A stretch of DNA of 35,840 nt from an uncultured Bacteroidales bacterium (GTDB taxonomy: Bacteria; Bacteroidota; Bacteroidia; Bacteroidales; Paludibacteraceae), in contig CADCBB010000018.1 in NCBI GenBank assembly GCA_902799555.1, positions 1 through 35,840 of the forward strand, given 5' to 3'. Position numbers and translations under genes: made by a program. The notes under the pieces are model-generated. The model had not been told where the DNA came from, did no database searches, and saw only the letters and a program-made list of their open reading frames with translations. Positions 1 through 35,840 of this stretch are shown here, piece by piece (position 1 is the first letter of the stretch; every line of letters begins with the position of its first letter).

Positions 1-533
1 GTCTCGTAATCAAAGTTATGATGACTATCCACGTTCTTGATAATATTGTTTCCACCGTTCTTCATCTGACATCCGGTATCCGCCGATCCGTAGATATCGA
101 GGTTCTCAAAGAGATTATAACTGCCTTCGTTATACAGGTTGTTTTTGCCCGAATAACGAAGTGTTAAGTTCTTGATATGCAGATAAGTACAGGTGTTCTT
201 GATCTGCAGACCACGCGTGCCGTACGCTGTGGAACGGAAATCCAAGATGGCTGCATAGGTGCCGCTTCGGTTGATACCTTCGTAACCGGAGATGACGATA
301 CGCTTGGATGCCGTACCGTTGAGGTTTTGCACGGCCGTGTTGCCTAAGTCGTATTGTCCGCTGAAGAGGTATAGCGTATCTCCCGGGAGGCTTAGTTTTT
401 TCAGTCCGTTCGCGAACGAACAGGGATTATTGAACGAGCCATCACCATTACCGGTAGGTGAAGCGTAGTACGTGGCAGCGCTAAGACTGACCGTCAGCAG
501 CATTGCTGCGAGGAGGGTAAGTATCTTTTTCAT
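1..533 (-). CDS. Secreted right-handed beta-helix protein, pectate-lyase-like (C-terminus beyond window)
   Basis: Partial gene: 177 codons are visible and the 3' end lies off the left edge. The translation starts MKKILTLLAAMLLTVSLSA, a clear signal peptide, so the product is exported. The next residues (YYASPTGNGDGSFNNPCSF) and the later alternation of short strands with Asn/Asp turns (LHIKNLTLRYSG, FENLDIYGSADTG, IIKNVDSHHNFD) are typical of parallel beta-helix polysaccharide lyases; the opening resembles PL9-type or DUF1565-type proteins. The start overlaps the stop of the upstream glycosyltransferase as ATGA, so the two are probably translationally coupled. In this context it may modify or degrade a surface or environmental polysaccharide, but substrate and catalytic residues are not visible. 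A non-enzymatic beta-helix surface protein is the alternative. Confidence 0.7.
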   Translation of the reverse strand, partial: MKKILTLLAAMLLTVSLSAATYYASPTGNGDGSFNNPCSFANGLKKLSLPGDTLYLFSGQYDLGNTAVQNLNGTASKRIVISGYEGINRSGTYAAILDFRSTAYGTRGLQIKNTCTYLHIKNLTLRYSGKNNLYNEGSYNLFENLDIYGSADTGCQMKNGGNNIIKNVDSHHNFDYE

Positions 534-1216
534 GCTTTCAAAAAATGAAGTTTCAAACGTATAATTGTGTATAGCAAAATCATTTTACCTTTGCGGTCAG
601 CTTGCGGCACTCGTTTCTTGAGTTCCGCAAAGACGCGTTGTTCCGCTTCGGGGTGGCGTTGGGACGTGGTGCTATGCGGGTTCGCGGTGTAATGATAGCC
701 TCCATAACGAATGCGACGGTATGGCAAATCGCGCATCCATAGATCAACGGACCAGATGACATCTTCATAGATCATGCCTTCCGTAAAACGCAGATTCTCG
801 ATAGCCAAACGACGATAGAGACGCATACAAGGCGATGTGAACTGATAGCGATGACATGGGATCTTTGTGTCATTGTATCCGCTCTGCACGTAATCGACTC
901 CCTCGATAGCTTGGAGTAGGATCTCACACCAATTGGCATCGATCGTATCATCGGCATCCACAAAAGCGATATAGTCTCCTTTGACATAGCTTAAACCCTT
1001 ATTGCGGGCCGCCGATTGACCGGCATGGGATTGAACGTATATTTCGATGCGCGTATCCTGCGCCGCATAGCGTTGGGCCACAGCCAGACTGCCGTCCGTA
1101 CTGCCGTCATCCACGAGGATGATCTGCAGGTCACGTACGGTTTGCCCCAACAAGCTGTCGAGGCATGCAGGCAGGTACTGCTCCGCGTTATAGATAGGTA
1201 CGATAAAACTGATCAT
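530..1216 (-). CDS. Family 2 glycosyltransferase (GT-A fold)
   Basis: A 228-aa protein starting MISFIVPIYNAEQYL, the classic GT2 opening. It carries the nucleotide-binding DDGSTDGS motif near residue 33 and the metal-binding FVDADD (DxD) near residue 86. An earlier in-frame start would add about 44 residues without family character, so ATG at 1216 is preferred; it lies 29 nt inside the preceding GT4 gene. It likely transfers one sugar from a nucleotide sugar to a lipid-linked glycan at the cytoplasmic membrane face. At 228 aa it is short for GT2 enzymes, but the catalytic part is complete. The acceptor and donor cannot be read from sequence. It is the second-to-last visible gene of the polysaccharide part of the minus-strand unit. 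Confidence 0.9.
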   Translation of the reverse strand: MISFIVPIYNAEQYLPACLDSLLGQTVRDLQIILVDDGSTDGSLAVAQRYAAQDTRIEIYVQSHAGQSAARNKGLSYVKGDYIAFVDADDTIDANWCEILLQAIEGVDYVQSGYNDTKIPCHRYQFTSPCMRLYRRLAIENLRFTEGMIYEDVIWSVDLWMRDLPYRRIRYGGYHYTANPHSTTSQRHPEAEQRVFAELKKRVPQADRKGKMILLYTIIRLKLHFLKA

Positions 1217-2285
1217 ACTGGTTATTTCTTGTAAATTCTTCCCGATGTTGCGTAGCCTGACGGGTATAACCGTTCTTCTTCCAAGCCTCGTAATGGGTAA
1301 GGATAAAAGCCTTGATCTTATCGGGATCATCGGTCGCGATGCCGGCATTCGTATAGGCGATGAGTTCCGCCAAAGCGCCTTTGTCGGACGGCACGCATAG
1401 CACGGGTTTCTCGCAGCCCAGCGCCTCGTAGAACTTCGTGGTCAGCATCCCGTGCGTGTTCGGTGCAGTGAGCACCAGCATCATACTGCTCCGACGAATG
1501 GCATCACCTAATTGGGTATGCGGGATCGGGTTGTTTTGCGGCGTATGCATCTCAAGCTCTACGTCCAAGCCCTTGATGGCTTGTCGGACGATCTCCAAGG
1601 CCGGTTGCTGCCATGCAAAGAGGGAGCCGATATACGTGATTTTAAAGGTCTCTGTGCGCACATCCTCCGGATAGAACTGCTTGTCGTCAAAGCCGTTATA
1701 CATCACCTGCACCTTCGGATTAAACTGCTTGATGAACTCCGCGTGCCATGGGGATACCGTAGTGATGGCATTCGCAGCACGGAGCACCTGATTGCGTCGG
1801 CTTACATGGATGGCACGGTAGAGATGACGGAAGGGCATCAGCCATCTGGACTGATGATGGTAATGATAAGTCGCATCTTCGACCTGTTCCTCCAGATCGC
1901 GAATATCGCAGATGAGGGGTACATTCAGCGTTTGGGCAATCCGTTGGGCGGCACCTAAGGGGAAGTCGCTGAAGGCGGAACAGAGGACGGCATCAAATTG
2001 GTGATAGGTAATGGGTAATTGGTGAATGGCTCTCCGTGCAAAGGCCCGGTTATGCCAATTGGTGAGCAGCGTCCAGACGGTTTTGATAAACCACTCGAAC
2101 GAGCCTCCGCGATACATGCGAATGGTTTCGATGGGGTAGGTATGCGCAAAGGGCAAAGGTTCGTTTGCTTCGGTCAGTAGGGTCACGTCAAATCCTTTCT
2201 GCACGAGGTACTCGCACAGATGGCGCACACGCGGAAGATAACCCGGTGCTGCAGGCGGATCAGATACAATTAATAATCTTTTCAT
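1188..2285 (-). CDS. Family 4-like glycosyltransferase (GT-B fold)
   Basis: A 365-aa protein starting MKRLLIVSDPPAAPGYLPRV. The N-terminal half has the GT-B acceptor-domain pattern (VRHLCEYLVQKGFDVTLLTE, then the donor-side YIGSLFAW). The C-terminal half ends in the GT4 signature region KFYEALGCEKPVLCVPSD, with the conserved Glu contacting the nucleotide sugar. ATG at 2285 is chosen over an upstream in-frame start because the family's first beta strand begins there; it overlaps the preceding DUF7033 gene by 26 nt. It probably adds a sugar to the lipid-linked oligosaccharide begun by the WecA-like enzyme of the same unit. Residues around HQLPITYHQF, close to the N-domain middle, are encoded by a 7-nt word array. 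Confidence 0.88.
   Translation of the reverse strand: MKRLLIVSDPPAAPGYLPRVRHLCEYLVQKGFDVTLLTEANEPLPFAHTYPIETIRMYRGGSFEWFIKTVWTLLTNWHNRAFARRAIHQLPITYHQFDAVLCSAFSDFPLGAAQRIAQTLNVPLICDIRDLEEQVEDATYHYHHQSRWLMPFRHLYRAIHVSRRNQVLRAANAITTVSPWHAEFIKQFNPKVQVMYNGFDDKQFYPEDVRTETFKITYIGSLFAWQQPALEIVRQAIKGLDVELEMHTPQNNPIPHTQLGDAIRRSSMMLVLTAPNTHGMLTTKFYEALGCEKPVLCVPSDKGALAELIAYTNAGIATDDPDKIKAFILTHYEAWKKNGYTRQATQHREEFTRNNQYDQFYRTYL
1996..2029. repeat. 7-nt word array inside the GT4 gene
   Basis: Consecutive heptads read on the plus strand ATTGGTG, ATAGGTA, ATGGGTA, ATTGGTG. In the protein it becomes HQLPITYHQF. Confidence 0.65.
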
Positions 2286-3423
2286 ACAAGGACCTATGAT
2301 AGGTCGTGTCGTTGATATTGCTGTTATGCCACAACAAACACAGGTCGCCATGGTGCATGCGCACCTTGTCCATCAATCGTTCGCAGAGGAAATAGGCCTC
2401 ATCTTCGGTCAGATCCATATAGTTCTCTTGGTTGAGCGTGTTATCCATCACCAGCAGCGGATGCAAGGTGAGGGTAGTCAACTTGTACGTATAGGGATTG
2501 ATCCACCGAACGGCACGCGAGGTCTGAAGACGGAATCCGGCGGCATCCGGAAAACCCATCGTGAAATCATCGGTATAGCCGGCCTTGATAAGACGCGTAA
2601 AATGGCTTGTCGAGCCGCGCAGGAAATGGGTACGATGGAGCGTACTGATCGGCTTTTTAGGCAGATCGCCGTAATAACTGCTATGCACGCCTAATTGTCC
2701 GCCATGGTCGAGGATCATCTGCTTCAACTGCTTGAAATCGCGTCCGTGCAGCGAGTACTGCGGGTAGTCGAAACCGGTACCTGCCGTCTGTTTGACGAAA
2801 TAGATCGGCTCGGCGTTCGGCACTTTCGCATCCATCTCCATCAACCACGGGAAAGTGTACAACGGATCGTTGTGGATATCCCGGATAGCGGCCCAGGCCT
2901 GCGCTTTCTCTCCGCGATGCAGTCCGCCGAAGAACCCGCGCAGATGGCGGTACTGCGAGATAGCATCGATATCGTGGGTAAGGTAGATATGTCCAAAACC
3001 GCTTTGCGGTAAAGGTGCGTTCAATAACTTCAGCAACAGCCGCGCATGCTCGTCCAGCATCGGAATATGCATGCGGTTCTTCTCGCCTAAGATGGAGTAC
3101 TCGGCCAGAAAACGGTCATGGTTATCGCGGTTCGTGTTAAAGGTCTCTTCAGCGCGTGAGATGAAGAAGAAAGTATTATACACGATATCCGTGCGGATAA
3201 TGGCTTTGTTTTTTGCAGGTTGTTCTACCTGCACTTTATCCATTTCCGGCAACACGATTCGATTACCCAAGTTACCTTTCGGCACAATAATCACATCGTG
3301 ATCTTCCAAGGCTTTCTCATCCTTGGTGTACGCTACTCGTTTGGCCAATTCGCTGTCTCCGTAACACAGCCAGGTAATGATGTAGTCAACGATTTCGTTT
3401 ACTCCTCGTTTAGAAGCTCCCAT
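2260..3423 (-). CDS. DUF7033 / polysaccharide-deacetylase-like protein
   Basis: A 387-aa protein. The N-terminal about 130 residues match the DUF7033 type that precedes deacetylase-like domains in Bacteroidetes. The C-terminal part begins LTHDIDAISQYRHLRGFFGG, where HDID is the metal/active-site Asp motif of NodB-like carbohydrate esterases. It continues with HGGQLGVHSSYYG (the second motif, histidines) and ends with HHGDLCLLWHNSNIND. It is probably a cytoplasmic or membrane-associated carbohydrate esterase acting on the surface polysaccharide; the substrate is unknown and catalysis is inferred. The gene overlaps the ABC-F stop by 25 nt and is itself overlapped by the GT4 gene. MGASKRG at 3423 is the only plausible early start. 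Confidence 0.82.
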   Translation of the reverse strand: MGASKRGVNEIVDYIITWLCYGDSELAKRVAYTKDEKALEDHDVIIVPKGNLGNRIVLPEMDKVQVEQPAKNKAIIRTDIVYNTFFFISRAEETFNTNRDNHDRFLAEYSILGEKNRMHIPMLDEHARLLLKLLNAPLPQSGFGHIYLTHDIDAISQYRHLRGFFGGLHRGEKAQAWAAIRDIHNDPLYTFPWLMEMDAKVPNAEPIYFVKQTAGTGFDYPQYSLHGRDFKQLKQMILDHGGQLGVHSSYYGDLPKKPISTLHRTHFLRGSTSHFTRLIKAGYTDDFTMGFPDAAGFRLQTSRAVRWINPYTYKLTTLTLHPLLVMDNTLNQENYMDLTEDEAYFLCERLMDKVRMHHGDLCLLWHNSNINDTTYHRSLYEKIINCI

Positions 3424-5177
3424 ACGTATAAATTTTGTTCTATTTGGTGTTTAATAGTTTCGTATTTATGGAAATTTTCCGGTGTCTGGTTTTCCGGAAT
3501 TGCCAGCATATTCTCCATGTCTGCCTGCTCTTGTTCCAATGCCGCGATCTTTGCCTCCACTTCGGCAATCTGTTTTTCTTTCTTGCGTTTTTCCGCTGCG
3601 AGTGCTTTCTGCTGGGCGTAGTCGAGCGCTCCACTAGGAGAACTAGGAACCCTAGGAGAACTCGGAATACTAGTTTTCTCCAATTCCTGGAGGGTGGAGA
3701 TCTTCTTCGTCCGCAGGAAATCGTATATACCGCCTAAGTGCTCTTTGACATGTCCGCCACCGAACTCATAGACTTTCGTCACCAACCCATCCAGAAAATC
3801 ACGGTCGTGACTGACGCAGATAAGCGTGCCGTTGAAGTCCTTGAGGGCGGCTTTGAGCACATCCTTGGACTGCATATCCAGGTGATTCGTCGGCTCATCG
3901 AGTATCAGCAGGTTGCAAGGCTCCAGCAACAGACGAATCATCGCCAGACGACTGCGTTCACCGCCGGACAGCACTTTGACTTTCTTGTCGCTTGCTTCGC
4001 CGCCAAACATAAATGCGCCTAAGATATCGCGTATCTTGGTGCGTATATCGCCTACAGCCACGTAATCAATCGTCTCAAAAACCGTCAGGTTCTCATCCAA
4101 AAGTGCCGCTTGATTCTGGGCAAAATAACCGATCTTGACATTATGTCCGATCTTGAGCGAACCCATATAATCCAACTGCCCCATGATACATTTGACCAGC
4201 GTGGTCTTTCCTTCGCCGTTCTTACCCACAAAAGCCACTTTCTCTCCGCGGCGAATGGTGAATGTCACGTCATGGAACACGGTATGCGTGCCGAAATCCT
4301 TGCGCAAGTCCTCCACGATCAGAGGAAAATCACCGCTTCGAGGTGCCGGCGGGAAACGGAGGTTCAACCGACTTGTATCTTCCAGATCGACCTCAAGTCG
4401 TTCGAGTTTTTCGAGTTGTTTGATTCGACTCTGTACCTGTACCGCTTTGGTCGCTTTGTACCGGAAACGCTCGATGAACTCCTCTGTATCCTGGATCATC
4501 TTCTGTTGGTTCAAATACGCCCGGACTTGTTGTTCGTGCCTTTCCTTACGTAGCTCAACAAAGCGAGAATAATTAACATTGTAATCATATATCCTACCTA
4601 AGGTTATTTCAATCGTTCGTCCGCACACATTATCGATGAAGGCGCGGTCGTGACTGACCATTAGCACCGCACTCGGACTCGTCTTGAGAAAATCTTCCAA
4701 CCATTGGATGGACTCGATATCGAGGTGGTTCGTCGGCTCGTCGAGTAACAGCAAGTCGGGGTGACGTAACAGGATCTTCGCCAACTCGATACGCATTCTC
4801 CATCCTCCGGAGAACTCGCTGCAAGGACGTTCAAAATCCTTGCGTACAAAACCCAACCCGATCACGGTGCGGTCCATCTCCGCCACAAAACGCGCCTCGT
4901 CTTCTCCGTTAAAGATCGTCATCACCTCTTCGCGCAACGTTCGGTCGTCCTGAAAAAGCATCACCTGCGGCAGGTAACCGATCGTCATGTCGGTCTCCCG
5001 GCTGATGCGTCCTGCCGTCGGTTGGTACTCTCCGGCAATGAGACGCAAGAGGGTGGTCTTACCCGCTCCGTTCTTACCCACCAGCGCGATACGCTCCTTC
5101 CTATTGATCAGGAACGAGATATCGTCCAGCACCGGGCGGGACGCAAACTCCATACTCAAGTGATCAATGCTTAGCAT
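3399..5177 (-). CDS. ABC-F family ATPase (ribosome-associated type)
   Basis: A 592-aa protein with two ABC modules and no membrane domain. Walker A motifs are GKNGAGKTTL (near residue 37) and GKNGEGKTTL (near 318). The signatures are FSGGWRMRIELAKILL and LSGGERSRLAMIRLL, and both Walker B ends read LDEPTNHLD. An ABC-F linker (YNVNYSRFVELRKERHEQQ) separates the modules. The C-terminus is a coiled coil (QKALAAEKRKKEKQ...EQEQADM), as in Uup/YheS-type members. ABC-F proteins act on the ribosome E site or on DNA junctions; which subgroup this is cannot be settled by eye. The linker between module 2 and the coiled coil is encoded by a 9-nt word array (IPSSPRVPSSPS). The start overlaps the WecA-like stop by 14 nt. 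Confidence 0.92.
   Translation of the reverse strand: MLSIDHLSMEFASRPVLDDISFLINRKERIALVGKNGAGKTTLLRLIAGEYQPTAGRISRETDMTIGYLPQVMLFQDDRTLREEVMTIFNGEDEARFVAEMDRTVIGLGFVRKDFERPCSEFSGGWRMRIELAKILLRHPDLLLLDEPTNHLDIESIQWLEDFLKTSPSAVLMVSHDRAFIDNVCGRTIEITLGRIYDYNVNYSRFVELRKERHEQQVRAYLNQQKMIQDTEEFIERFRYKATKAVQVQSRIKQLEKLERLEVDLEDTSRLNLRFPPAPRSGDFPLIVEDLRKDFGTHTVFHDVTFTIRRGEKVAFVGKNGEGKTTLVKCIMGQLDYMGSLKIGHNVKIGYFAQNQAALLDENLTVFETIDYVAVGDIRTKIRDILGAFMFGGEASDKKVKVLSGGERSRLAMIRLLLEPCNLLILDEPTNHLDMQSKDVLKAALKDFNGTLICVSHDRDFLDGLVTKVYEFGGGHVKEHLGGIYDFLRTKKISTLQELEKTSIPSSPRVPSSPSGALDYAQQKALAAEKRKKEKQIAEVEAKIAALEQEQADMENMLAIPENQTPENFHKYETIKHQIEQNLYVWELLNEE
3633..3674. repeat. 9-nt word array in the ABC-F linker
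   Basis: Words on the plus strand: ACTAGGAGA, ACTAGGAAC, CCTAGGAGA, ACTCGGAAT, ACTAG. It encodes the Ser/Pro linker IPSSPRVPSSPS between the second ATPase module and the coiled coil. Confidence 0.75.
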
Positions 5178-6249
5178 GCTCTCCGTACAGTTTGCTGTTG
5201 ATTAAACGCCAAAGAATCAGCGTCAACGTGGTTGCTAAGGCAAAATCGGCAATGAGTAATAGCCAGTTATTCCAATTGCGTCCTATAATAGCCAAGCCGA
5301 TAAAGACCACACTCACGCTGAGCAGCACACATGTGGTCTGAATATGATTGAGACCTGTGCGAAGCAGCAGGTGATGGATATGGTTCTTATCCGGTTGGAA
5401 CGGACTGCGATGCTGTTTGATACGCGTCAGACTGACACGAATGGTATCGAAGATCGGTACGGTCAGCACGCAAATCGCAACCGCAGGCGCGGCATCCATA
5501 TGATAGCTCTCCGGGACGAGATGATAAGCATTGATTTCGCAGAACCGGAACACGAAAGCCGTCAGCAGGTACCCCAAGAGCAGACTTCCCGAATCGCCCA
5601 TGAAGATCTTCTCCTTGCGTCCGAACACATTATAGATGAAGAACACCGCCAAGGCACCGATCATACAGATGCCTAAGATGGACCAGCTCTTCTCGCCTAC
5701 CAAACCAAAATAGAAAGCGAAGAAGAAGCAATAGAGGATCCCTAATCCGCTGGCCAGGCCGTCGATGCCGTCGATGAGATTGACCGCATTGATGATCGCA
5801 ATCAAAACGAAAAGCGAGATCAGATAGCTGGGAATGATACCGATCTCTTCGATACCGAAGATACCATGCAGGTGGGTGATACGAATGTCGGCAAAACCGA
5901 TCAAAGCGATACTGGCCAAGGTCTCGCCGAACAACTTGGTGATGGGCGTCAAAACCAGGACATCGTCGATGAAACCGACCGCCATAATGGCGAACAAACC
6001 GATGAGGAAGAACTGGCTCTGACTCATCTGGTCAAACTCAAAAATGAGATAGGTCAGCATGAAGCTGAAGCATATATTCAGGCCGCCGATATTGGGTACT
6101 TCCCCTTCATGGCTCATTCGCTTATTGGGACGAACGACCAGTCCTTTCGCCTTCGCGATACGAATCACGATCGGCATGCCTACCAGCCCCAACGCGAAAC
6201 TGATTAAACCGATCAGGTAACTATGTTGTAAAAAGAAATCTTGTATCAT
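5164..6249 (-). CDS. MraY/WecA/TagO-family undecaprenyl-phosphate sugar-1-phosphate transferase
   Basis: A 361-aa polytopic membrane protein with about ten or eleven hydrophobic segments. Family motifs are FIDDVLVL (the DD pair), NLIDGIDGLASG (Asp-rich catalytic loop), GDSGSLLLGYLL and NHIHHLLLRTG (the HxHH..R cytoplasmic motif). This pattern is that of the WecA/TagO branch rather than MraY, so it most likely moves GlcNAc-1-phosphate (or a related sugar) from a UDP-sugar to undecaprenyl phosphate, starting O-antigen, capsule or wall-polysaccharide synthesis. It starts within ATGA shared with the stop of the upstream dehydratase. Together the dehydratase, this transferase and the two glycosyltransferases form the core of a polysaccharide-initiation cluster. 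Confidence 0.93.
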   Translation of the reverse strand: MIQDFFLQHSYLIGLISFALGLVGMPIVIRIAKAKGLVVRPNKRMSHEGEVPNIGGLNICFSFMLTYLIFEFDQMSQSQFFLIGLFAIMAVGFIDDVLVLTPITKLFGETLASIALIGFADIRITHLHGIFGIEEIGIIPSYLISLFVLIAIINAVNLIDGIDGLASGLGILYCFFFAFYFGLVGEKSWSILGICMIGALAVFFIYNVFGRKEKIFMGDSGSLLLGYLLTAFVFRFCEINAYHLVPESYHMDAAPAVAICVLTVPIFDTIRVSLTRIKQHRSPFQPDKNHIHHLLLRTGLNHIQTTCVLLSVSVVFIGLAIIGRNWNNWLLLIADFALATTLTLILWRLINSKLYGEHAKH

Positions 6250-8171
6250 TGCGGGTCTAACTGTTCGTAAATAGAGTTGTTACTGATATATTCGGGCACT
6301 AACTTTTTCATCAACTTCACCGTCATGAAGGGTTTTGTCTGTTGGCTGGTAGCAATCAGTTGATCGACCTCCGGGCTAACCGTATCAAAATCGAACTCAC
6401 GTACCCGCGCGACCATGATCTTCTCGTTGGCGGTAGGAATCGTGGTCTCTTTCTGATTAAGCAGCTCTTCATACAGTTTCTCACCCGGACGCAGCCCTGT
6501 GAACACAATACGGATATCTTTCTCCGGCGTGTAACCCGCCAAACGAATCATATTGCGTGCCAGATCCAGGATCTTGACCGGTTCGCCCATATCGAAGACG
6601 AAGATCTCGCCGCCTTGACCCAAGGTACTCGCCTCCATCACCAGACAGCACGCCTCGGGGATGGTCATGAAATAGCGAATGATATCGGGGTGCGTCACCG
6701 TGACCGGTCCTCCGGCTGCAATCTGCTTGCGGAAATAGGGGATGACCGATCCGTTCGAACCCAGCACATTGCCGAAACGGGTGGTGATGAACTTGGTGCA
6801 GTGCTCGTCTTTAGCCTGCAGCTTCTTGAAGAGCGACTGCACATAGATCTCCGCGATTCGCTTGCTGGCCCCCATGATATTGGTCGGATTGACCGCCTTA
6901 TCCGTCGAGATCATCACAAATCGCTGCACCTTGTATTTCACCGCCATGTCGGCCATGTTCTTCGTGCCTAACACATTCGCCTGGATGGCTTCATTGGGGA
7001 AACTCTCCATCAAGGGCACATGCTTGTAAGCCGCTGCATGGTACACTACATCGGGACGCATCTCGCTGAAGATCTGCTCGATACGTGTCCGATTACGTAC
7101 ATCCGCAATCACGGGAATGAACCGCGCTTTCGGAAATTGATTTTGCAGATCGAGTACCAGGTCATGCAAAGGCGACTCGGCGATATCCAGCAAGATCGTC
7201 ACCTGCGGCTTATACTGCTGCACCTGACGCACCAACTCACTACCGATACTGCCGGCCGCTCCGCTCACGAGTACCACTTTTTTCTGCAAGATCTGCCGCA
7301 CGTTATCCATGTTGATCGTTATCTGCGGACGTTCCAGCAGGTCTTCAATACGAATGGCATCAATGCGGCCGATTCGTTGGGCATCGATCGCATCCACATT
7401 GTCAAACTGGGTGAAATACGGCGTGGTCAGAATATGAATATTATGATTGATGAAGATCTGCAGATCTTTGGCAGGATTGATGTCCCGCATCTTCAAGGGC
7501 GAGACGATGACATGCTTTACCCCGCGTTTCTCCATCCATTCAAACAACTTCTCATTCAAAGGACGCACACGCAGACCCGCCAACTCATAGCCGTTTCGTT
7601 CTTTTTCGTCCGCGATGAATCCTACCGGTCGATAAGGCGTATTACCCGCCGAACGGAGCATCTTCGCGATCGAGATACCGGCTGTTCGCGTACCATAGAT
7701 CATGACACGCGGCGCACCGTGTTCGTCCAGCAGCACTTCGCTCATGGTCTTGACACCTACGCGTAGCGAGAACAAGAGCACAAAAGCAATCGGCAGATAG
7801 ATGATAATCAAGGTGGTCAGCAGCGGGTGCGCACCCGTGCATAACTGCATGATACCGTTGAAAATCAAGAGGATCGCGGTCGTCGTTACATTCGCCATCA
7901 GGATCTTGATGGTGTCGATGAAAGTGGAGTAACGCAAGATGCCAGCATAGGTGTGGAAAAAACCGAAAGCCAAGGTCTGCATACCCAGCACCAGCAAGAA
8001 CTGGTAGCGTAAAGGCCAGGTCTTGTCGCCTTCTATGAATTGGTACTCAAACGTACCCGTTCCGATCCATGCACAAAGCCAAAATGCGATGGTGCATAGC
8101 AAAATGTCCAATAACAGCACGCCCCAACGAGGCATATAGTCTGTTTGTGCTTTCAATTGAAAAAATTTCAT
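6246..8171 (-). CDS. Membrane-bound nucleotide-sugar 4,6-dehydratase/epimerase, CapD/FlaA1/PglF/WbpM type
   Basis: A 641-aa protein. Residues 1-140 hold about four membrane helices (such as WGVLLLDILLCTIAFWLCAW). A CoA-binding-like Rossmann region (VMIYGTRTAGISIAKML) follows, and a long SDR domain starts near residue 300 with VLVSGAAGSIGSELV (GxxGxxG NAD(P) site). The active-site region reads STDKAVNPTNIMGASKR. The Met in place of the usual SDR Tyr matches the large PglF/WbpM dehydratases. The likely reaction is 4,6-dehydration of UDP-GlcNAc, the first step to deoxyamino sugars. It shares an ATGA overlap with uvrA upstream and with the WecA-like gene downstream. The size equals full-length members of the family. 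Confidence 0.93.
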   Translation of the reverse strand: MKFFQLKAQTDYMPRWGVLLLDILLCTIAFWLCAWIGTGTFEYQFIEGDKTWPLRYQFLLVLGMQTLAFGFFHTYAGILRYSTFIDTIKILMANVTTTAILLIFNGIMQLCTGAHPLLTTLIIIYLPIAFVLLFSLRVGVKTMSEVLLDEHGAPRVMIYGTRTAGISIAKMLRSAGNTPYRPVGFIADEKERNGYELAGLRVRPLNEKLFEWMEKRGVKHVIVSPLKMRDINPAKDLQIFINHNIHILTTPYFTQFDNVDAIDAQRIGRIDAIRIEDLLERPQITINMDNVRQILQKKVVLVSGAAGSIGSELVRQVQQYKPQVTILLDIAESPLHDLVLDLQNQFPKARFIPVIADVRNRTRIEQIFSEMRPDVVYHAAAYKHVPLMESFPNEAIQANVLGTKNMADMAVKYKVQRFVMISTDKAVNPTNIMGASKRIAEIYVQSLFKKLQAKDEHCTKFITTRFGNVLGSNGSVIPYFRKQIAAGGPVTVTHPDIIRYFMTIPEACCLVMEASTLGQGGEIFVFDMGEPVKILDLARNMIRLAGYTPEKDIRIVFTGLRPGEKLYEELLNQKETTIPTANEKIMVARVREFDFDTVSPEVDQLIATSQQTKPFMTVKLMKKLVPEYISNNSIYEQLDPQ

Positions 8172-10918
8172 TGTTTACTTTGTATAATATGGGCAATATA
8201 CTTGCCGGTATAACTTTCTTGGCATTGCGCGAGCTCCTCCGGCGTACCTTCGAACACGATATGCCCGCCTTCGTTTCCGCCTTCTTTACCTAAATCGATC
8301 ACATGGTCCGCCGCCAGAATAACCGCGGGGTTATGCTCGATGATAATGACCGTGTGTCCCTTGCTGATCAGCCGATTCAACGCCTTCAACAGCACGTCAA
8401 TATCCCGGTGATGCAGACCCGTGGTCGGTTCATCGAAGACGAAGATCGTCGGGTGACTCTCTTCGGACGCCAGGAAGGACGCCAACTTCACACGCTGGCT
8501 CTCACCGCCCGAAAGCGTACTGCTGCTCTGACCCAACTGCACGTAGCCGATGCCGACGTCTTGCAGCGGCTTCAACCGTTTCACGATCTTCGAGCAGGCC
8601 GGATCCTCGCTGAAGAACTCCACGGCCTGATTGACCGTCATGCACAGGATATCATAGATCGACTTGTCGCGATAACGCACATCCAGGATATCTTGCTTGA
8701 ACCGCCGTCCGTGACATTGTTCGCACTCCAGCACCAGATCCGCCATGAACTGCATCTCGATCGTGATCGTTCCTTCTCCCTGACAGGTCTCGCATCGTCC
8801 GCCCGGCGTATTAAAACTGAAATGCGCCGGCGTCAGACCTAACTGTTTGGACAACGGTTGTTCCGCGAATAACTTACGGATCTCGTCGTAGGCTTTCAAA
8901 TAGGTCACCGGGTTGCTGCGGCTCGAACGACTCAGAGGATTCTGGTCCACAAACTCAATATCCTTCATCAAATGCAGACTTCCGCTCAAGTGACCGAAAT
9001 CGCCGGTATGCTCCGCATACACACCGCCGTAATGTTTCTTCAGCGCAGGGTAGAGCACCTTGCTCACCAAACTACTCTTACCGCTGCCGCTGACGCCGGT
9101 CACTACCGTCATCGCAAAGAGCGGAAAACGCACGGTGAGGTTCTTGAGGTTATTCTCACACGCACCCTCCACGCAGATATAATTATTCCAATGCCGCCGC
9201 TGCTGAGGGATATCATACGTGAACAACTCCGTTCTCGGACGCCCCTCGTACACCACCTCGCCGCCATGCCGACCTGCCTGCGGACCTATCTCAATCACAT
9301 GGTCAGCCGCCGCAATGATATCTTCGTCATGCTCCACGACCACGATCGTGTTGCCCAAGTCACGCAACTCCTTCAGCACATAGATCAAGCGCTCTGTATC
9401 GCGCGGATGCAGCCCGATAGAGGGCTCATCCAACACATACAGCGAACCCACCAGACTGCTGCCCAGGGACTTCGCCAAATTGATGCGCTGACTCTCACCA
9501 CCGGAAAGGGTCGTGCTCTGCCGGTTCAAAGTCAGATAACTCAATCCCACATCTTTCATGAACTGCAACCGGCTGCGGATCTCCTTGAGCAAGATCTCGG
9601 CCGTCTGCTGCTCGATATCGGTCAATAGCAAGTGTTCAAACCACTCGTCCAACTCGTATATTGGCATGCTGCATAACTGCTGGATACTCTTCCCCTGAAT
9701 CAACACATAACTCGCTTCCTTGCGCAAATGCATGCCCAGACAACTCGGACAGATCGTCTTCCCCTTAAAGCGCGCCAGCATCACCTTGTACTGGATCTTA
9801 CCGTACTGCTTCTCCTCCAACTCCTTGAAGAAAGCATGCAGTCCGCGGAAGTATTCATTTCCGGTCCAGATCAACTGCTTCTGTTCCGGCGTCAAGGCAT
9901 AGAAAGGCGTGTGAATCGGGAAATCGAACTTCGCCGCATTGTAAATAAGCGGCTCTAACCATTCGCGTTGCATGGCTTCGCTCTGCCAACACGCAATCGC
10001 TTGCTCGTAGATGGACTTCGACTTATTCGGCACCACCAGATCCTCGTCGATCCCCATCACTTGGCCTACGCCCTTACATTCGGGACAGGCACCCAAGGGA
10101 TTATTGAAGTCGAACAGGTGCTCACTCGGTTCGATAAACTGTATCCCATCTGCCTCGAAGCGCTCCGAGAAAACACTCGTCTTCGGTACATTGCCTTGTT
10201 GAACCACCACCTGACATTCGCCTTGCCCCTCAAAGAACGCCGTTTGTACGCTGTCTGCAAAGCGGTTGCTGGTCGCCTGCTCATGGTCCACTACGATACG
10301 ATCGACCAACAGATAGGCCTCGTGACCTTGCGCCTTCTCCCAAGTGCTGTCATCCAGACGTACCGCATCGCCGTCAATCATCAAGCGACTGAAACCCTGA
10401 CTCATCCACAAGGCTAACTGCTCTTTCAGGGTCCTGCCTTCCGGCAAAATGATCGGACTCAGCAGGTACAGACGTGCTCCCATGGCCTGCTGCTCCATGT
10501 AACTCACCACATCGCGGATCGTGTTTTTCTTCACTTCTTTCCCGCTCACGGGCGAGTACGTTTTGCCTACGCGCGCGTACAATAACTTCAAATAGTCATA
10601 GATCTCCGTCACGGTACCTACCGTCGAACGGGGATTGCGACTCGTCACTTTCTGCTGAATGGCGACTGCCGGCGGGATACCTTCGATCTTCTCCACCTCC
10701 GGCTTTTGCATGCGACCCATGAACTGTCGCGCGTACGCGCTGAGGCTCTCTACATACCTTCGCTGCCCCTCCGCATACAAGGTGTCGAACGCCAACGAAC
10801 TCTTGCCGCTGCCGCTCACACCGGTGATTACCACCAACTTACCGCGCGGTATATCTACCGACACATGCTTCAAGTTGTGGGTCTCTGCGCCTTCAATATG
10901 TATTACTTCGTCCTGCAA
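8168..10918 (-). CDS. uvrA: Excinuclease ABC subunit A
   Basis: A 916-aa UvrA, the damage-recognition ATPase of nucleotide excision repair. It has two [10 protein letters not shown] Walker A motifs (near residues 33 and 620), two LSGGESQR signatures, and [12 protein letters not shown] and [12 protein letters not shown] Walker B regions. The glycine-rich zinc finger near residue 720 is intact ([10 protein letters not shown], then [10 protein letters not shown]). The first zinc module is only half present: [13 protein letters not shown] is kept, but the preceding CPxC half is replaced by [10 protein letters not shown]. This fits a UvrA paralogue class I associate with Bacteroidetes. The start is TTG at 10918; no ATG fits before the conserved [10 protein letters not shown]. 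It overlaps the HU-LysM gene by 16 nt and the dehydratase by ATGA. Confidence 0.93.
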
Positions 10919-11988
10919 GCTTCTTCTGCCTCTATCCGCAATGCCTCCAAACGCGCTTTGGTCTCTGCATTCGTGGTATCGCGCTGCTCTTTGGTCAATT
11001 TCGGCACACGAATAGGCGTACCTACCTTGATCCTACTCGGGTTCACGATCACATCTCTATTGGCGTCATACAAGTACGGCCAGTATTTCTTATCGCCGTA
11101 GTACCGCTTTGCCATCCAGGTCAATCGACTCGCCTCGTGCATCTCCTCGATCGTGATCAAGTCCGAATAAGGTTCCGGTTCTACCGCCGGTTCTTCTACC
11201 ACCGGCTCCGGTACGATCGTATCCATCACCACCGGCTCTACTACCGGTTCTTCTGACTTCTGAATACTGATTTCTGAATTCTCTTTCGGCTGTGCCAGAC
11301 TCTCCATCCAACGGGTCAACTGACTCCGCAAGAAGAAATATCCGCCGAACAGCAGTAATAACAACACCACGACACAGATCAACAGATCCCGCACAAAATG
11401 GAATTGTTTCTTCGGTTTCTCCGGCTCTTTTTTCGGCTGCGGCTCTACAACTACAGGCTCCGGTTCCGGTGTCGGTTCAACTACCGGTTCTGGCTCAGGT
11501 GTCGGTTCTGGCTCAACTACAGGCTCCGGTTCCGGTGTCGGTTCTGGCTCCACGACCGGTTCTTCGGGTTTCTCGCTCTTCGGACCTTGCCCCAGATCCG
11601 CCAACAGGCCTACGATCTCCTCGGCCTGTTCACCGAGTTTCTTGAGAGGGTCTATCTCAGTACTTTCCACTTTCGACTTTCCACTTTCGACTTTCGAATC
11701 GCCGCGTTCTACCAACTCCTTCACACCCACTTCCGGCATAAAGACGATCTTATTGTATCCCGAGATGACGATTTCTTCACCCGTCTTCACATTCACACTC
11801 TTACGCGGCGCGACGGCTTGTAACTTGAACGTACCAAACCCGTTGATCTTCACCATCTTATCGGCACGAAGACCCCGTAATAACTGACTCGTCAAGGCAT
11901 TGAGGAACACCCCGGCTGTCTTCTCATTCACGCCTGCACGCGTAGCAACTGCACGGCGCAACTCGGTCCAACTAAGTTTATCTGCCAT
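10903..11988 (-). CDS. HU domain - Pro/Glu repeats - membrane helix - LysM-like domain fusion
   Basis: A 361-aa protein of unusual design. Residues 1-90 are HU/IHF-like ([26 protein letters not shown]). Residues 91-140 are a polar linker. Residues 141-183 are tandem [10 protein letters not shown] repeats. A basic stretch ([15 protein letters not shown]) leads into one membrane helix at about 201-220. A second Pro/Glu segment covers about 246-273. The C-terminal 276-330 is LysM-like ([22 protein letters not shown], then [13 protein letters not shown]). The basic flank suggests the HU domain is cytoplasmic and the LysM-like domain periplasmic, so the protein could tie DNA to peptidoglycan; this is inference. 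It lies 5 nt after a stand-alone HU gene. Two separate word arrays encode [12 protein letters not shown] and [10 protein letters not shown]. No name is assigned. Confidence 0.85.
11250..11284. repeat. 7-nt word array in the HU-LysM gene (second Pro/Glu linker)
   Basis: Words on the plus strand: CTTCTGA, CTTCTGA, ATACTGA, TTTCTGA, ATTCTCT. It encodes [10 protein letters not shown], just after the membrane helix. Confidence 0.7.
11435..11575 (-). repeat. Tandem coding repeat for Pro/Glu segment
   Basis: About four imperfect copies of a unit of about 36 nt encode [10 protein letters not shown]-type blocks of the HU-LysM protein. Copy number is likely to vary between strains (inference). Confidence 0.75.
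11662..11696. repeat. 7-nt word array in the HU-LysM gene (after the HU domain)
   Basis: Five heptads on the plus strand, alternating ACTTTCC and ACTTTCG. It encodes [12 protein letters not shown] directly after the HU domain. Different word from the array at 11250. Confidence 0.78.
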
Positions 11989-11993
11989 ACTTC

Positions 11994-12272
11994 TTACGCG
12001 TTTTTAAGTTCTTCTTTCATGGCATTCACAGGACGGAAAACCAACTGCTGCTTACTCGGAATCGTACTCCGTTCACCCGTTCGAGGGTGCACGATTGTAC
12101 GGGCCGCGCGCTCTTTGATCTCAAAAGCACCCAAACCTTGCCACTGAATGACCTTACCCGCCATCAGATTTTCCCGCATCACAGCGTTCGTCGTCGCTAA
12201 TAACTGCTCCGTGTCTTTCTTACTCAGACCCGCTGCCTGAGCGATCATGCCAATAAATTCCTTGGTTAACAT
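11994..12272 (-). CDS. HU/IHF family DNA-binding protein
   Basis: A 92-aa protein of normal HU length. It has the N-terminal helix pair ([20 protein letters not shown]), the [15 protein letters not shown] strand motif, and the DNA-binding arm [18 protein letters not shown]. It ends [13 protein letters not shown]. It bends and compacts DNA as a dimer in the cytoplasm. Its start overlaps the rimO stop by 7 nt and its stop is 5 nt before the HU-LysM fusion, so the two HU-type chains are made together and could form mixed dimers (inference). Compared with canonical HU it has an acidic/neutral C-terminus and the divergent arm typical of Bacteroidetes paralogues. Confidence 0.92.
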
Positions 12273-13579
12273 ATATCTCCGTATAAATCAAATTCTTCTG
12301 CTTTCGTAATCTTCACATCATAAAAATTACCAATGACCAATGACAAATGACCAATGTTCTCAACGAGAACCTCGCAATCCACCTCCGGACTGTCGTACTG
12401 CGTCCGGCCGATCCAATAATCGCCTTCCTGTCGGTCGATGATCACGCGTTGAATAGTACCCACTTTCTCTGCCATCAACTCAGCGCTGATCGCCTGCTGG
12501 ATATCCATCAACTGTTCTACCCGCCGATCCTTCACCTCCTGCGGAATCGTATCCTCGTAATGTTTGTAAGCGTACGTGCCTTCTTCGTTCGAGTACGCGA
12601 AACAACCCATCCGCTCAAACCGCATCGCCTTCACCCATGCCTTCAATTCCTCAAAATCTTCTTCGGTCTCACCCGGATGGCCCACTAACAAGGTCGTTCG
12701 GATACAAATACCTGGCACGCGTTCCCGTATCTTTTGAATCAACGCGTCCTGTTCGGCACGCGTGATATGACGCCGCATCAAACCCAACATATGGTCCGTG
12801 CAATGTTGGAGCGCGATATCGAGGTACTTGCACACGTTCTGATGCTTCGCCATCACATCCAGCAACTCCTCCGGAAAATCCGTCGGATACGCATAGTGCA
12901 ACCGGATCCATTCCATTCCCTCTATCTGCGCCATCTCATCCACCAACTCCGGTAACAAGTGCCGTTTCTCCAAATCGAGTCCGTAACTACTGAGGTCCTG
13001 CGCAATGACATTCAACTCCTTCACACCTTGCCCTACTAACCATCTCACTTCCGCCAAGATCTCCTCCTTCGGCCGACTCGTATGCCGTCCCGTGATGAGC
13101 GGAATCGCACAGTACGAACACATCCGGTTACATCCCTCGCTGATCTTCAAATACGCATAATGGGATGGGGTAGTGAGATGTCGCTCATAATTCCGAGTAT
13201 TCTGATTAATCGGAGTATTCTGATTTTTCAAGCCGTCTACCATGTTCTCAAAATCGAATTTCCCGTAGTATTCATCCACCTCCGGCAGTTCTGCCTCCAA
13301 TTCTGCCCGATATCGCTCACTCAAGCACCCCATGACGATCAACTTCCGCAACTTCCCTGCCTTCTTCCGCTCGGCCATCTGCAGAATCATGTTGATGCTC
13401 TCTTCCTTTGCGTCGCCGATAAATCCGCAGGTATTGATCACGCACACTTCGCCTTTCGGCTCTTTCGGGTCATGCACACATCGCCATCCTGCCGCCTCCA
13501 ACTGCCGCATAACCCGCTCTGCGTCCACCAAGTTCTTCGAACATCCCAACGTTATAAAATCAACTACGCCTTTTTGCAC
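12266..13579 (-). CDS. rimO: Ribosomal protein S12 methylthiotransferase
   Basis: A radical-SAM methylthiotransferase that modifies an Asp of ribosomal protein S12. The N-terminal UPF0004 domain has TLGCSKNLVDAE, INTCGFIGDAKEESIN and VMGCLSERY, whose cysteines bind the second iron-sulfur cluster. The radical SAM motif is CNRMCSYCAIP. A TRAM domain follows at the C-terminus (VGTIQRVIIDRQEGDYWIGRTQYDSPEVDCEVLV). No ATG is available: an in-frame TAA sits just before TTG at 13588. GTG at 13579 gives MQKGVVDFITLGCSKN, which fits the family best and is chosen; TTG at 13588 would add three residues. Both candidate starts lie at the edge of a word array. Two further arrays fall inside the gene (QNTPINQNTR between the first two domains and NIGHLSLVIGNF in the TRAM end). 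Confidence 0.94.
   Translation of the reverse strand: MQKGVVDFITLGCSKNLVDAERVMRQLEAAGWRCVHDPKEPKGEVCVINTCGFIGDAKEESINMILQMAERKKAGKLRKLIVMGCLSERYRAELEAELPEVDEYYGKFDFENMVDGLKNQNTPINQNTRNYERHLTTPSHYAYLKISEGCNRMCSYCAIPLITGRHTSRPKEEILAEVRWLVGQGVKELNVIAQDLSSYGLDLEKRHLLPELVDEMAQIEGMEWIRLHYAYPTDFPEELLDVMAKHQNVCKYLDIALQHCTDHMLGLMRRHITRAEQDALIQKIRERVPGICIRTTLLVGHPGETEEDFEELKAWVKAMRFERMGCFAYSNEEGTYAYKHYEDTIPQEVKDRRVEQLMDIQQAISAELMAEKVGTIQRVIIDRQEGDYWIGRTQYDSPEVDCEVLVENIGHLSLVIGNFYDVKITKAEEFDLYGDIC
12326..12360. repeat. 7-nt word array in the rimO 3' part
   Basis: Words on the plus strand: ATTACCA, ATGACCA, ATGACAA, ATGACCA, ATGTTCT. It encodes NIGHLSLVIGNF in the TRAM domain end. Confidence 0.72.
13193..13228. 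repeat. 18-nt direct repeat (two 9-nt words) inside rimO
   Basis: CGAGTATTC and TGATTAATC alternate with GGAGTATTC and TGATTTTTC. It encodes QNTPINQNTR in the loop between the first and second RimO domains. Confidence 0.7.
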
Positions 13580-13641
13580 AATCGTCAATTATTATCAATC
13601 GTCAATAAATCGTACCTCGTCAATCGTCAAATCGTCAATTC
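13580..13641. repeat. ATCGTCA word array filling the recQ-rimO gap
   Basis: ATCGTCA-like heptads run through the whole gap, start at the recQ stop (13635-13637) and reach the rimO start codon, which they partly supply. Confidence 0.75.
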
Positions 13642-15818
13642 CCAAGGTCACAATGGAACTTCAACCGCACTAACCTTACGTGCATCTCATCGTAATAATC
13701 CTCGCCGAGTTCCTCCATCGCGGTCTTGATATTATCGTTATCGGCGTTCTTGAAATAATCGTAAATCTCTTCCTCTTCATCGGGATCGACCACCTCTTTG
13801 ATGAAGTAATTGATATTGATCTTCGTGCCGCTGAAAACGATCGCCTCCAGCTCGTCCATCATCTCCTCCATACTCATACCGCAACTCTCTGCCAGATCGT
13901 CCAGATCCACACGCCGGTCGATCGCCTGAATGATCTGTTTCTTGCGCGTACTCTTCTTGGCAACCGTACGAATCCGCAGATCCTCAGGACGAATGATCTC
14001 GTTCTCGTCCACATACTCCTTGATCACACGCAAGAACTCATCGCCATACCGTTTGGCCTTCGCTACACCTACGCCCGGGATGGTCAACAACTCATCCATC
14101 GTGATCGGATACGTCGTAGCCATCGCTTCCAGGCTCGGGTCTTGGAAGATCACAAACGGCGGCACATCGTTCTTCTTCGCTACCTTACGGCGGATATCCT
14201 TCAGGATGGAGAACAGCACCTCATCGGCAGCGGCACAGGTCGCACCCGCACCTTCCATATCCATCTCGTCTTCGTCATGCACCTCAATCGGCACCTCGAA
14301 CTTACCCGGCTTGCGGATGAACTTCAAACCGTCTTTCTGCAACTTCAGATCGCCGTACGTATCCACATCTTTCTTGATCATACCGACCAACAAAGCCTGT
14401 CTCAGAATGGCATGTAACGTACTCTCCTCCACATCGCTCGCGGCACCGAAGTTATCCAACTCGTCGTGGTGATAACTCATCACTTCGGCTGTCTGGTTGC
14501 CGTGCAGGATATCTACGATATGCTCTGCCTTATGGTGTTCGTTCACCTGCTGAATCGTCTCCAACGCCAACTGCAGCAACTCGCTCGCATCGATCTGCTT
14601 GTAGGTCTTCCGGCAGTTGTCGCAGTTGCCGCACTTGTCCTCCGTGTACTCCTCGCCGAAATAGTGGAGCAGCAACTTACGCCTACAGATCGTACTCTCC
14701 GCATAACTCTGCGTCTCGAAAAGCAGCTGATTACCGATGCCGATCTCTTTCGGCGTCTTGTCTTTTTGGAAACGTCTCAACCGCTCGATATCGTCCGGAC
14801 TGTAGAAACAGATACACTGTCCCTCGCCGCCGTCACGACCCGCACGACCTGTCTCCTGATAGTATCCTTCCAGACTCTTCGGGATGTCATAGTGGATCAC
14901 AAAACGAACGTCCGGCTTGTCGATACCCATACCGAATGCGATCGTCGCTACAATCACCTGACACTCTTCCATCAGGAATGCGTCTTGGTTCGCACTACGC
15001 GTAGCCGCATCCATACCGGCGTGATAAGGACGCGCCGAGATACCGTTCACTTTGAGCACCTCTGCCAGGTCTTCCACCTCCTTGCGCGCCAGGCAATAAA
15101 CGATACCGCTCTTACCTTCCATCCCGCGGATATAGCGCACAAGGTCTTTATCTACCTCTTCCGTCTTCGGACGTACTTCGTAATACAGGTTCGGACGGTT
15201 AAAACTGCTCTTGAAAACGGTTGCATCTGGCATACCGAGGTTCTTCTGAATATCTTTCTGCACTTTCGGCGTAGCCGTAGCCGTCAACGCTATAATCGGC
15301 GCCTTACCGATACGCTGAACCATACTGCGGATCTGACTGTACTCAGGACGGAAATCATGACCCCATTCCGAGATACAATGCGCCTCATCTACGGCATAAA
15401 ACGAGATCTTCACACCGCGCAAAAAGTCCACGTTCTCCGCTTTCTGCAAACTCTCCGGCGCCAGGTACAAGAGCTTCGTCTTACCCGCCAGCACATCTTC
15501 CTTCACCGCATTGATCTCTCCGCGCGTCAGACTCGAGTTGATGAAATGCGCCACACCTTCCTCTTCCGAGTAGTTACTCATCGCATCCACCTGGTTCTTC
15601 ATCAACGCGATCAACGGAGAGATAACAATCGCCACACCCTCCATGATCAACGACGGCAACTGGAAACAGAGACTCTTTCCGCCTCCGGTCGGCATCAGCA
15701 CAAACGTGTCCTTGCCCTCCATCACATTGCGAATGATCGCCTCTTGATTTCCCTTGAACGTGTCAAACCCGAAATAGGTCTGCAACGCCTTCACTAATTC
15801 CTCATGTGTTACATTCAT
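13635..15818 (-). CDS. recQ: ATP-dependent DNA helicase RecQ
   Basis: A 727-aa superfamily 2 helicase with 3'-5' unwinding activity in recombination and repair. Motifs include MPTGGGKSLCFQLP (Walker A, residues about 42-55), VDEAHCISEWGHDFRPEY (DEAH near 144), TATATPKVQ, GRAGRDGGEGQC (motif VI), and the zinc-binding set CRRKLLLHYF..CGNCDNC. An RQC winged helix and an HRDC domain (TIPGVGVAKAKRYGDEFL) follow, then a further C-terminal helical region (SCGMSMEEMMDELEAIVFSG) seen in Bacteroidetes RecQs. ATG at 15818 is chosen because the TATCTTTG promoter lies just upstream; a longer reading frame starts inside the promoter. It is the first gene of the minus-strand unit. The stop codon merges with a word array. 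Confidence 0.95.
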   Translation of the reverse strand: MNVTHEELVKALQTYFGFDTFKGNQEAIIRNVMEGKDTFVLMPTGGGKSLCFQLPSLIMEGVAIVISPLIALMKNQVDAMSNYSEEEGVAHFINSSLTRGEINAVKEDVLAGKTKLLYLAPESLQKAENVDFLRGVKISFYAVDEAHCISEWGHDFRPEYSQIRSMVQRIGKAPIIALTATATPKVQKDIQKNLGMPDATVFKSSFNRPNLYYEVRPKTEEVDKDLVRYIRGMEGKSGIVYCLARKEVEDLAEVLKVNGISARPYHAGMDAATRSANQDAFLMEECQVIVATIAFGMGIDKPDVRFVIHYDIPKSLEGYYQETGRAGRDGGEGQCICFYSPDDIERLRRFQKDKTPKEIGIGNQLLFETQSYAESTICRRKLLLHYFGEEYTEDKCGNCDNCRKTYKQIDASELLQLALETIQQVNEHHKAEHIVDILHGNQTAEVMSYHHDELDNFGAASDVEESTLHAILRQALLVGMIKKDVDTYGDLKLQKDGLKFIRKPGKFEVPIEVHDEDEMDMEGAGATCAAADEVLFSILKDIRRKVAKKNDVPPFVIFQDPSLEAMATTYPITMDELLTIPGVGVAKAKRYGDEFLRVIKEYVDENEIIRPEDLRIRTVAKKSTRKKQIIQAIDRRVDLDDLAESCGMSMEEMMDELEAIVFSGTKININYFIKEVVDPDEEEEIYDYFKNADNDNIKTAMEELGEDYYDEMHVRLVRLKFHCDLGN

Positions 15819-15842
15819 ATATGTAAAAATCCAATTTGGCTG

Positions 15843-15874
15843 CAAAGATACGAATAATTTTTTATATATGCAAG
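15843..15874 (-). promoter_or_regulatory. Bacteroidetes promoter for recQ and the minus-strand unit
   Basis: On the minus strand, TTG at 15873-15871, exactly 20 nt, then TATCTTTG at 15850-15843. It lies 25 nt before the recQ ATG and is the only promoter of this kind found for genes 1-15818. Confidence 0.8.
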
Positions 15875-15970
15875 GCTCTATGATTTTTTTTGAAAAAAAA
15901 CTATATTTCGTCCCCTGATTTTTTTCCGGCTAAATACACAACTTTTTGAAAGGTTTCGGTACGTTTCGAA

Positions 15971-16007
15971 GAAAAAATGCACAAAAATGACGAAAAAATG
16001 CACAAAA
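15971..16007 (+). promoter_or_regulatory. Two direct repeats spaced 21 bp next to the SusCD-operon promoter
   Basis: GAAAAAATGCACAAAA occurs at 15971-15986 and again at 15992-16007, exactly two helical turns apart and ending 3 bp before the TTG element. This geometry suits an activator dimer. It is a candidate operator; the regulator is not in the window. Confidence 0.5.
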
Positions 16008-16010
16008 CTC

Positions 16011-16041
16011 TTGCATATGTCATAAAAAAGCAGTAATTTTG
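16011..16041 (+). promoter_or_regulatory. Bacteroidetes promoter for the SusCD operon
   Basis: TTGCATATGTC at 16011 with exactly 20 nt between TTG and TAATTTTG (16034-16041). The leader to the permease ATG is about 40 nt. Divergent from the recQ promoter about 140 bp away. Confidence 0.8.
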
Positions 16042-16086
16042 TGGCCGATTTATAAAATCGCAACTTAAGTTTAATAGGAAAATACT

Positions 16087-17427
16087 ATGCAGAAACGGAA
16101 TTTATCCTTTACACAACTCTTCAACTTGAGTTTTGGATTTTTCGGAGTACAAATCGCGTATGCGCTTCAGAGCGCCAACATCTCCCGCATTTTTGCAACA
16201 TTGGGTGCAGATCCCCACACGCTGAGTTTCTTCTGGATTCTCCCGCCGCTGATGGGTATGATCGTGCAGCCACTCGTAGGTAAGTATTCGGACAAGACCT
16301 GGAATCGTCTTGGCCGCCGTAAACCTTATTTACTCGTGGGCGCGCTCATCGCAGTAGCCGTAATGTTGTTGTTGCCGAACGCCGGAGACTTTACCTTCGC
16401 GCAATCGGCTTTCCTCGGTCTCAATGCCGCAATGTGGTTCGGACTCTTCAGCCTGATGTTCCTCGATACCTCGATCAACATCGCTATGCAGCCGTTTAAG
16501 ATGATGGTAGGCGATATGGTGAACGAGGAGCAGAAGGGTACAGCATATGCCATTCAGTCGGCTCTCTGTAACGCAGGCTCCGTAGTTGGCTACCTCTTCC
16601 CGATCTTCTTTACCTGGATCGGCATCGCGAATACCGCTCCCGAAGGCGTCATCCCTGACTCAGTCAAGTGGTCCTTCTACGCGGGCGCAGCGATCCTTAT
16701 CCTATGCTCCCTCTATACCTTTATGACCGTCAAGGAACTCAACCCGCAGGAATATGCTGAGTTCCACGGCATTGATGCCAGCAAGAAAGAGGAGAAAGAA
16801 GAAGAGAAAGGATTCATCCAGCTGCTCAAAGAGGCTCCCTCTGCTTTCTGGACAGTAGGCCTCGTGCAGTTCTTCTGCTGGGCTGCTTTCATGTATATGT
16901 GGACGTACTCTAACGGTACGATTGCCGTGAACTGCTTCGGCTGGGATGGTGTCAATGCGGCTGACGCAGCCTTCCAGGATGCCGGCGGTTGGGTAGGTGT
17001 CGTCTTCTGCGTGCAAGCAGTAGGCTCCCTCATCTGGGCGGCTTTCCTGCCGAAATTGGAGCATTGGTTCGGCAACAAGGGTGCGTACGCGATCTCCCTC
17101 GTCGTTGGCGCCATCGGATTCATCTCTGTTTATTTTGTGCACGACCAATGGATCCTCTTCATCAGTTACGCGCTGATCGGTGCTGCTTGGGCGGCTATGC
17201 TTGCCCTGCCGTTCACCATCGTGACGAACGCCATCAAGGGCGGAAACATGGGATATTACCTCGGCTTGTTTAACTGCACCATCTGCGTGCCGCAGATCTG
17301 TGCCGCCCTCTTAGGTGGTGTTCTCCTTACTAATATCGCGCACACGCAGGCGGGAATGCTTGTCGTTGCAGGTGTCCTTCTCCTCCTCGGCGCTGCCTCC
17401 GTCTTCGCGATCAAGGAGAAAGAATAA
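16087..17427 (+). CDS. MFS sugar transporter, SLC45/GPH-like
   Basis: A 446-aa inner-membrane protein with about twelve hydrophobic segments. SLC45/GPH-type features are the start LSFTQLFNLSFGFFGVQIAYALQ, the loop DKTWNRLGRRKPYLLVGAL between helices 2 and 3, and the cytoplasmic mid-loop (ELNPQEYAEFHGIDASKKEEKEEEKG) joining the two halves. Family members are proton-coupled disaccharide (sucrose/maltose) carriers. In Bacteroidetes such carriers accompany SusCD pairs of alpha-glucan loci, so uptake of a maltose-like oligosaccharide from the periplasm is likely; the exact sugar is inferred. It is the first gene after the promoter at 16011-16041 and is followed 33 nt later by the lipoprotein gene. 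Confidence 0.88.
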   Translation: MQKRNLSFTQLFNLSFGFFGVQIAYALQSANISRIFATLGADPHTLSFFWILPPLMGMIVQPLVGKYSDKTWNRLGRRKPYLLVGALIAVAVMLLLPNAGDFTFAQSAFLGLNAAMWFGLFSLMFLDTSINIAMQPFKMMVGDMVNEEQKGTAYAIQSALCNAGSVVGYLFPIFFTWIGIANTAPEGVIPDSVKWSFYAGAAILILCSLYTFMTVKELNPQEYAEFHGIDASKKEEKEEEKGFIQLLKEAPSAFWTVGLVQFFCWAAFMYMWTYSNGTIAVNCFGWDGVNAADAAFQDAGGWVGVVFCVQAVGSLIWAAFLPKLEHWFGNKGAYAISLVVGAIGFISVYFVHDQWILFISYALIGAAWAAMLALPFTIVTNAIKGGNMGYYLGLFNCTICVPQICAALLGGVLLTNIAHTQAGMLVVAGVLLLLGAASVFAIKEKE

Positions 17428-17460
17428 TCGAAATAACAATAAACAAATATTATATCTATT

Positions 17461-18399
17461 ATGAAAAACAAACTACTTGTAAGTGTATTTGCGGTGACGG
17501 TAGCGGCATTCGCTTTCACTTCTTGCGAGAAAAAATCCAATGTGATTGATGTCTGCTCGGACATGGTAAAGAAGAGCATTCATGAATCCGCTCGCAGCCT
17601 TCTGGAGGTGAATGAACAGACGCTTACTATTACGGAAATTGAATTTCCGAGCGCTGATGTGAACGACAAACGAATGGTGTGCCGTACGGTTTCCTTTGGT
17701 AACCAGACACCTTTTGTGAAGCAAGAAGAGGCTGTGACGTTCGAGTATGGTAACTGGAACGAAGACAACACGGCTTATTCCCTCTTAGTCACTCCTTCTA
17801 AGGGAGACCCCTATACCATATGGTACCGGGGCAATTCATTGGTTATGCCTGATGGACGTAAGGTCGGAGGCGAAGGAACGGATAACTCGGCTCGTGTCGA
17901 GAAATTGTCGAAAGTGGTCGGCTGTCTGCCTAATACCAAATGGGAAGGTCGCTTCGAAGGCGAATTTGTACTCGATAGCGTTTTCCGCGATTCCATTCGT
18001 ACAATTTTTATCCCGCCTATGACTTTTATTACCGATACAATCCAGATATTTGACAAAATGGATACAGTTTCGGCAGATACGTCCTGCTACTATATTCTGG
18101 AGTTCAACCGCGATGCTACCACTTACGCAAATACGGGACATTTCTATCGTAAGGAGGTTCGTTCGAAGTACGATAAGAAGACTCAGTCTTGTGATACTAT
18201 CAGCGTGAAGGTGAAAGAGTACGATTGCAATTGGTTTATCAATGCATTCTCTTCCGATTCCCGCTTCTCTGTTTCGTTCATCAGCACAACGCCGGGCGTA
18301 GAGGGTGATCCTATCAGCATCTCCAAATTCGTAATGAACGATAAGAGCAAACCCGATGGCTTCTTGTACAGCGGTGCAAGCTTCCATCGCCTTCCTTAA
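17461..18399 (+). CDS. Lipoprotein of unknown function
   Basis: A 312-aa protein with a lipoprotein signal peptide: a basic start MKNKLL, a hydrophobic stretch, then TSC with Cys at about residue 22 followed by EKKS. I do not recognise the mature domain. It has many beta-strand-like stretches (TFEYGNWNEDNTAYSLLVTP, then CYYILEFNRDATTYANTGHF) and reads like a single all-beta domain from about 140 onwards. It lies between the sugar permease and susC on the same strand with short gaps, so it is probably co-transcribed. It may be a surface-exposed accessory of the SusCD complex (SusE/F-position proteins are often this variable), but its location before susC rather than after susD is uncommon. Confidence 0.72.
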   Translation: MKNKLLVSVFAVTVAAFAFTSCEKKSNVIDVCSDMVKKSIHESARSLLEVNEQTLTITEIEFPSADVNDKRMVCRTVSFGNQTPFVKQEEAVTFEYGNWNEDNTAYSLLVTPSKGDPYTIWYRGNSLVMPDGRKVGGEGTDNSARVEKLSKVVGCLPNTKWEGRFEGEFVLDSVFRDSIRTIFIPPMTFITDTIQIFDKMDTVSADTSCYYILEFNRDATTYANTGHFYRKEVRSKYDKKTQSCDTISVKVKEYDCNWFINAFSSDSRFSVSFISTTPGVEGDPISISKFVMNDKSKPDGFLYSGASFHRLP

Positions 18400-18432
18400 C
18401 CTCTTCAATCTAAACAAAAATCATTTGCAACA

Positions 18433-21400
18433 ATGAAAAAGACAAACATGAATATATTTCGTACGTTAGCCATCACTCTCCTCTTGATGGTGGGATCGGT
18501 CGCTGCTTATGCCCAGTTGGCCGTGCAAGGTACGGTGATCGACGCTGCTAACGGAGAACCGATTATTGGTGCCTCTGTGCTGGAGATCGGTACAACAAAC
18601 GGTACAATTACCGATTTTGATGGTAATTTTACATTGACCGTAAAAGCGGGCGCCAAGCTCTCTATCTCGTACATGGGTTACAAGACCCAAGAACTGGATG
18701 CCAAACCAAACATGTCGGTTAAGTTAGGCGAAGACTCCGAACTTCTCGAAGAAGTCGTTGTCGTTGGTTATGGTGTCGTTAAGAAAAACGATGCTACCGG
18801 TTCTGTAACCGCTATCAAACCCGATGACATGAACAAAGCGCTCACCACGACCGCAACGGATATGTTGTCCGGTAAGATTGCAGGTGTGAATATCGCGACC
18901 GACGGTGGTACTCCTGGTGGAGGAGCATCTATCCGTATTCGTGGTGGATCGTCTCTGAATGCGTCTAACGACCCGTTGATCGTCATCGATGGTCTGGCTA
19001 TGGATAACAATGGTATCCAGGGTGTTTCAAACCCGTTGTCTCTTGTTAACCCGAATGATATCGAGACCTTTACAGTCCTCAAGGATGCTTCGGCAACCGC
19101 CATTTATGGTAGTCGTGCTTCGAACGGTGTCATCCTTATCACAACCAAGAAAGGTAAATCTGGACAGAAACTGAAAGTATCCTACGACGGTAACGTCAGC
19201 TTTGGTTCCGTTCTCAAGCACCTCCAGGTGTTTACCGGTGATGAGATTCGCGCCTATGCTACGGCTGCCGGTCAATCTGACATGGCCAATGCCTTCCTTA
19301 TGAATGAAAACATCGATTGGTTCAATCAGATCTATCGTACCGCTGTTTCTACCGACCATAACGTTTCGTTAATGGGTGGTGTGAAGAACAAAGTCGTAGA
19401 TATGCCTTACCGTGCATCGGTTGGTTATACCCTCAATAACGGTGCGGTCAAGGGATCACAAATGCAGCGTGTAACAGCTGCGATGAACCTCAACCCGTCG
19501 TTCCTGGATAACCACCTCACATTCAACCTCAATGCCAAGGGAATGTATATCTACAACAGCTACGAGCCGGGTATCGCCGGCGCTTATCTGGATAAAGATC
19601 CTACGGCTCCGATCTACTCGAATGGAAACCTCACTAATATTCATGGTGACCCGATCCTCGTTGGTGAAGCGAATGGCAAATCGTACTACCTCACCAAAGA
19701 AGAGCTCGATGCACACTGGGATGGCTTCTTCCAGCCGCTCGGTACGTCTACTTCGGAACTTGGTCCGTACGATGACCGCAACTGGATGTATAGCTTGAAA
19801 TCCAATGCCAACCCGCTGGCACAGCTTAAGCATCAGTCTAACACCTCGCAGGCTGGACAGTTTGTAGGAAACTTGGACGCTACCTATATGGTACATAATT
19901 TTGAAGATCTGGTGCTCCATGCTAATTTCGGTGCTGACTACTCCTTCGGTAAGCAGACCAACGTAAATAGCATACTTGGTACCGCCAGCCACTATACCGG
20001 TTGGAACGGATACAACCAGAAGATGAAATATAACCTCCAGTTTAACTGCTACGCTCAGTACGGACATGACTGGGAGAAGGCTCAACAGCACTTCGACATC
20101 ATGGCGGGTTATGAGTGGCAGCACTTCTATAACGAAGCCAAATGGGAGGGTAACGGTATCTATCCGATGACTTACGAAGGTTCGTCGGGTATCCCCGGTG
20201 GTCCTGCTTATCCGTCCGTGGGACAAGGAAAGGGTGAGAACTACCTCGTTTCCTTCTTCGGCCGTGTGAACTGGATCGGTTGGAACCAAGTGATGGTTAC
20301 TGCTACCGTCCGTGGTGATGGTTCGTCCCGCTTTGCGAAAGACAACCGTTGGGGCGTCTTCCCCTCTGTGGCGCTTGGTTGGAAGATCAAAGAGACCTTC
20401 ATGAAAGATGTCAACTGGCTCAATGACCTCAAACTCCGTCTTGGTTATGGTATTACCGGACAGCAGGATGGTGCTGCTATCGGTGATTATTCTTACATGC
20501 CTACTTATATCCAAACCACAGGGCATACTTCCTACTATCCGGTCGGCGGTACGAACTATGCTACCGAGGATTACGAAACCCATATCGTGGATAAAGTGGT
20601 AGATAATCCAAATAGCGAAAATCCGAATACGCTCTATATCTCTGATCGTCCAGAAGCCTTCAACCCGAATTTGACTTGGGAGAAGACGACGACCTACAAC
20701 GCAGGTATTGACTTTGCATTCCTCAATAACCGAATCAGCGGTTCTATCGACTATTACTTCCGTAACACCACCGACTTGCTCAATAGAGTTATCGTTCCGA
20801 TGGGTACTAACTTCCGCAAACGTGTGATGTCCAATGTGGGATCGCTCCAGAACCAGGGTGTTGAGTTTATGATCAATGCGGTCATCCTCGATTACGGCAA
20901 GAAATTCAAATGGGATCTCGGCTATAACGTTACCTGGAACCAGAACAAGATTACCAAGATTAATGGTGTAGCTACTATGATCGATGGTGATGGTAAAGGT
21001 GGTGAAGGCCTCGGCGGTAAGTCCATCACCAAATTTGCCATCGGTTATGCTACCAATACCTTCTACCTCTATGAGGCACGCAAGAACTACCGTGAAGATG
21101 GCTCGCAATACTGGTACATCATCGACCAGAACAATGATGGCTCGATTGATGAGTTAGACAAGGTATTCAAGCACAACCCTGTTGCTCCTGTTACGATGGG
21201 ATTCCAGACGAAATTCCAATTCTATGATTTTGACCTCGGTATGTCGTTCCGTGCCAACATCGGCAACTATGTATTCAACAATGTCGTTTCTACACGTCTC
21301 CAGAATGTACCTATCGGTCAGCTCGCACGTGGTGGATACTATACCAACCTGCCGGTGGATGTATTCAATACTTACTACGTAGATGGTTATAATCGTACCA

Positions 21401-21678
21401 TCTATGATGAGGAAGGTAAGTCGATCATTGGTAGTGCTGACGCAAGTATTACCGACCGCTTCCTGGAGAATGCTTCATTCCTCCGTTGTGATAACATTAC
21501 ACTTGGTTATTCCTTCACAAAGGATAAAATCTCTGGTCGTGCATTCTGCACCGTTTCTAACCCGTTCGTGATTACTGGTTACAGCGGTCTTGATCCAGAA
21601 GTAGGTCTCGGTGGTGTGGATAACTCCATCTACCCGCGTTCGATGACTACCGTACTGGGTATTAACCTCCAGTTCTAA
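18433..21678 (+). CDS. SusC/RagA-family TonB-dependent outer-membrane transporter
   Basis: A 1081-aa protein. It has a signal peptide (about residues 1-27, ending VAAYA), a carboxypeptidase-D-like regulatory domain (VQGTVIDAANGEPIIGASVL, then SYMGYKTQEL), and the TonB-box-like EEVVVVGYGVVKKNDATGSV. The plug domain has GKIAGVNIATDGGTPGGGAS, SIRIRGGSSLNASNDPLIVIDG and the conserved LKDASATAIYGSRASNGVILITTKKG. A beta-barrel follows, ending NLQF with the aromatic C-terminus expected for BAM insertion. It imports an oligosaccharide through the outer membrane together with the SusD-like lid that follows. A word array begins at its stop codon and fills the gap to susD. Confidence 0.96.
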   Translation: MKKTNMNIFRTLAITLLLMVGSVAAYAQLAVQGTVIDAANGEPIIGASVLEIGTTNGTITDFDGNFTLTVKAGAKLSISYMGYKTQELDAKPNMSVKLGEDSELLEEVVVVGYGVVKKNDATGSVTAIKPDDMNKALTTTATDMLSGKIAGVNIATDGGTPGGGASIRIRGGSSLNASNDPLIVIDGLAMDNNGIQGVSNPLSLVNPNDIETFTVLKDASATAIYGSRASNGVILITTKKGKSGQKLKVSYDGNVSFGSVLKHLQVFTGDEIRAYATAAGQSDMANAFLMNENIDWFNQIYRTAVSTDHNVSLMGGVKNKVVDMPYRASVGYTLNNGAVKGSQMQRVTAAMNLNPSFLDNHLTFNLNAKGMYIYNSYEPGIAGAYLDKDPTAPIYSNGNLTNIHGDPILVGEANGKSYYLTKEELDAHWDGFFQPLGTSTSELGPYDDRNWMYSLKSNANPLAQLKHQSNTSQAGQFVGNLDATYMVHNFEDLVLHANFGADYSFGKQTNVNSILGTASHYTGWNGYNQKMKYNLQFNCYAQYGHDWEKAQQHFDIMAGYEWQHFYNEAKWEGNGIYPMTYEGSSGIPGGPAYPSVGQGKGENYLVSFFGRVNWIGWNQVMVTATVRGDGSSRFAKDNRWGVFPSVALGWKIKETFMKDVNWLNDLKLRLGYGITGQQDGAAIGDYSYMPTYIQTTGHTSYYPVGGTNYATEDYETHIVDKVVDNPNSENPNTLYISDRPEAFNPNLTWEKTTTYNAGIDFAFLNNRISGSIDYYFRNTTDLLNRVIVPMGTNFRKRVMSNVGSLQNQGVEFMINAVILDYGKKFKWDLGYNVTWNQNKITKINGVATMIDGDGKGGEGLGGKSITKFAIGYATNTFYLYEARKNYREDGSQYWYIIDQNNDGSIDELDKVFKHNPVAPVTMGFQTKFQFYDFDLGMSFRANIGNYVFNNVVSTRLQNVPIGQLARGGYYTNLPVDVFNTYYVDGYNRTIYDEEGKSIIGSADASITDRFLENASFLRCDNITLGYSFTKDKISGRAFCTVSNPFVITGYSGLDPEVGLGGVDNSIYPRSMTTVLGINLQF

Positions 21679-21712
21679 TTGAAAATTGAAAGTTGAAAAT
21701 TGAAAATTTAAA
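21678..21712. repeat. 7-nt word array filling the susC-susD gap
   Basis: Words: ATTGAAA, ATTGAAA, GTTGAAA, ATTGAAA, ATTTAAA, starting at the last base of the susC stop codon and ending 7 nt before the susD ATG. Confidence 0.78.
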
Positions 21713-21719
21713 AAATACT

Positions 21720-23486
21720 ATGAAACGATTTTTGAATTATGTAGCGTTGGCATGTGTCGCACTGGGAATGGCCTCCTGTATACAGGATCTGGATACCAAA
21801 CCTATTGATCCGAACTCCTCCACATCCTTTAATGCGGATCGTATGTTCACCAAGTGCTATGCATGTATGGCGGTCATCGGTCAGTCAAGTCCCGATGAGG
21901 ACTCCGATGTGGAAGATATGGATGCCGGTATGTCGGGTTTCTATCGTACCATCTGGTATTGTAACGACCTGACTACGGATGAGGCTTTCTGGATCTGGGA
22001 TGATGATGAGTCACGCGGTCTTCCTACGACCAACTGGACAGGTTCCAGCGGTATGATCAAAGGTATCTATACCCGTTTGAACCTCAATATCAAGTATTGC
22101 AACCACTATTTGACTTATGGTCCGACAGAGACAGATGAGGATAAATATCGTATGGCAGAGGTACGTTGGATTCGTGCATTCCACTATTTCCACCTCATGG
22201 ACTTGTTCCTCTATGCGCCGTTTGTTACCACCGAGTCGAACGAATATCCGCATTATATCTCGCGTCACGAACTCTACCAATGGTTGGTAAAAGAGTTGAA
22301 GGATCTGGAGGTTGAACTTCCTGCTCAGCGCGTGCAACCCTACCGTGTTGGTAAAGCTGCAGCACAACTCCTCTTGGCGCGAATTTACCTCAATGCTGAT
22401 GTATATAATAAATATAATAAGTCGTGGACTTCCGGAAATATGTGGCAGAAAGCCTATGATGCTGCAACCGCAGTAATCACGGATAACCCGCAACACGCTC
22501 TTGTAACCACTCCGATTACTACGGACTCCGGTTTCGTTTACACCGCTTATCAGCAGCTCTTTATGGGAGATAACGATCGTCCGGAGATCATGAAGGAAGC
22601 TATCTTCCAGATTTATCAGGATGGTCTTTATACGCAAAGCCACGCCGGCGCAAACTTCTTGGTTGCCGGCCCGCGTTATGGCGGTATGAATGCTTGGGGT
22701 ATCGAGAAAGAGTGGCATGCTCTTCGTACATCGCCTACCATGGTGGATAAATTTCTCAAACCCAAGAATATTGACCGTGCTACGGCTGAAACGATGATTT
22801 ATGACGAATATCATATGCCGGCTCAATTGGGTGATGACCGTGCTATCTTCTGCTCGGATGGTCAGAAAACGCCGTTAAAGCAGAACTTCAACCTGAAGGG
22901 TGATATGCTGATCGGTAAAGATGAGTATATCTATAACTCATGGGCAGGAACGAAATTCACCGGTGTTTACTCGATTGCATCCCTTCCGAAACTCTCTCCT
23001 CGTCGTAGCAAAGACTGGGCAGATACGGACATCCCGATGCTTCGTCTTGCAGAGGCATACATGATCCAGGCAGAGGCTCTCTTCCGCAAAGGTGATAAGG
23101 GAGGCGCGCTGGCGATCATCAATAATACCATTCGTGCGCGTGCGAACGCTGCTCCGCTCCTTGAACTGGACGAAGAAAGCTTGCTCGATGAATGGAGCCG
23201 TGAGTTCTGGTTCGAAGGACGCCGTCGTATGGATCTTATCCGTTTCGGGCGTTTCTTCGGAGCTGAGCCTGAGAAGTATCGTTTCCACTGGGAGGGACGT
23301 ATGGGTAAAGCAGATATGCCGCCCGCAGTAAATAGCCCGTTCTTCGTTACCGGTACTCCGGAATACATGAACTGGTTCCCTATTCCGGATGAGGATAAAC
23401 GCTCTAACCCGAACTTCAAAACCGATGTAGAAGGAGATTCGCAAAATGAATTCGCTACAAAAGGTGGTGACGGTTATGTATATTAA
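21720..23486 (+). CDS. SusD/RagB-family surface glycan-binding lipoprotein
   Basis: A 588-aa protein starting MKRFLNYVALACVALGMASC, a lipoprotein signal with Cys at residue 20. The ATG at 21720 is chosen because upstream in-frame codons are pure word-array sequence (KIENLKN). The early DLDTKPIDPN segment, the tetratricopeptide-like helices (VRWIRAFHYFHLMDLFLYAPFV, GKAAAQLLLARIYLNADVYN) and the C-terminal LRLAEAYMIQAEALFRKGD and EFWFEGRRRMDLIRFG are standard SusD features. It caps the SusC barrel and binds the glycan. An acidic stretch near residue 60 (SPDEDSDVEDMDAG) is typical of substrate-facing loops. Its place directly after susC gives a canonical pair. Confidence 0.96.
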   Translation: MKRFLNYVALACVALGMASCIQDLDTKPIDPNSSTSFNADRMFTKCYACMAVIGQSSPDEDSDVEDMDAGMSGFYRTIWYCNDLTTDEAFWIWDDDESRGLPTTNWTGSSGMIKGIYTRLNLNIKYCNHYLTYGPTETDEDKYRMAEVRWIRAFHYFHLMDLFLYAPFVTTESNEYPHYISRHELYQWLVKELKDLEVELPAQRVQPYRVGKAAAQLLLARIYLNADVYNKYNKSWTSGNMWQKAYDAATAVITDNPQHALVTTPITTDSGFVYTAYQQLFMGDNDRPEIMKEAIFQIYQDGLYTQSHAGANFLVAGPRYGGMNAWGIEKEWHALRTSPTMVDKFLKPKNIDRATAETMIYDEYHMPAQLGDDRAIFCSDGQKTPLKQNFNLKGDMLIGKDEYIYNSWAGTKFTGVYSIASLPKLSPRRSKDWADTDIPMLRLAEAYMIQAEALFRKGDKGGALAIINNTIRARANAAPLLELDEESLLDEWSREFWFEGRRRMDLIRFGRFFGAEPEKYRFHWEGRMGKADMPPAVNSPFFVTGTPEYMNWFPIPDEDKRSNPNFKTDVEGDSQNEFATKGGDGYVY

Positions 23487-23502
23487 TATTTAGAAGATAA
23501 AC

Positions 23503-23542
23503 ATCGAGATATCGACGTGTCGAGTAATCGATTTATCGAAAA
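23503..23542. repeat. 8-nt word array after susD
   Basis: Words: ATCGAGAT, ATCGACGT, GTCGAGTA, ATCGATTT, ATCGAAAA. Lies 16 nt after the susD stop in the 103-nt gap before the CBM48-like gene. Confidence 0.72.
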
Positions 23543-23589
23543 TAATTCAACAATTTAATTAACATTATTAACCAAAATTATTAACAAAA

Positions 23590-24963
23590 ATGAAAAAGTT
23601 TTATGCTTTTTTGGCAGCTGCGCTGATGAGTGTTAGCGTATTTGCTGCAAAGGACGTAGTTCCGTCTGACGCTGTCCTCGCTGAGTATTACGAGCCAGGT
23701 CAGGTGTGTGTATGTATTTACGTACCGAATGATCTGAAATGCTATGACATCGTCTTTGTAGGAACCTACAACGACTGGAATGCTTCTGCTTCTGCTTGCC
23801 AGAAATTTGAGCCGGTTGAGAATTTCGACGGTTGGTATGTAGTAGCCGTTGATGATGATGGTATGTACGAAGATGCTGCGACAGGCGAACTTAAACCGTA
23901 CGAGAGCCTTCAGGGTAAGCCTGTACAGCTGGATGCGAATGGTGACTTCAGCTGGGATTATCAGATTGGAGCTGCCACCTATGTTCGCGGTGGTGCTCAA
24001 ATCGTAGAAGGTGGAGTTGCTGGTGAGATTGACATCAAACAGTATGGAACCGATGCTCCGAACGTTTACACCGTAGAGGGTTGGAAGAAAGATCCGTGCT
24101 CGGCTGTGTACAATTCTTATACTGTAGCTGTTATCAACGATGGTTGCGGTGGTTTCGCTGTGCCGTTCATTGTAGGTAGCTTCAACAACTGGAAATTCCA
24201 ACAAATGCAAGTAGATGTAGAAAAAACTACGGAATTAGGTGCAGGCTACTACAAACTTGACTTCCGCGCAGCTTCTGGTGCAGAGTACCAGATTGTAAGC
24301 GGTTTGATGGATGAGACGGGCGCAATTGTTGAGCAACCGGCTTGGGCTGATATCGCTTATATTCAGGAGAATATCGATGGCGTATGGAGTCGTATTAATG
24401 GTGGTGCAAACTTCGCACTTGGTGAAGAAGCATTAATCGTATATGACCTTCGCGAGGAAAACCTTCGTTGGACTCGCTGCGATGATTCGCCTATTGAGAC
24501 CGTTGAGGTTAGTGTTAAACTCCCGGCAGAGAACTTCCCTGAAGAAGGCGTAGAAATCATCGGTACTTTCGATGATTGGGCTGGTACTGCTATGGCAATT
24601 GATGGTGATGTCTATAAAGCAACTGTCGAGGCTAAGGCTTCGCAGTTCTTCAAGTTCCGCTCTGCTGGTAAATGGCCGGGTGAGCAAGGTGGTACCGAAA
24701 TCGAGGTTTATCGCGCTGACGATGAGTGGACTTCCATTCAGGATAACGAGTTTGTATTTGGTCAACTCTGGGAGGGCGAAGAAGGTGCTCGTACTTTGTA
24801 CCTTGACTTAAGCAATTCTGAAACTTATCGTTGGCAAGCGCGTGAGCAAGGCATTGAGAACGTAGTTCTGACCGAGAAGGCTCAGAAGGTTGTTGTTGAC
24901 GGTGTCCTCTACATCATCCGTGACAACAAGATGTTCAACGTACAAGGTACTCAAGTTCGTTAA
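23590..24963 (+). CDS. Secreted protein with three CBM48/AMPK-like glycan-binding repeats and a C-terminal tail motif
   Basis: A 457-aa protein with a signal peptide (MKKFYAFLAAALMSVSVFAA) and no lipobox. Three similar blocks carry FVGTYNDWNAS (near residue 56), FIVGSFNNWKF (near 195) and EIIGTFDDWAG (near 320), the strand-turn pattern of CBM48 or AMPK glycogen-binding domains. This suggests binding of an alpha-glucan. It sits where SusE/SusF-type starch-binding proteins lie, after susD, but is not obviously lipid-anchored. The last 30 residues (QKVVVDGVLYIIRDNKMFNV then GTQVR) resemble the end of the BspA-like protein at 29597-33265 and may be a surface-sorting tail. It is the last gene before an intrinsic terminator. 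An alternative is a purely structural SusE-like protein. Confidence 0.75.
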   Translation: MKKFYAFLAAALMSVSVFAAKDVVPSDAVLAEYYEPGQVCVCIYVPNDLKCYDIVFVGTYNDWNASASACQKFEPVENFDGWYVVAVDDDGMYEDAATGELKPYESLQGKPVQLDANGDFSWDYQIGAATYVRGGAQIVEGGVAGEIDIKQYGTDAPNVYTVEGWKKDPCSAVYNSYTVAVINDGCGGFAVPFIVGSFNNWKFQQMQVDVEKTTELGAGYYKLDFRAASGAEYQIVSGLMDETGAIVEQPAWADIAYIQENIDGVWSRINGGANFALGEEALIVYDLREENLRWTRCDDSPIETVEVSVKLPAENFPEEGVEIIGTFDDWAGTAMAIDGDVYKATVEAKASQFFKFRSAGKWPGEQGGTEIEVYRADDEWTSIQDNEFVFGQLWEGEEGARTLYLDLSNSETYRWQAREQGIENVVLTEKAQKVVVDGVLYIIRDNKMFNVQGTQVR

Positions 24964-24985
24964 TATACGACCTTATACCTAAAAG

Positions 24986-25016
24986 AATAGGTGCGCTTCG
25001 GTGCACCTATTTTTTT
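24986..25016 (+). terminator. Intrinsic terminator of the SusCD operon
   Basis: ATAGGTGC (24987-24994) pairs with GCACCTAT (25003-25010) around an 8-nt loop, followed by a seven-T run. It lies 20 nt after the stop of the CBM48-like gene. Confidence 0.85.
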
Positions 25017-25056
25017 ATGAATTCCATAAAAAAAACGTAAAAAAACGCAATTTTAT

Positions 25057-25087
25057 TTGCATATTTCAAAAAAATGTTGTAACTTTG
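25057..25087 (+). promoter_or_regulatory. Bacteroidetes promoter for the 249-aa membrane protein
   Basis: TTGCATATTTC at 25057, 20 nt from TTG to TAACTTTG (25080-25087). It lies 40 bp after the terminator of the SusCD operon, so the gene has its own transcript. Confidence 0.82.
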
Positions 25088-25134
25088 CGGCATAATTGAA
25101 AAACTACGTGGTTTAACCTTAAAAAATTGATGCT

Positions 25135-25884
25135 ATGTCACTGGAAGAATTCTTGCTCTATGCTTATGTTTTTGTCCTCATCGGTTTGATGTTGGTATCT
25201 CTGTTCCTGGTTTGGCACTGGTTCGATGCCCGTGACAGACTCAAGGTCGTTCGTGAAGCTACGCGTGAGCAAACGCTCCATGCAATCCACCATGCGCATA
25301 ATAAATGCCGCATCTTGCTTTACATCAGTTTATTGTTGGCTGTCGCGTATATTTTCATTCCTTTCGTGTTAGGTGAATACTATGGCACCTTGGCTTATTC
25401 AGGAGTCGTTATCTTGGCGAACTTGCTGATGTTAATCGGTCTTCGCACCTTGGCGAAAAGATATATCGCCAGCATAGATGAGTATGTGAGTGCCAACGAG
25501 GAGCATGTCCGCGAAGCAGCTGCTCAGCGCGAGCAACAGCGTGAGCAATGGAGACGCGAAGCGCCGGAACTCAACAAGGAAGCGCAAGCGCAGATCAAAG
25601 AGATCTTCGGCGATGACTATGAGGTTTGGTTCCAGCATGATATCCTTACCGGCCGAAATGTGCTGGCAAACCGTGAGCTGGGCTTGCTCTATGCGCAAGG
25701 TATCGTCCTGAAATTCTCAGAGATTATGGAGGTTCGTCCGGGCCGTAAAGACCTTAAGTTAGTGACCAGCAGCAGTCTCAATCCGTTCGTGACGATTGAC
25801 TTCGGTGCTCTGCCGATCAATCCGGAAACCGGAAACAAATACATGGACGAGATCGCCGAAAAGATCCAATCTCTTATCCCATAA
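25135..25884 (+). CDS. Membrane protein of unknown function, coiled coil plus C-terminal soluble domain
   Basis: A 249-aa protein I do not recognise. Three hydrophobic segments lie at about residues 6-28, 60-80 and 84-104. A charged, probably coiled-coil stretch follows (YVSANEEHVREAAAQREQQR, to about 150). The last 100 residues form a soluble domain (EIFGDDYEVWFQHDILTGRN, then SEIMEVRPGRKDLKLVTSSS) whose alternating strands recall PH-like or small sensor folds; that is a guess. The gene has its own strong promoter (25057-25087) and ends in the symmetrical terminator at 25883-25911, so it is transcribed alone. The topology would place both the coiled coil and the C-terminal domain on the same side of the inner membrane. 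Confidence 0.8.
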   Translation: MSLEEFLLYAYVFVLIGLMLVSLFLVWHWFDARDRLKVVREATREQTLHAIHHAHNKCRILLYISLLLAVAYIFIPFVLGEYYGTLAYSGVVILANLLMLIGLRTLAKRYIASIDEYVSANEEHVREAAAQREQQREQWRREAPELNKEAQAQIKEIFGDDYEVWFQHDILTGRNVLANRELGLLYAQGIVLKFSEIMEVRPGRKDLKLVTSSSLNPFVTIDFGALPINPETGNKYMDEIAEKIQSLIP

Positions 25885-25911
25885 AAAAAAGAGGCACGCG
25901 CCTCTTTTTTT
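25883..25911. terminator. Symmetrical bidirectional terminator shared by convergent genes
   Basis: Eight A, then GAGGC (25891-25895), loop ACGC, GCCTC (25900-25904), then seven T. It works on both strands. The stop codons of the 249-aa gene (25882-25884) and of panB (25910-25912) lie inside the A and T tracts, so there is no spacer at all. Confidence 0.88.
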
Positions 25912-26725
25912 AATAACTCTCCTCTGCATTCGGGAAAGTGCTGTCCTTGACCGCATCGATATATTCGCCTACTGCCTCCTTTACTGTCCCCGCTAATTGG
26001 GCGAAATGGCGCAGGAATTTCGGCTTGAAGCCTTGATTGAGTCCCAGCATATCGTGCAGCACCAAAACCTGTCCGTCGCATGCATTCCCTGCACCGATAC
26101 CGATAACGGGACAACTAACCGCTTTGGTCACTTTTGCTGCCAAAGCCGCCGGTATCTTCTCCAAGACGATACAGAAACAGCCTGCCTCGTCCAGCAGTTT
26201 TGCGTCATGCAGTAATTTCTCTGCCTCTGCTTCCTCCTTTGCGCGCAGCCCATATCCGCCAAACTGGTTCACGCTCTGCGGCGTCAGCCCCAGATGTCCC
26301 ATCACAGGCACACCCGCTTGGATCATATGGCGGATAGCCGGTAAGATCTCTTCGCCGCCTTCCAACTTGACTGCATCACAACCGCTCTCTTTGAGGATCT
26401 TGATAGCATTGCGCACAGCCTCTTCTTCGCTCACCTGATAGCTGCCAAACGGCATGTCGCATACTACGAGCGAGTGCTGCGCCGCACGAACGACTCCCTT
26501 AGTCAGGAAAATCATCTCATCTACCGTGATCGGCAGCGTGTAATTATTACCGCATACTACATTGCTGGCACTGTCGCCTACCAGCAGGATATCAATTCCT
26601 GCTTCATCGACCAGACTTGCCAGCGTAAAATCATAACTCGTTAACATGGCGATCTTCTCACCATTCGCCTTCATCTGACGCAACTTAGCTGTCGTCATTC
26701 GGCTATTTTGTACATGTACAGACAT
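25910..26725 (-). CDS. panB: 3-methyl-2-oxobutanoate hydroxymethyltransferase
   Basis: A 271-aa protein of normal PanB length. It makes ketopantoate from 2-oxoisovalerate and methylenetetrahydrofolate in pantothenate/CoA synthesis, in the cytoplasm. Family motifs are MLTSYDFTLASLVDEAGIDI, LVGDSASNVVCGNNYTLPIT (metal-binding Asp), VVCDMPFGSYQVS, AVKLEGGEEI, and PVMGHLGLTPQSVNQFGGYG. VLEKIPAALA contains the catalytic Glu, and CPVIGIGAGNACDGQVLVLHD follows. It starts 3 nt after the stop of the FecCD-type permease, so the two are very likely one transcript. Its stop codon lies inside the T-tract of the shared terminator. No panC or panD is nearby. Confidence 0.96.
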   Translation of the reverse strand: MSVHVQNSRMTTAKLRQMKANGEKIAMLTSYDFTLASLVDEAGIDILLVGDSASNVVCGNNYTLPITVDEMIFLTKGVVRAAQHSLVVCDMPFGSYQVSEEEAVRNAIKILKESGCDAVKLEGGEEILPAIRHMIQAGVPVMGHLGLTPQSVNQFGGYGLRAKEEAEAEKLLHDAKLLDEAGCFCIVLEKIPAALAAKVTKAVSCPVIGIGAGNACDGQVLVLHDMLGLNQGFKPKFLRHFAQLAGTVKEAVGEYIDAVKDSTFPNAEESY

Positions 26726-26728
26726 TTT

Positions 26729-27676
26729 TTATTTATGTTTTAATATAATCCAGATAATAATAGGCGCGCCAAAGAGTGCACTTACCGTACTAATCGGCAG
26801 CGGGTAGATAAAGAGCGAACACAGCACATCGCAAACCAGCAGCAGACAAGCGCCGATCAGCACGCAGGCCGGAATAGTAACCCTATGGTTAGATGTCTTA
26901 AAGATCCCTCGTGCGATATGGGGAACCGCTACGCCGATAAACGCTATCGGACCACAGAAAGCTGTTACGCCGCCGGCCAATAGTCCTGTCGCCAAGACGA
27001 TGAACAAGCGCGTACGCGCTACATTAATCCCCAAGCCTTTCGCATACTCTTCGCCTAACAACAATCCATTCAGCGGCTTCAATGCCAAGAGCACAAACAG
27101 CGCGCCTACGATTAGTATCGGCACCATGAGTTGCATATCGCTCCAGCCGACGCTGCTCAGCGAACCTAAGGTCCACACGATAAATAACTTCAAGGCATCA
27201 GGGTTCGCGAAGTTCTGCAGCAGACTCACCAAGGCACCTGCTATGCTTCCGAACATCATTCCCACGATCAACAGACTCACATTACTCGTCACTTTCCTGC
27301 TTACCGCCAGCACTAACAACAGTACTAATGTCGCACCGATACATGCGGCGATAGGAAGCATCAGCACCAACGAAGCGGAACACATGGTCAGGAAAGCGAC
27401 GCCGAGGCTGGCTCCGGAACTCACGCCTAAGGTATAAGGTCCTGCAAGAGGGTTGCGGAAAAGGGTCTGCATGATAAGTCCCGAAACGGACAAAGCGGCA
27501 CCGGCTAAGATGGCGGTGATAGCCTTCGGCAGACGAATAGCATGCAGAATATTCTGCTCCATAACAGACAAGTCACCCCATGGCCACAACCAGATACTCC
27601 CGCTACATATATCCAGGCAAAAAAAGAGTGCCAAAAGCACGCTCAGCCCTATGAATATTCCTGCGTTTCTCTTCAT
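26729..27676 (-). CDS. FecCD-family ABC transporter permease (siderophore/heme/cobalamin type)
   Basis: A 315-aa inner-membrane protein with about nine or ten hydrophobic segments. Family motifs are LPKAITAILAGAALSVSGLI, MQTLFRNPLAGPYTLGVSSG, the mid-protein WTLGSLSSVGWSDM, and GPIAFIGVAVPHIARGIF near the C-terminus, ending LFGAPIIIWIILKHK. ATG at 27676 (MKRNAGIFIG) is chosen because the longer reading frame starts upstream of the promoter at 27694-27724. It should pair with a BtuD/FecE-type ATPase and a periplasmic binding protein, neither of which is in the window, so the substrate (iron-siderophore, heme or corrinoid) is open. It is the first gene of a two-gene operon with panB. Confidence 0.92.
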   Translation of the reverse strand: MKRNAGIFIGLSVLLALFFCLDICSGSIWLWPWGDLSVMEQNILHAIRLPKAITAILAGAALSVSGLIMQTLFRNPLAGPYTLGVSSGASLGVAFLTMCSASLVLMLPIAACIGATLVLLLVLAVSRKVTSNVSLLIVGMMFGSIAGALVSLLQNFANPDALKLFIVWTLGSLSSVGWSDMQLMVPILIVGALFVLLALKPLNGLLLGEEYAKGLGINVARTRLFIVLATGLLAGGVTAFCGPIAFIGVAVPHIARGIFKTSNHRVTIPACVLIGACLLLVCDVLCSLFIYPLPISTVSALFGAPIIIWIILKHK

Positions 27677-27693
27677 CGTTTGCAAAAACGATG

Positions 27694-27724
27694 CAAAGGT
27701 ACTGCTTTTTTTTGAGATATGCAA
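27694..27724 (-). promoter_or_regulatory. Bacteroidetes promoter for the permease-panB operon
   Basis: On the minus strand, TTGCATATCTC at 27724, 20 nt from TTG to TACCTTTG (27701-27694). The leader to ATG 27676 is only about 10 nt, which fixes that start. Confidence 0.82.
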
Positions 27725-27814
27725 ATAAATCTGCTATTTGAGTAGGTATTGTCTCTTATTTGCCTCCTATTAGGGTGCGTAAAGGGTAGTACAATGACTA
27801 ACGAATATCCAGCG

Positions 27815-27847
27815 AATAACTAAGAAATAACTAAGAAATAACTAATA
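27815..27847. repeat. 11-nt word array in the divergent spacer
   Basis: AATAACTAAG, AAATAACTAAG and AAATAACTAAT in direct succession, about 90 bp upstream of the permease promoter. Confidence 0.7.
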
Positions 27848-27927
27848 ATAGGACTTATTTTGGTGCTTGACTAAAACTGAAAAAGGTTGTGACGGAGTGA
27901 CCTCGTTCCTATACAAAAAAATGACAT

Positions 27928-28069
27928 GACACTTTTGACACTTTTGACACTTTCTATCTTTTTGATAGCTCTGCGTCCTATTGGACGTATCAAAATGTAA
28001 ACAATCGTCCCCAAAATCGCGCGCATTTTTGACTTTTTGTAAGAAAGTGTCAAAAGTGTCAAAAGTGCC
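27928..28069. repeat. 142-bp element with 28-bp near-perfect inverted ends made of 9-nt words
   Basis: Left end 27928-27955 is three copies of the word GACACTTTT/C. The right end 28042-28069 is its inverted copy with one mismatch in 28. The 86-bp interior holds a small hairpin (GTCC TATT GGAC). No plausible gene is inside. It could be a miniature mobile element or a stem-loop RNA. Confidence 0.6.
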
Positions 28070-28193
28070 AGTGCAAATTTTTATAATTTGGGAGGTTTTT
28101 AGATTGTACTTAAAAGCTATCAATGCCGTTCGCATTACGTTCGCATCCCGTACGTGCCCGTAAGACATAAAATATAAAAAATTTTTAAAATAT

Positions 28194-28224
28194 TTGCATA
28201 TATCAAAAAAAAGTACTACCTTTG
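28194..28224 (+). promoter_or_regulatory. Bacteroidetes promoter for the DUF4143 ATPase
   Basis: TTGCATATATC at 28194, 20 nt from TTG to TACCTTTG (28217-28224). About 60 nt of leader follow, containing a short repeat array. Confidence 0.82.
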
Positions 28225-28250
28225 CAGCGGAAAACAAAATAACTCATTCC

Positions 28251-28292
28251 ATTGAGTAAAAATACTAAGTGTATTGAGTAAAAATTTGAAGT
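28251..28292. repeat. Period-11/22 array in the leader of the DUF4143 gene
   Basis: ATTGAGTAAAAAT occurs at 28251-28263 and 28273-28285 (spacing 22). The first copy also forms a 5-bp hairpin with ACTCA at 28242-28246. It could be another word array or a leader control site. Confidence 0.5.
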
Positions 28293-29480
28293 ATGATGCA
28301 ACGTCCTTATTTTGAAACGATTACGAATCGAATAAATGAACCAAGAAAGTTCATTCAAATCATTGAAGGACCCCGTCAGGTCGGTAAATCAACGCTTATC
28401 AAGCAAGTACTAAAGAGCCTTTCGATGCCTTGGGTGCATTTCTCTGCAGATAATGTGCCGGCAACTCGTTCAGCTTGGATCAGTGATTGCTGGGCTACGG
28501 CGCGCAATAAACTCCAGATGGAGAAACTGCCCGAGTTGCTGCTGGTTATTGATGAGGTGCAAAAATTACTGAACTGGGGTGAAGTCGTAAAGAAAGAGTG
28601 GGATGCCGATTCCTTCAATGATGTGCCCATCAAAATAGTGCTGTTAGGGTCGTCCCGCGTACGCTTGGAAAAAGGACTAAGCGAAAGCCTTAAAGGACGT
28701 TTTGAGACCATTAAAATGCCTAACTGGTCTCTTGCAGAAATGCAAGAAGGTTTTGGAATGACCATCGACGAATATATCTATTTCGGCGCTTATCCGGGAG
28801 CCGCTGATTTGCGTCATGATTTGGATAGATGGCAGGAGTATATCAGCAGTTCCATTGTGGACGCGACGATAAACAACGACATTTTGATGGACACTCCTAT
28901 CGCCAAACCGGCATTGTTACGTCAGACGTTTGAATTAAGTAGCGCTTATTCCGGACAAGAAGTGTCGCTGACAAAGATGATCGGTCAACTGCAAGACGCT
29001 GGAAACACCACTACACTCGCTCATTATTTAGATCTTCTCAACCAGAGCGGCATGGTTTGTGGGCTTACTAAGTATGCCGTTGATAAAGCACGCCGCCGTA
29101 ACTCTATCCCCAAGTATCAAGTCTATAACAATGCATTGATGAGTCTCTATTGCGAGCATGATTTTGAAGCGGCAAGGGCTGATCATAAATTATGGGGACG
29201 GTTGTTTGAATCTGCAGTCGGAGCACATATCATGAATTGTGCTTATACCGGACGGTTTAATGTTTATTATTGGCGCGATGGAGGAGAAGAAGTAGATTTT
29301 GTATTAGTAAAAGATACAAAGGTCGTGGCGATAGAAGTGAAAAGTAATCACGAAAAAGACACTTCCGGCTTGCATACTTTCCAAGAGAAATTCCATCCTC
29401 ATCGATCTGTTCTGGTGGGCGAAGAAGGCATTCCTATTGAGACTTTCTTGAAATCAGACTTAAAAGAATTATTTACGTAA
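28293..29480 (+). CDS. AAA ATPase with DUF4143 domain
   Basis: A 395-aa protein. The N-terminal AAA_14 module has FIQIIEGPRQVGKSTLIKQV (Walker A, residues about 21-40), LLLVIDEVQKLLNWGEVVKK (Walker B) and IVLLGSSRVRLEKGLSESLKGR (sensor region). The C-terminal DUF4143 part contains a nuclease-like fold: LWGRLFESAVGAHIMN, then YYWRDGGEEVDFVLVKDTKV and AIEVKSNHEKDTSG, i.e. the E..D..ExK pattern of PD-(D/E)xK enzymes. The biological role of this family is largely unknown. The gene has its own promoter (28194-28224) and a leader that contains a short 11-nt-period array. No adjacent partner is obvious, and an isolated position is usual for the family. Confidence 0.92.
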   Translation: MMQRPYFETITNRINEPRKFIQIIEGPRQVGKSTLIKQVLKSLSMPWVHFSADNVPATRSAWISDCWATARNKLQMEKLPELLLVIDEVQKLLNWGEVVKKEWDADSFNDVPIKIVLLGSSRVRLEKGLSESLKGRFETIKMPNWSLAEMQEGFGMTIDEYIYFGAYPGAADLRHDLDRWQEYISSSIVDATINNDILMDTPIAKPALLRQTFELSSAYSGQEVSLTKMIGQLQDAGNTTTLAHYLDLLNQSGMVCGLTKYAVDKARRRNSIPKYQVYNNALMSLYCEHDFEAARADHKLWGRLFESAVGAHIMNCAYTGRFNVYYWRDGGEEVDFVLVKDTKVVAIEVKSNHEKDTSGLHTFQEKFHPHRSVLVGEEGIPIETFLKSDLKELFT

Positions 29481-29531
29481 TTCAATGATTTGTAGCGCTT
29501 TTGCCGTGAAATTAAGCTTACAATCACAACA

Positions 29532-29562
29532 CACGGGCGACTCATTCATTGAGCCGCCCGTG
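29532..29562. other. Strong hairpin between convergent genes
   Basis: CACGGGCG (29532-29539) pairs with CGCCCGTG (29555-29562); inside it CTCA (29541-29544) pairs with TGAG (29550-29553) across an A/C mismatch. No T run follows on either strand, so it may stop or protect transcripts of the DUF4143 gene and the BspA-like gene rather than act as a classical terminator. Confidence 0.6.
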
Positions 29563-29568
29563 AGATTT

Positions 29569-29598
29569 GTACTTGGTACTTAGTCCCTTGGTCACTTT
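29569..29598. repeat. 7-nt word array at the BspA-like stop codon
   Basis: Words on the plus strand: GTACTTG, GTACTTA, GTCCCTTG, GTCACTT. On the minus strand it begins at the stop codon of the BspA-like gene (29597-29599). Confidence 0.65.
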
Positions 29599-32500
29599 AT
29601 TTGACTTCCTGTCCCGTTATGGTATAAACTTTATCTCCACGAAGGATGAGGATTTGACCGTTATGAAGGATTTTTTGTGTACGCTCTTTTTGTACCAAAT
29701 AAGTATTCTCCGTAGTTACACTATCATCATTATACGTTACGCGAATAGCATAAATATTTACACCACTACTTGGAGAATAGAGATATATAGTTGTAGTATT
29801 ACCAATATAGTATACTGTTCCTTTAGAAATAGTACTTCCATAAGCCGGTATTTGTTGGAGCGTATTACCGAAACTGTCTTTATCTACATTAAGCGTTCTA
29901 TCTGCACTACCTGAAGCGGACTTTAAATATATGTCAATATTGCAATCTCCATTCACTTCGAAAGATAGCATTCTCGCATCACTAGTTCCAGCGCCACCAA
30001 ATTTGAGACGGTGTGTGAACGAAAGACCATCAATTTCTTGGTTGCTTTCATCAATCACCACATTTTTTGAGGATGTAGCATAGATAGTAAGTCCGTCAAT
30101 GGTTTGTGTTGATGTAATAGTGCCAAGCAAATTGAATGGATCATCGCTCATGTTCCAGAATGTAGAATTTTCAGGCTGTGATGTACTTGATTGCTCAAAA
30201 TAAGCAGTAAGCGAAACATCGCTTGTTAATATAAATGAATACGGATTAGCGGTACTGCCGTCACTCCAATGTGTGAAAGAATAGCCTTCACTAGGAGTCG
30301 CAGTAACTATTACTATTGTTCCTTCTTTATATTCTCCACCACCGGATACTATACCCATAGAGGTGTTGTTAGAAGAAACAGATATGGTGTAATAAGTTTC
30401 TTCCGATGGCTCCGCTAAATCAAAAAATGCTTGCAGATTAATATCGGACTCAACTGTTATTCCACGGGGATTAGCAACTATACCATCACTCCATTGTGAA
30501 AATTTATAGCCTTGATTAGGCTGGGCTTTAGCAATAAGGTTGGTGCCTGTTGGATATTGACCATAATTTAAACTCTCTGTTTCTAACAGGTCACTAAAAA
30601 AAGCAGAGCCCATTCCAAGATCGGCAGATAGAACAGACACATTATATAAAATGCCAAACTCGGCAGTAAAGGTTGTGTCTTGGGTAAGGACAAAAGTTCT
30701 CGGATTATCTTTATTTCCATCTGACCATCGTGTGAAATAATAGCCTTCATCGGGAATAGCAGTAAGCGTAATATCAGAACAAATAGAATCAATTGATATG
30801 TTTCCGTGTTGAGCATTGGTAGAAATGGTATATGGAAGTGGCTGTTGTTTGATTATAGAGGAATAACTTGACCAGCCGGATGTTGTTTTGTATGCCTCTA
30901 TAGTACCACACGGGACATATATGGATGTTAACAAATTATCTCCTTCGAACGCCAAACTACCTAATAATGGTGGTGTTTCTGCTTGAATAAATGCAGACGT
31001 TAAATTGGTGCAATTGTGGAACGCATATTGACCAATGCTTGCAACGCTGCTGCCTATTGATATAGAAGTTAAACTGCTGCAATAATAAAAAGCATATTTT
31101 CCAATACTAGTAACTCCTTCTTGAATAATAATTTTCAAAATTGAATTTTTATAAGGACTCCACGGCAAATTAGAAGTATAGTCATTCATTTCCCCAGTGC
31201 CTGATATTGTGAGCGTAGTTGAATCACAAGAAAGTTCCCATGTCAAGAAATCACCACATTTTCCACTGTCAATAAATGAACATTCAGGATCATCAGGATT
31301 TGTATGTTCTGCTTCATATTGAGCATTAACCACCATATTGTCAGTTATATTATTAAACTCTTTGTCCCAGCCTGTGAAAGTATAACCGTTGCGAGAGGGA
31401 ATAGTTGGAGCTGTTGCCGATTCTCCAGAAAGCACTATTTCTGTTTTCAGTATTGTTCCATTCCAATCTATGAATTTTACAGTAAAGACATCGGCGATAG
31501 ATGGCACTACTGCTATACCAGCAACACACGTACCGGTAGCTTCTGCCCGTGAAAGATAAATAGTATCAATGTTGTTCCGAAGAACTACAAAACCTGTCTT
31601 ATAATCCTTTTTCCCAGTACCTGTTGGCATAGATGCAATAATATCACCATTTCGAGCGACATTACTACTAACTTTTAAGCAATTATACCCAAGAACCTTA
31701 AGAGTATCACCTTTAACAAAATTTCCAATAGGTTTATAAACCTTTAAATATAGAGCATTTGCTCCTAATTTGATACTATAAGCTCCTGCATAAATATAAT
31801 GGGGAAGTGTATCTGTTTCCATATGCTCCCAATAAGCGTCCTCTAATGTAAACGATTTTGCCGGATCACTCGTCTGGTATGTTAATAAAAGATTTATACC
31901 GGTTGAATCCGTACTTCCGTTCTCTGGTGCGGAAATACTCATTTGTCCCCAAGTGGAAATATAGTGTGGTTGCGAACCTATTGCAGCAATATTTAGAAAT
32001 CTCCAATAATTGGACGTTCTGTAACTATATAAGCTTTCTAGTGGGACATATACTGGAATGCGTACTATATCGCCACCATTCAACAGGTCAAATGAATTTA
32101 TATCTGTATATGGTGGAGTAGTAGATTCACACTTTATATATTTTAGTTCTGTGCAATAAGTAAAAGCATCTTTACCTATTGAGATTATAGAGTTAGGGAT
32201 TACAATAGAATCAAGAGTGGCAGAATAAAATGTAGAATCATTAATTGCTGTTAATCTGCTTGGAATCTTGATAGATCGAATAGCGGAATACATAAAAGCA
32301 GCTGTTCCTATTGTAGTAACACTATTTGGAATATTAACAGTATTGCTACTACGATACCCTGTGCGGCGAAAAGCATATTTTTCTATTGTTGTCAATTTGT
32401 TTGAAAATACGACAGAATCAAAATTAAGTTCATGACACTCCTCGAAAGTTCCTTCTTGTATGACCGTAATACCGTTAGGGATAACAAATGATCTTAAACT

Positions 32501-33265
32501 TTGACATCCATAAAAAGCATATTTCCCCACATTTGTCAAACCCGCTGGAGTAGAAACATTCGTTAAACTTTTGCAATTATAAAAAGCATAATCATTAATA
32601 CCAGTGAGATTGTTAGAAATCGAAACTGACGATAAATTACTACAATTACAAAAAGCATAATTACCGATTTTAGTTATACCATTAGCAGGAGTAAACGAAG
32701 ATAGATTATTACAATTATAAAAAGCATATTCACCAATGCTTGTAATATTATTTGGGGATGCAATTGATGATAGTAGTTTGCAATTCTTAAAGGCATGGCT
32801 TCCAATAGAGGTTAAACCACTTATTCCTTCTGGAATAATTATAGATGACAACTGGGAGCAGTCTTCAAAAGCATACTCTCCTATTGAACTTACACTATCA
32901 TGGAATGTGATAGATGTCAGATTTTTGCAATTATTAAAGGCGTAACTGGCAATTTTGGTTATACTACTTGGGAGAGTGATTGAAGTTAGAAATGAGCAGT
33001 TATAAAAAGCAAAATAACCTATCGAAGTGACTGTATATGTAACGCTGTTATATTTTACATTTGCGGGAATTGTCATCGAGAAGGGCCTAGTTCCATAAGA
33101 ATTACCTCCGGCACTTCCTCCACCAGTGTGATTAGTTACAGTTGCAGTTTTTTCGTTTTCGTTAAGAATGTAATAAACACCGTTAATGTCAATAGGAGTA
33201 ACTGCATTAAGATTCATCATCGTGCAGTATAAAACTGCGGTTAGCAAAAAAATATTTTTTTTCAT
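29597..33265 (-). CDS. Giant BspA-like leucine-rich-repeat surface protein with InlB-type B repeats
   Basis: A 1222-aa secreted protein. It has a signal peptide (about residues 1-22, ending LNA). An LRR_5 (BspA-type) region of about 14 repeats of 22-23 residues (pattern IGxxAFxxCxxLxSIxIP) covers roughly 60-420. A beta-rich middle part follows to about 630. A Listeria-Bacteroides (InlB B) repeat lies near 640 (TIPSRNGYTFTGWDKEF), and a second LRR group near 730-830. Three divergent InlB B-repeats follow (ISTNAQHGNI...GYYFTRWSDG; GYKFSQWSDG; GYSFTHWSDG). A beta domain and a 30-residue tail (TQKILHNGQILILRGDKVYT then GQEVK) end the protein. Likely a cell-surface adhesin. It is clearly AT-richer than region 1. 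The start shares ATGA with the upstream 220-aa gene. Confidence 0.93.
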   Translation of the reverse strand: MKKNIFLLTAVLYCTMMNLNAVTPIDINGVYYILNENEKTATVTNHTGGGSAGGNSYGTRPFSMTIPANVKYNSVTYTVTSIGYFAFYNCSFLTSITLPSSITKIASYAFNNCKNLTSITFHDSVSSIGEYAFEDCSQLSSIIIPEGISGLTSIGSHAFKNCKLLSSIASPNNITSIGEYAFYNCNNLSSFTPANGITKIGNYAFCNCSNLSSVSISNNLTGINDYAFYNCKSLTNVSTPAGLTNVGKYAFYGCQSLRSFVIPNGITVIQEGTFEECHELNFDSVVFSNKLTTIEKYAFRRTGYRSSNTVNIPNSVTTIGTAAFMYSAIRSIKIPSRLTAINDSTFYSATLDSIVIPNSIISIGKDAFTYCTELKYIKCESTTPPYTDINSFDLLNGGDIVRIPVYVPLESLYSYRTSNYWRFLNIAAIGSQPHYISTWGQMSISAPENGSTDSTGINLLLTYQTSDPAKSFTLEDAYWEHMETDTLPHYIYAGAYSIKLGANALYLKVYKPIGNFVKGDTLKVLGYNCLKVSSNVARNGDIIASMPTGTGKKDYKTGFVVLRNNIDTIYLSRAEATGTCVAGIAVVPSIADVFTVKFIDWNGTILKTEIVLSGESATAPTIPSRNGYTFTGWDKEFNNITDNMVVNAQYEAEHTNPDDPECSFIDSGKCGDFLTWELSCDSTTLTISGTGEMNDYTSNLPWSPYKNSILKIIIQEGVTSIGKYAFYYCSSLTSISIGSSVASIGQYAFHNCTNLTSAFIQAETPPLLGSLAFEGDNLLTSIYVPCGTIEAYKTTSGWSSYSSIIKQQPLPYTISTNAQHGNISIDSICSDITLTAIPDEGYYFTRWSDGNKDNPRTFVLTQDTTFTAEFGILYNVSVLSADLGMGSAFFSDLLETESLNYGQYPTGTNLIAKAQPNQGYKFSQWSDGIVANPRGITVESDINLQAFFDLAEPSEETYYTISVSSNNTSMGIVSGGGEYKEGTIVIVTATPSEGYSFTHWSDGSTANPYSFILTSDVSLTAYFEQSSTSQPENSTFWNMSDDPFNLLGTITSTQTIDGLTIYATSSKNVVIDESNQEIDGLSFTHRLKFGGAGTSDARMLSFEVNGDCNIDIYLKSASGSADRTLNVDKDSFGNTLQQIPAYGSTISKGTVYYIGNTTTIYLYSPSSGVNIYAIRVTYNDDSVTTENTYLVQKERTQKILHNGQILILRGDKVYTITGQEVK

Positions 33266-33924
33266 AAAATGTCATTTTTAGAGTTAAACTTAGCGGAATT
33301 TTTCCTTCTTTTTTCCATATCCTCATAGACGCCATGTGCCATTTCGGCAATGGCTTCTTTTTGTTGCTCATTAAAAGTGCTGTTGTTAGATTGCTGATAT
33401 AATATAGATAATACTGCTATGAAAGCATATATAATCCACGCAGAACTTTTAAAAGACAGTAATTGTTCTTTAAAAGGAGCATTACTATCAATATGCAGTA
33501 AGTTGCATAGATTGGCATCAAAAGTAGGAGTGCAACCATAGAGAATAGAGATAATCCGTGTGATTAATGATACAGGTGGATTATCCAAGGCAATAATAGA
33601 ACGAATATCTTCGTATAAGTGCAATACTTTTTCTACATAATCTTCGTCTGACCAATGCCATTCATAAGGTTCAGGGTTAGAGTTCCTGTATCTGATAATT
33701 TTTTCAAATGAATCAGCCAAACTTGGAGACATTTTTTTGCAGAAATGTCCACGTCTACATAGGTATTCGTATAAAACATCTTTACCTTCCTCCGTAGGAA
33801 TTGGTTTGTGTTCTTTGAAGTACCGTGCTGTTGTTGCATAATCAGTATCTTGCAACAATGATAGTTTTGCGTCAGGAAACTTTGCAAATTGTTCCATTAA
33901 AAGAGATAATAATGACTCCTCCAT
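33262..33924 (-). CDS. Unknown protein with one C-terminal membrane segment
   Basis: A 220-aa protein that I do not recognise. It is mostly helical and polar (YATTARYFKEHKPIPTEEGK, YLCRRGHFCKKMSPSL, EPYEWHWSDEDYVEKVLHLY) with one hydrophobic segment at about residues 162-180 (SSAWIIYAFIAVLSILY). A charged tail follows (MAHGVYEDMEKRRKNSAKF). There is no signal peptide, so it is probably an inner-membrane tail-type protein with its bulk in the cytoplasm. Its stop overlaps the BspA-like start as ATGA, so the two are coupled. It could assist or immunise against the large surface protein or be unrelated; nothing in sequence decides this. It is AT-rich like its partner. Confidence 0.75.
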   Translation of the reverse strand: MEESLLSLLMEQFAKFPDAKLSLLQDTDYATTARYFKEHKPIPTEEGKDVLYEYLCRRGHFCKKMSPSLADSFEKIIRYRNSNPEPYEWHWSDEDYVEKVLHLYEDIRSIIALDNPPVSLITRIISILYGCTPTFDANLCNLLHIDSNAPFKEQLLSFKSSAWIIYAFIAVLSILYQQSNNSTFNEQQKEAIAEMAHGVYEDMEKRRKNSAKFNSKNDIL

Positions 33925-33975
33925 ATGTTTTAATTTAATTAATACCTATGGATTCCAGCATAGGAAAGGGTAAGT

Positions 33976-34006
33976 AAAAAAGAAAGCGTGGAACCTTATT
34001 TCGCTT
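33976..34006 (-). terminator. Intrinsic terminator at the 3' end of the structured RNA
   Basis: On the minus strand AAGCG (34006-34002) can pair with CGCTT (33988-33984) and is followed by TCTTTTTT (33983-33976). The same AAGCG arm can alternatively pair with 34191-34195 in the long hairpin, so the two folds compete. Confidence 0.55.
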
Positions 34007-34246
34007 ATTCTCTATCACGAGGTTCCGGAAAGACCCTTCCAACAAGAACAAACAATAACGTCCACGCCCGATATGTATTACCCTCCCGCCCAGTTCGGGC
34101 GAGGACAGAATATAACATATCCACGAGGACGCTTATTGCACAATCTTGCTTTGGGTTGGTGAAATTTTCCGGATCTCGTGATACCAAAACAAGCGTCAAT
34201 AAACGCCTTTTATGTAATCGCTTTTTTACGCTGCCGATCTCAGCGT
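33976..34246 (-). ncRNA. Candidate structured RNA: long irregular hairpin with a minus-strand terminator
   Basis: The 355-nt gap between the unknown 220-aa gene and the small-protein cassette folds on itself. Nested pairs from outside in are: 34002-34006/34191-34195, 34014-34021/34175-34182 (8 bp, ATCACGAG), 34025-34031/34166-34172 (CCGGAAA), 34039-34042/34156-34159, 34043-34047/34144-34148, 34053-34063/34127-34138 (11 bp, one bulge), 34070-34076/34115-34121 (GATATGT), and an apical stem 34082-34091/34097-34104. On the minus strand it ends in AAGCG...CGCTT and a T run, so that is the likely sense. A second small hairpin (34228-34233/34241-34246) would lie at its 5' side. Class unknown; bounds are approximate. 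Shape alone recalls 6S-like RNAs, but no identity is claimed. A long inverted-repeat element is the alternative. Confidence 0.5.
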
Positions 34247-34279
34247 CTCCATCTTTAACGTCTCGGAGAGGGGATGGTA

Positions 34280-34510
34280 TTATATCACTTTTGCGGTGGT
34301 GAGTTCGTTTTGAAGGAAGGAATAAACGTAGCCGGGACTTTGGTAGTACAGGCCTGTGGAATTGTCTTGTATGCGTTCAAATGTCTCAGAGGTATAAAGC
34401 ACATCTATCGCCTCTTGAGGATTATAATGGTAATCGTCCACAAGAAACCCTGCCAACTCCGTACAGAGGTCATCCTTCATTAGTTGTATTTGCTCTTTCG
34501 TCAAAGCCAT
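34280..34510 (-). CDS. Small protein of the DUF3791/DUF3990 cassette (possible antitoxin-like partner)
   Basis: A 76-aa acidic, helical protein: MALTKEQIQLMKDDLCTELA, then EAIDVLYTSETFERIQDNST and GLYYQSPGYVYSFLQNEL. The last segment (TSETF..LQD..TGLY.QSP.YVY..L..E) looks like a conserved small-protein family that I have seen next to DUF3990-type genes; I cannot give a certain Pfam name. It starts 1 nt after the DUF3990 stop, so the three genes 35212-34280 form one tight unit. A role as antitoxin or accessory chain is inference from size, order and coupling. No DNA-binding motif is evident. Confidence 0.75.
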   Translation of the reverse strand: MALTKEQIQLMKDDLCTELAGFLVDDYHYNPQEAIDVLYTSETFERIQDNSTGLYYQSPGYVYSFLQNELTTAKVI

Positions 34511-34511
34511 A

Positions 34512-34991
34512 TCAGATACGTTTTAAGTATTTTAATGCACGGTCAGTTCCAAAGAAATACTGGAAAGTGATTCCTTTCGGATACCGTAATTCCTCAATCA
34601 ACTTTGCCAGCGAAATAACTCCTCCTTCGTAACGACGTAACTGAAAAGTCACGCCATCATCGGCTATCGGACCATAGACAATATCGTAGTCATGAACAGG
34701 TTGCTTCTGTTCGTAACTGCGATTCGCCAGAATGAAATTGACCCATTCCTCACTATAATCATCGAAGATCTTAACCTTCAATTCGCCGGAAGTCATGACC
34801 GACTCATCAAACAGGAAGGTGGAGACATACACGCTGCCTTGCTTTATCTGGCTAAGTTTCTGCTCGCCCATATCAACAGCCTGCTTACGATTCGCAGACA
34901 GGTAGAAGCCCTTGCCAAAGTCTTTATACGGTTTCGAGTGCTTTAGGTCGGGCACAATTACCGGTACATTGGAGCCATGATATAGTTTCAT
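34512..34991 (-). CDS. DUF3990 protein, putative ADP-ribosyltransferase-fold toxin
   Basis: A 159-aa cytoplasmic protein matching DUF3990: MKLYHGSNVPVIVPDLKHSK at the start, then DFGKGFYLSANRKQAVDMGE and, at the end, FQYFFGTDRALKYLKRI. This family is placed in the ADP-ribosyltransferase superfamily. LYHGS supplies the first motif (His) and GFYLS the second (Tyr). The third motif usually carries Glu, and here FQYFFGTD takes that position without a Glu, so activity is uncertain. It overlaps the upstream DUF3791 gene by ATGA and is followed after 1 nt by the 76-aa gene. The layout small gene-ART-small gene is that of a toxin-antitoxin or defence module (inference). The target is unknown. Confidence 0.85.
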   Translation of the reverse strand: MKLYHGSNVPVIVPDLKHSKPYKDFGKGFYLSANRKQAVDMGEQKLSQIKQGSVYVSTFLFDESVMTSGELKVKIFDDYSEEWVNFILANRSYEQKQPVHDYDIVYGPIADDGVTFQLRRYEGGVISLAKLIEELRYPKGITFQYFFGTDRALKYLKRI

Positions 34992-35212
34992 TTCAAACCT
35001 CCTCCGTTATGCGCACAGACTTGTGCCAGTGCCTCAACCGTATCAGGGAATGATTGCGTGTGAAGAACGGCATAGTGCTGCTGCAAATGCTCCATTCCTT
35101 TATAACGCTTCATGTACGCATACGCTTGACGCGGTTCCACACCAAAATGGTTCGCAAACTCACTTACAAGTGCGATTGTATAACCGATAATATTTCTCTC
35201 TTCACGAGCCAT
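34988..35212 (-). CDS. DUF3791 protein, putative antitoxin/partner of DUF3990
   Basis: A 74-aa protein starting MAREERNIIGYTIALVSEFA. Conserved DUF3791 features are YAYMKRYKGMEHLQQHYAVL and HTQSFPDTVEALAQV. Such proteins are commonly encoded just before DUF3990 genes. The frame could open earlier at ATG 35218 (adding MI) or at TTG 35230. The latter lies only about ten bases from the TAACTTTG promoter, leaving no leader, so 35212 or 35218 is more likely. It is the first gene of the three-gene cassette and is driven by the promoter at 35241-35271. Function as an antitoxin is inferred from context only. Confidence 0.85.
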   Translation of the reverse strand: MAREERNIIGYTIALVSEFANHFGVEPRQAYAYMKRYKGMEHLQQHYAVLHTQSFPDTVEALAQVCAHNGGGLK

Positions 35213-35240
35213 AATCATTAAGCTTTGCAACTTTCGGCTG

Positions 35241-35271
35241 CAAAGTTACAACTTTTTTCTGAATTACGCAA
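35241..35271 (-). promoter_or_regulatory. Bacteroidetes promoter for the DUF3791-DUF3990 cassette
   Basis: On the minus strand, TTGCGTAATTC at 35271, 20 nt from TTG to TAACTTTG (35248-35241). Its position argues against a translation start at 35230. Confidence 0.8.
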
Positions 35272-35295
35272 ATAAATCTCTCTTTTTTTATGCAG

Positions 35296-35329
35296 GCACA
35301 AAAAAATCTGCACTTGGAATGCAGATTTT
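35296..35329 (-). terminator. Intrinsic terminator of the RhuM gene
   Basis: AAAATCTGCA (35303-35312) and TGCAGATTTT (35320-35329) form a 10-bp stem with loop CTTGGAA. On the minus strand it is followed by a T run, starting 8 nt after the stop codon. Confidence 0.82.
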
Positions 35330-35336
35330 AAGATTT

Positions 35337-35840
35337 TTATTTGTCACTTTGTGAATCGTCCTCGCCTAATAAGCTGTTAGTTGAGCCAAAGAGAGATAAC
35401 TGTCGTATAGCGCGATCATAGTCGGACTCTAATTGGTTCATCTCTCGCTGCCTGTAGATAGTATATTCGTGTTCGGCTTTTTCTCGCGCTTGTTGATGGC
35501 TAATAGAACCGCTTCCTTCTAACAACGGGCGACGATTATTACTGAGAACCCGATCAAGCTCATCTATCCACTCTTGCATGGTCATAGGATGTTGCTCCAT
35601 CGCTTGCAATTCCGCATAGTCGAAGAACTGAGACACCAACAGATTTAGTCGCTGGAGTTCTATTTCCGTCAAATAGTTCTTGGCAATGATCACATCATCT
35701 TTTGTGATATAGTTCCCTTTGAAGTTCGTCATGCCGAGCATCGGCTTTTCATTATCGACTCTGTCATAGACCACCTCAGCCGCTGTATGTTGGTGTGCTG
35801 CATAGTGCATCTTGTTTTGCACCGTAGCAAAGAACTGACG
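35337..35840 (-). CDS. rhuM: RhuM-family protein (N-terminus beyond window)
   Basis: Partial gene: the 5' part lies off the right edge, and the visible 167 codons are the C-terminal half. The translation RQFFATVQNKMHYAAHQHTA, then AEVVYDRVDNEKPMLGMTNF, AKNYLTEIELQRLNLLVSQF, MTMQEWIDELDRVL and SHQQAREKAEHEYTIYRQRE closely follows the RhuM (virulence/HTH-type) family, whose missing N-terminal domain usually holds a helix-turn-helix. Function is unknown; the family is often found in accessory islands near restriction systems. An intrinsic terminator follows the stop at once, separating it from the DUF3791 cassette. An apparent GTG start at 35822 is an internal codon. Confidence 0.9.
   Translation of the reverse strand, partial: RQFFATVQNKMHYAAHQHTAAEVVYDRVDNEKPMLGMTNFKGNYITKDDVIIAKNYLTEIELQRLNLLVSQFFDYAELQAMEQHPMTMQEWIDELDRVLSNNRRPLLEGSGSISHQQAREKAEHEYTIYRQREMNQLESDYDRAIRQLSLFGSTNSLLGEDDSQSDK

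Follow-up and report, generated by a model that had tools for sequence, protein, structure and literature searches.

Short tandem arrays biased to a 7-nt period share a lexicon of words and change words at orthologous slots in a Paludibacteraceae genome and its relatives

The tRNA-Leu intron was reportedly the subject of a study by Costa et al. in 2002. Extracts of published papers describe the systems closest to the one reported here. In Nostoc, the P6b stem-loop of the tRNA-Leu intron carries the heptanucleotide motifs TDNGATT and NNTGAGT (Kaasalainen et al. 2015, PMC4476775). Direct repeats of TAACTGA occur in Beggiatoaceae, Cyanobacteria and five Bacteroidetes including Paludibacter propionicigenes (MacGregor 2015, PMC4679880), and repeats of GGGAATC and GGGGA(C/T)T are described in Xanthomonas and Nostoc (PMC4692102). 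Mrazek et al. 2007 found heptanucleotide long simple sequence repeats to be the commonest class in most genomes and proposed slippage tied to polymerase contact length (via PMC4679880, PMC4692102). Rickettsia palindromic elements are about 150 bp long and fall into defined families (via the MITE review PMC10969869). An excess of heptamers in bacteria has thus been reported earlier, and its cause is unsettled.

The original prediction for the window, the whole 35,840-nucleotide stretch analysed here, which comes from an uncultured bacterium related to rumen bacteria, was that 14 sites carry arrays in which a short word is repeated with a fixed period. The sites are as follows.

1996..2029, unstranded: heptamer array of ATTGGTA type, inside a glycosyltransferase gene (1188-2351, minus strand)
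3632..3673, unstranded: nonamer array of CTAGGA type, in the C-terminal linker of an ABC-F-type protein (3399-5177, minus strand); 46/1000 shuffles, weak alone
11251..11282, unstranded: heptamer array of TTCTGAA, in a low-complexity part of an HU-domain protein (10903-11988, minus strand)
11662..11697, unstranded: heptamer array of ACTTTCG/ACTTTCC, in the same HU-domain protein (10903-11988, minus strand)
12325..12356, unstranded: heptamer array of AATGACC (ATTGGTC on the coding strand), in the TRAM-domain loop of RimO (12266-13588, minus strand)
13190..13236, unstranded: nonamer array of TCTGATTAA type, in a second RimO loop; 30/1000 shuffles, weak alone
13580..13641, unstranded: copy of element E, about 62 nt, between recQ and rimO; its period-7 part is weak alone, 102/1000 shuffles
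21677..21713, plus strand: heptamer array of AATTGAA, filling the gap between a susC-type and a susD-type gene
23543..23591, plus strand: AT-rich 13-nt-like repeat, no 8-nt array, reaching the ATG at 23590
27815..27845, unstranded: 11-mer array of AATAACTAAGA, in a long intergenic region before an AAA_14/DUF4143 gene
27927..27953, unstranded: nonamer array, (TGACACTTT)x3, by Tandem Repeats Finder and shuffles
28044..28067, unstranded: nonamer array, (AAAGTGTCA)x2.7, the reverse complement of the array at 27927
28251..28292, unstranded: 22-nt sequence in about two copies, no 11-nt array, by Tandem Repeats Finder and shuffles
29574..29610, unstranded: weak period-7 stretch of ACTTGGT type at the end of a BspA-type LRR gene, 13/18 matches

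Each array was compared locally with 1000 dinucleotide shuffles, taking the best of lags 4-12 over 18 comparisons. Eight of the 14 listed arrays (at 2.0, 11.25, 11.66, 12.3, 21.7, 27.8, 27.9 and 28.05 kb) are strong in this best-lag test, with 0-4 of 1000 shuffles equalling the observed score. Four (at 3.6, 13.2, 13.6 and 29.6 kb) are weak, with 30-102 of 1000 shuffles doing so; at the claimed lag alone, these numbers are 8, 0, 15 and 3 per 1000, respectively. The 29574 stretch, for which 49/1000 local shuffles were as good at any lag, has no Tandem Repeats Finder call, while most listed arrays do. The remaining two sites do not hold at the predicted period: the 23.5-kb site has 9/18 matches at lag 8, with 754/1000 shuffles as good, and the 28.25-kb site has 5/18 matches at lag 11. 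At a strict cut-off (17/21 matches), the window contains four lag-7 arrays versus 0.02 in shuffles, along with two lag-9 arrays and one lag-11 array. As an observation on the window, the original prediction was largely right. We also note that a Tandem Repeats Finder match at 14613-14639 was rejected as an array, being made up of RecQ CxxC codons conserved in 14/14 aligned relatives, that the CGGTTCTGGCTC repeats at 11448-11563 in the HU tail are ordinary low-complexity coding sequence, and that an Rfam search of the window returned no known structured RNA.

The excess over shuffles, for which a genome-wide scan had been proposed, proved to be real. In 400 kb of the window's own genome we counted 57 arrays at lag 7, 34 at lag 8, 8 at lag 9, 4 at lag 10 and 7 at lag 11, while short periods were nearly missing (1, 0 and 1 at lags 4, 5 and 6); shuffles gave at most 0.1 at each of these lags. 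The relative RUG12549 (G157) has 92 lag-7 arrays in 407 kb. In their tandem 7-nt unit and genome-wide excess, the arrays agree with the heptameric STRR/SSR class. Inside predicted genes, the own genome has 49 lag-7 arrays versus 6, 10 and 2 at the frame-keeping lags 6, 9 and 12, and G157 has 33 versus 0, 1 and 3. Nearly all genomes compared are metagenome assemblies, and the family-wide sample, comprising 20 stretches with four lacking any G or C dropped and several others short, gives a rough view. In relatives, the RecQ stretch, with its AACTGCGAC-type words, contributes to the lag-9 counts. That stretch, the HU tail and the weak and failing sites in the window are what can be cited for reading the arrays as chance, as assembly errors or as coding sequence of plain low complexity; nevertheless, we regard this explanation as very improbable for the arrays at large, given the large excess in separately assembled genomes, the existence of arrays identical across species and a period that is no codon multiple.

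The original prediction also held that the word differs at every locus and took this as the basis for a local origin. Many words do exist, as 61 arrays yield 40 distinct canonical words instead of one or a few per genome, but words recur: AAAGGTG is found at 15/116 lag-7 arrays (836 kb). Moreover, words cluster, their mean nearest-neighbour distance being 0.46 versus 0.95 for letter-shuffled words (61 arrays). For words chosen after viewing the arrays, GTTAGC words number 8 and 8 in the G157 sample versus 0 in the own sample, and AATCGTCAATCAATCGT and CCTAGGAATCCTAGG number 7 and 6 in the own sample versus 0 in G157. Sharing is modestly higher within than between genomes (label permutation at k = 12, 14 and 16: 8, 25 and 40 of 2000). 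The array words form a common, non-random lexicon and are not locus-specific, and some that are common in one genome's sample do not occur in the other's.

Lag-7 arrays are enriched 2.6-fold and 3.4-fold in intergenic DNA; in the larger sample, 49 lie fully in coding sequence versus 58 that are mostly intergenic. They are commonest in C-terminal tails and in gaps that open with a stop codon; those within genes fall in linkers, loops at the protein surface and some signal peptides. Because the first 30 codons are not enriched (2/116 and 4/87 lag-7 arrays with the gene caller used), we treat the signal-peptide cases as examples; three of them were labelled intergenic by the gene caller. In coding arrays, the consensus word is stop-free on the coding strand in 36/49 (own) and 27/33 (G157) cases and contains a stop in 13/49 and 6/33; the other strand is stop-free in 24/49 and 16/33, and stop-free strand readings of intergenic arrays amount to 50/116 and 41/100. 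G-over-C bias on the coding strand follows no common rule (own genome, 23 with G>C and 25 with C>G; G157, 9 and 23). Many arrays lie between the stop and start of co-directional genes, as does the 21677 array, which fills the space from the susC-type stop codon (21676-21678) to an ATG at 21720 that is in frame with the susD-type gene, and some copies of element E stop 0-8 nt before an ATG (by eye). Such positions would suit sites that regulate expression or act as translational leaders, a role put forward for the TAACTGA repeats of Beggiatoaceae. However, intergenic arrays lie at a median of 0-1 nt from the upstream stop and 37 nt from the downstream start, 34/61 lag-7 arrays in the first sample are centred in predicted genes, element E takes both orientations relative to the ATG, which excludes a fixed leader orientation, and words are often replaced or missing at orthologous sites, with nothing found by Rfam in the window. 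We therefore consider a leader function quite unlikely.

Alignment of orthologous loci, as suggested with the prediction, revealed both presence/absence and word change, so that ordinary conservation of the same bases, which accounts for the RecQ stretch, does not account for the slots. At the 1996 slot, G033 has the same word, G157 and G034 have a palindrome of TCCGCCAA..TTGGCGGA type, and G003 and G158 have ordinary sequence shorter by 9 nt. The 3632 slot holds, by eye, GTTGGCT heptamers in G157, CTTTCCA heptamers in G003, GGTTGACCGTC 11-mers in G158, G033, G034 and G159, and a palindrome in G006. Relative locus L059 has ordinary sequence at the 11251 site and keeps the word at the 11662 site, where other relatives mostly have other sequence. 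The segment flanked by the 27927 and 28044 nonamer arrays is 98% identical to G157. In RimO, the TRAM-loop array inserts four residues compared with Thermotoga RimO 4jc0; this slot has a period-7 array in 18/34 scored loci, where reading by eye gives at least a dozen words, and the second loop is occupied in relatives by 7-mers, 8-mers, 11-mers or palindromic elements. PrmC, MurG, the ABC-F protein and some signal peptides likewise keep an array with a changed word. At orthologous sites that lack the word, a different array was present in 8/22 and 6/23 cases versus 11/400 random windows, the two directions having sites in common and two cases possibly being the same array altered. Some arrays are identical across species, others lie in frame at sites that are empty in relatives, and the coding arrays compared stay in frame between species. 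Some slots are replaced at equal length (36 versus 36 and 48 versus 48 nt), which looks, from the alignments, like overwriting and not insertion.

A purely local origin, by slippage on the site's own bases with words drifting through mutation and homogenisation, fits several of these comparisons. Orthologous arrays differ by exact units (21 nt, or 3x7, between L025:13777 and L176:508; 8 nt, or 1x8, between L210:2174 and L189; 9 nt, or 1x9, between L210:14027 and L190:8054), the RimO TRAM unit can cover conserved Ile-Gly codons, and the window and L030 words at this slot are two bases apart in the same phase (by eye). It fits less well that slots are also taken by unrelated palindromic repeats, that the lexicon is non-random and that an array in rimO of G157, absent from the corresponding place in the window, has a word found elsewhere in G157 (20 matches with at most three mismatches, including itself and a few overlapping ones; reversed control 0). 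As a complete account, we judge a local origin unlikely. Because of the shared lexicon, the words common in one genome's sample and absent from the other's, this rimO array and element E, copying between loci also seems to be needed. Thus, of the predicted local copying in place of transposition, the part on local copying agrees with the unit-exact differences, while an origin in place only is not supported, given the lexicon, the rimO array and element E.

Element E, of which the 13.6-kb array is one copy, is a dispersed 62-nt sequence with TCGTCAA words spaced 7, 7 and 8 nt and an aperiodic 5' part; on the minus strand, it provides the recQ stop codon (AAT TGA, 13635-13640). Sampled loci of the own genome gave 17 profile matches, some short or weak, and copies also exist in G021, G027, G001 and G002, with pieces 82-95% identical. 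Its distribution is patchy: at 1e-5, matches were found in 7/120 genomes drawn from the family, namely seven matches in the own genome and weak ones in six others, and in the same draw six listed congeners had none. In the own genome it lies in frame within PrmC and MurG, the same element family thus occurring in frame in unrelated genes. Its dispersal and patchiness, together with a variable 5' end, a more constant 3' end, clean array presence/absence at stop-start junctions and two RVT_1 matches in the own genome, could be read as traces of a dedicated mobile system, MITE/REP-like or driven by reverse transcriptase, of which the heptamers would be decayed copies; a transposase that escaped recognition might move element E. 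Yet inspection by eye showed direct, not inverted, ends of element E and no target duplication at the sites read, arrays differ in where they end and how long they are, and of the families searched, RVT_1 and Y1_Tnp are each present in 9/31 congeners, while G033 and G004, in which neither was detected, bear arrays (by eye). This does not support a reverse transcriptase or REP transposase as a required cause, and with Y1_Tnp as the transposase searched for, the arrays do not group with MITEs or REPs; nor, on array structure alone, do they group with CRISPRs, as 7-11-nt units run head to tail without spacers. We hold a dedicated mobile system to be improbable. Loss of mismatch repair was rejected as the cause because MutS (MutS_V) is present in 31/31 congeners.

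Our working hypothesis, which we consider probable, is that the arrays, which pervade the genome and its relatives, arise by 7-nt-biased slippage and ectopic copying by the core replication and repair machinery, filtered by selection. An existing array gains or loses whole units, as the orthologous arrays above show. Array sequence is copied to unlinked sites, as the identity among copies of element E demonstrates for that element and as the shared words support for heptamers, and related words consequently become frequent within one genome. Arrays are commonest where sequence is freer, with words and strands without stop codons being favoured, and an orthologous slot can retain an array while its word changes. 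Core replication and repair enzymes may carry out both the local and the ectopic copying, through slippage and, among words of like sequence, through template switching or gene conversion, with polymerase-DNA contact possibly setting the 7-nt step. For ordinary heptamers, the case for ectopic copying is built on words that sites have in common, a pattern that a biased process could also produce by giving rise to like words independently. The arrays would not have to serve a function themselves; what they do is supply linkers, tails and signal peptides. Because relatives often carry different words at the same spots, the repeats seem to be spreading and altering DNA that is under little constraint. 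More tentatively, the 7-11-nt words might be minimal self-spreading units without a gene of their own, copied by the host's replication and repair enzymes into a lasting set of tolerant slots (operon gaps, protein loops, tails and signal peptides), rising and declining in each species and rewriting free parts of conserved proteins, including functional signal peptides, in the words current in that species.

Slots in many relatives form a natural series: with the conserved flanks as reference, one can follow how arrays are born, change by units, are replaced and disappear, which makes slippage, ectopic-copying and mobile-element models directly testable. Repeats as a source of new peptide segments, including signal peptides, bear on annotation and start-site calling, and repeat-made segments affect views on the origin of linkers and signal peptides.

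We agree with the original prediction that the nearest parallel is the heptamer repeats of cyanobacteria; the Nostoc tRNA-Leu intron motifs (PMC4476775) are one of the closest known cases. As in P6b, the motif class swaps at the same place, partly over the whole region, and 7-nt units are gained and lost; however, P6b is one RNA stem-loop with two motif classes, whereas here a dozen or more words occur per protein slot, and in many slots. The TAACTGA repeats are likewise heptamer direct repeats; they lie mostly between genes near start codons, with some in genes, and some relatives lack them at the same gap. However, TAACTGA is one word, related heptamers being described as rare as direct repeats in Maribeggiatoa, while here many words are found and many arrays lie inside conserved proteins (PMC4679880). 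The repeats of Mrazek et al. are long beyond expectation, while ours are short, imperfect and mosaic, and their words turn over and disperse (via PMC4679880, PMC4692102). The GGGAATC repeats resemble them in being dispersed heptamer arrays, mostly in the same gene gaps across related strains, with length and sequence variation, but are of one G-rich quadruplex-forming type, whereas here words are many and most are AT-rich (PMC4692102). With Rickettsia palindromic elements, the arrays share small repeats tolerated in frame in unrelated protein genes, but they measure 25-65 nt with 7-11-nt words, and palindromes are here only competing occupants of slots (PMC10969869); because element E is not palindromic, it works like these elements without being a member. 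A literature search, with most subscription papers outside its scope, found no report of coding-slot heptamers in Bacteroidales. What is new relative to known heptamer repeats is the combination of many words, coding slots and word replacement.

Most of the short fixed-period arrays named in the original prediction were recovered in the window by TRF; 8 of the 14 listed clearly exceeded local shuffles, four were weak, and two failed at the period assigned to them. The window (G000:C18:1-35840) belongs to a genome assembly of 82 contigs and 2.34 Mb, its gene content is that of Bacteroidales (SusC/SusD, RimO, RecQ, an HU-domain protein, a UvrA-like protein), and the named relatives closest to it are MAGs from uncultured Bacteroidales, of which several are titled as ruminant-gut Paludibacteraceae. 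The suggested genome-wide scan confirmed an excess: at a threshold of at least 17 of 21 matches at a given lag, 20 stretches of 20 kb from this genome contained 57, 34, 8 and 7 arrays at lags 7, 8, 9 and 11, respectively, compared with at most 0.1 at the counted lags in shuffled sequence, and lags 4, 5 and 6 were almost empty (1, 0 and 1 arrays). Close relatives (35 loci, 362 kb) had 66, 8, 36 and 20 arrays at lags 7, 8, 9 and 11, the lag-9 count partly reflecting a conserved RecQ stretch. Lag 7 was again highest (18 arrays) in Bacteroides, Prevotella and others (45 loci, 453 kb), where several Prevotella-type loci had words similar in style by eye; among nine loci titled Bacteroides, eight lacked lag-7 arrays and one (L110) had two. 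The lag-7 density per 100 kb was 13.9 in the window's genome and 22.6 in the relative G157 (RUG12549), to which locus L059 belongs. Inside genes, period 7 exceeds periods 6, 9 and 12, and therefore the copying process, not the reading frame, determines the period. Separately, a locus of another species of the genus (L231, genome G127) has GGCGACA-type heptamer arrays more than 100 nt long.

The claim that the word differs at every locus held in part. Together, the window and the first own-genome sample contain 61 lag-7 arrays with 40 distinct canonical words, but these cluster: their mean nearest-neighbour distance was 0.46, compared with 0.95 when the letters of the words were shuffled and 1.25 when heptamers were drawn at random from the genome. 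By eye, some octamers (e.g. ACGTCATG, AACGTTAT) and nonamers (e.g. CCTAGGAAT) are self reverse-complementary up to rotation. Among words chosen for comparison after the arrays had been seen, GTTAGCTGTTAGC and GTTAGCCGTTAGC each occurred 8 times in the 407 kb sampled from G157 and never in the 836 kb sampled from the window's genome, AATCGTCAATCAATCGT and CCTAGGAATCCTAGG occurred 7 and 6 times in the latter sample and never in that of G157, and others were common to both, such as AAAGGTGAAAGGTG (17 and 12 occurrences). Lag-7 arrays shared more 12-, 14- and 16-mers within than between these genomes, a modest excess that was equalled in 8, 25 and 40 of 2000 label permutations, respectively.

Alignment of orthologous loci between the window's genome and G157 revealed both presence/absence and word change. 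Counting only places with both flanks present in the sequence sampled from the other genome (836 kb of the window's genome, 407 kb of G157), 30 of 204 own places at lags 7, 8, 9 and 11 could be compared, of which 8 had the same lag and word in G157, 4 the same lag with a new word, 4 another lag and 14 no array; conversely, 30 of 138 G157 places gave 7, 5, 1 and 17, about five sites being common to both directions. Where the word was not kept, a different array occupied the site in 8/22 and 6/23 cases (two of which, L025:13777 with L176:508, and L173:12168, may each be a single array that has changed) compared with 11/400 random windows, and therefore arrays favour these sites or are tolerated there. 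In some cases the kept array has not changed at all (L025:13082; RimO 12325 in L059). Others differ in length by exactly 21, 8 and 9 nt, i.e. by whole units, demonstrating local gain or loss of units, in line with the proposed local copying. A 65-nt GTTAGC-type array separates a stop codon from the next ATG in G157, where the window's genome has an overlapping TAATG, and rimO of G157 has a 30-nt in-frame array that is absent from the window; its 22-nt core has 20 matches in G157 (itself included, a few overlapping) and its reversed control none.

The same turnover is seen in slots, i.e. orthologous sites that tolerate an array. Of 36 loci (the window's genome and L059-L093), 34 could be parsed and scored, and in 18 of these the RimO TRAM-domain loop after EVDCEVL, a 4-residue insertion relative to Thermotoga RimO 4jc0, consists of a period-7 array that no more than 2 of 200 letter shuffles equalled. 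By eye, these arrays use at least a dozen words; no such array was found in the three outgroup loci parsed of six given. By eye, a second RimO loop contains, depending on species, 7-mers, 8-mers, 9-mers, 11-mers or palindromic repeats, and many species have no clear repeat there. By eye, the linker that joins RPETAELVE to VLDIGTGSGC in PrmC carries heptamers of AAAGGTT in G157, AAATTTC in G158 and AAATATC in both G003 and G006; G033 has a palindromic sequence there, and G159 lacks a clear array. In the MurG loop, again by eye, G158 has GGAGATT heptamers, G003 has ATTGGTG heptamers and G159 has other repeats; the sequence is ordinary in G157, G006 and G033. Over eight genomes, the ABC-F linker at 3632 is occupied, by eye, by 9-mers, by 7-mers of two kinds, by 11-mers or by a palindrome. 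At the glycosyltransferase site 1996 (two of seven relatives' loci without a match), the word is kept in G033, and by eye G157 and G034 have a palindrome and G003 and G158 ordinary sequence. At the HU-domain sites 11251 and 11662 (no match in 9 and 1 of 15 loci), relatives mostly carry other sequence by eye.

Palindromic small repeats of the types CCGGATGCCATCCGG, CCCTCTCCC..GGGAGAGGG and TCCGCCAA..TTGGCGGA share protein slots with arrays; loci bearing them (L031, L032, L064, L066, L068, L069, L256, L261) are orthologous to the 13.2 and 2.0 kb slots. The 30-36-nt repeat at 11448-11563, with CGGTTCTGGCTC units, is an ordinary low-complexity tail of the HU-domain protein and has a changed form in L059.

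The 13.6 kb array is part of a dispersed 62-nt sequence, E (13580-13641), that also occupies the PrmC linker and the MurG loop in frame in the window's genome. Near-copies occur at other places of this genome and in further species, with mostly 82-96% identity over the matched pieces; by contrast, the window's 12-16 kb region is 65-86% identical to other species. A profile search of own and relatives' loci gave 35 matches (33 distinct), 17 of which lie in loci of the window's genome; in several matches the 5' part is truncated or differs, and certain copies have TCGTAAAT in place of TCGTCAAT at several positions within one copy. E is patchy in the family: at 1e-5, 7 of 120 drawn genomes matched, six of them weakly, and six listed congeners gave no match.

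At the junction orthologous to 13.6 kb, L041 and L042 have several hundred nucleotides of unrelated sequence between recQ and rimO, perhaps containing an open frame. The 170-nt stretch 27916-28085, between inverted 9-mer arrays (TGACACTTT x3 and AAAGTGTCA x2.7), is 98% identical to G157 (adjoining match, 82%), may be a small element that was transferred or is strongly conserved, and has one 38-nt partial copy in the other loci examined. The AT-rich stretches 28170-28232 and 27684-27735 (TTTGCATATATCAAAAAAAAGTACTACCTTTGCA from 28190), which we take to resemble a Bacteroidetes-type promoter motif, have dozens of matching places across three relatives.

Some arrays also encode gene starts. CTAGG nonamers encode signal-peptide-like N-termini, e.g. 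MRKSIKLGLLGILGLLGLLVTPSFAQ, of three own-genome genes within 6 kb; in G157, two orthologues have heptamer-encoded starts (MRELKIKNYKLKIIF..., MMRNNIKVKGERLTEKGILLSIFIFQFSICFAQ) and the third an octamer array at the same place. ATTATTC heptamers encode a lipoprotein-like signal, MKKIFIIHYSLFIVIALSAISC, in G157. From their appearance, these signal peptides are probably functional. Taken together, lag-7 arrays were not enriched in the first 30 codons (2 of 116 and 4 of 87 arrays) with our gene caller, which labelled the three own-genome cases intergenic.

This simple caller of our own, used for the gene calls, misplaced some starts and missed the LRR gene at 29597-33265, which encodes a large leucine-rich-repeat protein of BspA type whose repeats include InlB-like ones. 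In the window's genome, lag-7 arrays were over-represented in intergenic DNA (2.6x; in G157, 3.4x) and within the final 15 codons (2.5x, 9 arrays; in G157, 1.8x, 4 arrays) and under-represented mid-gene (0.6x; in G157, 0.4x). For the consensus word, the coding strand was stop-free in 36/49 own and 27/33 G157 coding arrays (non-coding strand, 24/49 and 16/33), compared with 50/116 and 41/100 intergenic strand readings (Fisher p 6e-4 and 5e-5, both intergenic strands counted). In co-directional gaps (50 and 42 arrays), the median distance to the upstream stop was 0 nt and 1 nt, in part because arrays supply stop codons, and to the downstream start 37.5 nt and 37 nt.

Regarding mechanism, MutS_V was present in 31/31 congeners, RVT_1 in 9/31 (the window's genome included) and Y1_Tnp in 9/31 (7 over the cut-off). 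G033 and G004 have neither RVT_1 nor Y1_Tnp, yet arrays are present by eye; G034 has arrays, no RVT_1 and a borderline Y1 match at the cut-off. The arrays in genomes without RVT_1 and Y1_Tnp therefore favour core machinery as their source. Slippage would add and remove units, and words may spread via template switching or gene conversion between similar words.

A heptamer excess, with a polymerase-contact explanation, has been published (Mrazek et al. 2007, as cited in excerpts of PMC4679880 and PMC4692102). Excerpts of further reports describe TAACTGA repeats near start codons in Beggiatoaceae, cyanobacteria and five Bacteroidetes (PMC4679880), two heptamer classes replacing one another over the whole region of the Nostoc tRNA-Leu intron (PMC4476775), and small in-frame repeats in Rickettsia (PMC10969869). 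Our literature search found no report of a many-word, coding-slot, word-replacing heptamer form in Bacteroidales. We conclude that heptamer arrays themselves are known and that their many-word, word-replacing use of coding slots in Bacteroidales is probably the new part.
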